Assembly (NCBI RefSeq): GCF_017183135.1
Contig: NZ_JADDXW010000002.1
Coordinates: forward strand, 248,001 to 312,000
DNA: 64,000 nt
Direction: 5' to 3'
Source of the DNA: Aurantimonas marina
Lineage (GTDB): Bacteria > Pseudomonadota > Alphaproteobacteria > Rhizobiales > Rhizobiaceae
Shown: in pieces, positions 1 through 64,000 of the stretch
How the letters are laid out: each line of letters opens with the position of its first letter
How positions within the stretch are numbered: the stretch's first letter is position 1
Position numbers and translations under genes: made by a program
The notes under the pieces: generated by a model
Told to the model about the DNA's origin: nothing
Seen by the model: only the letters and a program-made list of their open reading frames with translations
The model's database searches: none

Positions 1-234
1 GAGACCTTCGTGACGGTGGCCGACGAGGATGTCCTGCCGCAAACGCAAATGGTACGCGGCTCGAACTACGTGGTCGTCAACGTCGTGCCGGACCGCATTC
101 CCGGGCGGGCGATCGTGATCTCGACCCTCGACAATCTGGTGAAGGGGTCGGCCGGCCAGGCCATCCAGAACTTCAATGTCGCCTACGGGATCGAAGAGAC
201 CACGGGCATCGCGCAGCTTCCGCTATTTCCGTAG
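1..234 (+). CDS. argC: N-acetyl-gamma-glutamyl-phosphate reductase, C-terminal part (5' truncated by window)
   Basis: The reading frame is open from base 1, and only the last 77 residues are visible. ArgC reduces N-acetylglutamyl phosphate with NADPH in cytoplasmic arginine biosynthesis. The visible part holds a glycine-serine-asparagine segment, then [20 protein letters not shown] and a tail ending QLPLFP. This is the C-terminal signature of the short (type 2) ArgC found in Rhizobiales. The catalytic cysteine lies upstream of the window. It converges on the HD-GYP gene, with 42 bases between the two stops. The family call is confident. Confidence 0.9.
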
Positions 235-276
235 GTTTGTTGTGCGTCCAAGCGCCGGGTGCCCAAAGCGCTCGTC

Positions 277-1659
277 TCAATCCGGGCAAGGCTCCCCGAC
301 GGCGCCCTCGAAGCTTTCCACGATCGCCTCCAGCGCCTGGAAGCAACGCGGATCGATCGCCGTCCCGACATCGGCCCGCATGATGGCCATCGCCCTGGAT
401 ATCGGCATCGCCTTGCGATAGGGGCGATCGGCGGTCAGGGCATCGAAGATATCGGCGGTCGTCAGGATGCGGGTATCGAAGCAGATCTCGTCGCCCTTCA
501 GACCGCGCGGATAGCCCTTGCCGTCCAGCCGCTCGTGATGGGCTCCGGCGATCCGGGCAAGGTCCTGAAACGGACTGACGCGGGCAAGGATCTCCTCGCT
601 GAAGCCGGGATGGCGCTTGATGGCGACCCATTCCTCGTCGTCCAGCGTTCCGGGCTTGTCCAGCACCTGGTTCGACACACTCAGCTTGCCGATGTCATGC
701 AGCAGCGCCGCCCGCTTCAGATAGCGTCTGTGCTCGGCATCGCGGCCGAGTTCGGCGGCGAGGAGATCGGTGAACAGCGCGACCCGCTCGCTATGACCAT
801 GCGTGAACGGGCTCTTGGAATCGACGACCTGGGCAAAGGCCTCCGCCACGCTGTCGAGGAAATCCTCATCGACGAATTCCGTGTCGTGCCGGGGGGCCAA
901 GGCGATCACCGTTGCATCCAGCCGTGGCGAAGCCAGGGTCGACCAGAAAGATTTTCGCGCCGCGATCTTGCCAAACGCCGCGACGAGCTCGGGATCAAAC
1001 CAGCGTTCGCTGCGTTTTTCGACCTCCTTGCGGGCGAAATCCGCGTCAACGCTGGTATGGAAGACGTCGACGACCTGGGCCAGCAGGGCGATTCGTCCGA
1101 ACAGGGAAATCCCGGTGCCGCTCAGACCCTGCGGTTGGCCCTTCCCGTCCCAGTGCTCGTCGAGATCGAGAATCCCTCCGGCAACGGCTTCGGAAAACCG
1201 CATCTGCCGGACGATATCGGCACCGCGATGACAGCGCGTTTCAATCAGTTCGCGGCCAACCTTCTCGCCCTGAGCCAAAGCGGTGACCATGACCCGGAAC
1301 CGCTCCGCGAGGTTGGCCTTCAACCCGGTATGCTTGAGGACGAAGCGAAGCACCTGCGGCAGGCTGTCATCGACGATCTTGATGCCGCGCTTGAATGCAA
1401 TGTCGTCGGTCAGGAACAGCTGGCAGATGCGCGCGGCATTGCTGCTGCAACCGATGTCCTTGAGCAGCAGCGTGTAATGGAGATCGCTCATCTCGCCGTC
1501 GGATAAGCCGAGCTCTCGCCCGACATTCATTCCGATCCAACAGCAACGGATGCCATGGCCTTCCGGCTGGCCTTCGGTCAGATCGAGCGCGTAGCTCAAT
1601 GCACTGACCAGTTCAGCCTTTGAGAGCCGGTCGTCACTCGACTGTATCGCGACATCCAT
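277..1659 (-). CDS. Tandem HD-GYP domain protein (putative cyclic-di-GMP phosphodiesterase)
   Basis: 460-residue soluble protein with two HD-GYP-like halves. The C-terminal half has the usual metal and catalytic signature: HGHSERV, LLHDIGK and HHERLDGKGYPRGL. HD-GYP domains hydrolyse cyclic di-GMP. The N-terminal half (roughly residues 15-200) repeats the fold with altered motifs: LLLKDIGC replaces HDIGK, and DEHWDGKGQPQGL replaces the GYP loop, so it is probably regulatory. No receiver, PAS or membrane segment is seen. The ATG at 1659 is preferred over the GTG one codon upstream because a GAGGTG ribosome site precedes it. The in vivo substrate is not shown by sequence. Confidence 0.85.
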   Translation of the reverse strand: MDVAIQSSDDRLSKAELVSALSYALDLTEGQPEGHGIRCCWIGMNVGRELGLSDGEMSDLHYTLLLKDIGCSSNAARICQLFLTDDIAFKRGIKIVDDSLPQVLRFVLKHTGLKANLAERFRVMVTALAQGEKVGRELIETRCHRGADIVRQMRFSEAVAGGILDLDEHWDGKGQPQGLSGTGISLFGRIALLAQVVDVFHTSVDADFARKEVEKRSERWFDPELVAAFGKIAARKSFWSTLASPRLDATVIALAPRHDTEFVDEDFLDSVAEAFAQVVDSKSPFTHGHSERVALFTDLLAAELGRDAEHRRYLKRAALLHDIGKLSVSNQVLDKPGTLDDEEWVAIKRHPGFSEEILARVSPFQDLARIAGAHHERLDGKGYPRGLKGDEICFDTRILTTADIFDALTADRPYRKAMPISRAMAIMRADVGTAIDPRCFQALEAIVESFEGAVGEPCPD

Positions 1660-1729
1660 CACGGTTCACCTCGATCACCTCGGTGAACCTTGGCATGCGG
1701 CCGGTTAACGCTCCGCGAAGCGAGCCATA

Positions 1730-2818
1730 TCAATTCGATAGCGCCGGCGCTTCATATTCGCCCTTCAAGGCCCGCGCATGGACGACCGCTGTGGCCAGCA
1801 CCACCATGCCGCCCGCCTGATGGATCAAACCCCAGTCGATCGGTACGGCGAGGAGCAGCGTCGTGACGCCGATGGCGGCTTGCGCCAGCACCAACAGGAA
1901 CAGTGCGATGGCGCGTCTGGCATGGCGCGATCCCGGTGCCTGGGCGAGCGATGCGACGGCGTGGAGTGCGACGATGGCGAGGAGGAGATAGGCGCCCATC
2001 CGGTGGATGAACTGCACGGTCATGACGTTCTCGAAGAGATTGCGCCATGCCGGCTGCATGATGAACAGACCGTCCGGCACCAGCGCGCCGTCCATCAGCG
2101 GCCAGGTGTTGAAGGTGAAGCCGGCGTTCAGCCCCGCCACCAGCGCGCCCAGATAGATCTGCGCCAGGCTGGCGAGCACAATGAGTCCTGCGACCGTTGC
2201 GGAGGCGCGCGATGGCGGCGCCTCGTAGCGTTTCGGAGCCAAGCCCCGCGCCACCCAGATCGTCGCCGCGAAGATCAAGCAGGCAATGATCAGATGCGTC
2301 GCGAGCCGGTACTGGCTGACATCGGTCCTGACGCTGAGGCCGGAGGCCACCATCCACCAGCCGACGCCGCCTTGCAGCGCGCCAAGGCCGAGAATGCCCA
2401 GCAGCCTCGGTTTCAGGAACGGCTCAACGCGGCCGGTCAGCCAGAAAAAGGCCAGCGGCACAGCGAAGACGAAGCCGACCGCCCGGGCCAGGAAGCGATG
2501 CGCCCATTCCCACCAGAAGATCGTCTTGAAGGCATCGAGGCTCATTCCCCGATTGATTTCCTGATACTGGGGGATGCGTTTGTAGAGCTCGAATTCCTCC
2601 TGCCATTCCGCCGCCGATAGGGGCGGAATGATCCCGTGGATCGGCTTCCATTCGGTGATCGACAGGCCCGACTCGGTCAAACGCGTGGCGCCACCCACCA
2701 GGACCAGCGCGAAGACCAGCGCCGCGACCGCATAGAGCCAGAGACGGATGGCCGTCCGGTTGTGCATGATGGGGTTCGCCGCGAACGGCGCGCTGTCGGA
2801 GTGGGCCAGGATCGTCAT
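1730..2818 (-). CDS. ctaA: Heme A synthase (COX15/CtaA, type 2)
   Basis: Integral membrane protein of about 362 residues that oxidises the C8 methyl of heme O to a formyl group, giving heme A for aa3-type cytochrome oxidases. The sequence has several hydrophobic helices and family motifs: [13 protein letters not shown] after the first helix, the WWEWAHR region carrying a heme-ligand histidine, LATHLIIA, and QFIHRMGAY and IHQAGG near the C-terminus. The start is uncertain. The ATG at 2818 is chosen, but a TTG at 2851 and an ATG at 2830 are in frame and no clear ribosome site separates them. It is divergent from the DUF2842 gene. Confidence 0.93.
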
Positions 2819-2969
2819 GCCGCATGCCATTGCACCGAAAGTCCGGCGCAATCAAGGGCGGGAAGGTCGCAGCCGCCCGGCTGGAAATACTTGGGCGAAA
2901 CCGCCATAGAGAACCCCTTCGCCCGAGACCCTGCCTTCGCCATCGGGCCGCAATTTGGAAAGACGTGAC

Positions 2970-3179
2970 ATGTCGGTCAGGATCAAGAAACTCGTCGGAG
3001 CGATCATCCTGCTCACGCTCGTCGTCGTCTACGCCATCTTCGCCACCGCTTTTGCCAGCCTGTACCTCGCCGAGTCGAGCGGCTGGGTCCATCTGGCCTA
3101 TTTCCTGTTCAGCGGGATTCTCTGGGTGGTTCCGGCGATGCTCGTCATCAAGTGGATGGAGTCGGCGCCGCGCCGATAG
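2970..3179 (+). CDS. DUF2842 family small membrane protein
   Basis: 69-residue protein with two predicted membrane helices, roughly residues 8-33 and 40-60. The second contains YFLFSGILWVVPAMLVIKWM, typical of the DUF2842 family of small alphaproteobacterial membrane proteins of unknown role, which is often encoded beside ctaA. The ATG at 2970 is preferred over an upstream TTG at 2955 because a GGAAAG site precedes it. Its placement, divergent from ctaA, hints at a cytochrome-oxidase assembly context, but that is inference. Confidence 0.8.
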   Translation: MSVRIKKLVGAIILLTLVVVYAIFATAFASLYLAESSGWVHLAYFLFSGILWVVPAMLVIKWMESAPRR

Positions 3180-3194
3180 CACCGGTTCATCCGC

Positions 3195-3950
3195 CTATCC
3201 GCCTGCGCCCGTCCAGGAGCCACTCGACTCCATGAACAGCAGATGCTCGACCCCGATCGCGCCAAGCGCATCGACGAGATCGCCGGAGCGGGCCTCCACG
3301 CCCGGCGGCCCGGCGACGACGAGAGCGGTCTCCTCATCGAGAACGACCGGCAGGCGATCGATCGCGTTCCTGTCGTATTCGGTCACGGTGCATTCATAGG
3401 CTTCGGCGAAGGCTGCTAGGAACAGGCGCAGATCCGCCTGCTTCGCCCGGTCCGTGGACGGTATATCGTAACCGGCGGAGGGAACCACATGGGCGCGGGT
3501 GAAGTGATCGCGGTGAATGACATCGGTCAGCGACGAAAGGCCCTCGGCAAGGGTGGCGAAGCCTTCGCAATTGGGCTGCAGGCCCATCGCCGCGGCGACG
3601 TGATCCTCGCCGGTCAAATCGATCAGCACGGATGTCAGTCCGCTTGTCGTCAGACGCCGGACGATTTCGACGCCGCCAATACGTCGTTGGTCACTCCAGG
3701 CCGACAGAACAACCAATCGACGGATATCCCCGTGATGAACTCCGGCGACAAGTTCACCGGCCGTCACGACCTCGCCCGCCTTGACAGAACGCGCGCGAGC
3801 CGCGACGGCGACGGCATCGTGCCGCGATTGCCGGTCGTCGCCCCCCTCGCTCTGTGGGCTCCCGGTTTCTACAGGGAACCCGCGAGACGGGGTCTTGCGC
3901 CCGAACAGACCGCCGATGGCCGAACCCAGCCCGGATAATCCGCCGCCCAT
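3195..3950 (-). CDS. Degenerate ExoP/CpsD C-terminal-like protein
   Basis: About 251 residues when started at the ATG at 3950; the frame stays open to an ATG at 4124 (309 residues), but that extension has no recognisable domain. A short hydrophobic glycine-rich stretch is followed by a Rossmann-like domain (VVLSAWSD..., SVLIDLTGEDHVAAAMGL, a GFATLAEGLSSLTDVIHRDHF segment, ALVVAGPP). The layout resembles the cytoplasmic BY-kinase part of ExoP-type polysaccharide co-polymerases. The Walker A loop is replaced by SAWSDQRRIG and no tyrosine cluster is seen, so kinase activity is unlikely. It lies divergent from the Wza-like gene. Family membership is an inference from pattern and context. Confidence 0.5.
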   Translation of the reverse strand: MGGGLSGLGSAIGGLFGRKTPSRGFPVETGSPQSEGGDDRQSRHDAVAVAARARSVKAGEVVTAGELVAGVHHGDIRRLVVLSAWSDQRRIGGVEIVRRLTTSGLTSVLIDLTGEDHVAAAMGLQPNCEGFATLAEGLSSLTDVIHRDHFTRAHVVPSAGYDIPSTDRAKQADLRLFLAAFAEAYECTVTEYDRNAIDRLPVVLDEETALVVAGPPGVEARSGDLVDALGAIGVEHLLFMESSGSWTGAGG

Positions 3951-4305
3951 CGCCAGATACCAGCCGGTGGTGATAGGGACCCGTTCGAAAGGGTTCCTAT
4001 CGCCGCACGAAGATATTTCCCATCCCGACTGACCGCCGCTTGAACCAAGGAACGCGGCGTCATCCGACGCAAGGCGGTGGCGTCGCGATGTCGAAGACGA
4101 CGGCAATCGGCGCAACATCTTCACTCCGGATGAACGGCATCGATCCCATCCTGATCCGTCCCGGTAACCGCGCGGTTAAGGCGCGCGCAACGCCCGGCGA
4201 AAGGACCGGTCGGCGGCTTTACCGACGGTTAACCCTAACGGGCCTATAACATCGCACAAGATGCCGCCCTGCCCGCCGGCATGGGATCGTCACGGGAAAG
4301 CAGCC

Positions 4306-4866
4306 ATGCACAAACCGACGCTGGCACTGATCGCCACCACGCTCGCGCTGCTTGCCGGCTGCGCGTCCTACAAGCCCGTGCCACCGGCCTTCCATGCGGC
4401 ACTGAACGAGCCATACCACCTCGACAGCGGGGATATCGTGCGGGTCACGGTGTTCGAGCAAAACGGACTGACCAGCACCTACCCGGTCGACAAGGCGGGC
4501 TATGTCGCCTTTCCGCTCGTGGGATCGGTGCCGGCGCGCGGTCGCACGACCAAGCAGTTGGAGGGTGAGCTCGCCGATCGGCTGCGAGACGGCTATCTCA
4601 AGGATCCCGATATCACCGTCCAGGTGGAACAGTACCGTCCGTTCTTCATCATGGGCGAGGTCACGACCGGCGGCCAATATACCTATGTCCCCGGCATGAC
4701 CGTCCAGAAGGCGGTGGCCATTGCCGGCGGCTTCACGCCCCGGGGCGAGCAGGGATCGATCGACATCACCCGGCAGGTCGGCGGACGCGTCCTCACCGGC
4801 CGGGTTCTGAGCTCCGATCCGATCCTGCCCGGCGACACGCTCTATATCCGTGAACGGTGGTTCTAG
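4306..4866 (+). CDS. Polysaccharide export lipoprotein (Wza/ExoF-like)
   Basis: 186-residue predicted outer-membrane lipoprotein. The signal peptide ends with lipobox LLAGC, giving a lipidated cysteine near residue 17. A Poly_export domain follows (YHLDSGDIVRVTVFEQNGL, then a DKAGYVAFPLVGSV strand pair and DPDITVQVEQYRPFFIMGEV). A soluble-ligand-binding beta-grasp (SLBB) domain follows (GGQYTYVPGMTVQKAVAIAGG). It is shorter than E. coli Wza and lacks its C-terminal amphipathic helix, as in many alphaproteobacterial paralogues. The ATG at 4306 is chosen because the in-frame ATG at 4261 would put charged residues before the signal peptide. It lies upstream of the initiating transferase in an exopolysaccharide locus. 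Confidence 0.9.
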   Translation: MHKPTLALIATTLALLAGCASYKPVPPAFHAALNEPYHLDSGDIVRVTVFEQNGLTSTYPVDKAGYVAFPLVGSVPARGRTTKQLEGELADRLRDGYLKDPDITVQVEQYRPFFIMGEVTTGGQYTYVPGMTVQKAVAIAGGFTPRGEQGSIDITRQVGGRVLTGRVLSSDPILPGDTLYIRERWF

Positions 4867-5087
4867 CCGACCAAGAAACAGTCCGACCGCCACTCTCCTA
4901 ACAAGTCACGCGGTGCCGCTCCGACCGGCCCGCCACCAGAAGCGGGATGAAAGTCACGCGTACCCGCCCCTTCTCTCGAATGCCATGGACCCGCTCAAGC
5001 AAATCTTAGCCCTTTCGCACTATATTCGCCGACTCGAGAATGCGCCTGTGCCAGGGCGCGGACCGACCGAGCGAGAAGCGAGACCGG

Positions 5088-6623
5088 ATGGCGAATTTCG
5101 AGAGCGGTCTGCCGTTCGACCGTGAAGTCGTGCGGGCCTTTCCGTCACCAGCCTCGACCGCCCCGGTCGAGATCAACGCCTTCGCGGCACGCGCCGCCAG
5201 GCAGTATCAGGACGATTTCATCACACCACGGATGCTGTCAGGCATCTGGCGGGGGATCGAATTCGTCCTCCTCGCCAGCATCGGATTGCTGGTCTTCGTC
5301 CAGTATGTCGGCCTCGCCAACCCTCTCCGACTCTCCTACATCGTGCTGTCTCTCGCCGGAGCGGCCGCCGGCGTCATTGCGATCAACCTTGCGGACGGCT
5401 ACGAGCTGAGCCTCCTCAAGGGCCGCCTCATAGAAATGTGGCGCATCGTCGCGGCCTGGGGCGCGGCGCTCTCGCTGCTCAGCGTCATGCTGTTCTTTCT
5501 CTACAACGATGCGGCCTATTCCCGCGTCTGGCTCGGAACCTGGTTCGTCGGGGGCTCGGCAAGCCTTGCTCTGGCGCGGCTCGTGCTGCGCGCCAATATC
5601 CGCCGCTGGGCCCGCAATGGCCGTATGGAGCGACGCGCCGTCATCGTCGGCGGCGGCAAGGGAGCCGAGACACTGATCCGCAGCCTTGAAATCCAGCCGG
5701 ATAGCGACATCCGCATCTGCGGTATCTTCGACGACCGCGACCACGAGCGGTCGCCGCCGATCGTCGCCGGCTACCCGAAACTCGGCACCGTGACCGAACT
5801 GGTCGAATTCGCGCGGCTGACCCGGATCGACATGCTGATCGTCACGCTGCCGCTCTCGGCCGAACAGCGCGTTTTGTCGCTGCTCAAGCAATTGTGGGTC
5901 CTGCCGCTGGACATCCGCCTGTCGGCACACTCGGCGCAGCTGCGGTTTCGCCCGCGCACCTATTCCTTCGTCGGTCAGATCCCGCTGATCGACGTCTTCG
6001 ACCGCCCTCTGGCAGACTGGGACTGGATCGCCAAGCGCGTCTTCGACCTGTGCTTCGCCACGCTGGCGCTGATCGTTCTCTCGCCGGTGTTCCTGGCCAC
6101 AGCCATCGCCATCAAGCTGGATTCGAAGGGGCCGGTCCTGTTCCGCCAGAAGCGCCACGGCTTTAACAATCAGGTTGTCGAGATCTTCAAGTTCCGATCG
6201 CTCTTCCACGAAATGTCCGATCCGCTCGCCAAGCAGATCGTCACCAAGAACGACAAGCGGGTGACTCGGGTCGGGCGGTTCATCCGCAGGACCTCGATCG
6301 ATGAGCTGCCGCAGCTGATCAACGTTCTGCGCGGCGACCTCTCGCTGGTCGGGCCGCGCCCCCACGCGGTCCACGCGATATCGAGCGGCAACGAAACCTT
6401 CGTCGAGATCGTCGAGGGCTATTTCGGCCGGCACAAGGTCAAGCCCGGAATCACCGGCTGGGCGCAGATCAAGGGCTGGCGCGGCGAGATCGACCAGCCC
6501 GACAAGCTGCAGAAGCGCTTCGAGCACGATCTCTACTACATCGAGAACTGGTCGATCCTGCTCGACATCTACATCCTGATGATGACGCCGATCAGCCTTT
6601 TGAAGACCGAGGGCGCCTATTGA
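5088..6623 (+). CDS. Undecaprenyl-phosphate sugar phosphotransferase (WcaJ/PssY type)
   Basis: 511 residues. It transfers a hexose-1-phosphate from a nucleotide sugar to undecaprenyl phosphate, the first membrane step of exopolysaccharide synthesis. The N-terminus has four hydrophobic helices (roughly residues 45-160). A CoA-binding-like Rossmann region follows (RRAVIVGGGKGAETLI). A fifth hydrophobic helix then leads into the catalytic bacterial sugar transferase domain, with KRVFDLCFATLALIVLSP, GPVLFRQKRHG, FKFRSLF, RRTSIDELPQLINVLRGDLS, LVGPRPHA and KPGITGWAQI. The start at 5088 places the first helix at the usual distance. The acceptor sugar cannot be read from sequence. Confidence 0.92.
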   Translation: MANFESGLPFDREVVRAFPSPASTAPVEINAFAARAARQYQDDFITPRMLSGIWRGIEFVLLASIGLLVFVQYVGLANPLRLSYIVLSLAGAAAGVIAINLADGYELSLLKGRLIEMWRIVAAWGAALSLLSVMLFFLYNDAAYSRVWLGTWFVGGSASLALARLVLRANIRRWARNGRMERRAVIVGGGKGAETLIRSLEIQPDSDIRICGIFDDRDHERSPPIVAGYPKLGTVTELVEFARLTRIDMLIVTLPLSAEQRVLSLLKQLWVLPLDIRLSAHSAQLRFRPRTYSFVGQIPLIDVFDRPLADWDWIAKRVFDLCFATLALIVLSPVFLATAIAIKLDSKGPVLFRQKRHGFNNQVVEIFKFRSLFHEMSDPLAKQIVTKNDKRVTRVGRFIRRTSIDELPQLINVLRGDLSLVGPRPHAVHAISSGNETFVEIVEGYFGRHKVKPGITGWAQIKGWRGEIDQPDKLQKRFEHDLYYIENWSILLDIYILMMTPISLLKTEGAY

Positions 6624-7433
6624 TCATGAACCCGCCCGCGGGATCACGCGCGGTCGATCGAGAACCCCCGGATCGGCGACGGCGATGAAGTGCGGATTGG
6701 CGAAGATGTCCTCGTCCGGCAGGCCGGTACGACCATAGCAAAGGGCCGAGCCGTCGAGCGTAGCCGTCAGGCCGCCGGAGGCGCGCAGCACGGCATCGCC
6801 CGCCGCCGTATCCCACTGCATGGTCCGGCCGAGGCACGGATAGATGTCAGCGCCCCCCTCCGCCAGCATGCAGAATTTCAGCGACGAGCCGACAGACCGC
6901 CTCTCGCCGAGGTCGAGTCCGGCGATGTAGTGCCGCGTCGCCTCGGACAGATGATCGCGGCTGGCGACGACATCCAGCCGCGGACCGGGTCGGCGACCCC
7001 GCAGCGGCAGCATGGCACCGTCGCGCTCGACCACGGCGGGCCGATCCGTCCCGCCATAATAGATCTCGCCCGTCGCCGGGACGCCGACACAGCCGAAGGC
7101 CGGTATCCCGTCCTCGATCAGCGCGACATTGACGGTATAGTCGGGTTTTCCGGCGATATAGCTCTTCGTGCCGTCAAGCGGGTCGACCAGCAGGAAATTT
7201 CGCCCGACGTCGGGGAGGTGCCCCGCGGCGAAGCGCTCTTCGGCGATGATGGGAATGGAACAGGCGGTTTCGATCAGCCCGGTAATGGCATGCTCGGCCG
7301 CACGATCGGCTTCGGTCACCGGCGAAGCGTCGTCCTTGTAGTCGACGCCCTTCGGACCAGGTCCCCGAGCCACGATCGCGGCCATACCGGCCCGGACGGC
7401 GGCAACGAGAAGGGCTGTATCGACGCCTGTCAT
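6624..7433 (-). CDS. cysQ: 3'(2'),5'-bisphosphate nucleotidase CysQ
   Basis: 269-residue member of the inositol monophosphatase superfamily. It removes the 3' phosphate from PAP/PAPS, recycling by-products of sulfate assimilation. Metal-binding motifs are visible: SPVTEADRAAE, IIAEE, LLVDPLDGTKSYI and, near the C-terminus, TMQWDTAAGDAVLRASGG. It lies 51 bases downstream of the phosphomannomutase gene on the same strand and is probably co-transcribed with it. Other inositol-phosphatase activities are possible, but the DPLDGTKSYI form is typical of CysQ. Confidence 0.9.
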   Translation of the reverse strand: MTGVDTALLVAAVRAGMAAIVARGPGPKGVDYKDDASPVTEADRAAEHAITGLIETACSIPIIAEERFAAGHLPDVGRNFLLVDPLDGTKSYIAGKPDYTVNVALIEDGIPAFGCVGVPATGEIYYGGTDRPAVVERDGAMLPLRGRRPGPRLDVVASRDHLSEATRHYIAGLDLGERRSVGSSLKFCMLAEGGADIYPCLGRTMQWDTAAGDAVLRASGGLTATLDGSALCYGRTGLPDEDIFANPHFIAVADPGVLDRPRVIPRAGS

Positions 7434-7484
7434 CCGTCATTCCTCATCACCAGAAGGCCTCGACCTGCCGTGCGCCACCGCGCC

Positions 7485-9005
7485 TCAGAGCGTCTGGTTG
7501 TAGGCGCCGACCTTTCCACCCTTGCGCAGGATCACGTCCAGCGCCTCGAACATCTCGCGCTTGCGCGCCTCCGACACCGGGCTCTCGACCACCACGACGA
7601 GTTCCGGCTTGTTGGACGAGGCGCGGACGAGTCCCCAAGTGCCGTCTTCCGCCGTCACCCGGACGCCATTGACAGTGACGACATCGGCGATCGGCTGGCC
7701 AGCGAGCGGTTCTCCGGAGGCGTGCATCGCCCCGATGTCGGCGACAACGCGATCGACGACGCCGTATTTCACCTCGTCCGGACAATGCGGCGACATGGTC
7801 GGCGAACCGTAGGTCAGCGGCAGATCGCGATAAAGGTCAGCCATCGACTTCCCCGGATTGCGATCCAGCATTTCCGCGACCGTGATCGCGGTCATCAGGC
7901 CGTCGTCATAACCGCGGCCGATCGGGGCATTGAAGAAGAAATGACCGGATTTCTCGAAGCCGGCGATAGCCGACAGCTCGTTCACGCGGCGCTTGATATA
8001 GGAATGTCCCGTCTTCCAGTAGTCGGTCGTGGCGCCCCGCTCGTTCAGGACAGGGTCGGTCATGAACAGGCCGGTCGACTTCACGTCGACGACGAATTGC
8101 GCGTTCGGGTAGATCGAGGACAGATCGCGCGCCAGCATCACGCCGATCTTGTCGGCGAAGATCTCCCTTCCCTCATTGTCGACGATGCCGCAGCGGTCGC
8201 CGTCGCCGTCGAAGCCGAAGCCGACGTCCGCGCCGTGCTCCAGGACCGCGTCGCGAATCGCATGAAGCATCTCCATGTCTTCCGGGTTCGGATTATAGCG
8301 TGGAAAGGAGTGATCGAGCGCGGTGTCGAGCTCGACAACCTCGCAGCCGATCCGGCGCAGCACCGCCGGCGCGAAGGCCCCGGCCGTGCCGTTGCCGCAG
8401 GCCGCGACGACCTTCAGCTTCCGCTTGATCGCATGCCCCGCGACGAGATCGTCCGCGTAGCGCTTCGGAAAGTCCTCGACATATCGATAGGAGCCGCCGG
8501 TTCCAGCCTTGAAAGCGCCGGACAATACGATGTCGCGCAGCCGCCCCATCTCCTCCGGGCCGAAGGTCAACGGACGGTCGCAGCCCATCTTGACGCCGGT
8601 CCAGCCATTCTCGTTATGCGACGCGGTGACCATGGCGACCGACTGGCAGTCGAGCGCGAACTGGGCGAAATAGGCCATGGGCGACAGGGCCAGGCCGATG
8701 TCATGCACATTGGCTCCGCCGGCCATCAGACCGGCCGTCAGCGCCGTCTTGATCGCCAGGCTGTATTCGCGAAAGTCATGGCCGACGACAATGTCGCGCG
8801 CAATGCCCCGCTCGGCGATCAGCGTCGCCAGCCCCAGCCCAAGAGCCGTCACGCCCATCAGGTTCAGTTCGGGAGCCTCGGGATCGCCGGGCCGGCCAAA
8901 CCACCAGCGCGCGTCATACTCGCGAAATCCGGTGGGCTTCACCAAAGGCCGGGTTTCGAATTCAAGACTGTTGGGCGAGGCGACGGCGACGGGCTTGGGA
9001 AACAT
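7485..9005 (-). CDS. Phosphomannomutase/phosphoglucomutase
   Basis: 506-residue alpha-D-phosphohexomutase, interconverting hexose 6- and 1-phosphates to feed nucleotide-sugar synthesis. The active-site phosphoserine lies in VTASHNENGWTGVKMG. The metal loop is GFGFDGDGDRCGIVDN, a sugar-binding loop is GFEKSGHFFFN, and the C-terminal phosphate-binding region contains RASSNKPELVVVVES. The family is usually about 460-500 residues, so the length fits. The ATG at 9005 follows a GAAGG site; an in-frame extension to 9134 lacks similarity to the family. It probably supplies the adjacent exopolysaccharide locus. Confidence 0.9.
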   Translation of the reverse strand: MFPKPVAVASPNSLEFETRPLVKPTGFREYDARWWFGRPGDPEAPELNLMGVTALGLGLATLIAERGIARDIVVGHDFREYSLAIKTALTAGLMAGGANVHDIGLALSPMAYFAQFALDCQSVAMVTASHNENGWTGVKMGCDRPLTFGPEEMGRLRDIVLSGAFKAGTGGSYRYVEDFPKRYADDLVAGHAIKRKLKVVAACGNGTAGAFAPAVLRRIGCEVVELDTALDHSFPRYNPNPEDMEMLHAIRDAVLEHGADVGFGFDGDGDRCGIVDNEGREIFADKIGVMLARDLSSIYPNAQFVVDVKSTGLFMTDPVLNERGATTDYWKTGHSYIKRRVNELSAIAGFEKSGHFFFNAPIGRGYDDGLMTAITVAEMLDRNPGKSMADLYRDLPLTYGSPTMSPHCPDEVKYGVVDRVVADIGAMHASGEPLAGQPIADVVTVNGVRVTAEDGTWGLVRASSNKPELVVVVESPVSEARKREMFEALDVILRKGGKVGAYNQTL

Positions 9006-9280
9006 GGAAACCTTCGGCTGATCGACACAAGAGGCGCCCATCCAGCGCCGATACCAGGCTGGACGGGAACCGTCACTGGCCCAATCCGCAAGCCTCACGA
9101 GCCCGCGTCGCGTTGCCGCGAACCCCGGCTGCAAGCTCTACCAGTCGGCGTCATAAGGCAAGGCGCCCTCTGATTGCCCGCTTTGCGCACATCCCCTGCA
9201 ATTTATCCTGCGAAGATCAGAGAAAAGTAACAAAGCGTGCGGATAATGGGCGATTGAAAAACGACGGAGATTTCCCCAAC

Positions 9281-9850
9281 GTGACCTATCGGTCCGCCAC
9301 CTTTGCCGCCGTTCGCCCGCGTCTGGGATTTTCGCGCGATCGATCCGGCGCGACGGCTGTGGAATTCGCCATGGTCGCGGCCCCGTTCTTCATGCTGATG
9401 TTCGCGATCATCGAAACCTTCGCGATTTCGGCGGCCGGCATGTTGCTCGACACCGCGGTCGACGACGTCGCGCGGCAGGTCCTGACCGGTCAGATCCAGC
9501 AGTCGGATATCGACGAGAAGGTATTCCGCGGCAAGATCTGCGACAAGGTCGATTTCATGTTGTCCTGCGACAAGCTCAAGATTGACCTTCGCACTTTCCC
9601 CGCCTTCGGCAACATCCCGACCGACATCCCCCTGCAGTTAAAGAGCGTCGACAACAAGAATTTCTGTTTCGATCCGGGCAGCGCGAACTCGATCACTGTG
9701 CTGCGTGCGTTTTATGAATGGCCGTGGGTCGCCTCGTTTCTCCACGAAATCGCGTCCGACACCAATGGCAACGATATTCTGTTCTCGATCACGGCCTTCA
9801 TGAACGAACCCTTTGGTGATTTGAAGAGCAGCAAATCCAACTGCTCCTGA
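9281..9850 (+). CDS. TadE-like pilus assembly protein (first copy)
   Basis: About 189 residues. An N-terminal basic segment (FSRDRSGATAVEFAMVAAPF) leads into one membrane helix, the TadE-type pseudopilin signature. The rest is extracytoplasmic and carries four cysteines (in GKICDK, LSCDK, NFCFD and the C-terminal NCS), so disulfides are likely. TadE-type proteins are processed by prepilin peptidase and assist Flp pilus assembly. The GTG at 9281 follows a GGAGA site; the frame also extends upstream to other non-ATG starts. It begins a + strand operon with the next two genes. Confidence 0.85.
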   Translation: MTYRSATFAAVRPRLGFSRDRSGATAVEFAMVAAPFFMLMFAIIETFAISAAGMLLDTAVDDVARQVLTGQIQQSDIDEKVFRGKICDKVDFMLSCDKLKIDLRTFPAFGNIPTDIPLQLKSVDNKNFCFDPGSANSITVLRAFYEWPWVASFLHEIASDTNGNDILFSITAFMNEPFGDLKSSKSNCS

Positions 9851-9857
9851 GGACACG

Positions 9858-10427
9858 ATGCGTATAAGTTCCATGACCATTCGCGCCGACCTGAAGGCAG
9901 CGGTCGAGGCTTTTGGTTCAAACCGGACGGGTGTCGCCGCCGTCGAATTCGCGCTGGTTCTTCCCGTCATGTTGCTGCTCTATCTCGGCGGCTTCGAGGC
10001 GTCGAAGGCACTCGAAGCCAGTCGGAAGGTCGAGACGACGGCGGAGACGGTGGGCAATCTCGTCGCGCGCAACCGCGTGATGAACCTGACCGCGATCGAC
10101 AACATCTTCAATATTTCGAGCGCGGTGATGGCGCCGTTTTCGCCTGACGGTCTGCAGATCGTGGTCACCACCGTCACGGTCGACGAAAAGGGACAAGGCA
10201 CGATCGACTGGTCGCGGGCCAGTTCCGGCGCGGGGCTGACGGCCGGCGCATCCTATCCCGTTCCGTCCACGCTCAATTTCGGGGCGAAGAGCTACCTCGT
10301 CGTGGCCGATGTCACTTACGACTACCAGCCCTTACTCGACTACACAAAATATTTTTCTGGCATAGAAATTAAGAAATCTTACACATTTCGACCACGCATC
10401 AGTAAATCTATTGTTTGGACGAATTGA
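9858..10427 (+). CDS. TadE-like pilus assembly protein (second copy)
   Basis: 189 residues, seven bases after the previous stop. The N-terminus shows NRTGVAAVEFALVLPVMLLL followed by a single helix and EASKALEASRKVETTAETVGNLVAR, the usual TadE/TadF transition into the periplasmic domain. No cysteines, unlike the first copy. The 3' end and the following 75 bases are noticeably AT-richer than the surroundings. It should act with the preceding TadE-like protein and the TadG-like protein in building Flp/Tad pili. No secretion ATPase or pilin gene is present in the window. Confidence 0.87.
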   Translation: MRISSMTIRADLKAAVEAFGSNRTGVAAVEFALVLPVMLLLYLGGFEASKALEASRKVETTAETVGNLVARNRVMNLTAIDNIFNISSAVMAPFSPDGLQIVVTTVTVDEKGQGTIDWSRASSGAGLTAGASYPVPSTLNFGAKSYLVVADVTYDYQPLLDYTKYFSGIEIKKSYTFRPRISKSIVWTN

Positions 10428-10504
10428 AAGCATGGAATTTATAAAATCTTGAATATCCCTGCGGATATTACTCTTCCGATCGGATAAACACGGTAGGAAA
10501 CGCG

Positions 10505-12292
10505 ATGCGGACCCGATTCAAACCTCCTGTCCTATGGCTCGATCGTCGTGGCAACGTCGCCATGATGTTTGGCCTGACATTGCCTGTTCTAGCGGCGGCT
10601 ATGGCGGCGGCCGTGGATCTGAGCACGATTTATGGCGCCGAACGCAATCTGCAGCAAGCCGCCGACACCGCGGCACTGGCCGCCGCGAAGGAGTATGCTC
10701 AGTCTCAGGATCCAGCCTTCCTAACCAAGGTGGCCGAAGGTTATTTCTTCCATAACGCTGGGGAAGACACGCGTTCCTATACCCAGTTCAGCTATGATGG
10801 CGTTCAGCTCGTCGGCGGTGACAGGGTTCTCAAGGTGTCCGCCACGCGCCAGCAGCCCACCTGGTTCGGTGACCTTCTGGCTTTCGTCACGAACGACGAG
10901 GTGGACTGGCGCAATTTTCCGATTGCCAGTGCCAGCGAAGTGATTCTCGAGAATCTGTCGATCGAGATGGCGCTTGTTCTCGACAATTCCGGATCGATGA
11001 GCTCGAGCGTCAGCGGCACGAGGAAAATCGACACGCTCAAGACGGCCGCCAAGGAGTTGACCGCCGCGTTAATGAAAGTGAACGCAACAGCCTCTGGCAA
11101 GCCTCCCGTCAAGATCGGCGTTGTGCCCTTTTCGGCGTCGGTCAATGTCGGCCCAACGAATATCAACGCTTCCTGGATGGATCGGTATGGCGACTCGCCC
11201 ATTCATCACGAGAATTTCGACTGGGCGAGCGTCAAGGTAGGAGGAGTGCAGCTCACCGAAAAGGTCGGTCCTCGATGGTACCGCAAAGACACACGTGAGA
11301 TCCTGACCCGCCAATGGCTGTTCGAGAACGCGCGGATCATCATCCCCGAGAGCGGTGGATACTCATTCGGTACGAAACGATTTCCGGAAGGATGGGCCGG
11401 ATGTATCGAGGCCAGACCCGATGGTTTGGCCGTAACTGACGCGGAACCCAATTCCACTTCTCCCGCCTCCCTGTTCGTCCCGATGTTCGCGCCGGATGAA
11501 TACGACTGGGGCGGATGGGGCGGCAGCAAGAACGACTACCTGAGAGATGACAGCGACGGGAAGTCGGGAACTTATGCCCAGTCGATCGCCTGGCAGCGGG
11601 ATATGATGAAATATGTCGGTTCGACGGATTCCAATCGCAGCTCCAACGGGCCGAACGAGGGATGCACAACGACGCCGATCACACCGCTGACGGCAACGCA
11701 AACGGCTGTCGATGCCGCCCTCGACAAGATGAGCCCGACAGGAATGACCAACATTCCGGAGGGTATTGCCTGGGGCTGGCGGGTCGTCTCGCCCGGCGCG
11801 CCCTTCACAGAAGGCAAGCCGAAGGATGCCAAAGACAATCTCAAGGTCCTCGTGGTCATGACGGACGGCGAAAACACCTATGGCGGCGCATCCAACGCCA
11901 ACAGATCGCGCTGGGGCGCCTATGGCTACGGTCAGGTCTGGCCAGGGGGGATCAGCAAACCGGGACGGATGTTCGACGCCACCACGCGTACCATCAAGAG
12001 CTCCTCTGACACACGCTATGTCGAGGCGATGAACGAAATGACCGAAAAAATCTGTGCCAACGCCAAGGACGACGGGCGCAAGCCCGATGGCTCGGACGGC
12101 ATCGTCATCTTCACCATCGCGTTCGACGTGAAAGACGGCAGTTCGGTCAAGACGCTGCTCGAAGGCTGTGCTTCCTATGGCCTGCGGGATCCGACGACCA
12201 AGCTCTATTATGACGCCAAGAACAAGGAACAGCTGATCGCCGCCTTCGGTGCGATCACCGAAGAGGTGTCGAGTCTGCGCATCGCACGCTGA
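10505..12292 (+). CDS. TadG-like protein with von Willebrand factor A domain
   Basis: 595 residues. The TadE/G-type N-terminus ([19 protein letters not shown]) contains one membrane helix and is followed by [18 protein letters not shown], the typical TadG/RcpC-associated segment. A vWA domain starts near residue 153 with a MIDAS motif DNSGSMS (residues 160-166). Further vWA motifs are [14 protein letters not shown] (MIDAS threonine region) and [14 protein letters not shown]. It is expected in the inner membrane facing the periplasm as part of the Tad/Flp pilus system, with metal-dependent adhesion. A GTAGGAAA ribosome site precedes the ATG. Confidence 0.9.
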
Positions 12293-12357
12293 GCTTCGGC
12301 ACTTCGCCGTACCGGCCGTTGCGACGGATTGGGAGGCGACGGGGTTTTGGGGCGGCA

Positions 12358-12379
12358 CGGTTCCCTCGACGGGGAACCG
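12358..12379 (+). terminator. Candidate hairpin between the converging tadG-like and exporter genes
   Basis: An 8-bp perfect stem (CGGTTCCC / GGGAACCG) with a six-base loop lies in the 265-base gap between two converging genes. No T-run follows, so it is not a textbook intrinsic terminator. I see no supported gene in this gap. Confidence 0.3.
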
Positions 12380-12557
12380 GCAAGCCGTCGCTGACCGTGA
12401 ACGCGGGCCGCCCCCGGCGTCGTCACCGTGCCGCCGAGCGACGCGGACGGGCCGGGTTAAGCATCCCTTGACCGACAAGGGCCTGGAGGCCTTCCTCGCC
12501 AACTGGAAGAAGACCGGCCAGACCATTGCATAGGCCGGCGCCCGGAGCGAAGCCGCT

Positions 12558-13424
12558 TCAGTTCGGACGGCGATTTTCCCGCCACCAGATGGTGAGCCCG
12601 CTGGCGACGAGAATCGCCGCCCCGAGAACGAGGTTCAGACCCATCGGGTCGCCGATCAGGACGACGCTGTAGATACCGGCAAACAGTACCTGGGAATAAA
12701 GGAACGGCGTCAGCGTCGAGGCCGTGGCGTAGGCGAATCCCGTGACCAGGCAAAAATGGCCGAGCGCGCCGAGCGTGCCGATTCCGACCATGACGGCGAA
12801 GTCGGCGGCCGACGGCGCCTCCCAGACGAACGGCACCACCAGGCTGAGCACCACGGCTCCCGCCGCGGTGGTATGAAAGAGCGTCGCCGCGTTCTCCTCC
12901 GGCCCCGACAAGGTGCGGGTGAGCAGGAAATAGATCGAGACGATCGCGGCCGCGGCGAGTGGCAGCAGCAGATAGGGATCGGTGTCGGCAAAGCCCGGCC
13001 GCACGATCAAAAGAACACCGCCGAAGCCGGCCAATACGGCGAGGATGCGCGGCAGGCCGATGCGTTCTCGCAAAAAGATGACCGACAGCACCGTCACCAG
13101 CACCGGGGCGAAGAACATCACCGCCGTGGCGTCGGCGAGTGGCACCTTCGAAAGCGCGAGATACATCACGATCGTGGCGCACAGCAGCGCGGTCCCTCGC
13201 GTCAGCTGCAACGCTGGGCGCCGGGTCCGCAGAAAGCTTGTTCCGCGGGTCTTGGCCAGCCAGGCGGTCATCAGCACCGCGTGGAAGAAGTAGCGTGCCC
13301 AGACGACCTCCAGTACCGGCAGCCGCCCCGTCAGATACTTTGCTCCCGTATCCATGGTGGCGAGTGCGAGGCCGGACAGGATGGTGAGGAGGATACCGGC
13401 GAGAACGCCGCTCGGCTTGCGCAT
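12558..13424 (-). CDS. EamA/DMT family transporter
   Basis: 288-residue inner-membrane protein with about ten hydrophobic helices in two EamA repeats (repeat 1 about residues 5-140, repeat 2 about 150-285). Motifs such as ALSKVPLADATAVMFFAPV, FLRERIGLPRILAVLAGFGG and the second-repeat TPFLYSQVLFAGIYSVVL are typical of drug/metabolite exporters. The ATG at 13424 starts directly before the first helix; the frame extends to 13553 but that part is not transporter-like. It is divergent from the peptide genes at 13.6 kb and could export the cluster product, but the substrate is unknown. Confidence 0.87.
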   Translation of the reverse strand: MRKPSGVLAGILLTILSGLALATMDTGAKYLTGRLPVLEVVWARYFFHAVLMTAWLAKTRGTSFLRTRRPALQLTRGTALLCATIVMYLALSKVPLADATAVMFFAPVLVTVLSVIFLRERIGLPRILAVLAGFGGVLLIVRPGFADTDPYLLLPLAAAAIVSIYFLLTRTLSGPEENAATLFHTTAAGAVVLSLVVPFVWEAPSAADFAVMVGIGTLGALGHFCLVTGFAYATASTLTPFLYSQVLFAGIYSVVLIGDPMGLNLVLGAAILVASGLTIWWRENRRPN

Positions 13425-13539
13425 GAATCGCTCGGTAGGAGAAAAAGTCAGTCTCCCATAATTTTGCCCATGGCGAGGCGAAAAGCGAGCGCGGAAGAAG
13501 CGGAGAGGAAAATTCCCGTGTCGAAGCCTCACCGCTGGC

Positions 13540-13569
13540 TTGAATATATACACGTTTTAGGTGTATCAT
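13540..13569 (+). promoter_or_regulatory. Candidate promoter of the biosynthetic operon with embedded palindrome
   Basis: An AT-rich stretch in GC-rich DNA holds a possible -35 TTGAAT (13540-13545) and -10 TATCAT (13564-13569), 18 bases apart, about 50 bases before the first peptide gene. Within it is the palindrome ATACAC-N7-GTGTAT (13548-13566), a plausible operator. This is the only long untranscribed gap ahead of the left-arm operon. Confidence 0.5.
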
Positions 13570-13618
13570 TTAGATCTCTTCAATCATGAGGAGATGCACT
13601 CCGGACGGAGAGTGAAAC

Positions 13619-13822
13619 ATGGGAAACTATGTAGAAGGCGCTCGCCTTTCGCAGGACGAGGACCTGAGTCCCGAGGACCGAAAGGCGTATCGCGGTGGTC
13701 TCGAGCGTTTCCACAAGGGGCTCGAAAAACTGCACACGGCAGAGGCGGAACTGGCGCGCCTGCGCGCCGATCTGGCCCACTCCGGCACCGACCTGACGGC
13801 GCCCGACTCCCTGCACTGGTAG
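13619..13822 (+). CDS. Small peptide A, candidate precursor/scaffold peptide
   Basis: 67 residues with a good ribosome site (GGAGAG, seven bases before the ATG). It starts with an acidic segment. A helical, charged stretch follows (GGLERFHKGLEKLHTAEAEL, then ARLRADLA). The C-terminus is TDLTAPDSLHW. The following gene encodes a paralogue with the same last ten residues (DLTAPDSLHW). No signal peptide or cysteine is present. The tandem duplication, conserved C-terminus and immediately downstream peptidase suggest a ribosomal precursor with an N-terminal leader and C-terminal core, or a carrier peptide; this is inference. I do not recognise the family. Confidence 0.75.
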   Translation: MGNYVEGARLSQDEDLSPEDRKAYRGGLERFHKGLEKLHTAEAELARLRADLAHSGTDLTAPDSLHW

Positions 13823-13919
13823 GCGGCGAGAGCGCATCCCCACTGCCTGGGATGCACTTATCGGTTGCAAAACGACCCTTTGCGATCACCCGTAATCTAT
13901 CCGTAGAAGGAATAACGAC

Positions 13920-14111
13920 ATGACCGGAAACGCGACAAGCTCATTTGAAAGCATGTCCCCCGAACAGCAGAAGGCGCATCTGGGCGGGCTGGAAAAGTTT
14001 CACACGGGGTTGGAGAAGCTGCACATGGCCGAGGCGGAACTTGCGCGGGTGCGCGCCGATCTGGCGCGCTCAGGCGTCGATCTCACGGCGCCCGACTCCC
14101 TGCACTGGTAG
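13920..14111 (+). CDS. Small peptide B, paralogue of peptide A
   Basis: 63 residues, preceded by an AAGGA ribosome site. From GGLEKFHTGLEKLHMAEAEL onward it aligns with peptide A almost residue for residue and ends VDLTAPDSLHW. The first 17 residues are unrelated in detail. The DNA of the last 60 bases is also nearly identical between the two genes, so they arose by tandem duplication. Its stop codon is two bases before the GTG of the peptidase gene, implying coupled translation. A small coiled-coil-like regulatory protein is an alternative to a precursor role. Confidence 0.75.
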   Translation: MTGNATSSFESMSPEQQKAHLGGLEKFHTGLEKLHMAEAELARVRADLARSGVDLTAPDSLHW

Positions 14112-14113
14112 CA

Positions 14114-15787
14114 GTGCCGGCGGATGGCGCGATGCTTCAGGTTCTTGCGTCCGGTGCGCCCCGATTTCGAAGCGAGAGGGTTGCCCGGGACGATCCCGCC
14201 ATCTGCCATGCGATCGGCTCCGCTACGCGACCGATTGCCGAAGCCTATGCAAGGGCGACGGGGCGGGCCTTTCACCCCCTTTCGTCTCCGGCCCCGCACC
14301 GTCTGGGCGGGGGTGACGTCGTCGTCACACTCGCTGACGATCTGACCGACGATCTTGTGGACGCGGCGACCGCACCGGGAGCCGGCTCGGTGGCCGGCTT
14401 CCTGATCGGCCGCAGCCTCGAGGAACTCGGCGCAAAGGCGGCCGCGAGTGCCGCAGCGCTGTGGAAGCCTTTGGCCGACGTGCCGTTTCGCCTCGACCTT
14501 TCTCCGCAGCTTCCCATCGGCGTCACCGAGACGCGGGACTTCGCCCTGTGCGGCCGCGCGTCGGACACAGCCCATTTGCGCAGGCTGCTCGGCCGAGGCG
14601 ACAGCCTCATCTCGGTGACCGGTCACGGCGATGGCATCGACGGCGATCTCGGGCCTCTCGTGCTGTGCCCGGTGGATGCGGCCTTCGACGCCGAGGATCG
14701 GCCCCGCAAGCCGAGCTGCCGAGTGAGCGGCCACTGTCACCGCTTCCATATCGGCCATGAAATGGCGGCTTTCGCCGGGGCGAGCTTGCATCCCGCCGCC
14801 ATCAAGGCGCGGGCGATGATCTGGAACACCTGCGTCGGCTGGCCATCCCAGGACAATTTCATCGACCGAAGCTATGGTGCCGGAGTGCGTCTTGCCGCGT
14901 CACCGGCGCTCGGCGCGCTGGTGACGACGGCGCGGATCGTCATCGCCTCGCCGGTGTCGGTCGACCTTTTGGCCGGCGCGCTCTCGCGCGGCATGCCGAT
15001 CGGGGACGCGGTGGCGGCCCACAATCGTGCGCCGCAAGCCCTCGCCTCCGGCCACCGGTTCGTGCTGTTCGGCGATCCTCTTCTGCGCGTCGCGCCGCAG
15101 CCCGCGTCGATCAACGGCGCGGGAGCGGACACGCCTCGGCTTCCCACATCGGCACGCCTGGCGGCGTCCCCGCCGCGTCCTTCGCGGCCGCCTCTCGCGC
15201 CTGTCGCCGCCGACGACCCGGACCAACTGGCGCTTGCCGCGCTGGCCACCCTCAGCGCGATACCGGGCGTTGCCGACCTACGACCACGCGCCTTCGCCTG
15301 TCTGACTGACGCCTTGGCGAAGGGCGGGCTCGAAGGCGTCTGGGTGCGCGCGAGCCAGGCGTCGATGCGCGGCGCGGTGCCCTGCCCCCATTGCGGTAAC
15401 CATGCGAGCCGTCTCATGCTCGACGGATCGCCAGCCGTCGGGCAGCGGCTCCTGACGATCTGCCGGCGCTGCGAAGTCGCCGCCGACACGCCGCCGGAGC
15501 CAAGCTTCTCCGCGCATCTCGACACCGGCGGCGTTTGGCGCCTGCGGGGCGAGCGTCCCCGAACCGGCAACTGGCTGGGATCGCTGGTCGTCCGGCGCTG
15601 CGAGCCTTTTACGACGGTCATCGAGCCATGGCCGACCGATGCCGACGGCCGTCCCCGCACCACGCTCGATTGCGGCCGGTTCCGGGGCCCCGCGCCGATG
15701 ACGCTCGCCGCGATGTTTTACGCGCGGCGGCAGCTATCAATCTTCTCGCGGCCGTTGCCGGCAAGGCCTGAGGAGGTGTCGCCATGA
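14114..15787 (+). CDS. C25/caspase-like (clan CD) cysteine peptidase with zinc ribbon
   Basis: 557 residues from the GTG at 14114; an ATG at 14132 is an alternative start. The central region has the clan CD dyad pattern: His171 in ISVTGHGDG after a hydrophobic strand, and Cys240 in MIWNTCVGW after another. The C-terminal family signature FVLFGDPLLRV is at about 317-326, as in gingipain (C25) and CHAT proteases. A four-cysteine zinc ribbon follows (Cys424, 427, 450, 453). No signal peptide, so it acts in the cytoplasm. Its position directly after the two peptides makes it the obvious candidate for cleaving them. Its stop overlaps the desaturase start (ATGA). Confidence 0.65.
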   Translation: MPADGAMLQVLASGAPRFRSERVARDDPAICHAIGSATRPIAEAYARATGRAFHPLSSPAPHRLGGGDVVVTLADDLTDDLVDAATAPGAGSVAGFLIGRSLEELGAKAAASAAALWKPLADVPFRLDLSPQLPIGVTETRDFALCGRASDTAHLRRLLGRGDSLISVTGHGDGIDGDLGPLVLCPVDAAFDAEDRPRKPSCRVSGHCHRFHIGHEMAAFAGASLHPAAIKARAMIWNTCVGWPSQDNFIDRSYGAGVRLAASPALGALVTTARIVIASPVSVDLLAGALSRGMPIGDAVAAHNRAPQALASGHRFVLFGDPLLRVAPQPASINGAGADTPRLPTSARLAASPPRPSRPPLAPVAADDPDQLALAALATLSAIPGVADLRPRAFACLTDALAKGGLEGVWVRASQASMRGAVPCPHCGNHASRLMLDGSPAVGQRLLTICRRCEVAADTPPEPSFSAHLDTGGVWRLRGERPRTGNWLGSLVVRRCEPFTTVIEPWPTDADGRPRTTLDCGRFRGPAPMTLAAMFYARRQLSIFSRPLPARPEEVSP

Positions 15788-16674
15788 CCGCGCCCTCCGA
15801 CCCGCCCGTCGCGGCGTTCGCGCCCTCCTATGCCCTGTCGCTCGCCAAGCTCGCCGGCTTCGTCGTCTCGGTCGCGGCGCTCGTTTGGGTGGTCGGCACC
15901 AACGAGGGGCCGTACACCTTCGCCGCCACCTTCGGCCTCGCGGTCCTTTACGCTCACGGCCTGGAACTCCAGCACGAGGCGCTGCACGGGATTTTCCTCT
16001 CCGGCGAGACCGCCAACCGCCTCGCCGGATCGCTGCTCGGTGCGCCGATGCTGGCGAGCTTCACCGACACCCGCATCCGCCATCTGCATCACCACCGTCA
16101 CGTCGGAACGCCAGCCGACGTCTTCGACCGGAGTTGCCGGGATTTCGCCAGCCGACGCGCCCTCCTCCTCCATGTCTTCGACCCCGCTCGCTTGCCGGCG
16201 TTCCTGCGCGCGACGTTCGTTCTGGCCCGGGGCGGCCGTCCCGGCCCGTTCGGCTCCAAATCGCTCGCCCGGGCGCGAACCGAGCATCTGGCGCTCGCCG
16301 CGCTCGCCATCGGGCTGATCGTTGCCGGTGGCCTTCTCGCGCCGCGGCTCCTCGTCTTGGGATGGCTGGTGCCGGCCTTCCTCATCGCGCCGCCCTTGCA
16401 CTTCCTGATGACCGCACCCGAACATCTCGGCCGCGATCCCGCGTCCCGCGACCTGACGCAAAACACCCGTTCCTATCGCGCCCCGGCGGTATGGAGCTAT
16501 CTGGTCAATTACGACAATTACCATCTCGAACATCACCGCTATCCGGCCTTGCCGTTTCATCGCCTGCCCGCCCTTCATGCGCTGCGGACGGGCGAGCATC
16601 CCGGCGGACGCGGCTATGGCGCCGCGCTCCGCGAGGTGGCGGCGGCGATCGCGGCCTGCCGGCGGACGGGCTGA
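15784..16674 (+). CDS. Fatty acid desaturase family membrane di-iron enzyme
   Basis: 296 residues with about four to six hydrophobic helices and the three histidine boxes of the membrane desaturase/hydroxylase superfamily: HGLELQHEALH (60s), RHLHHHRH (about 99-106) and HLEHHRYP near residue 245. Such enzymes use O2 and two irons to desaturate or hydroxylate acyl chains or other small substrates. Within an operon of amide-, sugar- and amine-forming enzymes it may act on a cluster intermediate rather than a phospholipid; that is inference. It starts four bases inside the peptidase gene. Confidence 0.88.
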   Translation: MTAPSDPPVAAFAPSYALSLAKLAGFVVSVAALVWVVGTNEGPYTFAATFGLAVLYAHGLELQHEALHGIFLSGETANRLAGSLLGAPMLASFTDTRIRHLHHHRHVGTPADVFDRSCRDFASRRALLLHVFDPARLPAFLRATFVLARGGRPGPFGSKSLARARTEHLALAALAIGLIVAGGLLAPRLLVLGWLVPAFLIAPPLHFLMTAPEHLGRDPASRDLTQNTRSYRAPAVWSYLVNYDNYHLEHHRYPALPFHRLPALHALRTGEHPGGRGYGAALREVAAAIAACRRTG

Positions 16675-16680
16675 GCGGCC

Positions 16681-18435
16681 ATGTGCGCAATCGCGGGATG
16701 CATCTCCTTGGCCCACGCGCCGGACTGCCGGGAATTGCTGGCGGCAATGCGCCATCGCGGCCCCGACGAGGCCCGCCAAGTCGTTGACGGTCCGCTCGCG
16801 ATCGGTGCCGCGCGTCTGGCCATCGTCGATGCCGAGCATGGCGCGCAGCCGATGCAAGACGCTAAAAGCGGCATTGCCGTCGTCTTCAACGGCGAAATCA
16901 CCAACGCGGCCGAACTCCGCGACAAGTTGAGCCGACGCGGCCATCGCTTTCGCGGCCGCTGCGACACAGAAGTCGTGCTCGCCGCCTTCGTCGCCTGGGG
17001 CGAGGCCGCGGCGGCGCGGCTCGCCGGGATGTTCGCGATCGCCGTGCGATTTCCCGATCGCCTGCTGCTCGTCCGCGACCGCCACGGCATCAAGCCGCTC
17101 GCCTTCCATTGCGAGGTGCGCGCCGACCGCTTCCTCTTCGCCTCCGAGGCCAGGGCGATCGCCGCCGTCCTACCGCGGCCGCCAGGCCTCGACGTGACGA
17201 CCCTCGCCGACTTCTCGGTCCTCGGGACGCCGGTCGACGGCGCCACCTTCTTCGAGGACATCACCGAGCTCCGCCCCGGTCACATGATGGCGGTGACATT
17301 GCGCGGCGGCCTCCGCGTCGGGCCGCAGCGAGCCCTTGCCGACCCTCCCGGAACAGCCGTATTGCCCGCCCTTGCGATGGTCGACGAACGCGAGGCGGAC
17401 GAACGCTTCGAAGCCGCTCTGATCGCCGCGGTTCGCCGGCATCTCCTGGCGGACACGGAGATCGTCGTCAGCCTGTCCGGCGGGCTCGATTCGGCGGTGC
17501 TGGCGCTGGTCGTGGCGGAGCTGACCGGTCGCCCGCCCCGGACCTTCACCGTCGCCGACGATGCGGACCATCCGGACCCGGTCGCGGCCCAAACGCTCGC
17601 CCGATCGCTCGGCGGCGCGCACGACTTCCTCGCCGTTTCGTTCGAGGCGTTTGTGGCGGCGATTCCGGCGACGCTCCGCGCCGTCGAACTACCCGATCTC
17701 GCCGCCGGCCCGCTCTTCGCGCTGCTCTGCCGCCGGATCGGCGCCAGCGCCCGCTGCTGCCTGAATGGCGAGGGCGCCGACGAACTCATGGGCGGTTATG
17801 CGGCTTACCGGACGCCGGAACGGTCGCTCGCCGTCATCGAGGCGGCGCTGCGGCGTGTGACGCGAGTCGGACACGCACCGCGCGAGGGCGTGCTTACCCG
17901 AATCGAGGCGCTACGGGCGGCGGCCACCACGGGCGGACTGCGCGACGCATTGCTCGCCCGCGACCGCGCCGATCCGCTGGAGCGCGGCCATCTGCAGCCG
18001 GTCGACCGGCTTTCGATGGCCGCCTCGGTCGAAATGCGGGTTCCCTATCTCGACGACGATCTCGTTGACCTTCTGACGACACTGCCGCCGTCGATGGTGG
18101 TCGGCCCGGCCGGCACGTCCGGCAAGGCGATCCTGCGTCGCTTCGCCGTTCGCCGCTACGGCAAGCGCGCCCGCGCCATCGTCACACGGCCGAAGCTGAT
18201 GATGCCGGAAGCCGCACGTGGCCATTTGAACCGATTCCGGTCCCTGTGTGAGCGCGCCATCCCCGATCGCGCTCTTCGCTCCTCCGAATTCGGCGGTCTT
18301 TTCGACGATAAATCGGATTTTGTACTGTTCGAGATGTTTCGCCGTCAGGTCTTCGCCAAGGGCGAACTGTCCGACATCCAGGAGGTCACGGCGGAGATGG
18401 CGGGACGGCCCGAAGCGGCGCTGGCGGCCCTGTGA
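16681..18435 (+). CDS. Asparagine synthetase B-like glutamine amidotransferase
   Basis: 584 residues. The N-terminal class II glutaminase domain begins MCAIAGC with the nucleophilic Cys2 and has RHRGPDE, VFNGEI and CDTEVVL. The C-terminal ATP-pyrophosphatase domain has the P-loop SLSGGLDSA (264-272) and NGEGADELMGGY. Such enzymes activate a carboxylate as acyl-adenylate and form an amide with glutamine-derived ammonia; homologues make amides or lactams in natural-product pathways, including lasso cyclases. Unlike many lasso cyclases, the glutaminase nucleophile is intact, so simple amidation is likely. It sits six bases after the desaturase gene and overlaps the next gene by four bases. Confidence 0.88.
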   Translation: MCAIAGCISLAHAPDCRELLAAMRHRGPDEARQVVDGPLAIGAARLAIVDAEHGAQPMQDAKSGIAVVFNGEITNAAELRDKLSRRGHRFRGRCDTEVVLAAFVAWGEAAAARLAGMFAIAVRFPDRLLLVRDRHGIKPLAFHCEVRADRFLFASEARAIAAVLPRPPGLDVTTLADFSVLGTPVDGATFFEDITELRPGHMMAVTLRGGLRVGPQRALADPPGTAVLPALAMVDEREADERFEAALIAAVRRHLLADTEIVVSLSGGLDSAVLALVVAELTGRPPRTFTVADDADHPDPVAAQTLARSLGGAHDFLAVSFEAFVAAIPATLRAVELPDLAAGPLFALLCRRIGASARCCLNGEGADELMGGYAAYRTPERSLAVIEAALRRVTRVGHAPREGVLTRIEALRAAATTGGLRDALLARDRADPLERGHLQPVDRLSMAASVEMRVPYLDDDLVDLLTTLPPSMVVGPAGTSGKAILRRFAVRRYGKRARAIVTRPKLMMPEAARGHLNRFRSLCERAIPDRALRSSEFGGLFDDKSDFVLFEMFRRQVFAKGELSDIQEVTAEMAGRPEAALAAL

Positions 18436-19496
18436 ACACGCCGGCTCCGCTTCGAATGGGTTTCTGCGGCGCGGGCTGGGTGGTCCGCAATTGCTACCGG
18501 CCGGCGCTGGAGACCCTAGGCGGCCGGGTCGTCGTCGCGGCGGCGCTCGAACCGGATCCGGCGGCGCAGGCGGCGGCTCGCGACCTGTTTCCCGAGGCCC
18601 TGATCGTGTCGACGCGCGAGGATCTGTCGGCGGCGCCGATCGAGGCTGTCATCATCGCGTCGCCAAACCCCTGCCATGTCGACGACGCGGAAGCGTTTCT
18701 CTCGAGCGGCCTCGCCTGCCTGGTCGAAAAGCCGGTGCTGCGCGGTTCCGCCGATTGGGCGCGGCTGTCGGCGGCCGGCCGTCGCGGCGGGGCGGCGCTC
18801 GCCGCCGGCGTCGCCTGCCGTCACCGCCCCGACGTCAGCCGCTGGCTGGAGGGCGCGGCAACGATCGGCCCGCTGCGGCGCCTCGACCTGATCTGGCATC
18901 GCCAGCGCGGCGTTCCGGCGACCGCCTGGCACCTAGCTGAATCGCCCGGCTGGACCGGCGTCTTCGCCGATCTCGGCTCACACCTTGTCGATCTGGCCGG
19001 CGCCGCGCTTCGCTGGCGTACCGACGGGCTGGACATTCGTTTCGCGCGTCGGTCCCGCACAGGCCATGCCGCGCCCGCCGCATGGTACGATGGGACGGCG
19101 CCAGAACTCTCGCCCAGCGCTTTTGGCCCCGCCGACCGCTTCGAAGCAGAGGGGCGCGTCGCGGACTGCACCGTTCGTCTTTCCGTTCGCTGGCGCGACG
19201 AGACGCCGGGCGACCTCGTCCGGCTCGACGCGATCGGCGAGGACGGCGTCTGCCGGCTCGACGGCCTGTTCGGCTTCTCCGGAGAACGCCGGACCCCGCA
19301 CCAGCGCGTCACCCTGAAGCGACGCGGCGAAGCGCCGGAGATTTCGGATTTCATGCCCGGCCCCGCTCTTCACGTCGCAGGTTTTGCGGCGATGCTGGAG
19401 GCATTTCAGCGCCGCGCCGCCGCCGGATGGCAAGAGCAACCAGACCTCGATTTTGCCGCCCGACTCGGCGATGCGATCGCAACGGCGCTGCGATGA
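18432..19496 (+). CDS. Gfo/Idh/MocA family NAD(P)-dependent sugar oxidoreductase
   Basis: 354 residues. The N-terminal Rossmann fold starts RMGFCGAGWVVRNCY (GxGxxG-like), with the family motif EKP at residues 99-101 (CLVEKPVL) and a C-terminal domain containing DLGSHLVDLAGAAL with the usual histidine-aspartate pair. These enzymes oxidise or reduce hydroxyls of sugars, sugar phosphates or inositols. The GTG start overlaps the preceding stop (GTGA). Together with the following ROK kinase and DegT aminotransferase it resembles the oxidoreductase of kanosamine-type pathways (NtdC, RifL), a plausible 3-dehydrogenase role by context only. Confidence 0.85.
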   Translation: MNTPAPLRMGFCGAGWVVRNCYRPALETLGGRVVVAAALEPDPAAQAAARDLFPEALIVSTREDLSAAPIEAVIIASPNPCHVDDAEAFLSSGLACLVEKPVLRGSADWARLSAAGRRGGAALAAGVACRHRPDVSRWLEGAATIGPLRRLDLIWHRQRGVPATAWHLAESPGWTGVFADLGSHLVDLAGAALRWRTDGLDIRFARRSRTGHAAPAAWYDGTAPELSPSAFGPADRFEAEGRVADCTVRLSVRWRDETPGDLVRLDAIGEDGVCRLDGLFGFSGERRTPHQRVTLKRRGEAPEISDFMPGPALHVAGFAAMLEAFQRRAAAGWQEQPDLDFAARLGDAIATALR

Positions 19497-20341
19497 GCGC
19501 GGTCCTCGCCGTCGACCTCGGGGGCACGTGGCTGCGCGCGGCGCTGGTCGGCCCGAACGACGATATCCGCAGCCGGATCGGCACGATCCCGACGCCGTCT
19601 GGCGCGCCGGATTGTGCCCGCGCGATCGCCGACGCATGGGAAGCGGCCGCGCGGCCGGCGCGGCTCGCCATCGCGGCGGCGCCCCATTGCGACGCGGCGG
19701 GTCGGGTGATCCGCTGGCCGAACCGCCCGGCTTATGAGGGCGAGACGATCCTACCTCCCGACCTTGCCGGGCAAGTCGATTTTCGCATCCTCGACGACGC
19801 CGCGGCCGCCGCCCTCGCCGCGCATACCGTGGGCACGCCGGACACGGCGCGCGAGACCACCGTCGTCTTCGCGATCGGCACCGGGATCGGCGGCGGCGCG
19901 GTCGTTGGCGGCCGGCTCCTGACCGGCCGGAGCGGCGCGGCGATGGCGGTCGGGCATATCAAGGTTCCCGCCGCCAGCGGCCTCGTCTGCGCCTGCGGCG
20001 AGATCGGCTGCCTACAGGCGGCGGCGTCCGGCCGGGCCTTGCGCCGCATGCTGGGCCAGTCCGACGCGGATGCCTTCGACATCTTCGCGCTACCGGCATC
20101 GATCCGCGATCCGGTTCTGGACCGCGCCGCCGACGCTTTGGCCGAGGCACTGGCGACCCTCGCCCGGCTGTTCGATCCGCACCGGCTGGTGATCGGCGGC
20201 GGCCTCGGCCTGTCGCCCCTGTTCGATCTATGTGCCGAGCGATTCACCGGCGGCGGACGGCCGCCGCCGATCCGGCATCCGCACGGCGCCGATGCCGCGC
20301 TCATCGGCGCGACGCGGGCGGGATTCCGCGCATTCGCTTGA
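19493..20341 (+). CDS. ROK family sugar kinase
   Basis: 282 residues. An N-terminal phosphate loop VDLGGTWLRAAL and the nucleotide-binding IGTGIGGGAVVGG are followed by the ROK zinc signature, GH-N9-CACGEIGCLQ ending in a serine-glycine. ROK kinases phosphorylate glucose and aminosugars such as kanosamine or N-acetylmannosamine. Its start overlaps the previous stop (ATGA), so production is tied to the oxidoreductase. By context it would make a sugar 6-phosphate for the oxidation and transamination steps encoded on either side. Exact sugar preference cannot be read from sequence. Confidence 0.88.
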   Translation: MSAVLAVDLGGTWLRAALVGPNDDIRSRIGTIPTPSGAPDCARAIADAWEAAARPARLAIAAAPHCDAAGRVIRWPNRPAYEGETILPPDLAGQVDFRILDDAAAAALAAHTVGTPDTARETTVVFAIGTGIGGGAVVGGRLLTGRSGAAMAVGHIKVPAASGLVCACGEIGCLQAAASGRALRRMLGQSDADAFDIFALPASIRDPVLDRAADALAEALATLARLFDPHRLVIGGGLGLSPLFDLCAERFTGGGRPPPIRHPHGADAALIGATRAGFRAFA

Positions 20342-20366
20342 CGCGCGCAATCGCCTCCATAATACT

Positions 20367-20384
20367 ACTTAAGGTTACATTCGA
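20367..20384 (+). promoter_or_regulatory. AT-rich element before the DegT gene, similar to others in the cluster
   Basis: The only sizeable intercistronic gap in the left arm (51 bases) contains CTTAAGGTTACAT (20368-20380), similar to stretches at 13555, 35678 and, on the minus strand, 41566. It may be an internal promoter or operator; a GAGGG ribosome site follows before the ATG at 20393. Confidence 0.35.
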
Positions 20385-20392
20385 GGGTATCG

Positions 20393-21613
20393 ATGCACGC
20401 CGATTTCGCCTCCCGCATTCCGGCCTGGCCCCGCTTCGATGAAGCGGACGAAGCCGCGCTGATCGATGTGCTGCGCTCGCGGCGCTGGTGGCGCGGCAAT
20501 GGCGATGTCAGCGACCATTTCGAAACGGCTTTCGCCGAGTTTCTGAGTGTTGGCCATGTCCGCGCCGTCTCCCACGGCACGGCGGCTCTGGAGCTCGCCC
20601 TTGCCGCCCTCGGAATCGGCGCCGGCGACGAGGTCATCGTGCCGGCGACGACCTTCATCGCAACCGCCTCCGCGGTCTTGAGACTCGGTGCATGGCCGAT
20701 TCCGGTGGACGTCGAGCCGGACACGCTCAATATCGACGTGGACCTGATCGAAGCGGCGATCGGCCCGCGCACCCGCGCCATCGTGCCGGTGCATATGGCC
20801 GGACAGGCCGCACGGATGCCCGAGATCATGGCGATCGCCGGCCGTCACGGCCTGTCGGTCGTCGAGGACGCCGCCCATGCCCACGGCGCCCGCGCCTTCG
20901 GTCAGGCGCTCGGCACGATCGGCGACGCGGCGATCTTCAGCTTCCAGTCCGGCAAGCTGATGACCTGCGGCGAAGGCGGCGCGCTGGTCACCAATCGCTC
21001 GGACATCGCGGCTGTGAGCTTCGCGCTGCATTCCTGCGGCCGGCCGAAGGGCGACACGGATTATCGCCATGTGATGCCCGCAACCAACATGCGGCTGACC
21101 GAGTTACAGACCGCCCTCCTCCTCGGCCAGCTTCGCCGCCTGCCGGATCAGATGACGCGGCGCGATCGGATGGCGCCGTTCTTCGAGGCACGGCTCGCCG
21201 AGGCCGGACTGCGACCGCTGGCAACCCGCCCCTATGTCGAGCGGCACGGCCGCTACATGGTGCTGGCCTGGTTCGACCCGGCCGATTTCGGCGGTCGCGA
21301 CGCGGGCGCGCTATCGGCCGAATTGCGGGCGATGGGAATCCCGGTCTTCCGCTGCTTTCCGCCGGTGCACCGGACCGGGATGTTCGCGCCGGGCGCGCTT
21401 CGCAGGCTTGGCGGCATCGCCGGCGTGCCGCCCGACTATGCCGCCTTGCCGACACCCGTCGCCGACGCGGCGGCCAAATCGGTCATCTGGTTCTCGCATA
21501 CGCTGCTGCTCGGCGACGAGGCGCTGCTCGCCGACATCGCGGCGGCACTCGCCTCGCTCAGGACAGCGGCACCGGCAAGCGCCGCGCCCGCCCGGCCCTC
21601 CGTTCCGGCGTGA
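20393..21613 (+). CDS. DegT/DnrJ/EryC1/StrS family PLP aminotransferase
   Basis: 406 residues of the sugar/cyclitol aminotransferase family. Visible motifs are SHGTAALELAL (PLP phosphate binding), VIVPATTFIATASAV, VVEDAAHAHGA, and FSFQSGKLMTCGEGG with the Schiff-base Lys188. The family transaminates keto-sugars or keto-cyclitols; NtdA, StsC and AHBA synthase belong to it. The C-terminal 20 residues are alanine/proline-rich and probably disordered. With the preceding oxidoreductase and ROK kinase it would complete a 3-amino-3-deoxyhexose type route (inference). It is followed after six bases by the ligase gene. Confidence 0.92.
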   Translation: MHADFASRIPAWPRFDEADEAALIDVLRSRRWWRGNGDVSDHFETAFAEFLSVGHVRAVSHGTAALELALAALGIGAGDEVIVPATTFIATASAVLRLGAWPIPVDVEPDTLNIDVDLIEAAIGPRTRAIVPVHMAGQAARMPEIMAIAGRHGLSVVEDAAHAHGARAFGQALGTIGDAAIFSFQSGKLMTCGEGGALVTNRSDIAAVSFALHSCGRPKGDTDYRHVMPATNMRLTELQTALLLGQLRRLPDQMTRRDRMAPFFEARLAEAGLRPLATRPYVERHGRYMVLAWFDPADFGGRDAGALSAELRAMGIPVFRCFPPVHRTGMFAPGALRRLGGIAGVPPDYAALPTPVADAAAKSVIWFSHTLLLGDEALLADIAAALASLRTAAPASAAPARPSVPA

Positions 21614-21619
21614 CCCCCG

Positions 21620-23020
21620 ATGGGCCTCCCCGAAACCGGCTTCACCGCGTTATCGGAGACGTTCAGCGAAGCCTGTCTGGAGGAAAGCAGCGGCGCGGTC
21701 GTCGGCTTCGCCAGCTTTCAGGCCGCAGCGAGTCGGGCCACGGCGGCGGCGTTCGCAACGCAGGATGCGCGCGGGCAGTGCCTGGAACCCGGCGCCCCGG
21801 TGCTTCTCGCCGAAGACAGCGGCCTGTCGCTCTTGTCGAAGATCGTCGGTCTCTGGGATGTCGGCGCCGTCCCGCTGATCGCGCCCACTAGCGCAAGCCC
21901 GATAAGCGCCGCGTTGACGGACCAGATCGACTGGCGCTGGGATGGCGAGCGACGGGTGCTGCTCGGCGAACACGCTTCGCGCATTCGACCCAACGACCCC
22001 GAACCGGCCGGGATCATCCATCTGACCTCAGGCTCGACGAGGGCCCCGAAGCTCGCGCCCCGCAGCATCAAAAGCCTGCTCGACGAGGCTGCGCGCTACC
22101 GCGCCCGCTACGGCTTACGGGCGGGCGAACACGCACTCGTCGCCGCTCCGATCGGCCATTCCTTCGGTTTCGGCGCGTTGCTGGGCCTGGCCGCGTCGGG
22201 CGCGACCATCGCCGTGCCGCCGGTGTTCAACGCCCGACGTCTGGCGCGCGCCCTTCTCGCCGGTCGTTACGCGGCCGTCATCCTCACCGCCCCGATGGCG
22301 CGGCTGCTCGCCGCGGCCGCCCGCCGGATCGACCTGCCGGCCATTCCAGGGCTGCGGCTGGCGATCGCCGGGGCCGGTCCCGTCTCCGATGCCTTGTCGG
22401 ACGATTTCGTGGCAACGTTCGGCTGCCCGCTCGGCCGCAATTACGGCTGTAGCGAAACCGGCGCGACATTCGGCGAAGCGGCGGCGCTGCCCGGAGGCGT
22501 CATCGGCCGGCCCTTCGACGGCATTCGTGTCCTCAGCCCTTCCGGCGGCGAGACGGCCGAACTCGTCCTCGACCTCGGCCACGCGGTGCTCGCCGCCACG
22601 GAGCCGCCTCTGTCCGTCTGGCGCAGCGGCGACAACGCCTACCGCCTGCCGGACGGGACGATCCGCCTGCTCGGCCGGCGCGACGCCCGACTGAAGGTCA
22701 ACGGCCGGAGCATCGATGGCGACCGCCTGGCCAACGCCGCCCGGGCGGCTCCCGGCGTTACGGATGCCATCGCCCTCGTTCTCCAGGCGCCATCGGCGCC
22801 CGACCGCGACTATCTGGTGCTGGTCTGCGAGGGCGACGGGATCGCGCCCGACCAGCTGGCAGCAACGATCGCCGGAGGGGGCGGGCCGATGCCGCACAAG
22901 ATCGCGACGCTGAAGCGCTTTCCCCGCACCGCCGCCGGCAAGCCGGATCACGCGGCGCTCGGAGCGGCGATGGTTTCCGGCAAGGCGCGGCGGATCGCTT
23001 GCCCGCCTTGGATCAAATGA
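21620..23020 (+). CDS. AMP-forming acyl/aryl ligase (ANL superfamily), divergent
   Basis: 466 residues, shorter than typical ANL enzymes (about 500-550). The ATP-binding P-loop reads LTSGSTRAPK (about 135-144), with arginine in place of the usual glycine. Other ANL motifs are GRNYGCSETG, WRSGDNAYR, LLGRRDARLKVNG (hinge) and PRTAAGKPDH with the A10 catalytic lysine. Enzymes of this group activate a carboxylic acid as an adenylate and load it on CoA or a carrier protein. Two free carrier proteins are encoded in the right arm of the cluster and are plausible partners. Substrate unknown. Confidence 0.85.
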   Translation: MGLPETGFTALSETFSEACLEESSGAVVGFASFQAAASRATAAAFATQDARGQCLEPGAPVLLAEDSGLSLLSKIVGLWDVGAVPLIAPTSASPISAALTDQIDWRWDGERRVLLGEHASRIRPNDPEPAGIIHLTSGSTRAPKLAPRSIKSLLDEAARYRARYGLRAGEHALVAAPIGHSFGFGALLGLAASGATIAVPPVFNARRLARALLAGRYAAVILTAPMARLLAAAARRIDLPAIPGLRLAIAGAGPVSDALSDDFVATFGCPLGRNYGCSETGATFGEAAALPGGVIGRPFDGIRVLSPSGGETAELVLDLGHAVLAATEPPLSVWRSGDNAYRLPDGTIRLLGRRDARLKVNGRSIDGDRLANAARAAPGVTDAIALVLQAPSAPDRDYLVLVCEGDGIAPDQLAATIAGGGGPMPHKIATLKRFPRTAAGKPDHAALGAAMVSGKARRIACPPWIK

Positions 23021-24078
23021 CCGGCACCGACCCCGCGACGCCCAATGCGCCCGGCACGACCGCCCTGCTCCTCCCGCATTTTTCGCCGGCGCCCGACGGC
23101 GTCATCACCGCCGGCGGAAGGCCGCTGCCTCTTGATTCCGACATGGCCGCGCTGGCCCGGCTGTTGACGGCGGAGACCCCCCTCGGCGACCTGCCCGCAA
23201 CCCCGGCCGGCGCGGAGCGCGCGCTTGCCGATCTCGTCCGAAGCGGCCTTGCCATCGTGCTGCCGCCGCCGGTCGCCGCCAACCCCGGCGCCGGCGTCGA
23301 CCTCATCCTGTCGCCGCATGTCGACGACGCGGCGCTGTCGCTCGGCGGCATGCTCGCCGAACATCGCGGCGACGGACGCCGCCGCATCGTCTGCAACGTC
23401 TTTTCCGACCAGGCCTATCAGAGCGGACTGCGCGCCCCCACGCACACCCTCGCCGCGCTTGCCGCAGCGGAGGATCGCCTCGCCGGGCGTATCCTCGGCT
23501 ATGAGAGCCGCGATGGCGGCCTTGCCGGCGCGCAGGATCGCCACCGCCTGCCGCTCGCCCGCACGCTCGGCTGGACAGAGGCAAGCGTCCGGCTCGAGTC
23601 GACGTTTTGCCGGGAGATCGCCGACCTCGCGGCGCGCATCCTGGACCTCCTTGCGCGGGAGCCGGCGACGGGCGATGTCCGGCTGTTCGCCCCGTCCGGC
23701 ATCGGCGGTCATCTCGACCATCTGCTGGTCCGGCTTGCCGTCTGCGACCTTCTTGCCGACGGCGCACTCGATCCGGCCCAAACGCAATTCTACGAGGATC
23801 TACCTTACGCGGCGGCCAACATGCCCGGCGCGGACGCGCCGGCCGGCTTCGCCCCGGCCCTTCGCGCATTAGGCCCCCCGGCCCTTGCCGCCAAGCTCGC
23901 CGCGCTGCGGGTGTTCCGCACCCGGCTGCGCGGCCCGCAGATCGCGCTATGCCGCCGGCACGCGGTTCTCCTCGCGGGCGGAACCGGCGCGGCGGAACGG
24001 GTTTTCCGCCATTCACGCGCAAGGATGGGCCCAGCAACCATGGACAGAAACGCCGCGCTCGGCTCTATGGCCCCATGA
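23017..24078 (+). CDS. PIG-L/LmbE family deacetylase with an N-terminal winged-helix-like region
   Basis: 353 residues. The zinc-binding motifs of PIG-L enzymes are clear: SPHVDDAALSLGG (PHxDD at 100-104) and GGHLDHLLVR (HxxH at 232-235). Such enzymes remove N-acetyl groups from aminosugars (MshB, BtrD and relatives). The 90 residues before it are not part of the usual family; the pattern of short strands and helices ending LADLVRSGLAIVLPPP recalls a PqqD-like winged helix, which would fit peptide recognition, but this is only a pattern-based guess. The start overlaps the ligase stop (ATGA) and the stop overlaps the next start in the same way. Confidence 0.82.
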   Translation: MTGTDPATPNAPGTTALLLPHFSPAPDGVITAGGRPLPLDSDMAALARLLTAETPLGDLPATPAGAERALADLVRSGLAIVLPPPVAANPGAGVDLILSPHVDDAALSLGGMLAEHRGDGRRRIVCNVFSDQAYQSGLRAPTHTLAALAAAEDRLAGRILGYESRDGGLAGAQDRHRLPLARTLGWTEASVRLESTFCREIADLAARILDLLAREPATGDVRLFAPSGIGGHLDHLLVRLAVCDLLADGALDPAQTQFYEDLPYAAANMPGADAPAGFAPALRALGPPALAAKLAALRVFRTRLRGPQIALCRRHAVLLAGGTGAAERVFRHSRARMGPATMDRNAALGSMAP

Positions 24079-25325
24079 GTGCTGACGATCACCCCCAAGC
24101 CGACCCGGCCCCGCCCGCCGGCGACCTCCTCGCCGATGTCGCCAAGGCGACCGAGCTTCGCGAAGGCCGCGAGGGCGTCGCGACGGTCCTGCGGATCGTG
24201 GCGAATGACGGCCCGCTGGCGCTGCGCGATCTGGCGCGGCTCGCGCGCATGCCGCTGCCCGTGGTCAGCGCCATCCGCCGCGAGCTGGAAACCCTGAGGC
24301 TGCTGGAGCGCGGCCAGGGCGTGGCGCTGTCGGATACCGGCCGCACCTTCGCCCGCGACAGCCTCGGCCTCGCAGCGCAACCCGCATCCGCCGTTCCCGT
24401 CCGCACCCCGCGCGCCCGCTTTGACGATGCCGGCGACACGCTCGATCCCGTCCTCGCGCCGCTCTTGCCGGCGATGCAGGCCCATCTCGCCGACGGGCCG
24501 AAAGTCGACGTCACGCTCGATCAGGCGCCCTGCACCGCCGAGACGGCACTCCGGCGCGCTTTCGCCATGCACCGGGCGGGCGCGCTCGCCGGCCGGCGCA
24601 TCCTGCTTCTCGGCGACGACGATTCCCTATCGATCGCCATCGGCCTCGTCGCCGGCGTCCTCACTGCCCCGCCCCGCCGCCTGACCGTCCTGGAGATCGA
24701 CCCCGAGCGCCTGGCCCATCTCACACGCGGCGCCGCCCGCATCGATTTCGCCTTCGAGCGCATCGCCCACGACATGCGCGATCCCATCCCCGAGGCGCTG
24801 CGCGGCGGCTTCGACGTCGTCGCGACCGACCCGCCCTATACGCTGCCCGGCATGGCGCTGTTCGTCGCGCGCGGCATCGAGGCGCTGGCGGCCGGCCCCG
24901 GCCTGCCAGTGTTCCTCTCCTATGCCGATCTGTCCCCCGACGACCGGCTCGACCTGCAGGCACGGCTGACCGAGCTGGGGCTGGCCGTCCTGCGCATGCG
25001 CCCGTCCTTCAACCGTTATGGCGGCGCCTCGATCCTCGGCTCGGTCGGGCAGTTGATCGAGCTGGAGACCACCAGCCGCACCGCCTCGCCGATCGCCGGC
25101 CAGCGTTTTGACGGCGCGATCTATACCGGCGAAATCCGCCCGCGCCTGCGCCGCTATCGCTGCAAGGCCTGCGCCACGCTGGTTCCGGTCGGCGCCGACC
25201 AGGCCGTCACGACGATCGAGGCGCTGAAGGAGGCCGGCTGCCCGCAATGCGGCGCCCACATTTTCGAGCGCCAGCGCGGCGGCAAGAAGGGCCGCGGTGG
25301 GGGTGAGGCGGTCATTCGGTATTGA
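24075..25325 (+). CDS. BpsA-type aminopropyltransferase homologue (branched polyamine synthase) with zinc ribbon
   Basis: 416 residues. The N-terminal winged helix (about 25-100) and methyltransferase-like core match BpsA, which adds aminopropyl groups from decarboxylated AdoMet to spermidine in thermophiles. The GDDDSLS motif (180-186), containing the GDDD reported as catalytic in the archaeal enzyme, EIDP (207-210) and TDPPYT (251-256) are all present. An added C-terminal zinc ribbon has Cys363, 366, 389 and 392. It closes the left-arm operon, starting four bases inside the deacetylase gene. Together with the AdoMet-decarboxylase homologue at 32.6 kb it suggests aminopropylation of the cluster product; the acceptor is unknown. 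Confidence 0.8.
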   Translation: MSADDHPQADPAPPAGDLLADVAKATELREGREGVATVLRIVANDGPLALRDLARLARMPLPVVSAIRRELETLRLLERGQGVALSDTGRTFARDSLGLAAQPASAVPVRTPRARFDDAGDTLDPVLAPLLPAMQAHLADGPKVDVTLDQAPCTAETALRRAFAMHRAGALAGRRILLLGDDDSLSIAIGLVAGVLTAPPRRLTVLEIDPERLAHLTRGAARIDFAFERIAHDMRDPIPEALRGGFDVVATDPPYTLPGMALFVARGIEALAAGPGLPVFLSYADLSPDDRLDLQARLTELGLAVLRMRPSFNRYGGASILGSVGQLIELETTSRTASPIAGQRFDGAIYTGEIRPRLRRYRCKACATLVPVGADQAVTTIEALKEAGCPQCGAHIFERQRGGKKGRGGGEAVIRY

Positions 25326-25470
25326 CGGCCACGACTGACAGGAAAGCGCCTATGCCGGTCGTTCGCTTTGGTGCGACAATTGCCCGAAAAGCTGACATAT
25401 CCAAGGCTGCACCTAGCGGCACCTTGGCGCCACTAGCAGCAAGCCACGAGGCGCTGGTCCAGCGAACTTC

Positions 25471-28400
25471 CTAGTGGCGCAAGCGGCGTCGAACCCCGGC
25501 CTCAGTGTCGTGTTGGTTCGCTTCCCTCTCATACGTCTTGACCATCCCTCTGAGCAGCGAGGAGGAGAGCATGGGATGCGTGAATTGCAGTGCATCGGCC
25601 CAGTCTCGATACTTGTGAGCGAGTTCGCGTTCCTGCTCCCCGCCTTCCCCGCGCCAGTGGACGCCGCGTAGATTGTAGAGACCGGCGTGTGCGCCTTCGA
25701 AAATCTTCTCGGACTGAAGCTCCTCCATGACGTTTCGCACGGGCTCGCATGGCCAAATACCATCGTCCCCTGTTGGCGCAAGTGCGAAAAGGTGTCCTAT
25801 ATAGACGTCGCAGATGTCGAGGCGATCAATCGTGGCGCTGGTTTCTCGAACTTTTGCGATCCAAGCTGAGAGCTCTGCCTTGCTTAGATCGTCATTTGCG
25901 TCGTGTCCGGGGATTCTCTTCATCCGGTTCAGCAAGCTATAGCCTTTTTGCGACAGATCGTGCCTGCCTTCGGGCATCATGTATTCGGGCGGGTCTTCGC
26001 CGCCACTCTTTCGCCGAGTTGCCCAGGCTAGAGCCTGAACCCACATCTCAGGGTGGGTTTCGACATAGCGCTCCAGATTGATGATGTTGCCTTTCTTACG
26101 GCCGAACGCCTCCGTCAGCACGTCAATATACGCGAATTCCAATCCGGCTTTCTCATCGAGCGTCACATCGGGATTGCCATCTAGCAGGGCGAACGCCTCT
26201 TTGAGGTGATGGCTACTCAGCTGGTACTCGCCGGGTTTGTCATTTCCACTCTGGGCGATCCCCCGAAGGATTTCGACTAGCAGCGCGGGCCTCACGGCCG
26301 CGAGCTTGAAGTCAATGGCGGCGAAAGCGGCGCGCGGGCGTTTGGCGCGCAAGAGCCGTTCTACGGACTCGTTGTTGTCGTCCTCAGAATCCCAAATCCA
26401 TGTCGGATGCACGGCCTGCCAGTAGTCAGCTTGGCCTTTCGTAGATAAGGCATCGACATGGCTCCACGTCGCCGGCTCGTAGAGCGCTAGTAGCAAGAGT
26501 CGCACCCGGTCTGATTCTTCGAGGTCTGCCAGAACAGCCCTCATCAATTTCTCGCGGTCTTCGAGCGGTACGCCTCTCAGCGATCCGAACACCAAGTTCT
26601 GGCGCTCATTGGAAAGCTGGTTCGCGCCCGGACGCAGCGCCTCGATGATGAAGGTAGCAATACCCTCTCTACTCAGTACGTTTTTGACGAAGTGAGCGCC
26701 AATCTGGCCTTGGGCGCTGCCTTTTTCGGCCAGCGCGAAGATGCCGTCCAGACCGCGGCTTTCGTAGATCGCTCGGAGCGCGTCGATCCGCAGCTTCTCG
26801 ATCCTTTCTTCGCGTGCGCGAAAGTCGAAATCAGCTTCCTCACGCTCATCTGCGGATTCTTCGACCCACGCCTGGCGGAATAGCCACTCATGCTTGCTGA
26901 CAACGTCGGCGGGCTCGAGGGAATCGTAGACATTTCGCGCCGTTCGCGAGAGCGCAGCAAAGTCAGCAGTGGAGCCGCGTTTCCGCCCCCGGCGCGAGAG
27001 AACGGTTACGCGAATCTTCTCGCGTACTACAGCGATGTCGTCATCACTCGGCTCGATGGCATGCCAAGCTTTGAGGATGTCCCACACCTGCTCCTGGTAG
27101 TCGGCACCGAGAATGTGGAGCCGCTCGATCAGGTCGCAGATCATCGCCGCAGTATATGCTGGCTGCGACAGCGCCATCTCTACCATGGCCTTTTGAAATT
27201 CGTAGGCCGGTCCCATCATTTTGAAGGGCTCGCCTGCGCCGTAGCCATCGGAGCGCCACTTAGGCTTGTGGGAGTAGTCGCCGACGTCGCCGTAAGTGCC
27301 GAACTGGCCAGTCACAACGCTCCAGCCGGCACGCGGGTATTTTTCCATCAGCTTCGCTACGGCGCGGACCCGCTCGTCATGCGCCGCCGCGGTTTGCGGC
27401 ATCCATGATCGGAAAATCCCGCCGAGTGAGTTGATTGGTTTGTTGGACCAATTGTCCTTGAGCTCGACCTCCGAAAGCTTTCCCAGAACCAGAACGGTAC
27501 GGAGAAAAGTCTCCTTACTCCAGGCAAGCCCCTCAAGTGCCCAGAGCAGTCCTGTGCGTACGATTGCAACCCCTAGAAGACCATCGTCCACCGGACGGAG
27601 CAGCCCGAACACTTCGGGGTTGTCTTCGCGAAGATCATCTTCGAGAATTTTTAGGAAGGCGTCCGGCGAGGCCTCCGCATAGATGGGAAGGTCGCGGTCG
27701 TTTGCTTCGAGTTTGCGTGTCGTCAGCGGCAGTAGCACATCACGCACTAGGCGATCAGCCTGCAACGCGCCGTCAAAGCCAAACCGGCTTCCAAAGAGGT
27801 GCTTGCCGTGAACCGCCAGCAGCACCAGAGTTTCACCACAGCCACTTCGTAGCGCGCCCGAAAATTCGCGGCGTTTGCCTTGGGCATCGGCCCACCAGCG
27901 ATCTTTCTCAGGGATATCGAGCGAAGGATCATCCTCGCTGAGCACGATTCTCGCCAAGCCGAGGAAGTGCTCCAGATCGGAAAGGGTGATGGCGTAGGCG
28001 ATCGCGAACAGAGCGTCGATCTTCGAGATGACGCCGCGATAAGTGCCTACTGACCAGACCGGAGAGTCATTGACGCGGAGCAAGTCCTGCAGGCGACGTT
28101 CAATATCGTCATAGGAGAGAGTTCCTCCAGTGAGCAAACTCACCGCTTCCTTGTCCGACACGTTGGACGAATTCCATGCGCCGACCAGAACGAGCGGGAC
28201 GAGGGAGGCAGCCAAGTGGGGATCGGACGCCCAGCCCGGCGTCCTTACACCTTCAACCTTTGCGAGCCGGCGGCGGAGCACGGTGAGCGAGTGGCCAGAT
28301 TCATGTTCCAGCCGCTTGATGTCGTCGCGCTCCATCCCCATCGCTTCGAGGCCCTTTTGGAAGACTTCGTACCCGACCGGCTCCAGCGTTATGTCGGGAT

Positions 28401-29568
28401 CTTCGTTGGTCGCATTCCTGGGATAAATCACGATGGAGCGCAGCTTGTGGACGAGGGGACCGAGCTCCTTCTCGACGTCCCGCGTATGCACGACGGCGAT
28501 AAAGTCCTGGGTGCCCTGCGCGAGCTTGGGGAGCGTTCCTGTCTGATCGAAAACCAACACGCGGTCTCGGTCCGCGAGCAGCTCGGCGTTCCCAAATGCC
28601 TGCGCCAGCAGCGCCAGCGCCTCTTCAACGGAATCCGCTGAAATTACGAACGGAGCGCCGGCCGGCTTGGCGAGGAAGGCTTTCAGTTTCGGCACAGCCG
28701 ATTCCGTCGCCGTTGCTAAGAGTTCGGGCGCAAGTGATGGGTTGGCGACGCCTGCCCATTCGTCCCACGCCTTGTCGAGCGATTTCGCCCCTTGCGAAGG
28801 CCTCAGCGCTTCACCCGCGAACCACGCCTGCGCCGATGGCGACTGCTCGAGCCATTGCTCGAGGTCGCTGGCGTCATAAGCCCTGACATCCCGCCAGAGT
28901 TTCTTGGAACGCATCTCCTTGATCCATTCATCTTTCCCGGGCCAGCGGCGCGGGGTAGCAAAGATGAAGGTGATGTTCTTCCGCTCAGCAGGCTTGTGAG
29001 CCTTGACACTCTTGGCGAAGTCGCCGTCCGCCTTTCTCTTAACGTCCTGGGTGACACCAAATTCCCAGCCCGACTCGCCCGCTGGGACCCACGGCGTGCC
29101 GGCCGTGGCCCTGGTAAACCCGTCCCAACCCGGACGCTCAGCGTCATCATTGCCGGGGAAGTCCACCTGCCCGAGTCCGGCGCCTGTCGAATGGACAAGT
29201 GTGCGCAGCAGCACGGAGAGGCGAATCCGGGCCGGTATGTTGTGGTCCGCCCATGCCACGATCTCATTTGCCTTGATCGCAAGGAAGGGCGGGACATATC
29301 GCTTTGTGCCGGCTGGAGCCCCTTCCGTGGCGGCGGCTGCAGCGTCGTGTTCGGCCTGCATCTTGAGAAGGGTCGCTTTCGGGATGGAGAACGCAGCCTC
29401 GATCCGCGAGGCCATATGGTCAGTGGCCGATACCTTACCGTTCAGGAAGTTGGACACCCCCGGCCTGCTGATGCCTATGAGCTTGGCCGCCTCTGTGACA
29501 TTGATCTTGCGCGGAGCGAGATAGGTCTCGCGGAACCACAGGCCGGGATGCTGTGGGGTGTCTGTCAC
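25471..29568 (-). CDS. Large HigA-like HTH / PD-(D/E)XK nuclease / NTPase-like protein, putative defence gene
   Basis: 1365 residues. Residues 5-75 form a HigA-like helix-turn-helix (TEAAKLIGISRPGVSNFLNG). Residues about 95-250 resemble a PD-(D/E)XK restriction-type nuclease: Asp149 in GWDG, Glu169 in GWEFG and lysines 177/179 in VKRKA, then ITFIFATPRRWPGK and DVRAYDASDLEQWLEQS. A following region (about 290-620) resembles a STAND-type NTPase but lacks a Walker A lysine loop. The remaining 700 residues look helical. The GTG start follows a GAGGA site. GC is visibly lower than in the flanks and it splits the two cluster arms, so it was probably acquired separately. Antiphage function is inference from architecture. 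Confidence 0.65.
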   Translation of the reverse strand: MTDTPQHPGLWFRETYLAPRKINVTEAAKLIGISRPGVSNFLNGKVSATDHMASRIEAAFSIPKATLLKMQAEHDAAAAATEGAPAGTKRYVPPFLAIKANEIVAWADHNIPARIRLSVLLRTLVHSTGAGLGQVDFPGNDDAERPGWDGFTRATAGTPWVPAGESGWEFGVTQDVKRKADGDFAKSVKAHKPAERKNITFIFATPRRWPGKDEWIKEMRSKKLWRDVRAYDASDLEQWLEQSPSAQAWFAGEALRPSQGAKSLDKAWDEWAGVANPSLAPELLATATESAVPKLKAFLAKPAGAPFVISADSVEEALALLAQAFGNAELLADRDRVLVFDQTGTLPKLAQGTQDFIAVVHTRDVEKELGPLVHKLRSIVIYPRNATNEDPDITLEPVGYEVFQKGLEAMGMERDDIKRLEHESGHSLTVLRRRLAKVEGVRTPGWASDPHLAASLVPLVLVGAWNSSNVSDKEAVSLLTGGTLSYDDIERRLQDLLRVNDSPVWSVGTYRGVISKIDALFAIAYAITLSDLEHFLGLARIVLSEDDPSLDIPEKDRWWADAQGKRREFSGALRSGCGETLVLLAVHGKHLFGSRFGFDGALQADRLVRDVLLPLTTRKLEANDRDLPIYAEASPDAFLKILEDDLREDNPEVFGLLRPVDDGLLGVAIVRTGLLWALEGLAWSKETFLRTVLVLGKLSEVELKDNWSNKPINSLGGIFRSWMPQTAAAHDERVRAVAKLMEKYPRAGWSVVTGQFGTYGDVGDYSHKPKWRSDGYGAGEPFKMMGPAYEFQKAMVEMALSQPAYTAAMICDLIERLHILGADYQEQVWDILKAWHAIEPSDDDIAVVREKIRVTVLSRRGRKRGSTADFAALSRTARNVYDSLEPADVVSKHEWLFRQAWVEESADEREEADFDFRAREERIEKLRIDALRAIYESRGLDGIFALAEKGSAQGQIGAHFVKNVLSREGIATFIIEALRPGANQLSNERQNLVFGSLRGVPLEDREKLMRAVLADLEESDRVRLLLLALYEPATWSHVDALSTKGQADYWQAVHPTWIWDSEDDNNESVERLLRAKRPRAAFAAIDFKLAAVRPALLVEILRGIAQSGNDKPGEYQLSSHHLKEAFALLDGNPDVTLDEKAGLEFAYIDVLTEAFGRKKGNIINLERYVETHPEMWVQALAWATRRKSGGEDPPEYMMPEGRHDLSQKGYSLLNRMKRIPGHDANDDLSKAELSAWIAKVRETSATIDRLDICDVYIGHLFALAPTGDDGIWPCEPVRNVMEELQSEKIFEGAHAGLYNLRGVHWRGEGGEQERELAHKYRDWADALQFTHPMLSSSLLRGMVKTYEREANQHDTEAGVRRRLRH

Positions 29569-29610
29569 GTTGGGCGTCCTCGGCTAGGGGCTGATCTCGC
29601 AGTTTGTATG

Positions 29611-29642
29611 GTGTAAGGCAACACTTAACATAAGACAAGTGT
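29611..29642. promoter_or_regulatory. Palindromic candidate operator upstream of the HigA-like HTH gene
   Basis: Overlapping inverted repeats GTGT-N6-ACAC (29611-29624) and ACACTT-N10-AAGTGT (29621-29642) lie 43-74 bases upstream of the GTG at 29568. HigA-type regulators bind such palindromes over their own promoter, so autoregulation is plausible. Confidence 0.4.
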
Positions 29643-30004
29643 GGCGATTAGCGTCCCTGTTCGACGCAGAGCCTCCGGCGAATGCGCTTGCTTTTGCGTG
29701 GAACACTAGGGCTCAGCCAGTGACCGCTGGGGCCCAGTTGCTGCCACCGAGGATCGTCAGGGATAGGTCCGCTTTTCATTAGCACAGGCCAGAACCGGAC
29801 AGGCAGCTTCCTGACGGCCATTGCTGAGAAGATGCCAGGCCGCTTCCGGCCCAAATCCGCCGCCGCCCAAAAAATTTCTCCCCACCCTTTCCGCCTCCCG
29901 CATACTTGCCTCACCGCCGGCCCACGGAACGGGCGCGAATGATCACCGGGATCGTTCGTTGGGCCAAGGGGAGAAATCCCTGGCGGGCGGTGTCCGCGAC
30001 GGGG

Positions 30005-30158
30005 CTTCTTCCGGAGAAGTGCCCGGCCCGGACGACCCTTTGCTCCGCCGGACCGTCCCCCACTAACGAGGGGTCTGCGGATCGGTCCGCTTGAGGCCCC
30101 GCAAGGGCCGAACAGCCGGCAGCGCATGGCGCCCCATGAAAGTGCGGGGGGCGCCATG
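30005..30158 (+). ncRNA. Candidate structured RNA: five consecutive stem-loops
   Basis: Five perfect stems follow each other without a gene: CTTCT/AGAAG (30005-30019), CCCC/GGGG (30058-30073), GCGGA/TCCGC (30077-30090), GGCCC/GGGCC (30095-30109) and an 11-bp stem CATGGCGCCCC/GGGGCGCCATG (30125-30158). Such density is unusual even at this GC content. I compared it by eye with SRP, tmRNA and tRNA features and found no match. Strand and boundaries are guesses. Confidence 0.3.
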
Positions 30159-30181
30159 TCGAAGGGTTGGTCAAACGCCGC

Positions 30182-30245
30182 GCGGGATGCCGGAGGCGGA
30201 CCGTATGACGTAAAACAGTCGGAGGGTTCGCCTCCGGCGTCCCGC
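30182..30245. repeat. 17-bp inverted repeat
   Basis: GCGGGATGCCGGAGGCG (30182-30198) and CGCCTCCGGCGTCCCGC (30229-30245) are reverse complements with one mismatch, separated by 30 bases. No T-run follows. It could be a transcript hairpin or part of a mobile intergenic repeat. Confidence 0.6.
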
Positions 30246-30396
30246 CGCTTGTAAGGGCGGCATCAATTGGACAAGGCAGACGAAGCGGAAGGAGGAGCCA
30301 GTGTCGGGGAATGCATACGCCGGCCGTGAACGCGGTGCGGGCGATGACGCGCGTCTTGCTCCCTTCCGAGGAAAAAGGCAGCAGCCCTCTGCACTT

Positions 30397-30538
30397 CGTC
30401 ATCCTCGCGCTTGCGCGGGGATCCATGCCTCCGCGCGGGTCGTGGCCGCTCGGGTGACGGAAGAGACGCGTATTTCCGGGACCGGTCTGGCGGCGGCAAC
30501 GATCTGGCATGGATCCCGGCTTGCGGCCGAGGATGACG
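30397..30538. repeat. Palindromic intergenic repeat element
   Basis: The 33-base arms at 30397-30429 and 30506-30538 are inverted: the outer 11 bases (CGTCATCCTCG) and inner 12 bases (GGGATCCATGCC) match exactly, with a diverged middle. Sequences of the type GTCATCCTCG...GGATCCATGCC occur as dispersed intergenic repeats in alphaproteobacteria (general knowledge). It lies just before the right arm of the cluster. Confidence 0.65.
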
Positions 30539-30562
30539 AGGCAGGTGATGCCGTCCGCCTCC

Positions 30563-30823
30563 CTATGCGCCCGCCGAACTGCCCCGCCGCACCGCCGCCA
30601 CCAGCGCGGGGACGCCGTCGATCACCTCGATCTCGGCCATGGTCAGGCGGACACCGAATTCGGCCTCCAGCGCGAAGACGATGCGCACCAGGGCGAAGGA
30701 ATCCCAGGCCGCGACCTCGTCAGTGCGGGTCGTGGGCGTGATCGCACCCGGATCAACGCCCAGCACGTCGGCGACGAGCGCGGCGACGCGGGATTCGATG
30801 TCGCTGTCGGTCAGGGTCGTCAT
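30563..30823 (-). CDS. Acyl/peptidyl carrier protein (first)
   Basis: 86 residues of the phosphopantetheine-binding carrier fold. The attachment serine lies in AAWDSFALVRIVFALE (Ser about 42), and the rest shows the four-helix pattern with an acidic recognition helix (ALEAEFGVRLTMAEIEVI). It is 20 bases downstream of the FkbH gene on the same strand, the arrangement seen where FkbH loads a glyceryl unit onto a dedicated carrier protein. No polyketide or nonribosomal synthetase is present, so it works as a free-standing carrier. Confidence 0.88.
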   Translation of the reverse strand: MTTLTDSDIESRVAALVADVLGVDPGAITPTTRTDEVAAWDSFALVRIVFALEAEFGVRLTMAEIEVIDGVPALVAAVRRGSSAGA

Positions 30824-30842
30824 GATGGCCTCGTCCCTCGTC

Positions 30843-32555
30843 TCATGATCCCTCCGTGCGATCGTCGATCGTCAGCCCGTCGGGAGCCGCCACGCCGGCC
30901 GCGTTATCCGCCGGGTCGAGATCGAGAACCCAGCGGCCGCCGTCCTGGCGGAAGCCGGCCGCGGCGAACAGGCCCCGCGCCGGGCGGTTGCGTTCCATCT
31001 GCTCGACCGTCCCGCCGACCCGCCGCGCGCCCAGCGCCGCCGCGCGCCGGCAAAGCACCGCGAGCATCGCCGTCTCGACCCGCCGCTGCAAGGCCCGGCA
31101 GGAGAGATAGAGATTGCGGATGACGACCGCCTCGTCCGCGCGATCGGCAAGAAGCAGCCCGACGATGCCGTGGCCGCCGAAGACATCGTCGAGCCGCACC
31201 AGGAAATCGAGGGCACTGCTTCGCCGGCTGAGTTCCATCTCGTTGGGCCGCTCGGCGGTGAGCACGAACTGGTTGACCCGCCGCGCCAGTTCCGCCGCGC
31301 GCGGCCGGCTCGCCGCATCGAGCGGCAGGATGGTGAGCCGGGTTTCGAGGCGTGCGAGGAACGCCGCCGCGTCGGTCTCGGTGGCGCGCAGGCGCTCGAC
31401 CTCGGCGCGGCGCTGATAATGCGCGGCACGGGTTTCCAAGGGCACCGGCCGTTCCCCCACGGCCAGCAGCGGATCGGCGAGCAGCATTGCCGCGAAGCCA
31501 TCCGGATCGGCGAAGCGCCGCACGTCCATCGCCGGAAACCGCGCCGCGACCCGCGCGCAATTGACCGGATCGTCGTCGATGAGGAGCGTGTGTTCGGCCG
31601 CCAGCCCAAGCTGGTCGAGAAGGGCGGCGACCAGATCCGCCTTGTCGGCCCAGTCGACCGCCAGGGCGGCAAAGCGCGGAACGCCGGACGGCGCGTCATG
31701 GGCGAGATCGGCGAGCGCGCCCCGCGCCACCTCGGCCTCGTTACGGCTTGCCGCCGCGATCACCAGACCGCGCTCCGAGAGATTGGCAAGCGCCGCCGCG
31801 TAAGTCGCGTGCAGCGCCAGATCGCCATTTTCGCCGGCGACGCCGCGCCACAGCGTATCGTCGAGATCGGTGATCAGCAGCTTCGGCGCGGTGCCGGCGA
31901 TCCCGGCTATAAAGCCGGCGGCGGTATCGGCGATGGCATCGGCGCCGCGCTCTGACGGGATGGTGCCGAGGCTGGCGGCAAAGCGCGTGTCGAACAGCGG
32001 CGCGTTGTCGGCAAGCTCCGGCGCCACCGGACAATGGAAAACACCGGTGCCGGCGTCGCCCGTCCCGGCCGCATCCGTCTCGCCGACGATCGCGACGGGG
32101 CATTGCAGGGTTTCGGCGAGGCTTGCCGCGACTCGCGCGGTTTCGTCGTGAACGGTTTTCGTGCCGGTCGCGGCGATGGAGAGGATGGCGCCGTCGAAAC
32201 GCCCCTGCCCGGCCGCGTCCCGCGCCCGGTCACGGGCCTCGGCCAGCCCCTCCACCGCGACGGTCTCAAGGGCGAAGCCGGCGATCGCGAAGGCAAGACG
32301 CAGCGCGTCATCGATGGCGCGCGGCTGATAGGAGGTGACGAGGAAGAACCGCGCAGGACGCAGCGCGGCGACGGTCTCGGCCTCACGCAGCAATGAAGCG
32401 GCCCGCGCCGTCCCCAGCCGCTCACGCGCTGCGCGCAGACAGCGCGACATGGCGCCGCGCCCGGCCTCGGCCGCCTCGCGGATGGCTGCGGCATCCGGCG
32501 GCGCGGCGGCCGGCGCGAACCACCACCAGGATGGCGCCTGGCTATCCCTCGGCAT
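30843..32555 (-). CDS. FkbH-like HAD-superfamily protein
   Basis: 570 residues. The N-terminal ~220 residues form a flavodoxin/hydrolase-like domain. The HAD phosphatase domain follows with ITDLDDTLWRG (nucleophile Asp about 230), AAASRNE, and LLIDDDPVNC. A C-terminal GNAT-like domain begins near VNQFVLTAERPNEMEL, the usual FkbH junction. FkbH proteins dephosphorylate 1,3-bisphosphoglycerate and transfer the glyceryl group to a carrier protein, starting methoxymalonyl, hydroxymalonyl or lactyl units. The first carrier protein is immediately downstream. It follows the AdoMet-decarboxylase homologue by 12 bases. Confidence 0.9.
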   Translation of the reverse strand: MPRDSQAPSWWWFAPAAAPPDAAAIREAAEAGRGAMSRCLRAARERLGTARAASLLREAETVAALRPARFFLVTSYQPRAIDDALRLAFAIAGFALETVAVEGLAEARDRARDAAGQGRFDGAILSIAATGTKTVHDETARVAASLAETLQCPVAIVGETDAAGTGDAGTGVFHCPVAPELADNAPLFDTRFAASLGTIPSERGADAIADTAAGFIAGIAGTAPKLLITDLDDTLWRGVAGENGDLALHATYAAALANLSERGLVIAAASRNEAEVARGALADLAHDAPSGVPRFAALAVDWADKADLVAALLDQLGLAAEHTLLIDDDPVNCARVAARFPAMDVRRFADPDGFAAMLLADPLLAVGERPVPLETRAAHYQRRAEVERLRATETDAAAFLARLETRLTILPLDAASRPRAAELARRVNQFVLTAERPNEMELSRRSSALDFLVRLDDVFGGHGIVGLLLADRADEAVVIRNLYLSCRALQRRVETAMLAVLCRRAAALGARRVGGTVEQMERNRPARGLFAAAGFRQDGGRWVLDLDPADNAAGVAAPDGLTIDDRTEGS

Positions 32556-32567
32556 CGCGGTGAGCGG

Positions 32568-32921
32568 TCACGGCTGGAGCGGCTCGATCTGCCGGGTGAC
32601 GTAGCTGCGCTCGACCAGCCCGTCCGGGCACAGAAGCCGCGCGATCTCATCGATCGTCGCATCCTCGTCCATGTCCGGATTGCACAACAGCACGTCGACC
32701 AGCACCATTTTATATTCCGGCCAGGTGGTCAACATGATGTGCGACTCGGCGAGGAACACCACCAGCGTGATGCCGTGCGGGACATAGCGCTGGGCATGCT
32801 CGCCGATGATCGTCGCGCCGCCGGCTTTCGCCCCGGCGAGCGCCGCGTCGCGCAGCGCCACATCGTCCTCGATCGCGGCCGAACAGTCGCGCATGTCGGC
32901 GAGGACTTGGCGTATTCGCAT
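32568..32921 (-). CDS. S-adenosylmethionine decarboxylase homologue (pyruvoyl type), altered active site
   Basis: 117 residues, the length of the bacterial type 1B SpeH family. The self-cleavage site lies in FLAESHIMLTTWPEY: Ser60 would become the pyruvoyl group, and Cys80 (in DVLLC) matches the catalytic cysteine. The processing histidine five residues after the serine (His68 in the Thermotoga enzyme, in the motif IHT) is Thr65 here. Canonical enzymes make decarboxylated AdoMet; family members with changed residues are known to decarboxylate ornithine or arginine instead. An AAGGTG ribosome site precedes the ATG. Pairing with the BpsA homologue argues for a role in amine formation. Confidence 0.8.
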   Translation of the reverse strand: MRIRQVLADMRDCSAAIEDDVALRDAALAGAKAGGATIIGEHAQRYVPHGITLVVFLAESHIMLTTWPEYKMVLVDVLLCNPDMDEDATIDEIARLLCPDGLVERSYVTRQIEPLQP

Positions 32922-33081
32922 GATTGCACCTTATGATTGCGAGGGCGAATGCCAGTGCCGCCATCGGCCCTGTTCAATTCGCTCGGCTCGCTATAGTCAC
33001 GCGCCATGCGGGCCGCAACCCCGCGCCACCACCCGCGCGCGACAGTTGCGCGGTTCCTGTCGACGACCGGAGCGCCCCGTC

Positions 33082-33606
33082 ATGGCCGACCGTCCACCCG
33101 CCGCAGCCGCACCGAGCGGCCTCGTCTTGCGCGAATTTCGCCTGTCCGATGTCGAGGCGGTCGCGGGATTCGAAGCCGCCATCGCCGTGAAATCCTTCGC
33201 CGACGAAGCGGTCACCGACCCGGCGCACTACCGCAAGAAGCTGACCAAGCTGATCAAATATGGCGGCGACTGGACCAAGGTGGCCGAACAGGACGGACGT
33301 ATCGTCGGCTGGGTCTGGATGGCGCCGCGCCAGAACTTCATCACCGGCGACACCTACGCCGACTTCCGCTCGATGTACGTCGATAGCGAACGGGCTGGCC
33401 CCACCGCCGCGATCGCACTCTTGCGCGCCGTCCTCGACCATTGCCGGGAGGCCGGCTACACCCGGATCGTCGGGCGCACGGCCAGTTCCAACGATGCGAT
33501 GCGCGCGCTTTACCGTCTGGCCGGCTTTGAGGAAAAACATATCGTCTACGAGATGGACATCGCCCCGTCTTCGAGGCGCAGCGTGCCAGGACGCGCGCTT
33601 GACTGA
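33082..33606 (+). CDS. GNAT family N-acetyltransferase
   Basis: 174 residues with a GNAT fold: LVLREFRLSDVEAVAGFE, IVGWVWMAP, FRSMYVDSERAG (strand 4 and pyrophosphate-binding region) and a C-terminal NDAMRALYRLAGFEEKHIVYEM. It would transfer an acetyl or other acyl group from CoA to an amine. Starting at the ATG at 33082 places the first strand at the usual position; the frame is open further upstream without domain content. It lies divergent from the AdoMet-decarboxylase homologue. It may acetylate an intermediate that the PIG-L enzyme later deacetylates (inference), or protect the host from the product. Confidence 0.82.
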   Translation: MADRPPAAAAPSGLVLREFRLSDVEAVAGFEAAIAVKSFADEAVTDPAHYRKKLTKLIKYGGDWTKVAEQDGRIVGWVWMAPRQNFITGDTYADFRSMYVDSERAGPTAAIALLRAVLDHCREAGYTRIVGRTASSNDAMRALYRLAGFEEKHIVYEMDIAPSSRRSVPGRALD

Positions 33607-33672
33607 CATGTAACCCACGGTTGCAGATTTTCAAGGCCCATGCCATCGTGTTCCACGAGACAGGAGGCCGAA

Positions 33673-34836
33673 ATGAAGCGGTTCCTCTATCATGACCTGA
33701 TTGTCGCGGGGAACTGGTGCAACCTGAAATGCAGCTATTGCACCAGCGTCGCCGACGCGGGCGATTTCGGCGAGGCGACCTCGGCGTCGGCCAAGAAACG
33801 CGGCGCATCGATCGCGGTACCCGATGTCCTGGCCATGCTCGATGGGCTTCGCCGTCATGTCGACGCGCCAGTCATCAGGGTCAGCGGCGGCGAACTGTTC
33901 CTGCTGGCCAATGCCGCCGATCTCGTCACGGAGCTTTCCGCGCGCTACGCCCATGTCCAGGTGCTGACCAACGGCACCGAACTGACGCCGGCGATCGTCG
34001 CGCGCCTGTCCGGTCTCGGCAATGTCGGCTTCAACCTCTCGCTCGACGGCCACACGCCTCAGATGAACGCCATGCGCTGGCGCTCGCCCCGGCTCGGCGA
34101 ACGGGTGATGGCGGCGCTGGAAGCGATCGCGGCCGCCGGCCGGCCGCTGGAGATCACCATGGTGGTCAGCGATGCCAATGCGGCGCATCTTTGCGACTTC
34201 CTGGCGTTCCTCGCGACGCTGCCCTGCCGGGTGGTGCTGATCCCGATTCCGGTGCGCGGCTTCCATGCCGGTCGGCTGTTCGGTCTGGCATCTCGGTGGG
34301 CCTTCGCGGAGGCTCTGCGAAACCTGCCCGGCGACTTCGCCCCCGTGCTCGGCCCCGCCGCCTACTATCACCGGCTGGCGGATTTTCTCGATCGGGAGAA
34401 CGGCGTTCGCCGTCACCGCTGCCATCTGACGGCCGCCGCCGTGCAATTGTTCGACACCGGCGCGATCACCCCCTGCCCGGTCGGCTGGACGGCCGAGATC
34501 GCCAATGTCCGCCGCGACGGGATCGACGCGGCGAGCGCCGTGATCGGCGAGCACAAGCTCTACGATCTAATGCAGCGGGACCCGCCGCGGGTGCCGGTCT
34601 GCCGCAGCTGCTTCAGCCAGGCGGATGTCATCAACCTCTATCTCGACGGCGCGATCGATCTGGAGGAGCTGGCGGTCATGCCGCTCGTCGCCGCGCCGGC
34701 GGCGCGGCAAAGGCTGATCGAACTGAAAGCCGCCCGGACGCGAGCGCTTCAGGCGCCCGCCGAAGCCCGCGCGCGATTTGCTGCGCCAGCGGAGTCGGGG
34801 TCGGCGTCGGCCGTGACCGTCGCGGCCGAGCGGTAG
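33673..34836 (+). CDS. Radical SAM enzyme with SPASM-like C-terminal cysteines
   Basis: 387 residues. The cluster-binding motif is WCNLKCSYC (Cys16, 20, 23) at the N-terminus, with the glycine-rich VSGGELFL and a LSLDGHTPQMNAMR segment typical of the AdoMet-radical barrel. The C-terminal half has further cysteines (RHRCHL, TPCPVGW, VCRSCF) suggesting an auxiliary iron-sulfur cluster. Radical SAM/SPASM proteins often modify ribosomal peptides but also act on small molecules. A strong AGGAGG site is five bases before the ATG. Its last 88 bases overlap the converging gene at 34749-35648. Confidence 0.85.
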   Translation: MKRFLYHDLIVAGNWCNLKCSYCTSVADAGDFGEATSASAKKRGASIAVPDVLAMLDGLRRHVDAPVIRVSGGELFLLANAADLVTELSARYAHVQVLTNGTELTPAIVARLSGLGNVGFNLSLDGHTPQMNAMRWRSPRLGERVMAALEAIAAAGRPLEITMVVSDANAAHLCDFLAFLATLPCRVVLIPIPVRGFHAGRLFGLASRWAFAEALRNLPGDFAPVLGPAAYYHRLADFLDRENGVRRHRCHLTAAAVQLFDTGAITPCPVGWTAEIANVRRDGIDAASAVIGEHKLYDLMQRDPPRVPVCRSCFSQADVINLYLDGAIDLEELAVMPLVAAPAARQRLIELKAARTRALQAPAEARARFAAPAESGSASAVTVAAER

Positions 34837-35648
34837 ACCGTCGACCCAGCCCCCACGGCCAGAAGCCGCGCCGCGGCGTCGATCGTGTCGCAGGTCGGCA
34901 GCAATGTCAGCACAAGACAATCGGCGAGCCAGGGCGGACGGGCGTTTTCACCGTCGTCGCGCCCGGTATCGCCCGCGACATGGCGGCAGAGTTCGTCGAC
35001 CCGTTGCCAGTCGCCCTCGTCGCAGGCGCGCAGCATGGCCGCGAACAAAGCCGGACGATCCGCCAGCGCCACGGCGAAATCCGCCAGCCGCCGCAGCCGT
35101 TCGGGCTCGACGTCGAAAGCCGCGTCGCCTACGCCGCCGTTCTCGTACAGCGCCACGGCGGCGCCCGTCGCCGCGATCAATCCCTGCACGGACCGGTTGC
35201 GCATCAGCCGGTCAGCGAAAAACAGCCGGGTGCGCGGCGACAGGCGGCGGTCAGGGTCGACGTGTTTCGCCGCCTGGCGCAGGTCGCGCGGCGTTAACGC
35301 CAGGCTGGCAAATGTGTCGGGGATCGCGAAGGGCAGATAGATCAGCGCCAGCGCCATGCCGGCAAGCTCCGCCCCGGCGCCCGGCGCCGCCTGGGCAAGC
35401 CGTTCCGCGCAGGCCTCAAGGCATGTCTCCTCGCTGTGCAGCAGACGCGCCAGGCTGTCGGCATCGAAGCGCCCGCTGGCCAGCGCCTCGCAGGCAACCG
35501 CCAGCGAGCGGAGCTGCCGCCCGTCGCGATCATCAACCAGATCCGAAAAGACATGGCCGCGATCGACGATCTGCTGCTTGGCCGCGAATTCGCGCAGCAT
35601 CGAACGGCCCCAGGCGCGCCGGAGGCGATCGGTCTGAACCGCAATCAT
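34749..35648 (-). CDS. Unrecognised cluster protein (299 aa)
   Basis: I do not recognise this protein. It is predicted soluble and mostly helical, with leucine/alanine-rich stretches (ELAGMALALIYLPFAIPDTF, RQAAKHVDPDRRLSPRTRLFF) and a cluster of cysteines spread through the chain (TCLEAC, ACDEG, DELCRH, ADCLVL, TCDTI). No signal peptide. It is divergent from the second carrier protein over an AT-rich shared promoter region and overlaps the radical SAM gene tail to tail. Position suggests a cluster-specific role, perhaps a partner or carrier, but that is only context. The coding frame has strong third-position GC, supporting a real gene. Confidence 0.6.
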   Translation of the reverse strand: MIAVQTDRLRRAWGRSMLREFAAKQQIVDRGHVFSDLVDDRDGRQLRSLAVACEALASGRFDADSLARLLHSEETCLEACAERLAQAAPGAGAELAGMALALIYLPFAIPDTFASLALTPRDLRQAAKHVDPDRRLSPRTRLFFADRLMRNRSVQGLIAATGAAVALYENGGVGDAAFDVEPERLRRLADFAVALADRPALFAAMLRACDEGDWQRVDELCRHVAGDTGRDDGENARPPWLADCLVLTLLPTCDTIDAAARLLAVGAGSTVYRSAATVTADADPDSAGAANRARASAGA

Positions 35649-35676
35649 CGAACCGCAGGTCTCATGCCGTTACGCT

Positions 35677-35695
35677 ATCTAAGGTTGTATATCGA
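35677..35695. promoter_or_regulatory. AT-rich element in the divergent promoter between the unknown gene and the second carrier protein
   Basis: TCTAAGGTTGTAT (35678-35690) lies in an AT-rich stretch that contrasts with the GC-rich surroundings, between divergent genes. It resembles elements at 13555 and 20368 and, on the minus strand, 41566. A shared operator or promoter is possible. Confidence 0.35.
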
Positions 35696-35748
35696 AGCAA
35701 CCAGAGATAGTATTTCCGTTGGATATGTCGGAGAAACGGGTGGGCGGC

Positions 35749-36063
35749 ATGGAAACCAACCAGGACGGGATCGCGGCTCGCCAGTTGGAGGACCAACTGG
35801 CGCAAATCCTCGAAAGTCTCTGCGCGCCGAACGAGATGGTCCGGCGGGACGCCGATCTGCGCACCGACAGTTTCGGCGCGATCGGGCTGACGTCGGTCGA
35901 TTATCTCGAGTTCATCCTCAACGTCGAGACCGAATTGAACATCGACGTGCCGGACGAGGCGCTGATGGACCCCGCCCTCGCCTCCGTGCGGCTCTGGGCC
36001 GGCTATCTCGCCCGGCACCGCGACGAACTGGCGACGCCGCTGGTCGGCGCCGCGACGGCCTAG
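35749..36063 (+). CDS. Acyl carrier protein (second)
   Basis: 104 residues from the ATG at 35749; an ATG at 35725 is an alternative. The carrier fold is clear: LEDQLAQILESLC, then FGAIGLTSVDYLEFILNVETEL with the predicted phosphopantetheine serine in GLTSVDYL (TSV instead of the common DSL), and an acidic helix that ends VPDEALMDP. The next gene, a B12-type radical SAM enzyme, begins immediately after its stop, so the two are co-translated and the enzyme may act on a carrier-bound substrate. Confidence 0.85.
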   Translation: METNQDGIAARQLEDQLAQILESLCAPNEMVRRDADLRTDSFGAIGLTSVDYLEFILNVETELNIDVPDEALMDPALASVRLWAGYLARHRDELATPLVGAATA

Positions 36064-37869
36064 ATGCCCGGCGCCCCGCTTCGGGTCGCCCTCGTCGGAC
36101 CGCGCGAGGACCCCTTCACCGACGATCCCGACCGCGAACACCGCGAGCGGATGCTGCGCAGCTTCGAGGAGATCTGCCGGGACATCGTCACCTTCGGCAC
36201 CGACTACACCCTGTCGCGCGAGTTCCTAGGCATCGAATATCTGGCGGCGACGCTGCGCCGGGAAGGCCGCCGGGTGGCGGTCGTCGGCGCCGGCAACGAG
36301 GGGCTCGACGACAAGGCGCTGATCGCGCGGCTCACCGCCTTCGCGCCCGATATCGCCGGCTTCTCGCTGCTCTACGATTTGCAACTGAAGAGCGCGCTGA
36401 CCGCCGCGCGGGCCCTGAAACGCGCAAGGCCCGAAACCTTCATCGTCTTCGGCGGGCCGCTGGCCTCGGCGATCTCGGCGCTGCTGCTCGACACCTTTCC
36501 GTTCATCGACGCCGTCGTCGAGGGCGAAGGCGAAGCGGCGATGGCGCGGCTGGCCGACGCTGTCGAAGGGCGCTGCGCGCTGGACGCGGTTCCCTCGCTC
36601 GTGCGCCGCTCGGAAGGCGGCATCGTCAAGCATCCCCGCGCGACGCCGGCCGACCTCGACACGCTGCCGCATCCCGCCCGCGACATCGTCGCCGCGATCC
36701 GCCAGCGCGGCCTGCCGGTGCCGAGCGCCTATCTGACGACATCGCGCGGCTGCAAGGCGTTCTGCACCTTCTGCACGGTACCGAATATCGTGCGCGGCAT
36801 GAGGGACGGCGTCTACCGGATGCGCGACCCGCGCGGCGTCGTGGATGAGATCGAGGCGGTGACACGCGACCACGGCGTCACGCGCTTCTACATGGCCGAC
36901 GACAATTTCCTCGGCTATGGCGAAGCGAGCAACCGGCGCATGCTGGCCTTCGCCGACGAAATCCTCGCGCGCGGCCTCAAGATCAACTTTCACGCCGAAT
37001 GCCGGGTCGATTCGCTGGTGCCGGCAACGCTGGTCCGGCTGCGCGAGGCCGGTTTCGACCAGATCCTTTTCGGTCTGGAATCCGGGTCGACCAAGACGCT
37101 GAAGCGCTGGGCCAAAGGCCAGACCGTGGAACAGAACGAAGCGGCCGTGGCGTTGGCGCGCGAGCTCAAGCTCGACCTGATGCCGAGCATGATCCTGCTC
37201 GACTGGGAGTCCGGCCTGGACGAGGTCGAGGAGAGTATCGGCTTCATCGAGCGCACGCGGCTGTGGCGCTCGAACCAGCCGTTGTGGCTGGTCAACCGGC
37301 TGAAGGTGCATTGCGGCACAGCCGCCGCGCGGCGCTACGACAATGTCCGGGGCAAGCCGGATTTGCCGCCGGTCGACGCCGGCGACCCCGGTAGCCTGGC
37401 GCGTTGGTGCGCCGCCGCGACCTATCAGCGAACGCCGATCGAAGACCCTCATGTCGCGGCCTTCTGGTCGGCGTTGAACGGCGAGGCGAACCGCTGGTCG
37501 GTGCTGATCGACGAAGTGCTGCCGCCGCTGCTCAAGACGCTGCGGGAGACATCGCGCGACACCGGTCGGGGCGACGCCCTGGCCCGCATCAAACGGATCG
37601 CGACGTTCCGGCGCTCCGTCGGCGGCGCGCTCGCCGGGCTCATGCGGCAACTTGTCGACGCAGCGCAGGAACAGGAAAACGCCAGTCATCGCCCCGAAGG
37701 CCTCGACGGCGTCGCCCGCCGCTTCGTCGAAGGGTTCGAGACCGAGCTGTTCCCCGAAGGGCTCGACGCCTGGCTCGCGCCCAAGCCGACGGGTCTGGTG
37801 GCGATGCCGGGTGCGGCCTCGCGGCCGTCAGCGCGACCGACCGGGGCCATGCCGGCGAAGATCGTCTAG
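36064..37869 (+). CDS. B12-binding-domain radical SAM enzyme
   Basis: 601 residues. The first ~190 residues have the alternating strand-helix pattern of a cobalamin-binding domain (RVALVGPRED, FSLLYDLQLKSAL, FIVFGGPLASA, VVEGEGEAAM) without the DxHxxG base-off motif. The radical SAM motif TTSRGCKAFCTFC (Cys230, 234, 237) is followed by YMADDNFLG, FHAECRVDSLV and FGLESGSTKTLK, standard for class B/E-type barrels. Such enzymes do C-methylation or other radical rearrangements. The C-terminal ~180 residues are helical and not assigned. It starts on the base after the stop of the carrier protein gene and is followed after four bases by the glycosyltransferase. Confidence 0.88.
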   Translation: MPGAPLRVALVGPREDPFTDDPDREHRERMLRSFEEICRDIVTFGTDYTLSREFLGIEYLAATLRREGRRVAVVGAGNEGLDDKALIARLTAFAPDIAGFSLLYDLQLKSALTAARALKRARPETFIVFGGPLASAISALLLDTFPFIDAVVEGEGEAAMARLADAVEGRCALDAVPSLVRRSEGGIVKHPRATPADLDTLPHPARDIVAAIRQRGLPVPSAYLTTSRGCKAFCTFCTVPNIVRGMRDGVYRMRDPRGVVDEIEAVTRDHGVTRFYMADDNFLGYGEASNRRMLAFADEILARGLKINFHAECRVDSLVPATLVRLREAGFDQILFGLESGSTKTLKRWAKGQTVEQNEAAVALARELKLDLMPSMILLDWESGLDEVEESIGFIERTRLWRSNQPLWLVNRLKVHCGTAAARRYDNVRGKPDLPPVDAGDPGSLARWCAAATYQRTPIEDPHVAAFWSALNGEANRWSVLIDEVLPPLLKTLRETSRDTGRGDALARIKRIATFRRSVGGALAGLMRQLVDAAQEQENASHRPEGLDGVARRFVEGFETELFPEGLDAWLAPKPTGLVAMPGAASRPSARPTGAMPAKIV

Positions 37870-37873
37870 ACGA

Positions 37874-38803
37874 ATGGGCGTTCCCGACCTGTCGGTGATC
37901 ATCCCGACATCGGGCAAGCCGGAGCGGCTCGTGCTGGCGCTGCATTCGCTGATCCCGCAGACGCTTTCTCCGGGTCGCTTCGAGACCATCGTCGTCGCCG
38001 ACGGACCAGCCGCCGGCACCGAAGCGGCGGTGGCAACGGTTCGCGCGGCGGGACTGGCTGTCCGCCTTCTGCGCATGGCCACCAAGGGTCAGGCGGCGGC
38101 GCGCAATCATGGCGCGGCCGCCGCGCTCGCTCCGATGATGCTGTTCATGGATGACGACGTGCTGCTGTCGCCGGACTATCTCGAGACCGCCCTCGCCCAT
38201 ATTGCCGACCAACCGAACCGCGTGGTCCGCGCGCCGGTCTATCTGCTGCGCTATCTGGCGCCGTTCCGCGATCCCGAACGCGGCATCCGCTATGACGGGC
38301 GGGCACTCCAGCCCAATTCGCGGCTCACCCAACAGCTCGTGTCCCGCCAAGCCATCGTCGATGACTGGCCGTCGATCGCCCGTCAATGCGTCCACCGCAA
38401 CCGGTTCGAGCGGCTGGTGAGCGACACGCTCGCCAACGGTCCGGCCGCCCATCGCTGGCTCGGCTATTCGGGGTCCGGCGTTGCGCTAGCAAAACCGCTG
38501 TTCGAGGCGGCGGGCGGTTACGACGAGGACTTCGGCTTTCGCTGGGGCGCCGAGGCGATCGAACTCGGCTACCGGCTGATGCGGCGCGGCGCGGAGTTTC
38601 GCGACCTGCCCGGCATATTCTCGGCCCATATGGACCACCCGCGCCGCGCCTCGCTCGACAGTTTCGCGGCGAGTTTCGACCATTTCTTCGCCAAACACCG
38701 CGACCCGGCGATCCGCGCGGTCGAGCGGCTGATCCTCGGAGAAGACCGTCGGCCGGGCAGTCTGTCAGCCTCAGGCGCCATGCCCGCGGTCGAGGAAATC
38801 TGA
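37874..38803 (+). CDS. Family 2 glycosyltransferase
   Basis: 309 residues of the GT-A fold: LSVIIPTSGKPERLVLALHSL, ETIVVADGP, KGQAAARNHGA and the metal-binding LFMDDDVLLSPDY. A GGYDEDFGFRWGAEAIELGYRL motif near residue 215 is the usual acceptor/catalytic region. No membrane helices, so it is a soluble transferase. In this cluster it would attach a (possibly amino-) sugar from a nucleotide donor to the product, though the donor cannot be read from sequence. Its last 33 bases overlap the converging aminotransferase gene. Confidence 0.88.
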   Translation: MGVPDLSVIIPTSGKPERLVLALHSLIPQTLSPGRFETIVVADGPAAGTEAAVATVRAAGLAVRLLRMATKGQAAARNHGAAAALAPMMLFMDDDVLLSPDYLETALAHIADQPNRVVRAPVYLLRYLAPFRDPERGIRYDGRALQPNSRLTQQLVSRQAIVDDWPSIARQCVHRNRFERLVSDTLANGPAAHRWLGYSGSGVALAKPLFEAAGGYDEDFGFRWGAEAIELGYRLMRRGAEFRDLPGIFSAHMDHPRRASLDSFAASFDHFFAKHRDPAIRAVERLILGEDRRPGSLSASGAMPAVEEI

Positions 38804-40189
38804 GAGTTTCTCGCAACCCGCCGCAAAAATCTCTTTCTGGTTCGCCGTCGAAATCCGCACCCAATACTCGCTGGAATCCTCGCGATCATAATCGGCGAAG
38901 ACGCTCTCGGTGTAGAAGTCGAGGCCGGCGTCGTCGAAGGCGTAGCGCGCGAAGGCCCATTCGTCGCGACCACCGTCGAATTTGACACAATGGTTGAAGC
39001 CCGCCGGCGCGGCGATCACCGATCGCAGCCGGTCGCCGAGCCGCCCCTCGAAAGCCTGCCAGTTGGCGGCGCAGATGGCGCCGGTCGCGGAAAGATCGAC
39101 TTGGTAACGGCGAAACGCCTGCGGCCAGTCGACGGCCGCGTCGAGAAACGCCCAGAGATCGCCGGGCCGGGAAAAGTCGTCAGAGTATGGCGAGAACAGC
39201 TTGAGATAACGCCCGGCCCGCCGTGTCACGCGCACCACCAGGTGATCGATCGCCGCGTCGTCTTTCGGATCGCCCACGACGAGCGAAGCAGCCCGGACCC
39301 GGCGCGCTGCGGCCCGCAGCACCATGTCGAGCACCAGGGCGCTCGCCCCGGCGTGGACCGGCGACCAGAGGAGCCGTTCGTTGTGGCGACGGACGAAATC
39401 GACGACCGGCCGGTCGGCGATCAGCCAGCCAGCCCGCAGGCCGGCAAGGCTGCGCGACTTGGAAAACGAGTTGATCCAGATCAGCCGCTCCAGAAAGGCC
39501 TCCGCCTTCGCGGGCAACGGATGCGGCCGATCGGCCTCGCCCGGATGGGCAAGATCGGGCACCTCGTCGAACACCAGCCAGCTTCCAGTGGCCGCGACCG
39601 CCGCGATGACGGCGTCCAGTTCCTCCGCGTTGTAGACTTCGCCGGACGGGTTGGTCGGCTGGGTCAGCACCACGATGTCCGGGCGAAGCTTTGCGACGAG
39701 CGCGACGGCTTCCGCCGCGCTCGGCAGAATACTGTCCGGTTCCTCGGAACAGCAGGTGCGATAGGCGATCCGGTGTTCGTCGCAGATGGTCGAGAAGTAG
39801 CTGTAGTTCAGCCCGAGGACGAGCGCCGTCCGCGCCCCGGCGATCTCGGCGAGATAACGAAAGGCGAAGGCGAGCGCGCCGGTCGCGCCAGCGGTGATCG
39901 CGATATTGGCCGGCCCGATCGCGCCGAAGGCGGCGGCGCCGATCCGCTCATGGGTCTCGAAGGCGATCGCCGCGACGACGGCGGGCGCGCCGCCGGGCGC
40001 GGTATAGTTCTCGACCAGCATCCGCTCTTTAAGCTCACGGGCGGCGATGTCGAGCAGAACCGACGGAGCCTTCAGGTGATTGACCCCCGAGGAGAGATAG
40101 CGGATGCCGCCATGGCGCCTGACGGCGGTGGCCCGACGCGCGGGATCGTAGAAATAGGCATTCGCCCGCTCCAGCGACCGGTAGGTCAC
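38771..40189 (-). CDS. Class I/II PLP-dependent aminotransferase
   Basis: 472 residues of fold type I. Motifs are ITAGATGALAFAF (PLP phosphate region), VVLTQPTNPSGEVY (substrate/PLP asparagine), WLVFDEVPD (pyridine-nitrogen aspartate) and INSFSKSRSLAGLRAGW with the Schiff-base lysine. Typical family length is about 400, so loops near residues 300-370 are extended. It could transaminate an amino acid or act as a decarboxylating/condensing relative. The gene begins four bases inside the end of the PLP-decarboxylase gene (same strand), so the two products probably act in sequence. Confidence 0.87.
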   Translation of the reverse strand: MTYRSLERANAYFYDPARRATAVRRHGGIRYLSSGVNHLKAPSVLLDIAARELKERMLVENYTAPGGAPAVVAAIAFETHERIGAAAFGAIGPANIAITAGATGALAFAFRYLAEIAGARTALVLGLNYSYFSTICDEHRIAYRTCCSEEPDSILPSAAEAVALVAKLRPDIVVLTQPTNPSGEVYNAEELDAVIAAVAATGSWLVFDEVPDLAHPGEADRPHPLPAKAEAFLERLIWINSFSKSRSLAGLRAGWLIADRPVVDFVRRHNERLLWSPVHAGASALVLDMVLRAAARRVRAASLVVGDPKDDAAIDHLVVRVTRRAGRYLKLFSPYSDDFSRPGDLWAFLDAAVDWPQAFRRYQVDLSATGAICAANWQAFEGRLGDRLRSVIAAPAGFNHCVKFDGGRDEWAFARYAFDDAGLDFYTESVFADYDREDSSEYWVRISTANQKEIFAAGCEKLSDFLDRGHGA

Positions 40190-41520
40190 GGCGGCACCCG
40201 GCCCGGCCCGGCAGCGGCGGGATGGTCCGGCGATTGCAGCGCCAGCACCTCGTCGAACCGCACCCGGCGGGCGATCAGACGTTCATGGTCGCCGTCGACG
40301 AGGATCTCCGGCGGCCAGTCGTGGCCGAGGAAGTTCAGCGGGCTCGCCTGTTTGCCGTAGGCGCCGCAGCCGGAAAAGACGATGAGGCCGCCCGGCGCAA
40401 GGGTCTTCGAGAGCGGCACCGCGCTGGCCAGCCGGTCGGTCGGCGCGCAGAGCGGACCGGTGAGTTCCGTCGGCTCGCTCTTGCTTTCGTCTGCCGGCGG
40501 GCCGGAGACGGCGACCGGCCGCCGCAGGAAGCGCAACGTGCCCGAGACCACCATCAGATGGTGAATGCCACCGTCGAGCGCCGCGAAACGCCGCCCCGCG
40601 GTGCGTTTCACCGCGACGACGCGGGCGAGATACCGGCCGGCCGGCCCGGTGACGTATCGCCCCATCTCAAAGCCGAGTTGCGGGGGCGGAGCGTCCCCGA
40701 CCACGGCTTGCACCTCGGGTCCTCGCAGGAAAGCCGCGATCGGGTCGAGATCTAGGGCGGGGTCGTCGGCATAGAACGGCGCGCCGAAGCCGCCGCCGAA
40801 ATTGACGAAGCGCGGAGCAAACCCCTGCGACAGACGCCCAACCGCCTCGATCAAGGTCGCGAAGCGCCGGACGAAATCGGCGGCGTTGAGCGATCCCGAG
40901 GTCGGATGATTGTGAAACCCGATGATCTCGACCGGCGCCAGGCGGTCTCGGACTCCGAGGATCGCGGCGGCGGTCGCCTCGTCCATGCCGAAGGATGAGG
41001 CGCCCGCCCAGTCGCCGCGCCGCGCGCCGGCATCCTGTGGCAGATCGAGCCGCAAGACCGCGGCGGCCGGGCGTCCCACCTGCCTCGCGATCGCCGCCAG
41101 CCGTTGGATTTCGCCCGGTGATTCAACCTGCAGCGCGAAGATCCTGGCCGCGACCGCCGCGCCAAGATCGTCGTCGGTCTTGGCTGGCCCCGACCAGACG
41201 ATCCGTTTCGCCGGGATTCCCGTCGCCATCGCCAATGCCAGCTCGCCCCTGGAGGCGACCTCCGCCCCGAAGCCAAGTGCGGCGAACAGCCCGACGATAG
41301 CAGGATTCGGATTGGCCTTGACCGGGTAAAAGAGTGCGGCGCCCTCGGGAAAGGCCGCGCGCAACCGCCCAGCTGCGTGGCGCATGGCGGCCGCGTCATA
41401 GACGAAACAGGGCGTGCCATAGCGCTCGGCGATGCCTTCGAGCCGAGCGTGCGGCAGGTTGGCGGCCTCACCTCCGGCCGCACCCGCGCCGGCATTCGGG
41501 ATGTCGGGCAACTCGGCCAT
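40186..41520 (-). CDS. Fold-type III PLP-dependent amino-acid decarboxylase
   Basis: 444 residues of the alanine-racemase-like fold (diaminopimelate/ornithine/arginine decarboxylase group). The PLP lysine lies in ALFYPVKANPNPAIV, with GAEVASRGELALA, IIGFHNHPTSGS, VNFGGGFGAPFY (phosphate-binding glycines) and, near the C-terminus, FSGCGAYGKQASPLNFLG. The last differs from the usual CES(D) active-site motif by having CGAY, as seen in carrier-linked relatives of exosortase and siderophore pathways. The ATG at 41520 follows a GAGG site; a TTG at 41559 is also in frame. It likely supplies a primary amine or decarboxylated unit. Confidence 0.85.
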   Translation of the reverse strand: MAELPDIPNAGAGAAGGEAANLPHARLEGIAERYGTPCFVYDAAAMRHAAGRLRAAFPEGAALFYPVKANPNPAIVGLFAALGFGAEVASRGELALAMATGIPAKRIVWSGPAKTDDDLGAAVAARIFALQVESPGEIQRLAAIARQVGRPAAAVLRLDLPQDAGARRGDWAGASSFGMDEATAAAILGVRDRLAPVEIIGFHNHPTSGSLNAADFVRRFATLIEAVGRLSQGFAPRFVNFGGGFGAPFYADDPALDLDPIAAFLRGPEVQAVVGDAPPPQLGFEMGRYVTGPAGRYLARVVAVKRTAGRRFAALDGGIHHLMVVSGTLRFLRRPVAVSGPPADESKSEPTELTGPLCAPTDRLASAVPLSKTLAPGGLIVFSGCGAYGKQASPLNFLGHDWPPEILVDGDHERLIARRVRFDEVLALQSPDHPAAAGPGRVPP

Positions 41521-41549
41521 AGCCGACCTCGTGGTTGGCGAACCCTTCA

Positions 41550-41569
41550 CGTTACACAACCATAGGATG
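41550..41569 (-). promoter_or_regulatory. AT-rich element upstream of the PLP-decarboxylase gene
   Basis: Read on the minus strand, CCTATGGTTGTGTAACG resembles the elements at 13555, 20368 and 35678. It lies about 30-50 bases upstream of the ATG at 41520, in the 96-base gap after the SDR gene. Confidence 0.3.
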
Positions 41570-41616
41570 CGCTATCGAGGCGGCCGTCAACCGTAGCCGA
41601 TGCCTTCGTGCTTCGC

Positions 41617-42378
41617 TCAGATCGAGCCGGCTTCGACCATGTAGTTGTTGGCGGTGCACATCGCGGCATCGTCGGAGGCCAGGAACAGGACCATTCGCGC
41701 GAGATAGACCGGCTCGATCAGGTCCGGCAGGCATTGCCGCGCGCGGTGTTTCTCGATCGCCTCCTCGGTCACCCACAATTGCTTCTGCCGCTCGGTCATC
41801 ACCCAGCCGGGCACCACGGTGTTGACCCGGATGCGGTGCTCGCCGAGATCGCGGGCGAAGGAACGGGTCATGCCATGGACCGCAGCCTTGGCGGTCGTAT
41901 AGGCCGGCATGCCGCCACCCGCCTCCCACCAGGAATTCGATCCCATATTGACGATCGAGCCCTTGCCGGCGGCGATCATTCCCGGCGCGACCGCCTGGAT
42001 GGCGAACAGCATGTGGCGCAGATTGGTGGCGATGCGTTCGTCGAAATACTCCGGCGTCAGATCCTCCCAGCCGTGCCGGTCGTCGCGGGCGGCGTTGTTG
42101 ACGAGGACGGTGGCGGGCCCGTGCGCTTCGGCAAGTGTCGCAAAGGCGCGTCGCAGATCAGCGATATCGCGCAGGTCGCAAGCCTGGAACGTGACGGTCC
42201 GGCCATCGGCGACCAGCTCGGCGGCAAGCGCCTCGCCCTTCTCGCGGTCGAGATCGACAAAGCCGATCTTCGAGCCCTGCGCGGCGAAGGCGCGGACCAT
42301 CTCGGCGCCGATGCCGGAGGCGCCGCCGGTGACGATGACGCTGGCGCCCTCAAGGCTCGGATAGCTGGCAAAGCGCAT
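41617..42378 (-). CDS. Short-chain dehydrogenase/reductase
   Basis: 253-residue classical SDR. The cofactor motif is VIVTGGASGIGAEMV, the acidic VDLDREKG after strand 2 favours NAD, and NNAARDD and SIVNMGSNSW (catalytic serine) are followed by YTTAKAAVHG (catalytic Tyr and Lys). The C-terminal VPGWVMTERQKQLWVTEEA is typical of sugar/polyol dehydrogenases in this class. It may oxidise a sugar hydroxyl in the cluster or be an ordinary sugar dehydrogenase. It precedes the PLP decarboxylase on the same strand and marks the right edge of the accessory region. Confidence 0.9.
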   Translation of the reverse strand: MRFASYPSLEGASVIVTGGASGIGAEMVRAFAAQGSKIGFVDLDREKGEALAAELVADGRTVTFQACDLRDIADLRRAFATLAEAHGPATVLVNNAARDDRHGWEDLTPEYFDERIATNLRHMLFAIQAVAPGMIAAGKGSIVNMGSNSWWEAGGGMPAYTTAKAAVHGMTRSFARDLGEHRIRVNTVVPGWVMTERQKQLWVTEEAIEKHRARQCLPDLIEPVYLARMVLFLASDDAAMCTANNYMVEAGSI

Positions 42379-42490
42379 GGAAATCCCCGCTTGGTTCAAC
42401 GAAAATGAGAAAGGGTTCTGGCCGCTTTATCCCCGAAACGGAAGCAGAAATTGAGCGAAGCACGTATTCGCCCGGATCTGCGCAGCCGCG

Positions 42491-42970
42491 TCACGCGTGC
42501 GAGAACGCGCCGGGGTTCCTGCGCCAGACCGAAAGATTGAGGCCGGCGGCGACGCAGACCCAGATGAGATACGGGACCAGCAGCAAGCCGGCGACAGCGT
42601 CGATGGACCAGAACAGCACGATGTTCGCCGCGACGGCGATCGCCAACAGCGTGATATCGACAAATGCGAGATCGGGCCGGTGCAGGCGGAAGAACAGGGG
42701 CGACCACGCCGCGTTGAGGACGAGTTGCACGGCGTAGAAGATGAACGGGAGCGTCGCCAGGCCGGCCGTATCAAAGACCCGCCATCCGGCGATCGCGATC
42801 ATCAGGTAAAGTGCCGACCAGACGACCGGAAAAGCCCAATTCGGCGGCGTCCAGGAGGGCTTGTCGAGACGACGGTACCAAGCGCCCGGCTTGAAGATCA
42901 CGCCGCTGAGGCCAACGGCGCATACCAGCGCCAGAAACCCGGCGAAGCTGACGATGTCTGCGAAACTCAT
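42491..42970 (-). CDS. tspO: TspO/MBR family membrane protein
   Basis: 159 residues with five hydrophobic helices and the family signature WYRRLDKPSWTPPNWAFP in the first loop, plus LNAAWSPLFF and a tryptophan-rich pattern. TspO proteins bind porphyrins and act as outer-membrane or stress-related sensors in alphaproteobacteria such as Rhodobacter. The ATG at 42970 sits just before helix 1; an upstream in-frame start at 42988 is possible. The 273 bases upstream, to the next gene, contain no supported feature. Confidence 0.93.
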   Translation of the reverse strand: MSFADIVSFAGFLALVCAVGLSGVIFKPGAWYRRLDKPSWTPPNWAFPVVWSALYLMIAIAGWRVFDTAGLATLPFIFYAVQLVLNAAWSPLFFRLHRPDLAFVDITLLAIAVAANIVLFWSIDAVAGLLLVPYLIWVCVAAGLNLSVWRRNPGAFSHA

Positions 42971-43243
42971 GAGATACTTCCGTTGCACGCTGGCATTCTG
43001 CCTGTCCTATTTAGAGCATCGGACGATAATATGTACGCGGTTCTGTTTCTCGGCTCGCCGCAGTGATCCACGCGGAGGGCGGCGAGGATCGTAGCGCTAC
43101 GGTCGGGCCGGCCGAGAAAGTGGGCGCCCGGCGACCGCGGCATACCATCCAAGTCCTGCGCATTTGCCGATCTTCTGGCCGTCAAGTCTTGATTTTCCGG
43201 GGTTCCGCTTTCTCTCTAGGGGGAACCCGACTGGAGGATGCCG

Positions 43244-44656
43244 GTGGAACCGTTCGACGAAATGCTTTCTGGACCGGATGAGGTCCGCGAACCCTACGGA
43301 CGGTTCAACCAATGGTTCCGCGAGCAAAACGTCGAGGAACTGGCGGCCAAAGCCCACGAGGCGGAAGGCTTCTTCCGCCGCACCGGGATCACCTTCAACG
43401 TCTATGGTGAGGACGAGGCGGCCGAACGTCTGATCCCCTTCGACCTGGTACCGCGGATCATAGCCCGCGCCGAATGGGAAAAACTGGCGGAGGGAATCGA
43501 GCAGCGGGTCCAGGCGTTAAACGCCTTTCTGCATGACATCTACCATGACCAGGAGATCGTGAAGGCCGGCAAGGTGCCGGAGCGGCTGATCGCTGGCAAC
43601 GAAGCCTATCTGCCGCAGATGGAAGGCTTCAGCCCACCCGGCGGCGTCTACACCCACATCATCGGCACCGACATCGTGCGGGTTGCAGAGAACGAGTTCT
43701 ACGTTCTGGAGGACAATGCCCGCACCCCGTCCGGCGTCTCGTACATGATCGAGAACCGGGAAACGATGATGCAGATGTTTCCCGAGCTGTTCGCGCAGAA
43801 CCGGGTGCGTCCGGTCGAAACCTATCCCCATCATCTGCGCCGCTCGCTCGCCGCCGTCGCGCCCGCCGCATGCGACGGCCCCTGCACCATCGCCGTCCTG
43901 ACCCCGGGCATCCACAATTCGGCCTATTACGAACACGCCTTCCTCGCCGATCAGATGGGCGTCGAACTGATCGAAGGCTCCGACGTCAAGGAAATCGACG
44001 GGCGCATCCAGATGCGCACGACGGAAGGTTACACGCCGATCGACGTCCTCTACCGGCGCGTCGACGACGAATATCTCGATCCCAAGACGTTCCGACCCGA
44101 TTCCATGCTCGGCATCCCCGGCATCATGGAGGTCTACAAGAACGGCGGCATCACTATCGCCAACGCCCCCGGCACCGGCATTTCCGACGACAAGGCGATC
44201 TATTCCTACATGCCTGAGATCGTCGAGTTCTACACCGGTAAGCCGGCGCTCCTGGAGAACGTTCCGACGTGGCGCTGCGCCGAGGAAGACAGCCTCGCCT
44301 ATGTGCTCGACAATCTCCAAGACCTCGTCGTCAAGGAGGTCCACGGCTCCGGTGGCTACGGCATGCTGGTCGGACCGGCTGCGTCCAAGGCCGAGTGCGA
44401 AAGCTTCGCCGCCAAGCTGCGGGCCCGGCCCGGCAACTACATCGCGCAGCCGACGCTGGCGCTCTCCACCGTCCCAATCCTGGTCGACCAGGGGCTGGCC
44501 CCCCGTCATGTCGACCTTCGTCCCTTCGTTCTCGTATCCGACAAGGTCCGGATCATCCCCGGTGGCCTGACCCGCGTCGCCCTCAAAAACGGCTCGCTGG
44601 TGGTCAATTCCAGCCAAGGCGGCGGCACCAAGGACACCTGGGTTTTGAGGGACTGA
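43244..44656 (+). CDS. Circularly permuted ATP-grasp protein (type 2)
   Basis: 470 residues of the CP_ATPgrasp_2 family (formerly DUF404/DUF407). Characteristic segments are YGRFNQWFREQ at the N-terminus, ALNAFLHDIYHDQEI, FYVLEDNARTPSGVSYM, and VVKEVHGSGGYGMLVGP with the ATP-binding glycines. The GTG at 43244 is chosen because a GGAGG site lies six bases before it; the ATG at 43238 abuts that site and is less likely. This gene usually heads an operon with alpha-E and Anbu-type protease genes, as here. It is thought to form peptide-like bonds, but the substrate is unknown. Confidence 0.9.
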   Translation: MEPFDEMLSGPDEVREPYGRFNQWFREQNVEELAAKAHEAEGFFRRTGITFNVYGEDEAAERLIPFDLVPRIIARAEWEKLAEGIEQRVQALNAFLHDIYHDQEIVKAGKVPERLIAGNEAYLPQMEGFSPPGGVYTHIIGTDIVRVAENEFYVLEDNARTPSGVSYMIENRETMMQMFPELFAQNRVRPVETYPHHLRRSLAAVAPAACDGPCTIAVLTPGIHNSAYYEHAFLADQMGVELIEGSDVKEIDGRIQMRTTEGYTPIDVLYRRVDDEYLDPKTFRPDSMLGIPGIMEVYKNGGITIANAPGTGISDDKAIYSYMPEIVEFYTGKPALLENVPTWRCAEEDSLAYVLDNLQDLVVKEVHGSGGYGMLVGPAASKAECESFAAKLRARPGNYIAQPTLALSTVPILVDQGLAPRHVDLRPFVLVSDKVRIIPGGLTRVALKNGSLVVNSSQGGGTKDTWVLRD

Positions 44657-44658
44657 AC

Positions 44659-45606
44659 ATGGCACTACTCGGACGCACCGCCAACGGCCTGTTCTGGATG
44701 TTCCGCTACATCGAACGCGCCGAAAACATGGCCCGCCTCGTCGATGCCGGACAGCGGCTGTCGCTCACCAACCTGTCGGCGGAACCGGACGAATGGCAGT
44801 CGGTGCTTGTCTCGGCCGGCGTCGAAGCGGCCTATCGCGCCAAGCACGCCGAACTCGACCCGGACACGATCGTCGACTTCCTCCTGCGTGACCGCGACAA
44901 CCCATCGAGCGTGCGCTCGTCGATCGAGACCGCCCGCACCAACGGTCGGATGGTGCGGACCGCCCTCACCCGCGATCTGTGGGAGACGCTGAACGAGAGC
45001 TGGCTGATCACGAAAGCCGAACTCCAGCGACCGCTCGATCCGCGCCGACTGCAGACGGTTCTCGACCTCGTCAAGCGGCAGACCGCACTGATCCGCGGCG
45101 CCTTCTACGGCACCATGCTGCGCAACGAGATCTTCGACTTCTGCCATCTCGGCGCCTTCCTCGAGCGCGCCGACAACACCGCCCGCATCCTCGACGTCAA
45201 ATATTGGGTGCTTTTGCCCGAGCACTCCTCGGTCGGCTCTTCGCTGGACAATTTCCAGTGGACGTCGATCCTACGCTCGGTCTCGGCGCACCGTTCCTAC
45301 GCCTGGGAATACGATGCCGACTACAAGGCGGTGAACATCATCGACTTCCTGATGCTCAACCGGCGGCTGCCGCGCTCGCTCGCCTATTGCTACGACTGCA
45401 TCGAGGAGAGCCTGAAATATCTCAACCGCAACTACGAGGTGCAGCACCCCTGCTATCTCACCGCAGGGGCGATCAAGCAGCGGCTGGCCGACAATTCCGT
45501 GAAGGAGATCATCGACGGCGGGCTGCACGAGTTCCTGGAAGCCTTCATTCTTGACAACAACCGCCTCGCCGGCGAGATCGCCAAGAGCTACCGGTTTTAT
45601 CCGTGA
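44659..45606 (+). CDS. Alpha-E domain protein
   Basis: 315 residues, all-helical, starting MALLGRTANGLFWMFRYIER, the signature of the alpha-E family. Other conserved parts are VRSSIETARTNGRMVRTALT, LWETLNESWL and SLAYCYDCIEESLKYLNRNY. It starts two bases after the ATP-grasp stop. Alpha-E proteins always accompany the circularly permuted ATP-grasp protein and are presumed partners in the same modification system. Function is unproven. Confidence 0.9.
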   Translation: MALLGRTANGLFWMFRYIERAENMARLVDAGQRLSLTNLSAEPDEWQSVLVSAGVEAAYRAKHAELDPDTIVDFLLRDRDNPSSVRSSIETARTNGRMVRTALTRDLWETLNESWLITKAELQRPLDPRRLQTVLDLVKRQTALIRGAFYGTMLRNEIFDFCHLGAFLERADNTARILDVKYWVLLPEHSSVGSSLDNFQWTSILRSVSAHRSYAWEYDADYKAVNIIDFLMLNRRLPRSLAYCYDCIEESLKYLNRNYEVQHPCYLTAGAIKQRLADNSVKEIIDGGLHEFLEAFILDNNRLAGEIAKSYRFYP

Positions 45607-45866
45607 GACCACGCTCGGTCATGAGCCGACGGAGCGAACGATCGACTGGCGCCCCGCACGATCCAATCCAATCCCGGCAGGACGACTCGGCGCGGACGCT
45701 TCGTTCCGCGCCGCCTTCTTCCGTCACCCAGGATCGTTTTGTCGACTGCGGCATCCGCGCCATTGCGAGCCCGGTTCCCATTGCGTATCTGCCTGGATGA
45801 CCGAAAGCTGGATGGCTGGGGTCGATTCGGCGCCGGTCGGCGCGCTTCCTGAGGACGAACACCCCC

Positions 45867-46601
45867 ATGACCTACTGCGTCGGGCTTCTTGTCGATCGCG
45901 GCCTCGTCTTCATGTCCGACACCCGCACCAATGCGGGCGTCGACAACATTTCCGTCGTCTCCAAGATGAAGACCTGGGAGGTGCCGGACGACCGTTTTCT
46001 CTGCCTGTTGAGCGCCGGCAATCTGGCGACGACCCAAGCCGCCATCTCGCTGCTCGACGAGCGCAGCATCGCCCCGTCGGAGCGACAGCCGGCGATCCTG
46101 ACCCAGCCGACGATGTTCCAGACCGCAAAACTCGTCGGCGAGACGCTGCGCGAGGTGATTTCAGGCGCAGCGACGGCTGGACAGATGGCCGATTCGGTGT
46201 TTTCCGGCTCCTTCATTCTCGGTGGTCAGATCAAGGGCGGCGCGCCGCGGCTGTATCTGATCTATCCAGAGGGCAACTTCATCGAGGCGGGTGCGGACAC
46301 GCCGTTCTTCCAGACCGGCGAGCATAAATACGGTCGACCGATCATCATCCGCACCTACGACCCCGCGATGTCGCTGGAGGAGTGCGCCAAGCTGCTGCTG
46401 GTGTCGTTCGATTCCACGATCCGCTCCAATCTGTCGGTAGGCCCGCCGATCGACATGCAGTTTTACGATACCGACAGCCTTAGGCCCGGTTACAGGCACC
46501 GCTTCGACCAGCGCGATCCCTACTATAGCGAGATCTCCGAGGGCTGGTCCGACGCGCTCAAGAGCGCCTTCGACCAGTTGCCGGCCTTTGTCCGCACCTG
46601 A
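45867..46601 (+). CDS. Anbu-type proteasome-related peptidase
   Basis: 244 residues. The N-terminus MTYCVGLLVDRGLVFMSDTRT places a threonine directly after the initiator Met, the predicted nucleophile of N-terminal-nucleophile proteases. Further HslV/proteasome-like motifs are FLCLLSAGNLATTQAAISLL and FILGGQIKGGAPRLYLIYPEG. Anbu is a bacterial proteasome homologue that forms open helical rings. It follows the ATP-grasp and alpha-E genes after a 260-base gap; the transglutaminase-like gene often found in this operon is missing here. Confidence 0.88.
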   Translation: MTYCVGLLVDRGLVFMSDTRTNAGVDNISVVSKMKTWEVPDDRFLCLLSAGNLATTQAAISLLDERSIAPSERQPAILTQPTMFQTAKLVGETLREVISGAATAGQMADSVFSGSFILGGQIKGGAPRLYLIYPEGNFIEAGADTPFFQTGEHKYGRPIIIRTYDPAMSLEECAKLLLVSFDSTIRSNLSVGPPIDMQFYDTDSLRPGYRHRFDQRDPYYSEISEGWSDALKSAFDQLPAFVRT

Positions 46602-46622
46602 TTCGGTCTTGATGGGCTGGCC

Positions 46623-46988
46623 TCACCGCTCGCGCTTCAACCCCTTGGCCTTTAGCTCGTCGAGATAGGCCTGCCAGCGCTCCTCCTTCTCGCGACCGAG
46701 TTCGGCGAGATAGGTCCAGGTGAAGATGCCGGAACTGTGCATATCGTCGAACATGATTCGGACTGCGTAGTTTCCGACCGGCTGGATGTCGATGATCTGA
46801 ACCTGGATTTTGCCGCCGACGGTCTGACGCTGCGACGGCGAATGCCCCTGCACCTCGGCCGACGGCGACATCACCCGCAGCATCTCGGCCGGCAATTCGA
46901 TGCGCTCGTCGCCAGGCAGAACCACGATGAGTGTCCTGCGGTCGGGGGTCACCCGGATCTGTTCGGGCGTGAGCGTGGCGGTCGTCAT
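46623..46988 (-). CDS. DUF971 (gamma-butyrobetaine hydroxylase-like N-terminal domain) protein
   Basis: 121 residues matching the DUF971/GBBH-like N-terminal domain: [38 protein letters not shown] and [20 protein letters not shown]. Small single-domain members are common in proteobacteria and are linked to iron-sulfur protein assembly (ApbC fusions); the role here is unknown. It converges on the Anbu gene with 21 bases between and is divergent from moaA. Confidence 0.88.
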
Positions 46989-47069
46989 GGCAATTTCATT
47001 CCTTCATCCAATGGTTTGATCGTCACGAAACGCTTGACCCGGGCCCATCGGCCTTCCACATTCGCCAGC

Positions 47070-48167
47070 ATGGATATGACGAACTTCCCGGCCCCGCCGC
47101 ATCGACAGTCCCGGGCGGCAGGCGACATAGAACTGCCTTCCACGGCGACCAGCCCGACTAAGGCCTCCGGCGCGGAAATGATCGACCCGTTTGGTCGAGC
47201 GATAACCTATCTGCGCGTCTCCGTCACCGACCGCTGCGATTTCCGCTGTGTCTATTGCATGGCCGAGGACATGACCTTCCTGCCGAAGCGCGACCTGCTG
47301 ACGCTGGAAGAACTCGACCGGCTGTCCAGCGCCTTCATCGCCAAGGGTGTCAGAAAGCTGCGGCTGACCGGCGGCGAGCCGCTGGTGCGCAAGAACATCA
47401 TGCACCTTGTCCGCTCGCTGTCGCGGCACCTGCACACCGGTGCGCTGGAAGAGCTGACGCTGACCACCAACGGCTCGCAGCTCGCCCGCTTCGCCGACGA
47501 ACTCGCCGATTGCGGGGTGAAACGGCTCAATGTCTCGCTGGACACGCTGGACGCGGCGAAGTTCAAGGAGATCACCCGCTGGGGAGAACTCGACAAGGTC
47601 ATGGGCGGCATTCGCGCGGCCCAGGCGGCAGGCATCCAGATCAAGATCAACGCTGTGGCTCTCAAGGGTTTCAACGACGCCGAAATTCCCTCGATGATCG
47701 AGTGGGCTCATGGCGAGGGCCTCGATTTCACCCTGATCGAGACGATGCCGATGGGCGAGATCGACGAGGACAGGACCGACCAATACCTTCCGCTGAGCCA
47801 GGTGCGGGAGCGTCTTGCCGAGCGCTGGACGCTGTCGGACATTCCTTACAAGACCGGCGGTCCAGCCCGATACGTCGAGGTCGCGGAGACTGGCGGCCGG
47901 CTCGGCTTCATCACGCCGATGACCCATAATTTCTGCGAAAGCTGCAACCGGGTCCGCGTCACCTGCACCGGCACCTTGTTCATGTGCCTCGGCCAGGAGG
48001 ACGCGGCCGATCTTCGGGCGCCGCTGCGCGCCTCCGAAGGCGACGAATTGCTGTCGAACGCCATCGACGAGGCGATCGGCCGCAAGCCGAAGGGACATGA
48101 TTTCATCATCGACCGCGCGACGCGAAGACCCTCGGTCTCGCGGCACATGAGCGTGACCGGAGGATAG
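47070..48167 (+). CDS. moaA: GTP 3',8-cyclase MoaA
   Basis: 365 residues. It converts GTP to 3',8-cyclo-dihydro-GTP in molybdenum cofactor synthesis. The radical SAM motif is [11 protein letters not shown], and the C-terminal second cluster motif is [20 protein letters not shown]. The sequence ends MSVTGG, with the conserved C-terminal diglycine. The N-terminal 35 residues before [18 protein letters not shown] are longer than usual. The ATG at 47070 (or 47076) is chosen; the upstream open frame runs through the divergent promoter. It precedes a secreted-protein gene after four bases. Confidence 0.95.
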
Positions 48168-48171
48168 TTTC

Positions 48172-48651
48172 ATGCGTAGCTGGATGATGTCGTTCGCGGC
48201 TGCCGCCGCCGCCGCGCTGGTGCTGGCGAGTGCGCCGGCGATGGCGGACGAGGTGACCTACCGCAACGAGCGGTTCGGTACGTCGGCGAGCTTTCCGTCG
48301 GAAGCCTTCCCGGATCAGTTGCCGGCGCCGACGAATGGCGACGGCTTGGGCTGGACGTCACCGGAGGGTGCCGAGATCTTCATCTATGCGCGACCCAATC
48401 AGGGTGGCGAGACACCGAAATCGGTCATCAGGGACCGCGCCGAGGTCGACAAGGTCACCTATGACAAATCCGGCCGCAGTTGGGCCGTGGTATCCGGCTA
48501 TCGCGACGGCCAGATTTTCTACGAACGCTACATCTTTCGCGGCGATCTGATCCACTCGGTGTCGATCCGCTATCCGGAAAGCCTGCGCGCCACCTATGAT
48601 CCGCTGGTCGGGCCGGTCACGATGACGCTACGCGGCCCGGCCAACGGCTGA
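48172..48651 (+). CDS. Hypothetical periplasmic protein
   Basis: 159 residues. An N-terminal signal peptide (FAAAAAAALVLASAPAMADE, cleavage after AMA) is followed by about 134 residues of beta-rich sequence (VTYRNERFGTSASFPSEAF, WAVVSGYRDGQIFYERY, IHSVSIRYPESLRATYDP). It resembles secreted proteins of unknown function common in Rhizobiales. It is four bases downstream of moaA and probably co-transcribed, though there is no evident link to molybdopterin synthesis. Confidence 0.8.
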   Translation: MRSWMMSFAAAAAAALVLASAPAMADEVTYRNERFGTSASFPSEAFPDQLPAPTNGDGLGWTSPEGAEIFIYARPNQGGETPKSVIRDRAEVDKVTYDKSGRSWAVVSGYRDGQIFYERYIFRGDLIHSVSIRYPESLRATYDPLVGPVTMTLRGPANG

Positions 48652-48686
48652 GGCGAGAGGAAGCGGCGCCGGTCGCGCCGCTTCGA

Positions 48687-49181
48687 TCAGACCAGCTCGC
48701 CGCGATAGGCTTCCTGGACGGTTTCGTAGCTTGCCTTAGCCGTTGACAGGTCGGCATCGGGCTGTTCCGCCGCGAACAGCGCCAGTTGGGTCGATATCTC
48801 GCCGACCCCCTTGATAAGGCTGAATGTCTTCTGCGGGTCGACGTTGTTAATCGCGGCCGGACGCACTTGCTCGACGGACGTCGACTTCGCCGCCACATTG
48901 ACCGAGCCCGGCGCGGTCGCGCCGGTTGTCGGAGCCGATTCACGCGCCGATAGCTGAGCGGCTTGCGACGGCGCCGCTGGGCTGGCGGATGTCGTGGCCG
49001 GGGCCGTGCTGGAGCCGCTCGACGCAGTCTGCGAAGAAGAACCGGTCGCGGTCGTTCCCGACGATGGGCTTTCGGACGCCGGTGCCGTGTTGGATGCGGA
49101 CTCGTCCGGGGGCGGCGACTGGTAGCTTTGCTGCGACGACTGCGTGCCGCCGGCAGGCAATAGGTTGAACGACAATGACAT
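48687..49181 (-). CDS. Hypothetical low-complexity Ser/Ala/Thr/Pro-rich protein
   Basis: 164 residues. No signal peptide or membrane helix. Residues 10-95 are low-complexity (Ser, Thr, Ala, Pro, Gln), and the C-terminal 50 residues (NNVDPQKTFSLIKGVGEIST, then a helical LALFAAEQPDADLSTAKASYET) look folded. I do not recognise the family; the composition recalls small flagellar or surface-associated proteins of Rhizobiales. It converges on the preceding gene. Real by codon pattern and length, but function is unknown. Confidence 0.6.
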   Translation of the reverse strand: MSLSFNLLPAGGTQSSQQSYQSPPPDESASNTAPASESPSSGTTATGSSSQTASSGSSTAPATTSASPAAPSQAAQLSARESAPTTGATAPGSVNVAAKSTSVEQVRPAAINNVDPQKTFSLIKGVGEISTQLALFAAEQPDADLSTAKASYETVQEAYRGELV

Positions 49182-49388
49182 GCACTATTATCCTCGATAT
49201 TACGATGGCGCATGTCTAGCCGTGAGATTATTTCCGCCTGCTTCCGGAAATCCCTAAATCTCTAGTCAACACTCGGTGAGAACTGCACTTGGACTGCGAC
49301 AAGTCGGCTCAGACCCGCTCTCGCTAATCCCCTCCAGGAAGAGTAAGGACGACTGACCACCCTCCCAGCAACCGTCCGGCCTTTTCCA

Positions 49389-50282
49389 TTGTTCAGCGAC
49401 AACATCCGCGCCGCGGTCTTCATGCTCGTCGCCATGGCCGGCTTCGTGGTCAACGACACCTTCGTGAAGCTCACGGCGGAGGAGCTGTCGCCGCCGCAGA
49501 TCATGGCGGTACGCGGCGTCGCCGCATCGCTGCTGTTGTTCCTGCTGGCCTGGCGCATGGGGGCGCTCCGGCCGATCGGCCTCGCCCTGCAGCCCCGGCT
49601 TATGCTGCGCACGGGAGCGGACTTCATGGCGACTTTCAGCTACCTGACCGGGCTCAGCCAGATGCCGATCGCCAACGCCTCGGCGATCTTCCAGGCCCTG
49701 CCGCTGACGGTGACGCTCGGCGCCGCCGTCTTCCTGCGCGAACCCGTCGGCTGGCGCCGCTGGGCCGCTATCGGCGTCGGCTTCGTCGGGGTGATCATCA
49801 TCGTGCGGCCGGGCACCGACGGCTTCACCATCTATTCTCTGTCCATCCTCGCCGCCGTGGTATTTTCCGCCATTCGCGATCTGGCCACGCGCCGCATGGA
49901 CCGGGCGATACCCTCGCTGTTCATCTCGCTGATGGCGGCAATCGCGGTTTCGCTGCTCGGCTGGACCCTGATCCCGTTCACCGGCGGCTGGCAACCGGTC
50001 TCGGCCGCCAACGCGCTGTGGCTATCCTGCGCCGCTGTCAGCATCATCGTCGGCTATATCTTCATCGTCCAAGCCATGCGGACCGGCGATATGGGCTTCG
50101 TCGCGCCGTTCCGCTATTCAGTGCTGCTCTACGCTCTGGTCATCGGCGTCGTCGTCTTCAATGACTGGCCCTCGATACCGGTGCTGGTCGGCTCGGCCAT
50201 CGTCGTGGCGAGCGGCCTCTACACCCTCTATCGCGAACGGGTACGCGGCGTCGCGGCCCCCTTGAAGAGCCATATCCATTGA
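49389..50282 (+). CDS. EamA/DMT family transporter
   Basis: 297 residues with about ten hydrophobic helices in two EamA repeats. Motifs include FVVNDTFVKLTAEELSPPQI, LTGLSQMPIANASAIFQALP, FLREPVGWRRWAAIGVGFVG and the second-repeat APFRYSVLLYALVIGVVVF. A TTG at 49389 is the furthest sensible start; an ATG at 49422 would cut into helix 1. The substrate is not evident. The next exporter gene follows within 63 bases. Confidence 0.88.
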   Translation: MFSDNIRAAVFMLVAMAGFVVNDTFVKLTAEELSPPQIMAVRGVAASLLLFLLAWRMGALRPIGLALQPRLMLRTGADFMATFSYLTGLSQMPIANASAIFQALPLTVTLGAAVFLREPVGWRRWAAIGVGFVGVIIIVRPGTDGFTIYSLSILAAVVFSAIRDLATRRMDRAIPSLFISLMAAIAVSLLGWTLIPFTGGWQPVSAANALWLSCAAVSIIVGYIFIVQAMRTGDMGFVAPFRYSVLLYALVIGVVVFNDWPSIPVLVGSAIVVASGLYTLYRERVRGVAAPLKSHIH

Positions 50283-50344
50283 GCGAGCAGCCATTACCGA
50301 AGATCCTGCCCTCGTCGCCGGCCACGGCACGGGAGGAAGACAGC

Positions 50345-51523
50345 ATGGGCGCGCGGCGCCCCATGCTGGCGACGCTGATGATCGCCTCGGCGCTGTCGCC
50401 GCTGGCGATCAATATCTTCATCCCGTCGATGGCCTCGATCGCGCGCGATCTGAATGCCGACGGCGCGACGGTCGGGCTGGGGCTGTCGCTCTATCTCGCC
50501 GCCACCGCGATCATCCAGCTGATCGCCGGGCCCCTCTCCGACCGCTTCGGGCGGAGGCCTGTCATCCTTGGCGGAATGGCCCTCTTTCTGCTCGGAACGG
50601 CCCTCTGCCTGCTCGCCCAGGATGTCGGCCTGTTTCTGGTCGGTCGCGTCGTCCAGGCGGCCAGCGCCACCGGCATAGCCTTGTCCCGCGCCATCGTGCG
50701 CGACGTCTATAGCCGCGAGCGCGCGGCGGCGATGATCGGTTACGTCACCATGGGGCTCGCCGTCGCCCCGATGCTCGGCCCCGCGATCGGCGGCGTGATG
50801 GATACCGCGTTCGGCTGGCGCAGCGTGTTCTGGCTGCTCGCCGTCATGGGCGTTTTGACCATGACCCTGCTCGTCTTCGACCTTTCGGAAACCAACGACG
50901 ACACCGGCAAGCCGATCGTCAGCCAGTTCCGCAGCTATGGCGAACTCGTCGGGGCCAGCGCTTTCTGGATCTATGTCGGCACGTCGTCGCTGACCTCGGG
51001 GGTCTTTTTCGCCTTTCTCGGCGGCGCCCCCTTCGTCGCAGTGACCATTCTCGGGATGACGCCCGCCGGCTACGGCCTTTGGTTCATGCTGGCGGCGATG
51101 GGTTACATAATCGGCAATTTCGGCACCGCGCGCCTGTCCGAGCGGTTTGGCGTCAAGACCTTGATGGTGACGGGAGCGGCGATGACCCTCACCGCCACCG
51201 CCCTGTCCCTGGTGCTGATCGGTTTGGGGCTTCTGTCACCGATGACGCTGTTCGGGCCGATGCTTCTGGTCGGGATCGGCAACGGTCTGGCGTTGCCCAC
51301 GGCGACCGCCGGTGGCGTCAGCGTGCGTCCAGAAGCGGCTGGGGCAGCGGCGGGTCTTCTCGGCGCCTGCCAGATCGGCCTCGGCGCGATCAGTTCGATC
51401 CTCGCGGCCATCCTCGCCACCAGCGCGGTTGGCGCCGTCGGTCTCACCGCCCTGATGACGGGATTCGGCCTGGCGGGCCTTGCCTGCGCGCTCGCGGCGC
51501 GGCGCGTGCGACCGAACCCATAG
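50345..51523 (+). CDS. MFS multidrug transporter of the Bcr/CflA type
   Basis: 392 residues, twelve predicted helices. The family signatures are PLAINIFIPSMASIARDL in helix 1, GPLSDRFGRRPVILGG after helix 2 and the ALSRAIVRDVYSRERAAAMIG segment. Bcr/CflA exporters use the proton gradient to pump drugs and small peptides. The ATG at 50345 is chosen because GGGAGGAAG lies six bases before it; the frame is open from a TTG at 50279 that overlaps the preceding gene. Confidence 0.9.
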   Translation: MGARRPMLATLMIASALSPLAINIFIPSMASIARDLNADGATVGLGLSLYLAATAIIQLIAGPLSDRFGRRPVILGGMALFLLGTALCLLAQDVGLFLVGRVVQAASATGIALSRAIVRDVYSRERAAAMIGYVTMGLAVAPMLGPAIGGVMDTAFGWRSVFWLLAVMGVLTMTLLVFDLSETNDDTGKPIVSQFRSYGELVGASAFWIYVGTSSLTSGVFFAFLGGAPFVAVTILGMTPAGYGLWFMLAAMGYIIGNFGTARLSERFGVKTLMVTGAAMTLTATALSLVLIGLGLLSPMTLFGPMLLVGIGNGLALPTATAGGVSVRPEAAGAAAGLLGACQIGLGAISSILAAILATSAVGAVGLTALMTGFGLAGLACALAARRVRPNP

Positions 51524-51733
51524 GAAATCCGCCGCGGCGGAATCGGCACACGGAGCGGATCAGGCGCTCGAAAACGCCCCGCGCCGTCGCATCATGGTTG
51601 AAAATGCCTGCCCAAGGCGAAGGACGCAGTTGCCTATCACCTTGGAATAGTGGCAGCATCGCCTGCACAACAGGCATGCTGCTCGAACGGGCGACGAACG
51701 TCCAAGCCGTGCCGCTCAACAGAAGAGGTATTC

Positions 51734-52531
51734 ATGCGTCTCCCCATCTCTCTGGCGCTCGCCGCCTCTGTCGCAGTCATCGCCTTCGGCCCCGCCACGG
51801 CCCAGGAAAACGATGCCGACAAGGATTGGTCGAAAGTGGTCATCGGCACCGAAGGCGCCTATCCTCCCTTCAACTTTCTCGACGCCTCGGGCGAGCTGAA
51901 GGGCTTTGACGTCGATATCGCCCAGGCCCTCTGTGACGAGATGAAGGTCGAATGCAGCTTCGTCACGCAGGATTGGGACGGCATCATCCCGGCGCTTCAG
52001 AACGGCAATTTCGACGCCATCGTCGCCTCGATGTCGATCACGCCGGAGCGGGAGGAGCAGATCGCCTTCACCAATAAATACTACCAGACGCCGCCGGCGA
52101 TCGCCGTCCCGAAGGATTCCGACATCTCCGAAGCCACGGCAGAGGCTCTGGCCGGCAAGGCGATCGGCGCCCAGGCTGCAACGACGCACGCCCGCGCTGC
52201 CGAGGCGCTGTTTCCCGATGCCGATGTGCGCCAGTATCCCACGGCCGAGGAATACAAGCTCGACATCGAGAACGGTCGGGTCGACGCGGTGATCGACGAC
52301 GTCGTGGTCCTGAACGAATGGATCGCGAGCGACGCCGGCGCTTGCTGCAAGGTGCTGGGCACACTGCCCGCCGATCCGGCGATCTACGGCAAGGGCATCG
52401 GCATCGGCCTGCGCCAGGGCGACGACAAGCTCAAGGGCATGTTCAACGACGCCATCGCCGCGATCCGCGAGAATGGCAAATACAAGGAAATCCAGGACCA
52501 GTATTTCGACTTCGACGTCTACGGCGAATAA
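51734..52531 (+). CDS. Amino-acid ABC transporter substrate-binding protein
   Basis: 265 residues with a signal peptide (ALAASVAVIAFGPATAQ, cleaved near residue 24). The family 3 solute-binding fold is clear: VVIGTEGAYPPFNFLDASGE, GFDVDIAQALCDEM, WDGIIPALQNGNFDAIVASM and TPEREEQIAFTNKYYQ. It resembles binding proteins for lysine/arginine/ornithine, histidine or octopine/nopaline. An AGAGG site precedes the ATG. The 287 bases before the first permease gene hold no supported gene. Confidence 0.92.
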   Translation: MRLPISLALAASVAVIAFGPATAQENDADKDWSKVVIGTEGAYPPFNFLDASGELKGFDVDIAQALCDEMKVECSFVTQDWDGIIPALQNGNFDAIVASMSITPEREEQIAFTNKYYQTPPAIAVPKDSDISEATAEALAGKAIGAQAATTHARAAEALFPDADVRQYPTAEEYKLDIENGRVDAVIDDVVVLNEWIASDAGACCKVLGTLPADPAIYGKGIGIGLRQGDDKLKGMFNDAIAAIRENGKYKEIQDQYFDFDVYGE

Positions 52532-52818
52532 GCCGATCTTTCATCGAAACGAAGGCGGCCGTGGCGGATTTCCCGTCGCGGCCGTTGTCATTTCAACAGA
52601 TCGTCGCGGGCGTCGGTCAGCCGAAATCGTACTGCCAGGCGGCCGGCTCGAACGCATAGGCGGCGCCGTCGGTGCCCGCGACAATGTGGCCGACGCCGGG
52701 AAAGGCTATGTGCATTCCGGCGACGCGGGTGCGATTGGCGCTGATCTTCGAGATACCACGCCCGCCTGCGTTATCGCCGCTTGATGATCCTCCGTGTGCC
52801 CGCTAACGATCGATCCCG

Positions 52819-53529
52819 ATGAACATCGACTGGACCCTGATCGGCTTCGGCCCGACCGGATGGGGCGACGACATCGCGTGGGGCGTTCTGGTCACCGCGG
52901 CGCTGGCGCTCGCGACCCTGCCGATCGGCCTCACCGCCGGCTTCCTGCTGGCGCTCGCCAAGCAGTCGGAGGATCGCTTCCTCAACCTGTCAGCCAATAT
53001 CTACACGACCATCTTCCGCGGCCTGCCCGAGCTGCTGACCCTGTTTCTCGTCTATTTCGGCGTCAATGGCGCGTTGAAGTCGCTCACCGACGCCACCGGA
53101 TTACCGAATCTCGCCCTGTCGAGCTTCGTCTCCGGCATGGTCGCCCTTGGCTTCGTCTTCGCCGCCTTCGCCAGTGAGGTTTTCCTCTCGGCCTTTCGGG
53201 CCATTCCGCAGGGGCAGAGGGAAGGCGCCGCGGCTCTCGGCCTCCGCCGATCGCAGACCATGGTGCTGGTCATCCTGCCGCAGCTGATCCGCATCGCCCT
53301 TCCCGGTCTCGGCAATCTGTGGATGAACCTGTTGAAGGACACCGCGCTGGTATCGGTCATCGGTCTTGCCGACATCCTGCGCCAGTCGCAGATCGCCGCC
53401 CGCGTGACCCGCGAGCCCTTCCTGTTCTTCGGGGTGGCGATCGTGCTGTATCTGATCCTCACCATCGTCTCCTCGGCGGCGATCGGCCGGATCGATCGCT
53501 GGGCCAAGCGCGGCGAGATGGCCAAGTGA
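52819..53529 (+). CDS. Amino-acid ABC transporter permease (HisQ-like)
   Basis: 236 residues, five or six helices. The EAA-type cytoplasmic loop is EVFLSAFRAIPQGQREGAAA, with the conserved glycine, and a N-terminal segment TIFRGLPELLTLFLVYFG is typical of polar amino-acid permeases. It overlaps the next gene by four bases (GTGA), so the two permeases are co-translated and form a heterodimer. The substrate is probably a basic amino acid, as suggested by the binding protein. Confidence 0.92.
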   Translation: MNIDWTLIGFGPTGWGDDIAWGVLVTAALALATLPIGLTAGFLLALAKQSEDRFLNLSANIYTTIFRGLPELLTLFLVYFGVNGALKSLTDATGLPNLALSSFVSGMVALGFVFAAFASEVFLSAFRAIPQGQREGAAALGLRRSQTMVLVILPQLIRIALPGLGNLWMNLLKDTALVSVIGLADILRQSQIAARVTREPFLFFGVAIVLYLILTIVSSAAIGRIDRWAKRGEMAK

Positions 53530-54332
53530 GCGCCCCGGCGCTCACCGCCCCGGCCGCCGCCAGGCCTAAGCGCGGCGTCAGCGGCATCGTCGCCCTGGGC
53601 CTCTGGATCGCGATCGCCATCGGGCTCGTCGCCTACATTGCCAGCGTCTGGAATCCGAGCCTGTTCACCCGCTTCGGCCCGTCCTACCTGTCGGGTCTGT
53701 GGATTACCGTGTCGCTGGTCCTCATTTCCTTCGTCTGCGGCGCGGTGATCTCGCTGCCGGTCGCGCTGGGGCGCATGGCGAGGAATCCCGTGGCGCGGAC
53801 GCTGGCCTTCGTCTTCGTCTATTTCTTCCGGGGCACGCCGCTGATCGCCCAGATCTTCCTGGTCTATTATGGCTTCGGCCAGTTCCGCGACGCCTTCGAG
53901 ACGGTGGGGCTATGGTGGTTCTTCCGCGAGGCCTGGTACTGCGCGCTGTTCGCCCTATCCCTGAACACGGCGGCCTATCAGGCCGAGATCCTGCGCGGCG
54001 GCATCGAGAGCGTGCCGAACGGTCAGTTGGAAGGCGCCCGCTCGCTCGGCCTGCACCGGCTGGTGATCTTCTGGAAGATCGTCATGCCGCAGGCGATGAT
54101 CGTTGCGCTGCGCCCCTACGCCAACGAGATCATCCTGATGATCAAGGCCTCGGCGATCGTCGCGATCATCACCGTCTACGACCTCTTCGGCGAGACGCGG
54201 CAGGCCTATTCGCGCACCTTCGACTTCCAGACCTATATCTGGGCGGCGCTTTTGTATCTCACCATCGTCGAGGCGCTGCGCCACGCCACCAATTTCGTCG
54301 AACGGCGGCTGACCCGGCATCTGAAGCGGTAG
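53526..54332 (+). CDS. Amino-acid ABC transporter permease (HisM-like)
   Basis: 268 residues, with a longer N-terminus than the paired permease (a hydrophobic helix VALGLWIAIAIGLVAYIA before the permease core). The core has YFFRGTPLIAQIFLVYYG, the EAA loop EILRGGIESVPNGQLEGARS, and RPYANEIILMIKASAIVAI. The GTG at 53526 overlaps the previous stop. No ATP-binding subunit gene is present in the following genes or elsewhere in the window, which is unusual for this operon type. Confidence 0.92.
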   Translation: MSAPALTAPAAARPKRGVSGIVALGLWIAIAIGLVAYIASVWNPSLFTRFGPSYLSGLWITVSLVLISFVCGAVISLPVALGRMARNPVARTLAFVFVYFFRGTPLIAQIFLVYYGFGQFRDAFETVGLWWFFREAWYCALFALSLNTAAYQAEILRGGIESVPNGQLEGARSLGLHRLVIFWKIVMPQAMIVALRPYANEIILMIKASAIVAIITVYDLFGETRQAYSRTFDFQTYIWAALLYLTIVEALRHATNFVERRLTRHLKR

Positions 54333-54425
54333 CGCAATGTCGTTTATGCGCATTGACCAAGCCGACCACTGCGGTTAGCCCGAAGGGAAAGCGCCCAAGG
54401 GCAAACGTAGCAACGGGAGAGTGGC

Positions 54426-55295
54426 ATGGCGAAGGTTGCATTCATCGGATTGGGCGTGATGGGGTATCCGATGGCGGGCCACCTCAAGGCCAAGGGCGGG
54501 CACGACGTCACCGTGTTCAACCGCTCGGCCGCAAAGGCCGAGAAATGGGCGGCCGAGCATGGCGGATCGCATGCCGCGACGCCGCGCGAAGCTGCCAGGG
54601 ACGCGGACTTCGTGTTCTGTTGCGTCGGCAATGACGACGACGTCCGCTCCGTCATCTACGGTGACGACGGAGCCTTCGCCGGCATGAAGCCGGGCGCGAC
54701 CCTGATCGACAACACCACCGCTTCGGCGGAGCTGGCCCGCGAACTAGACGCGGCGGCCAGGGAAAAGGGTTTCAAATTCATCGACGCTCCGGTCTCGGGC
54801 GGCCAGGCCGGCGCCGAGAACGGCGCCCTGACTGTCATGTGCGGCGGCAAGCAGGCCGATTTCGACGCCGCGAAGCCGGTGATCGAGGCCTATGCCAAGA
54901 TGGTCGGGCTGATGGGTCCGGCCGGGTCCGGCCAACTCACCAAGATGATGAACCAGATCTGCATCGCCGGTCTCGTCCAGGGGCTGTCGGAGGCGATCGC
55001 CTTCGGCCAGAATTCCGGACTCGACATCGAGAATGTCGTCTCCGTCATCTCCAAGGGCGCCGCCGGCTCCTGGCAGATGGAGAACCGCCACAAGACCATG
55101 AACGAGGGCCATTACGAGCATGGCTTCGCGGTCGAATGGATGCGCAAGGATCTGGGCATCTGCCTCGAGGAGGCCAAGCGCAACGGCTCGACCCTCCCCG
55201 TTACCGCCCTCGTCGACCAGTTCTATGCCGACGTCGAACAGATGGGCGGCAAGCGCTGGGATACCTCGTCGCTGCTGGCGCGGCTCAAGCGCTGA
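54426..55295 (+). CDS. Beta-hydroxyacid dehydrogenase (3-hydroxyisobutyrate / tartronate semialdehyde reductase type)
   Basis: 289 residues. The cofactor motif VAFIGLGVMGYPMAGHL opens the protein. The substrate motif FKFIDAPVSGGQAGAENGAL and the catalytic lysine region GSGQLTKMMNQICIA follow, then KDLGICLEEAKRNGSTLP in the C-terminal domain. These NAD(P)-dependent enzymes interconvert small beta-hydroxyacids and semialdehydes; exact substrate is not resolved. A GGGAG site lies before the ATG. It follows the ABC permeases by 93 bases. Confidence 0.9.
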   Translation: MAKVAFIGLGVMGYPMAGHLKAKGGHDVTVFNRSAAKAEKWAAEHGGSHAATPREAARDADFVFCCVGNDDDVRSVIYGDDGAFAGMKPGATLIDNTTASAELARELDAAAREKGFKFIDAPVSGGQAGAENGALTVMCGGKQADFDAAKPVIEAYAKMVGLMGPAGSGQLTKMMNQICIAGLVQGLSEAIAFGQNSGLDIENVVSVISKGAAGSWQMENRHKTMNEGHYEHGFAVEWMRKDLGICLEEAKRNGSTLPVTALVDQFYADVEQMGGKRWDTSSLLARLKR

Positions 55296-55368
55296 GCAAC
55301 GCGGCGGGCGGCTTCCCGGCGGGCGCTGCCGCGCCTGCCCGTCCAGCGCGACCCACCGCCGCTCCGTC

Positions 55369-55854
55369 TCAACTCTCCCGCGGTTCCTTGTCCAGCACCA
55401 TGTAGTCGAGCGGCATTTCGGTCGTGTATTTGATCTGCTCCATGGCGAAGGACGAGGAGACGTCGCGGATCTCGATCTTGGCGATCATCCGCTTGTAGAA
55501 GGCGTCATAGGCGGCGATGTCCGGCACCACGACGCGCAGGAGATAATCAACGTCGCCGCTCATGCGGTAGAACTCGACAACCTCGGGAAACTCGCCGACC
55601 ACCTCGGAGAAGCGCTTCAGCCATTCGTTGGAGTGGGAACTGGTGCGGATCGAAACGAAGACCGTCACTCGAGCGTTAACCTTGGCGGGATTGAGGATCG
55701 CCACCCGCCGCTTGATCACGCCCTCTTCCTCGAGCTTCTGGATGCGCCGCCAGCACGGCGTCGTCGACAGGCCGACGCGCTTGGCGACGTCGGCGACCGC
55801 CAGCGTCGCGTTTTCCTGCAGCAGCCTCAGTATCTTCTTGTCCAGCCGGTCCAT
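55369..55854 (-). CDS. Lrp/AsnC family transcriptional regulator
   Basis: 161 residues. The N-terminal helix-turn-helix (LDKKILRLLQENATLAVADV, then AKRVGLSTTPCWRRIQKLEE) is followed by the effector-binding RAM domain (VTVFVSIRTSSHSNEWLKRF, MSGDVDYLLRVVVPDIAAYD). Such regulators respond to amino acids and often control nearby transport or catabolic genes; the convergent dehydrogenase and amino-acid transporter are plausible targets. No operator is identified. Confidence 0.93.
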   Translation of the reverse strand: MDRLDKKILRLLQENATLAVADVAKRVGLSTTPCWRRIQKLEEEGVIKRRVAILNPAKVNARVTVFVSIRTSSHSNEWLKRFSEVVGEFPEVVEFYRMSGDVDYLLRVVVPDIAAYDAFYKRMIAKIEIRDVSSSFAMEQIKYTTEMPLDYMVLDKEPRES

Positions 55855-55928
55855 CGACGCCTTACTCCCTGTCCTGCGCCCGAAGGATTACAGGAGGCGC
55901 GCAAAAATCGGTAGGCCGGCCGGTCTGC

Positions 55929-56546
55929 TCACACAAGGTCCGCCACCCGCCGCTTCAGTTCCGGCAGAAGCTCGGCCGCGAACCAGGGATGACGCTTCAG
56001 CCAGGCATTGTTGCGCCAGGACGGATGCGGCAGCGGCAATACCTGCGCGAAGCGCCCCTCCCCTGCGAGGATGTTGCGCCAGTCGGCAACCGTCTCGGTC
56101 AGCGTCCGCGCGCCGCCGCCAGCGATATGGAAACGCTGGGCGTACAGGCCGATCGCCAGAACCAGCTCGACCTGCGGCATCGCGCGCATCACCCGTTCGT
56201 GCCACGTCGCCCGGCACTCCTTGCGCGGCGGCAGGTCGCCGCCCTTGCCGTCGTATCCCGGGAAGCAGAAGCCCATCGGCACGATCGCGACCCGCGTCGG
56301 ATCGTAGAAGACATCCGGTCCGATCCCCAGCCAATCGCGCAGCCGCACGCCCGACGGATCGTTGAACGGCTTGGTCGTCTTGTCGGCGAGATTGCCGGGC
56401 GCCTGCCCGGCGATGACGAGGCGCGCGGTCGGCGAGATCGCCAGCACCGGGTTCGGCTCGATCGGAAGCGGCGGGCCGAGCGGCGCCTCGCGGCAAATCC
56501 GGCAGGAGCGGATCGTGTGATAGAGCGTCGTCGGATCGTCTCTCAC
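55929..56546 (-). CDS. Uracil-DNA glycosylase family protein
   Basis: 205 residues from the GTG at 56546 (no ATG fits; the GST gene stop is 11 bases upstream). The UDG fold is shown by LVIAGQAPGNLADKTTKPF (motif 1, GxAPG) and PLPHPSWRNNAWLKRHPW (motif 2, HPS). Cysteines in RSCRIC near the N-terminus and CFPG...KEC further on could bind an iron-sulfur cluster as in family 4/5 enzymes. It should remove uracil or related damaged bases. It follows the GST gene on the same strand and may be co-transcribed. Confidence 0.87.
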   Translation of the reverse strand: MRDDPTTLYHTIRSCRICREAPLGPPLPIEPNPVLAISPTARLVIAGQAPGNLADKTTKPFNDPSGVRLRDWLGIGPDVFYDPTRVAIVPMGFCFPGYDGKGGDLPPRKECRATWHERVMRAMPQVELVLAIGLYAQRFHIAGGGARTLTETVADWRNILAGEGRFAQVLPLPHPSWRNNAWLKRHPWFAAELLPELKRRVADLV

Positions 56547-56557
56547 CGCCGCGATGC

Positions 56558-57169
56558 TCAGGCCTTGGCGCTTGGCCGCGATGAGACCTCCGCATACCAG
56601 CGGCGAACGTTCTCCAGATCCTCTGACGGCGTGATCTTCGCCGGCTTCATGAAATCCACCGCGATCATGCCGGTGATGTCGGCAACGCTGTAGGCATCGC
56701 CCGCCGCGAATCGGTTGTCCGCCAGATGCGCGTCGAACAGCTTGAGAAATTCCAGCGCCTTCGGCCGGTTCGCCTCGCCCCATTCTGCGACCTGCGGCAC
56801 TTCCCATCCGGCCATCGCCGGATGGGTGTGACGGAACGCCGCGGCCACAGGCTGGAGGAGGCCGAGTTCAAGCCGGCGGTTCCACATCTCGACCTTGGCC
56901 CGGCCCAGCGCGCCGGTGCCGAACAGCGGCGGTTCGGGATGTTCTTCCTCGAAATAGCGGCAGATGGCGATTGACTCGGTCAGGCAGGTGCCGTCGTCGA
57001 GCTCGAGAACCGGAAGCCGTTGCAAGGGATTACGGCGGGTAATCTCATCCGATTTGTGACCCAGTTCGCCCATATCGACGGGCTCGATTGGGACATCGAT
57101 CCCCTTTTCGGCCAGATAGACCCGCACCCTGCGCGGATTGGGCGCGCGCCCCCCATCGAACAGTTTCAT
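56558..57169 (-). CDS. Glutathione S-transferase family protein
   Basis: 203 residues. The N-terminal thioredoxin-like domain shows MKLFDGGRAPNPRRVRVYLA (serine/asparagine active-site region), NPLQRLPVLELDDGTCLTES (cis-proline and glutathione gamma-glutamyl binding) and ICRYFEEEHP. The C-terminal helical domain contains the N-capping AGDAYSVADITGMIAVDF. The substrate is not predictable. It is 11 bases upstream of the uracil-DNA glycosylase gene. Confidence 0.93.
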   Translation of the reverse strand: MKLFDGGRAPNPRRVRVYLAEKGIDVPIEPVDMGELGHKSDEITRRNPLQRLPVLELDDGTCLTESIAICRYFEEEHPEPPLFGTGALGRAKVEMWNRRLELGLLQPVAAAFRHTHPAMAGWEVPQVAEWGEANRPKALEFLKLFDAHLADNRFAAGDAYSVADITGMIAVDFMKPAKITPSEDLENVRRWYAEVSSRPSAKA

Positions 57170-57366
57170 TCCGTCATCTCCCGATCCCGCTTCACCGGCA
57201 ATGGTTTAGGCAGGCGCGGCCCCGCTGCCAAGGCGACGCGGCACACCGGCGTTCGTCCTGCGGGAGGACACGTAACGCCCGAACGGATGCCCGCCGCGCG
57301 GTTTCCACAGAACAACTAGCCTTTTCGTTATTCCTTAAGGCATTTTTTTAAGCTTCTCGAAACAGG

Positions 57367-58914
57367 ATGGCATCGTTTCAGCGCGTAGCCAGGCGATCGA
57401 TCGGGTTCATGTCAGTCGCAGCCCCACCCAGTTATGACCACGCCGTCGTCGCACGACGGCGCGCCGCACGTAGCGGCGATATCGCCAAGACCCTCAAGGC
57501 GACGCGCGAGCGGCTGTCGTCGCGCGGCGGTCTTGCGCCGGGATTCGACCGCGAGCTACTGACCCAGCATGCCGCCGCGCTGCAGGCGGCGGCCATCGTG
57601 CTGCCGCTGCCGGTCATCTTGACCGGACTGGGGCTGTCGGTCTTCACCGGTCCGCTGCCCGCGATCCTTTGGACCGGCTTCGCGCTTCTCGGCTACCTCG
57701 CACTGGTTCTCCTCTCGCGGCGTTTCGCGACCGATATATCGGGACGGCTCGACGTCTCACGCTGGGCCAAGATCTTCGTCGTCGGCCATGTCGCCGCCGG
57801 GCTTTCGTGGGCCTATCTCGCGACGCTGTCCTGCGCCGATTGCGTACCGCTTCGCTTCGAGATCTTCCAGTTCACCGTGCTGTTCCTGGCGATCGCGATG
57901 ATCGCGATGATCTCCTCGACCCTGAAGGCGGTGGTCCCCCTCACGTTTCTACCGATGGTGCTGGTCCTCGGCTATGGCATCGTCGCGGCTCCGCAGCCGG
58001 TTCTCGGCGCCATGCACGCCGTGCTGATCGGCGCCGTGCCGTTCTTCGCCGTGGTCGCGGAGACACTGCGCCGCGCCGCGATCGCGCAATTGAAGCATCA
58101 AAGTGAAAAAGACGAGTTGATCACCGAACTCGACATCGCCCGCGTCATGTCCGACGAAGCGCGCCTGCGCGCCGAGGAAGCCAATCTGGCCAAATCCCGC
58201 TTTCTGGCGACGATGAGCCATGAGCTGCGCACGCCGCTCAACGCCATTCTCGGTTTTTCGGAGGTCATGAGCAACGAGATTCTCGGGCCGGTCGGCAATG
58301 ATTCCTACAAGGAATATGTCGCCGACATCCATGCCTCCGGCCAGCATCTCCTGGGCCTGATCAACGAGATCCTCGACCTTTCGCGCGTCGAGGCGGGACG
58401 ATACAATCTCGACGAGGAAGCCATCGAACTCGTGCCGATCGCCCGCGCCTGCATCGGCTATATCAAAGTCAAGGCCAAGGCGAAGAACCTCGTGGTGCGC
58501 TCGGAGTTCGAGAAGGACCTCCCGGCGATGTGGGCGGACGAACGGTCGCTCCGCCAGATCATCATCAACCTTCTGTCGAACGCGGTGAAATTCACCCCGC
58601 GCGGCGGCGAGATCGTGCTGCGGGTCGGCTGGACGGCCGGAGGCGGCCAATACGTTTCCGTCAAGGACAATGGCCCCGGTATTCCCGAGGAGGAAATCCC
58701 GATCGTGCTGTCGTCCTTCGGTCAGGGCTCGATCGCCATCAAGAGCGCCGAACAGGGCACCGGTCTTGGATTGCCGATCGTCCAGGCGCTGGTCAAAATG
58801 CATGGTGGCAGCTTCGAACTCCTGTCGCGTCTGCGCGAAGGCACCGAGGCGATCGCGATCTTCCCCAACTCCCGTGTCCTCGAGGTGATGCCGGCGCTCG
58901 ACGAGCAGGAATGA
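57367..58914 (+). CDS. Membrane-bound sensor histidine kinase
   Basis: 515 residues. Six hydrophobic helices (about residues 70-235) form the sensor, without a recognised ligand domain. A coiled coil (ELDIARVMSDEARLRAEEAN) leads to the dimerisation/H box FLATMSHELRTPLNAILGFS with the phosphorylated histidine. The ATPase domain has N box NLLSNAVKFTP, G1 KDNGPGIPEEEI and G2 GTGLGLPIVQALV. Its kinase domain resembles PleC/PdhS-type kinases of alphaproteobacteria. No response-regulator gene is adjacent, so the partner is elsewhere. Confidence 0.92.
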   Translation: MASFQRVARRSIGFMSVAAPPSYDHAVVARRRAARSGDIAKTLKATRERLSSRGGLAPGFDRELLTQHAAALQAAAIVLPLPVILTGLGLSVFTGPLPAILWTGFALLGYLALVLLSRRFATDISGRLDVSRWAKIFVVGHVAAGLSWAYLATLSCADCVPLRFEIFQFTVLFLAIAMIAMISSTLKAVVPLTFLPMVLVLGYGIVAAPQPVLGAMHAVLIGAVPFFAVVAETLRRAAIAQLKHQSEKDELITELDIARVMSDEARLRAEEANLAKSRFLATMSHELRTPLNAILGFSEVMSNEILGPVGNDSYKEYVADIHASGQHLLGLINEILDLSRVEAGRYNLDEEAIELVPIARACIGYIKVKAKAKNLVVRSEFEKDLPAMWADERSLRQIIINLLSNAVKFTPRGGEIVLRVGWTAGGGQYVSVKDNGPGIPEEEIPIVLSSFGQGSIAIKSAEQGTGLGLPIVQALVKMHGGSFELLSRLREGTEAIAIFPNSRVLEVMPALDEQE

Positions 58915-59022
58915 ACGGATGCGCGGTGCCCGGTCGCCGGTTTTTTGCTTGTTCCGTCTCCCTACGCTCGCCATATGAACGCCTGTGAACGACCATGGCT
59001 GTGACCAGACCCGGCGGGACTC

Positions 59023-59268
59023 ATGAGCATCGAAAGCCCCTGCATCCTCGTCTGCGTACTCGATCCGAAGAGCGGCTACTGCTTCGGCTGCGGGCGGACC
59101 GGCGAGGAGATCGCCAGTTGGACCTCGGTCTCGCCCGAGACCCGCCGCGCGGTGACTGAAGTGCTGCCCAGCCGGCTCGCGAACGTCGAGCGACCGGCGC
59201 GGCGCGAGACCGCCCGCTCCCGGCGTGCCCGCGAGCGGCGTGAAATGGACGCCGGCAGCGATGCGTAG
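59023..59268 (+). CDS. DUF1289 family protein
   Basis: 81 residues. The N-terminal half is the DUF1289 signature with four conserved cysteines: SPCILVCVLDPKSGYCFGCG, followed by RTGEEIASWTSVSPETRR. The cysteines suggest metal or cluster binding. The C-terminal 30 residues are Arg-rich. It overlaps the aspartic protease gene by eight bases, an arrangement common in Rhizobiales. Confidence 0.9.
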   Translation: MSIESPCILVCVLDPKSGYCFGCGRTGEEIASWTSVSPETRRAVTEVLPSRLANVERPARRETARSRRARERREMDAGSDA

Positions 59269-59968
59269 CGGCCGGCTCCTTTGGATCATCCTCGGCCTTC
59301 TGGCCGCGGCCGGTCTGGCGCTCGTGTTCAATGGCGACGGCAAAATCGTCGGCCTTGATGACGATCAGTTCGCCAGCCTTGCCTATTATGGTGCCTGGGG
59401 CCTGGTGCTGGCGTCGACGGCGGTTCTCATGCTGCGCACCCGTCTCGGCGAAGCACTGAGGGGCGCGGCGATCTGGTTTCTCGCCTTTGTCGTACTGATC
59501 GGCCTCTATACCTTCCTGCCGGACTTGGCCTCCCTGAAAAACCGGTTGATGGCGGCGCTTGTGCCCGGCACGCTCGTGGCGATCGGCGCCCCCGAGGGCA
59601 ACAGGTTCATGACGCTGCGCGGACGGGACGATCATTTCCGGCTGGACGGTTCGATCGACGGCAAGTCTGTCTCCTTTATCGTCGACACCGGCGCCTCCGT
59701 TGTCGCCATGGACCGAACGATCGCCGAGACGATCGGCATCGACACGGCCAGCCTCCGCTTTTCACAGGAGGTGATGACGGCGAACGGCATCGCCCGGGCG
59801 GCACCGATCCGGCTCGACGCGGTCCGCGTCGGCGATATCGTGCGCCACGATGTCCCGGCGGCGGTCACCGAGGGTGAGGGTCTCGGCGTCGCTCTTCTGG
59901 GCATGAGTTTCCTCAACACCCTCACCTCCTTCGACTTCCGCGGCGACCGGCTGATCCTGACGGATTAG
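59261..59968 (+). CDS. TIGR02281-type clan AA aspartic protease
   Basis: 235 residues. Three hydrophobic helices occupy the first 105 residues, then a retropepsin-like domain: SFIVDTGASVVAMDRTIAET holds the catalytic Asp (DTGAS), with the C-terminal GVALLGMSFLNTLTSFDF (the Gly-Met-Ser-Phe-Leu motif of the family). It should be a membrane-anchored single-domain aspartic protease active as a dimer. The ATG at 59261 is inside the end of the DUF1289 gene, indicating coupled translation. Confidence 0.9.
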   Translation: MRSGRLLWIILGLLAAAGLALVFNGDGKIVGLDDDQFASLAYYGAWGLVLASTAVLMLRTRLGEALRGAAIWFLAFVVLIGLYTFLPDLASLKNRLMAALVPGTLVAIGAPEGNRFMTLRGRDDHFRLDGSIDGKSVSFIVDTGASVVAMDRTIAETIGIDTASLRFSQEVMTANGIARAAPIRLDAVRVGDIVRHDVPAAVTEGEGLGVALLGMSFLNTLTSFDFRGDRLILTD

Positions 59969-59984
59969 GTCGCCCGATCGGCAG

Positions 59985-60809
59985 TCACAGCAGACTATAG
60001 GCGAAGCGCGCCGCGACGATCAGCAGGAACCCGCCGAAGCCGAGCTCGAGCTGGCGTCGGGTCAGCCGATGCGCCAGCGCCACGCCGAGCGGCACCGCGA
60101 GGATCGAGGCCGGCGCGACGAGGCCGACGGCGGCGAGGCTGACGAAACCAAGGCTGAACGACGGCAGCAGCGGATTGCCCCAGCCGCCGACGATATAGGC
60201 GAGAACGCCGGGAACCGAGATTAGGACGCCCACGCCGGCGCTGGTCGCCACCGCCTGGATCATCGGCCGGCCGTAGAGGGTCATGAAGGTGTTGTTGAGA
60301 ATACCGCCGCCGATTCCCATCAGCGACGACAGCAGACCGATGAGGAATCCGGCCACCGAGCGTCCGGCAAGGCCCGGTAGGTCCGGACCCAGCAAGAAGC
60401 CGATACGCCCGAAGATCAGCTTCAGTCCGAGCGTGAGGGCGAGCGCGGCGAAGATCGCGCGAAGTTCCGCCGACGTGGCCGACGCCGCGACAGCGGCCCC
60501 GGCGACGGCGCCGAGCGGGATGGCGATCGTCCAGCCCTTCAGCAACCGCCAGTCGACCGCGTCCCGCTTCCAGTGCGAGGCAAGCGAGCGCAGCGACGTC
60601 GGTATGATGATCGCGACCGAAGAGCCGATGGCCAGATGCATCGAGACGGCGTGGCTGACGCCAAGCCCCTCGAAGGTCTGATAGAGGACGGGAACAAAGA
60701 TCGCCCCGCCGCCGACGCCAAACAGACCGGCGAGGAAGCCGGCGGCTGCGGCGGCCGCGACGATTGGCAAGGCCAGAGCGGCAAGGGAAGCGAGATCGAT
60801 CGGAATCAT
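59985..60809 (-). CDS. TauE/SafE (TSUP) family sulfite exporter-like protein
   Basis: 274 residues, about eight hydrophobic helices in two repeats, with glycine-rich signatures AAGFLAGLFGVGGGAIFVPVLY in repeat 1 and GLLSSLMGIGGGILNNTFMT in repeat 2. Family members export sulfite, sulfoacetate or other organosulfur anions. It is downstream of dusA on the same strand, with 83 bases between. The 16-base gap to the converging protease gene holds no terminator I can see. Confidence 0.92.
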   Translation of the reverse strand: MIPIDLASLAALALPIVAAAAAAGFLAGLFGVGGGAIFVPVLYQTFEGLGVSHAVSMHLAIGSSVAIIIPTSLRSLASHWKRDAVDWRLLKGWTIAIPLGAVAGAAVAASATSAELRAIFAALALTLGLKLIFGRIGFLLGPDLPGLAGRSVAGFLIGLLSSLMGIGGGILNNTFMTLYGRPMIQAVATSAGVGVLISVPGVLAYIVGGWGNPLLPSFSLGFVSLAAVGLVAPASILAVPLGVALAHRLTRRQLELGFGGFLLIVAARFAYSLL

Positions 60810-60892
60810 GGCGCGTCATAGGCCGTCGACGCGACCTTTGCATCCCTGTTTCGGCGCGTCGAAGGGCGAAAGATCGGCCGGGGCCGTGAAAC

Positions 60893-61894
60893 TCAGGCGG
60901 CGGCGCGCCCGAAAGCCTCGATGCGCACGGCGGCAAACGCCTCCTTGAGCAGTTGCGGCCCGGCATCGGGACGGCTTGCGCCCTCGGACAGGATCTGCCG
61001 CCAGCGCCGAGCACCGGGCATGCCGTTGAACAGCCCGATCATGTGCCGCGTGACCTGGCCGAGCCGGCCACCTTGCGCGATGTGCCGGCCGGCGTAGGCG
61101 GCCATGGTGTCGATCAGCGCGGAAAAATCGATGCTCCGGGCTGCTTCGCCGAAGAAGCGGGCGTCGACGTCGACCAGCCGGTCCGGCGTCTGATAGGCGG
61201 CGCGTCCCATCATCACGCCGTCGACGTGGGGAAGCTCCGCCTCGGCCTCGCCAAGCGTTTTCAAGCCGCCATTCAGCCCCACGAAGACACCGGGAAGCCG
61301 CTGCTTCAGGCGATGAACCCGATCGTAGTCGAGCGGCGGAATGTTGCGATTCTGCTTTGGACTGAGCCCTTCGAGCCAGGCCTTGCGCGCATGGACCCAG
61401 ATACCCGCGACGCCAGCCGCCACGGCCGCGTCGGCAAGCCAGTCGAGCGCCTCTTCGGGATCCTGATCGTCGACGCCGAGCCGACACTTGACCGTCACCG
61501 GGACGGCGCTGGCTTCGGCCATCGCTGCCAGACATTCGCCGACGAGGCTCGGCTCGCGCATCAGACAGGCGCCGAAAGTGCCGGACTGGACGCGATCCGA
61601 CGGGCAGCCGACGTTCAGGTTGATCTCCTCATAGCCATAAGAGGCGGCGATCCGCGTGGCGCGCGCCAGCTTGTCCGGATCCGAACCGCCGATCTGCAGC
61701 GCCACCGGGTGCTCCGCAGCGTCGAAGCCGAGGAGCCGTTCCGCATCGCCATGCAGGATCGCGTCTGCGACGATCATCTCGGTGTAGAGCAACGCGCGCC
61801 GGGTCAACTGCCGGTGAAAGAACCGGCAGTGACGATCGGTCCAGTCGATCATAGGCGCAATGGAAAATCTACTGTGTTCCCAATGACTTAACAC
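60893..61894 (-). CDS. dusA: tRNA-dihydrouridine synthase A
   Basis: 333 residues from the GTG at 61894; a TTG at 61909 is also in frame. It reduces uridines in the tRNA D-loop with FMN and NADPH. Family motifs are RFSIAPMIDWTDRHCRFF at the N-terminus, LLYTEMIVADAI, EINLNVGCPSDRVQSGTFGA followed by the catalytic cysteine (ACLM), and VTVKCRLGVDD. The 5' end is AT-richer than the rest and uses an unusual start codon. The 5' end of dusA is a known integration site of genomic islands, and phage-type genes lie just upstream here. Confidence 0.93.
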   Translation of the reverse strand: MLSHWEHSRFSIAPMIDWTDRHCRFFHRQLTRRALLYTEMIVADAILHGDAERLLGFDAAEHPVALQIGGSDPDKLARATRIAASYGYEEINLNVGCPSDRVQSGTFGACLMREPSLVGECLAAMAEASAVPVTVKCRLGVDDQDPEEALDWLADAAVAAGVAGIWVHARKAWLEGLSPKQNRNIPPLDYDRVHRLKQRLPGVFVGLNGGLKTLGEAEAELPHVDGVMMGRAAYQTPDRLVDVDARFFGEAARSIDFSALIDTMAAYAGRHIAQGGRLGQVTRHMIGLFNGMPGARRWRQILSEGASRPDAGPQLLKEAFAAVRIEAFGRAAA

Positions 61895-61909
61895 TTGCTG
61901 TCCGTCCAA

Positions 61910-62225
61910 TCGTTGTTAGCGATGCTGATGGGGCCACTTCTGGATATCTTGCGCCCGTTGCAGTATCCCGAAGCTCAGTGCTTCCGCCCCAGCGTCCGGT
62001 GCTAAAAAATTGCTACGAACGGGTCTGTAGCACTTTTTGGGACTCTTCCAGTCGGTTCAAAGCCTTAGCGGGAATCGAATTATCGCCAGTCGGTCTTTTC
62101 GAAATTTGGACCGACCGGCACTACCGACAGCGCGCTCCGTCAGTCATTGCTTGTGGAGACTATCCACCCGCCCTAGCACGGAATGAACGGGGCGGTTATC
62201 CATGTCCAGCGGATCGGAGTAGCTG
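61910..62225. other. Lower-GC interval upstream of dusA, no gene seen
   Basis: This 316-base stretch contains no supported gene. It holds a bidirectional terminator-like hairpin (62004-62038) and is clearly AT-richer than the dusA coding region, consistent with an integrated-element remnant. Confidence 0.5.
62004..62038. terminator. Bidirectional intrinsic-terminator-like hairpin
   Basis: The stem TGCTAC (62011-62016) / GTAGCA (62027-62032) with a ten-base loop is flanked by an A-run on the left (62004-62009) and TTTTT (62034-62038) on the right, so it can end transcription from either side. Confidence 0.55.
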
Positions 62226-62435
62226 ATGTGGCAGAAAATCAAAGACTGGTATCAGGGCCGATATGTCGAGCCGCAAAACGACCTCGACGCGATCATCTTT
62301 TTGCAGGGCCACTATGAGCGCCCTCCTCTAGCAAGAGCGCTCAGTCGGATATTTCAGTTCTGGCTTGATCACTGGAAGTGGATCATCGGAACGATGATCG
62401 CAATCACCGCTCTCGGCATCAGTATCAGCCGCTGA
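62226..62435 (+). CDS. Small hypothetical membrane protein (phage-like context)
   Basis: 69 residues with a GGAG ribosome site. The first 45 residues are charged (MWQKIKDWYQGRYVEPQNDL) and a C-terminal hydrophobic helix (WIIGTMIAITALGISI) is predicted to span the membrane. I do not recognise it. Lower GC than the chromosome and the neighbouring phage-type gene suggest it belongs to an integrated-element remnant. Its last 11 bases overlap the converging gene. Confidence 0.55.
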   Translation: MWQKIKDWYQGRYVEPQNDLDAIIFLQGHYERPPLARALSRIFQFWLDHWKWIIGTMIAITALGISISR

Positions 62436-62952
62436 CGTTGCCAGCCCCCTCCTGCTTGTGGGCGGCGAGAAACTCGTCGCGCAACCGCCGGATACGATTG
62501 GCGCAGGCTTGGGCATAGTTCTTCTGGATGATTACATCGTCCGAATCCCATTCGCCCGCCTCGCCTTCGCATATCCCGATAGCGCGCTTTGCGAACAACT
62601 CCAGCCCGCTAATGTCAGGGGCGGGCGGGGCTGCGTAAAGGGGCTTCAGATCGTGTCCGTAATTTTGGCGAAGCGTTTCCGCCTGCTCTGGATCAGAGCA
62701 CCAGATCTGAATATTCCCGCTGTCGGCAAATGCTGCGTAAGCGATGGGTTGAGCTGTCAAGGAATCCTTGACAGCTGCGGCCTGCCATTCCTGAATCATA
62801 GCCCCCCATGCGGACCTGTATGTTTCCTTTCCACCTTCGCTGCACTCACGCCATGCTGCTGCAAGCATTGCCTCGCTAGCCTCAATCGGCACCATCACAT
62901 ACCCACTCGTGACCGCTTGCTGGCGGTTCTCGGTGTCGTTTTCGGTCGTCAT
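62425..62952 (-). CDS. Phage-type hypothetical protein
   Basis: 175 residues. The pattern GYVMVPIEASEAMLAAAWRE, then PIAYAAFADSGNIQIWCSDP and LKPLYAAPPAPD, is typical of small proteins of unknown function carried by proteobacterial prophages (the VPxEPTxAM and LYxxPPxP types). No catalytic motif is evident. A GAGGAAAA ribosome site precedes the ATG, with a 6-bp hairpin (62966-62981) just upstream of it. The family label rests on pattern recognition. Confidence 0.65.
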   Translation of the reverse strand: MTTENDTENRQQAVTSGYVMVPIEASEAMLAAAWRECSEGGKETYRSAWGAMIQEWQAAAVKDSLTAQPIAYAAFADSGNIQIWCSDPEQAETLRQNYGHDLKPLYAAPPAPDISGLELFAKRAIGICEGEAGEWDSDDVIIQKNYAQACANRIRRLRDEFLAAHKQEGAGNVSG

Positions 62953-63383
62953 AGAATTTTCCTCGCGGCGGTATTCCGCCGTCGTTCAGGTTTGTTGCTC
63001 GGCTTCCGGCTTGCGGACGGTCGCCCCGGGGGTTTTTGATGTTTGTTCAATCCAAACCTCGGTGCTACATGCTACGATATTGTAGCGCTAAATGTTTGGA
63101 ATCGCTACCTGATTAGGAACGGCATGTCCCATCCATCATGGGCGCGACGGCAAAGCGGCGTGTTTGGATGAATTGCATGATGCCTGCACCATTGAAGATC
63201 GCGTTTGAACGCCCTGGAGTTCGATATGGAGCAAACAGCCGACCTTTGTAATGGGGCCGGCATCGACGCGGCGCCGCGCCATTGGCTCGCCCAGCGTCCG
63301 ACGACTGTCAGGATTCAAAACGGAGACGGAACCTCCAGCAGCCACAAACCGTTTTCTCAATTTACTCGCGGGAGGAAAATATC
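62953..63383. other. 431-base interval with inverted repeats, no supported gene
   Basis: Contains the hairpin CGGCGG-TATT-CCGCCG (62966-62981) and a second inverted repeat with outer arms TCCAAAC (63051-63057) and GTTTGGA (63094-63100) and inner arms GCTAC/GTAGC (63071-63086). A 60-residue frame at 63205-63387 lacks a ribosome site and similarity. Confidence 0.5.
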
Positions 63384-63587
63384 ATGACCGTCGCACGCGT
63401 CACAGAAATCTCCGCAACCTCGCCTGAAAGCTTCGAGGCGGCGATTCGCGAAGCCATCAGCCGGGCAACGAAAACATTGCGCAACGTCCAGGGTGCGTGG
63501 GTGAAGGAGCAAGAGGTTCGGGTCAAAGATGACAAGATAACCGCATTCAAGGTCAATCTGATGGTCACCTTCCTGCTTGAGGACTGA
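63384..63587 (+). CDS. Dodecin family flavin-binding protein
   Basis: 67 residues, the usual dodecin length. The sequence MTVARVTEISATSPESFEAA followed by AIREAISRATKTLRNVQGAW and VKDDKITAFKVNLMVTFLLE is the single-domain dodecin fold (strand-helix-strand-strand) with the flavin-stacking tryptophan in GAWVKEQEV. Dodecins form dodecamers that store riboflavin or FMN. A strong GGGAGGA site lies about eight bases before the ATG. Confidence 0.93.
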   Translation: MTVARVTEISATSPESFEAAIREAISRATKTLRNVQGAWVKEQEVRVKDDKITAFKVNLMVTFLLED

Positions 63588-63843
63588 GACCGGACCGCAG
63601 CCTCACGTCTTCGCGCATCCATCGTGCAGGTCAAGAACGTCCGGGGGCATTATCCCTTGGACCAGGAGTGGAATCCGCATGCGTGGCCCATGATTTACGC
63701 GGCGAGATCGCGTCTTGTTCCCATGACACGTCCGGCCGAATCCTCGCTTTGCCGAAGCCGCACCTGCAGCAGGGGTGAGCACGTCGGCACGCGCACCCGA
63801 CTCACGCGCCGAAGCCCCTCCGGTCGATCCCTCCCCCGCTTAT

Positions 63844-64000
63844 CTAGTGATCGAAGGCCCGGTCGAGGCCGGCCAGCCCCCGTTCGAGCCCAGCGAGTTC
63901 GTCCTCGCTCAATTCGCTCAGCACCTGGTTTTCGGCTTCCTCGACCTTCGGGACGAGCGCCGAGTAGGCACGCATGCCCGCTTCCGTCAGGGTCAGATAT
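63844..64000 (-). CDS. MarR-type transcriptional regulator, C-terminal part (5' end beyond window)
   Basis: Only the last 51 residues are visible, entering from the right edge: YLTLTEAGMRAYSALVPKVE followed by a helix with glutamates and leucines (LSELSEDELAGLERGLAGLD). LTLTEAG followed by a long dimerisation helix is the C-terminal signature of MarR-family winged-helix regulators. The target genes cannot be inferred. The 256 bases before it hold no supported gene. Confidence 0.75.
   Translation of the reverse strand, partial: YLTLTEAGMRAYSALVPKVEEAENQVLSELSEDELAGLERGLAGLDRAFDH

Follow-up and report, generated by a model that had tools for sequence, protein, structure and literature searches.

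Two nested modules form a composite biosynthetic cluster in Aurantimonas marina, with a possible peptide-scaffold pathway

The butirosin side-chain set comprises BtrI, BtrJ, and BtrK, of which BtrJ is an ATP-grasp enzyme and BtrK is a decarboxylase acting on a carrier-bound amino acid. The kanosamine branch of the aminoshikimate pathway comprises RifL, RifK, RifM, and RifN, with RifL presumably of the Gfo/Idh type and RifN, as we assume, of the ROK type. The pearlins (3-thiaglutamate, 3-thiahomoleucine, and ammosamide) are assembled at a C-terminal amide on a carrier peptide through a route that includes a cobalamin radical-SAM reaction and release by proteolysis (excerpt of PMC9303977), and their peptidase is described as TldD/E-like or M50 (excerpt of PMC10885120). 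Peptide C-termini can also be amidated or nitrilated by AsnB-like enzymes (excerpt of PMC13060819). Branched polyamines are attributed predominantly to thermophilic bacteria and euryarchaea in the part consulted of a review (PMC12979288). The locus described here shares features with each of these systems.

The window, i.e. the whole stretch of 64,000 nucleotides that was analysed, contains a biosynthetic cluster at 13619-42378, bounded by the ATG of the first peptide gene (13619) and the ATG of an SDR gene (42378). The preliminary description had proposed a two-arm cluster within these limits, and the gene types that it named were all found there: two paralogous peptides, a peptidase, a ligase, carrier proteins, an FkbH protein, radical-SAM enzymes, sugar enzymes, and a BpsA/AdoMetDC pair. 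The cluster is indeed a linked unit, but the left and right arms are not its natural units: it is a composite of two nested modules, M1 within M2. M2 (13619-24078 and 33673-41520) comprises the peptides, the peptidase, a hydroxylase, AsnB, amino-sugar enzymes, an AMP-ligase, PIG-L, two radical-SAM enzymes, ACP2, GT2, a PLP enzyme, and a BtrK-like decarboxylase, and M1 (24075-25325 and 30563-33606) comprises BpsA, ACP1, FkbH, AdoMetDC, and GNAT. The tight coupling reported for the left arm is seen as five 4-base start/stop overlaps (ATGA at 15784, GTGA at 18432, and ATGA at 19493, 23017, and 24075). As the preliminary description stated, polyketide and peptide synthetases are absent, no condensation or ketosynthase domain being present among the Pfam matches of the cluster proteins, and the locus does not qualify as an NRPS/PKS cluster.

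The same gene order is exhibited by Aurantimonas endophytica, the congener G690, and Mangrovicella endophytica, whereas the cluster is reduced or fragmented in A. marianensis, A. coralicida, and a Hyphomicrobiales MAG. Relatives in which the arms are never linked, named at the outset as the counter-case, are not what was observed: both arms lie on a single contig in 6/6 genomes with a spanning assembly (the window, A. endophytica, Mangrovicella, the MAG, G690, and A. marianensis). This count leaves out the uncultured Aurantimonas locus L011, and in the A. coralicida MAG the contig ends fall between the arms, with only BpsA to SDR seen together. The gene separating the arms in the window encodes a 1365-aa protein with a HigA-type HTH (25471..29568, minus strand, GC 59.8%). 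It is an insertion outside the pathway, because in A. endophytica, G690, Mangrovicella, and the genus member G684 only 44-115 bases lie between the BpsA and ACP1 matches.

The modules are separable. In the Hyphomicrobiales MAG, M2 is contiguous without M1, the PIG-L match being followed after 61 bases by the radical-SAM match, and BpsA, AdoMetDC, and GNAT occur together on a separate contig. In G684, M1 stands alone at the same locus. As a five-taxon tree (matches of <28% identity left out, also DegT <50% and SDR <60%) places the M1 proteins of G684 with those of A. endophytica and G690, G684 probably lost M2. The divergent gene upstream of the peptides encodes an EamA/DMT-type exporter (12558..13424, minus strand; PF00892 E 3.3e-23), of which relatives with 70-88% identity were found in L010-L013, G690, and G684, and a search of the loci in the MAG and Mangrovicella gave none; it is an Aurantimonas flank gene, with or without M2. 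At the other end, the SDR, close to xylose dehydrogenase (41617..42378, minus strand; NF053674 E 4.9e-94, under cut-off), is kept at the locus in G684, which is without M2, and is probably a border gene.

The cluster-bearing genomes are few and related. With the source genome included, the peptidase was found in 2/297 order genomes and 2/385 class genomes, and the peptides in 1/297 order, 5/297 family, and 5/8 genus genomes; the family count includes two weak peptide-profile matches (G838 at E 2.9e-4 and G893 at E 8.1e-4, stopping at positions 57 and 59, respectively, of the 67-position profile) that were not accepted as peptides. Several leads to other loci were set aside. A Nonomuraea locus, reached through BpsA, shares just an SDR beyond BpsA, and the cluster order is absent. 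In a Burkholderia arboris locus, reached through the GntB-like protein, the cluster order is likewise missing and the one further shared gene is a decarboxylase relative (32%) some 11 kb off, and Sinorhizobium and Solidesulfovibrio loci have only B12-radical-SAM relatives in common with the cluster.

The two M2 peptides, of 67 aa (peptide 1, 13619..13822, plus strand) and 63 aa (peptide 2, 13920..14111, plus strand), both terminate in DSLHW. An alignment of 13 peptides from 8 genomes exhibits the C-terminus D-[S/E]-L-H-W in 13/13, four of the final five residues being invariant, which corresponds to one of the defining features of RiPPs, an encoded precursor whose functional part is conserved along with the enzymes. 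Peptide 2 is under purifying selection, judging from its codons, with 11-21 synonymous vs 0-1 amino-acid-changing differences in 6/6 pairwise comparisons. This predominance of synonymous differences, together with orthologues that keep their order and orientation in other genomes, places the cluster beyond chance.

The gingipain-like (clan CD-type) putative peptidase of M2 (14114..15787, plus strand) carries a C-terminal four-cysteine ribbon-like motif and matched no Pfam family and no PDB sequence in a trustworthy way. Residues His171, Cys240, and Cys424/427/450/453 are invariant in 8/8 aligned sequences, and a Gly is aligned at His171 in the Rhodococcus opacus relative. The predicted model reached a pTM of 0.74, with mean pLDDT values of 51-66 in four of the five models. 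In Foldseek, gingipain K was its best match (E 4.1e-4, probability 1.00, TM 0.36/0.43, rmsd 21.9) and the sole structure match below E 0.001. As in gingipains (family C25), the His precedes the Cys and a GDP-type segment is located towards the end of the catalytic portion, whereas the four-Cys tail domain is a difference. The His-Cys dyad, conserved in 8/8, may point to clan CD/C25, but the gingipain fold match has a low TM. Relatives of the peptidase in Parvibaculum and Bauldia lie near 53-residue peptides with the C-terminus QPICW or QPTCW, in a second cluster type that also encodes a PP-loop ATPase distantly like AsnB. Since radical-SAM 1 exhibits no significant similarity to the radical-SAM enzymes of Bauldia and Parvibaculum (E 0.2 and worse), the two cluster types share the peptidase and the peptide style rather than a full core.

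The left part of M2 continues with a membrane desaturase/hydroxylase-type protein, a distant GntB relative (15784..16674, plus strand; PF00487 E 2.5e-33; NF041365 E 2.9e-11, far below cut-off), whose His boxes are largely kept, and an asparagine-synthetase-like amidotransferase (AsnB, 16681..18435, plus strand). The N-terminal Cys and PP-loop of the latter are intact, and these and the Glu...Tyr motif are kept in 7/7 relatives read; matches of <28% identity were left out of this and the other catalytic-motif readings. As in the nitrilobacillin system (excerpt of PMC13060819), the AsnB-like enzyme adjoins two short precursors with a conserved C-terminal motif, but here the tail motif is another and no MNIO or HExxH enzyme is among the matches. 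A Gfo/Idh/MocA oxidoreductase (18432..19496, plus strand), a ROK sugar kinase (19493..20341, plus strand), and a DegT/StrS aminotransferase (20393..21613, plus strand), whose closest solved relative is AHBA synthase (1b9i, E 3.1e-76), follow. These three resemble the kanosamine branch, in which an oxidoreductase, an AHBA-synthase-like aminotransferase, and a sugar kinase also occur together, and RifL-like and RifN-like roles are proposed for the oxidoreductase and the kinase, respectively. The MAG has a HAD hydrolase in place of the oxidoreductase, a further likeness to the rif genes as their roles are given in an excerpt of PMC8788734. In contrast to that pathway, no RifH, RifG, or RifJ partners are among the cluster matches, and an mC7N product is not expected.

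The AMP-forming acyl/amino-acyl ligase (21620..23020, plus strand; PF00501 E 5.9e-20) overlaps the gene of a PIG-L/LmbE-type deacetylase (23017..24078, plus strand; PF02585 E 8.3e-8), in which the SPH[VI]DD motif is kept where read. Beyond M1, M2 resumes with radical-SAM 1 (33673..34836, plus strand), for which SkfB is the only solved relative at E<=0.001. A conserved 299-aa protein (34749..35648, minus strand) matched no family, and its relatives at the corresponding position in A. endophytica, the MAG, Mangrovicella, and G690 are 44-51% identical; the quality of its structure model was too poor for a fold search. Carrier protein ACP2 (35749..36063, or from ATG 35725, plus strand; PF00550 E 6.8e-5), a cobalamin-binding radical-SAM enzyme (36064..37869, plus strand; PF02310, PF04055; OxsB E 1.4e-21), and a family-2 glycosyltransferase (GT2, 37874..38803, plus strand; PF00535 E 5.3e-19) come next. 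On the minus strand, a PLP enzyme of the aminotransferase I/II family (38771..40189), with a weak GntC/VioD likeness, and a BtrK-like PLP decarboxylase (40186..41520; BtrK 7ru7 E 9e-54, next diaminopimelate decarboxylase 4.1e-41) complete the module. A ligase, a free carrier protein, and a BtrK-type decarboxylase are thus shared with the butirosin set, whereas the ligase belongs to a family other than that of BtrJ and no 2-deoxystreptamine genes are among the cluster matches.

In M1, the BpsA-like branched aminopropyl transferase (24075..25325, plus strand; PF01861 E 1.2e-34) exhibits the BpsA_C domain, a C-terminal Cys motif, and the GxDD and DPPY motifs, the GxDD motif as GDDD, and can be assigned to the BpsA family. 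An S-adenosylmethionine decarboxylase (AdoMetDC, 32568..32921, minus strand; PF02675 E 1.1e-20) with an intact ESH motif lies nearby, as in BpsA systems, from which this alphaproteobacterial cluster differs by its FkbH and carrier protein. The FkbH (glyceryl-carrier forming) protein (30843..32555, minus strand) matches TIGR01686 over the curated cut-off (E 1e-54), and its partner carrier protein ACP1 (30563..30823, minus strand; PF00550 E 5.5e-9) keeps the DS motif. The module ends with a GNAT N-acyltransferase (33082..33606, plus strand; PF00583 E 1.8e-10).

NCBIfam matches to GntB and GntC raised the idea of a cyclic arginine (capreomycidine or enduracididine), which was rejected. The hydroxylase scored 43/380 bits and the cyclodehydratase 87/415 bits against the guanitoxin/capreomycidine (GntB-GntC, VioD) families, the PLP enzyme has ordinary aminotransferases as its best solved relatives, GntC (8fft) ranking twelfth (E 7.2e-6), and Mangrovicella keeps the PLP enzyme in a genome without a GntB-like match. 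A lasso peptide was likewise discarded, as no transglutaminase-like B protein was matched and AsnB reached 118 bits vs the NF033535 cut-off of 525. Nor does the locus fit a LysW-type amino-group carrier system, which consists of a Zn-binding carrier protein and an ATP-grasp ligase: the peptides have no CxxC, and the sole ATP-grasp match among the scanned proteins is a flank gene at 43238.

We give an even chance to a reading in which M2 is a peptide-scaffold pathway and M1 a separable aminopropylated-amine/glyceryl module of one composite cluster; attachment to the peptide, the order of the steps, and the product are inferred as follows. The small peptide with the invariant D-[S/E]-L-H-W tail would serve as a handle, the small molecule being built on it or from its last residues, and AsnB-type adenylation/amidation and the radical-SAM enzymes would act on the tethered intermediate. 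The Gfo/Idh, DegT, and ROK enzymes would provide a kanosamine-type 3-amino sugar to be added. The AMP-ligase would load an amino acid on ACP2, the BtrK-like enzyme would decarboxylate it, and the unit would be added as a butirosin-type amino-acyl chain. PIG-L could remove an acetyl group, and a final cut by the gingipain-like peptidase would free the product. In M1, AdoMetDC and BpsA would yield aminopropylated amines, and FkbH with ACP1 a glyceryl-carrier unit, plus the action of GNAT. The amino-sugar and carrier-borne parts of the amino-sugar/polyamine conjugate proposed earlier are consistent with the AHBA synthase and BtrK matches, but a single conjugate with a polyamine does not follow: the polyamine module is alone in G684 and the rest lacks M1 at the MAG locus, so a link between the products of M1 and M2 is hypothetical. 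The scheme resembles that of the pearlins in its small carrier peptide beside modifying enzymes, C-terminal chemistry, cobalamin radical-SAM enzyme, and peptidase release. It differs in that the Trp is encoded, the peptidase is gingipain-like, sugar, carrier-protein, and polyamine enzymes are added, and PEARL, the LanB-like aminoacyl-tRNA peptide ligase, is absent from the Pfam/NCBIfam matches of the scanned cluster proteins. No described pathway with this combination was found in the literature searched, in line with the preliminary description.

The locus could instead encode an ordinary carrier-protein pathway in which a kanosamine-type sugar receives a butirosin-like side chain and perhaps also a polyamine, and the peptides could be mere partners of the peptidase, inhibitors or maturation substrates, e.g. 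in self-protection or regulation. Both parts of this explanation seem rather unlikely to us. The AHBA-synthase-like DegT together with Gfo/Idh and ROK, and the BtrK-like decarboxylase with the AMP-ligase and ACP2, would fit it, and two carrier proteins already supply tethers; yet invariance of the tail suits a substrate more than an inhibitor, and Trp-ending peptides recur close to this peptidase in a second type of cluster. The near-invariance of the tail also speaks against a true RiPP, since the cores of many antibacterial RiPPs vary. Such a product would retain several C-terminal residues, e.g. L-H-W, amidated or nitrilated by AsnB, with cross-links or methyl groups introduced by the radical-SAM enzymes. 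We consider this improbable: the likeness of radical-SAM 1 to SkfB and the retained AsnB motifs speak for it, as does the targeting of peptide C-termini by AsnB-like enzymes (excerpt of PMC13060819), but the sugar and decarboxylase enzymes require another substrate.

It is more improbable still that the cluster places amino-acyl or amino groups on a cell-surface polysaccharide, in the manner of exosortase-associated gene sets. AsnB, the AMP-ligase, and the decarboxylase do match the exosortase-associated families TIGR03108, TIGR03098, and TIGR03099, and GT2 matches EpsD, all below cut-off, and a bacterial sugar transferase lies upstream (5040-6623). However, this transferase and PGM are flank genes, with Tad genes between them and the cluster, DegT and the decarboxylase have AHBA synthase and BtrK as their closest solved relatives, and the peptides and peptidase would be left unexplained. 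That the arms are unrelated neighbours is scarcely credible. The low-GC insertion separates them in the window and M1 and M2 are apart in two genomes, but their presence on one contig in every spanning genome contradicts this view, the M2 halves are directly joined in the MAG, and the three genus members without peptides are also without a B12 radical-SAM orthologue.

Returning to the peptide-scaffold reading, we tentatively suggest, at somewhat less than an even chance, a new class of pathway in which the encoded C-terminal Trp of a mini-protein would be the growing point, a PP-loop enzyme would activate it, and a gingipain-fold peptidase would release the product. It is possible, with similar reserve, that this class comprises D-x-L-H-W tails here and Q-P-x-C-W tails in Bauldia and Parvibaculum, and that in Aurantimonas it encloses a polyamine/glyceryl module that is independent of it. 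Genomes that naturally carry M1 alone or M2 alone offer controls for assigning genes to product parts. If true, this would add a peptidase family and a precursor-peptide family, likely missed by mining rules based on known core enzymes, and would unite amino-sugar, carrier-protein, and peptide-tethered chemistry in a single pathway.

The gene list of the preliminary description for the cluster (13619-42378) proved correct when window gene models were built from ORFs, family scans and conservation; no description of the cluster was found in the open-licence literature. At the locus and in its flanks, the closest named relatives are Aurantimonas, to which genus the bacterium probably belongs. 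GC content is 0.708 in the left arm (13619-25325), 0.686 in the right arm (30563-42378), 0.628 and 0.645 in the flanks, and 0.598 in the gene at 25471-29568 between the arms. The earlier claim that the arms belong together is supported, as they lie on the same contig in all six genomes with an assembly spanning both (the window, A. endophytica, Mangrovicella, a Hyphomicrobiales MAG, the genus member G690 and A. marianensis). The A. marianensis assembly breaks within the B12 radical-SAM gene: the left-arm contig reaches its start, and the following contig begins inside it. The A. coralicida MAG carries the AMP-ligase at the end of one contig and the genes from BpsA to SDR on another. A scan of genome contigs with the peptidase alignment returned eight loci, six of which (L010-L015) exhibit the left arm in window order. 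Gfo/Idh and BpsA are absent from the stretch examined at L014, the GntB-like gene is missing at L015, and the L012 sequence stops within the AMP-ligase. In whole-genome searches, an orthologue of the right-arm PLP enzyme (59-91% identity) was present in all five left-arm genomes searched, and only 24-33% matches were present in both genomes with a distant peptidase relative (Bauldia and Parvibaculum). With the peptide counted once, the order of 22 genes is identical in A. endophytica and G690, and Mangrovicella, which has no GntB-like gene, exhibits 21 genes in that order. An unknown-family protein (34749-35648) lies on the opposite strand within the radical-SAM operon, at a conserved position.

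In A. endophytica, G690, Mangrovicella and another genus member, G684, the matches to BpsA and ACP1 are separated by 44-115 bases. The window (about 5.2 kb), A. marianensis (5.0 kb) and the A. coralicida MAG (2.7 kb) have a far wider gap, with different genes in each: window 25326-30562 holds the gene for a HigA-HTH protein of 1365 aa, L053 6162-11139 (A. marianensis) that for an AAA_23/SMC-type ATPase of 1302 aa, and L052 about 4897-7582 (A. coralicida) ORFs named by eye as TetR-, carboxymuconolactone-decarboxylase- and dehalogenase-like. This gap is therefore a hot spot for insertions within one clade. About 0.7 kb adjoining ACP1 is common to the window and A. marianensis. The two large insert genes could be defence cargo; the window gene had no PADLOC match.

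Asp, Leu, His and Trp are invariant within the last five positions of 12 aligned peptides from seven genomes, as are scattered earlier positions, and adding the G690 peptide leaves the tail residues shared by 13 of 13 peptides from eight genomes. Among four Aurantimonas-type genomes, all six pairs of peptide 2 differ by 11-21 synonymous and 0-1 non-synonymous codon changes. Peptide 1 is freer (7-16 synonymous, 7-16 non-synonymous differences), and its tail is nevertheless kept. The peptide family is rare, occurring in 1 of 297 genomes of the order and in 5 of 8 of the genus, own genome counted; a family-level survey gave matches in 5 of 297 genomes, two of them weak and unconvincing.

The peptidase has no trustworthy match in Pfam, NCBIfam or PDB sequences. 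His171 (HxDGID), Cys240 (CxGxP) and the four cysteines of a ribbon-like tail are kept in eight aligned peptidases. In gingipains and caspases, the His likewise precedes the Cys. The best AlphaFold2 model (pLDDT 74.5, pTM 0.74; the remaining four, pLDDT 51-66) has gingipain K (6i9a, E 4.1e-4, probability 1.00) as its top structural match, followed by 4rbm (E 1.3e-3). As the TM-scores for 6i9a are low (0.36/0.43) and the rmsd is large (21.9), the modelled fold is likely, but not certain, to be gingipain-like. A distant relative without the aligned catalytic His is found, unannotated, on a Rhodococcus opacus plasmid (L003, 17548-19194), where its neighbourhood includes split NRPS genes as well as an isoleucyl-tRNA synthetase.

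With regard to the other enzymes, the DegT protein is closest to AHBA synthase (1b9i, E 3.1e-76), above 2-deoxy-scyllo-inosose aminotransferase and perosamine synthetase, and the nearest solved relatives of the ROK protein are glucokinase and N-acetylmannosamine kinase. Together with Gfo/Idh, they resemble RifL-RifK-RifN, which produce kanosamine and its 6-phosphate (PMC8788734). The decarboxylase is closer to BtrK (7ru7, E 9e-54) than to diaminopimelate decarboxylase (4.1e-41); the substrate that BtrK decarboxylates is glutamate on a carrier protein (PMC7857480). The AsnB N-terminal Cys, SGG[LI]DS and GEGADE..GGY are kept in all seven relatives read, and its best solved relative is the hydroxyamidotransferase 7ylz. 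Through adenylation, AsnB-like enzymes convert the C-termini of peptides to amides or nitriles (PMC13060819). In pearlins, the intermediate is amide-bonded to a carrier peptide and is modified by a cobalamin radical-SAM enzyme (PMC9303977). All five AdoMetDC relatives read have an intact ESH motif, and the BpsA motifs are likewise intact in all seven BpsA relatives read.

The Parvibaculum (L017) and Bauldia (L007/L016) loci represent a second type of cluster. They share SerRS, a SPASM radical-SAM enzyme (two in Parvibaculum, one in Bauldia), an aldo-keto reductase, the peptidase (two overlapping ORFs as read in Parvibaculum) and a PP-loop ATPase, and each encodes a peptide of 53 residues, the last five of which are QPICW or QPTCW. 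The SerRS beside the peptidase (L007, 4115-5776; L017, 4685-5986) is a second genome copy, with lower scores (368 and 350 bits) than the other one (about 503 and 512), and possibly serves self-resistance or seryl-tRNA supply. A small pairwise search showed distant similarity between the PP-loop ATPase and the window AsnB (E 2.8e-6). At peptide position -5, Asp accompanies the presence of AsnB and Gln its absence, which we treat as a coincidence and nothing more. Another small conserved peptide, containing ELIRF[RH]TCC[VA]DPRASK, occurs at L017 11631-11807 and L007 about 12712-12822.

The cluster comprises BpsA, ACP1, FkbH, AdoMetDC and GNAT (M1), nested inside the peptide, peptidase, amino-sugar and radical-SAM genes (M2). 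In the Hyphomicrobiales MAG, radical-SAM 1 directly follows PIG-L, a HAD hydrolase occupies the Gfo/Idh position, and the cluster locus has no match to the M1 genes or to the border SDR (41617-42378); a BpsA relative (45%), AdoMetDC and GNAT form a three-gene set on a separate contig (L036, 5739-7872). In G684, the cluster genes found are those of M1 and SDR, in the same place past TadE-TadG and the EamA/DMT-type exporter, with no internal stops in the M1 matches and one in SDR. None of G684, G685 and G688 has a peptide match, and their best B12 radical-SAM match (29% identity, E 2e-15) is not an orthologue. M1 can therefore persist alone. A five-taxon tree of M1 proteins places A. endophytica, G690 and G684 on one side (support 1.0), with A. 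endophytica and G684 paired (0.81), and the window and Mangrovicella on the other; G684 is 83.1% identical to A. endophytica, 82.2% to G690 and 66.5% to the window. Since the composite is present in every other taxon of this tree, loss of M2 from G684 is the simpler history. The most likely reading takes M2 as a pathway built on a peptide scaffold, and M1 as an aminopropyl/glyceryl module carried inside it by Aurantimonas and Mangrovicella.
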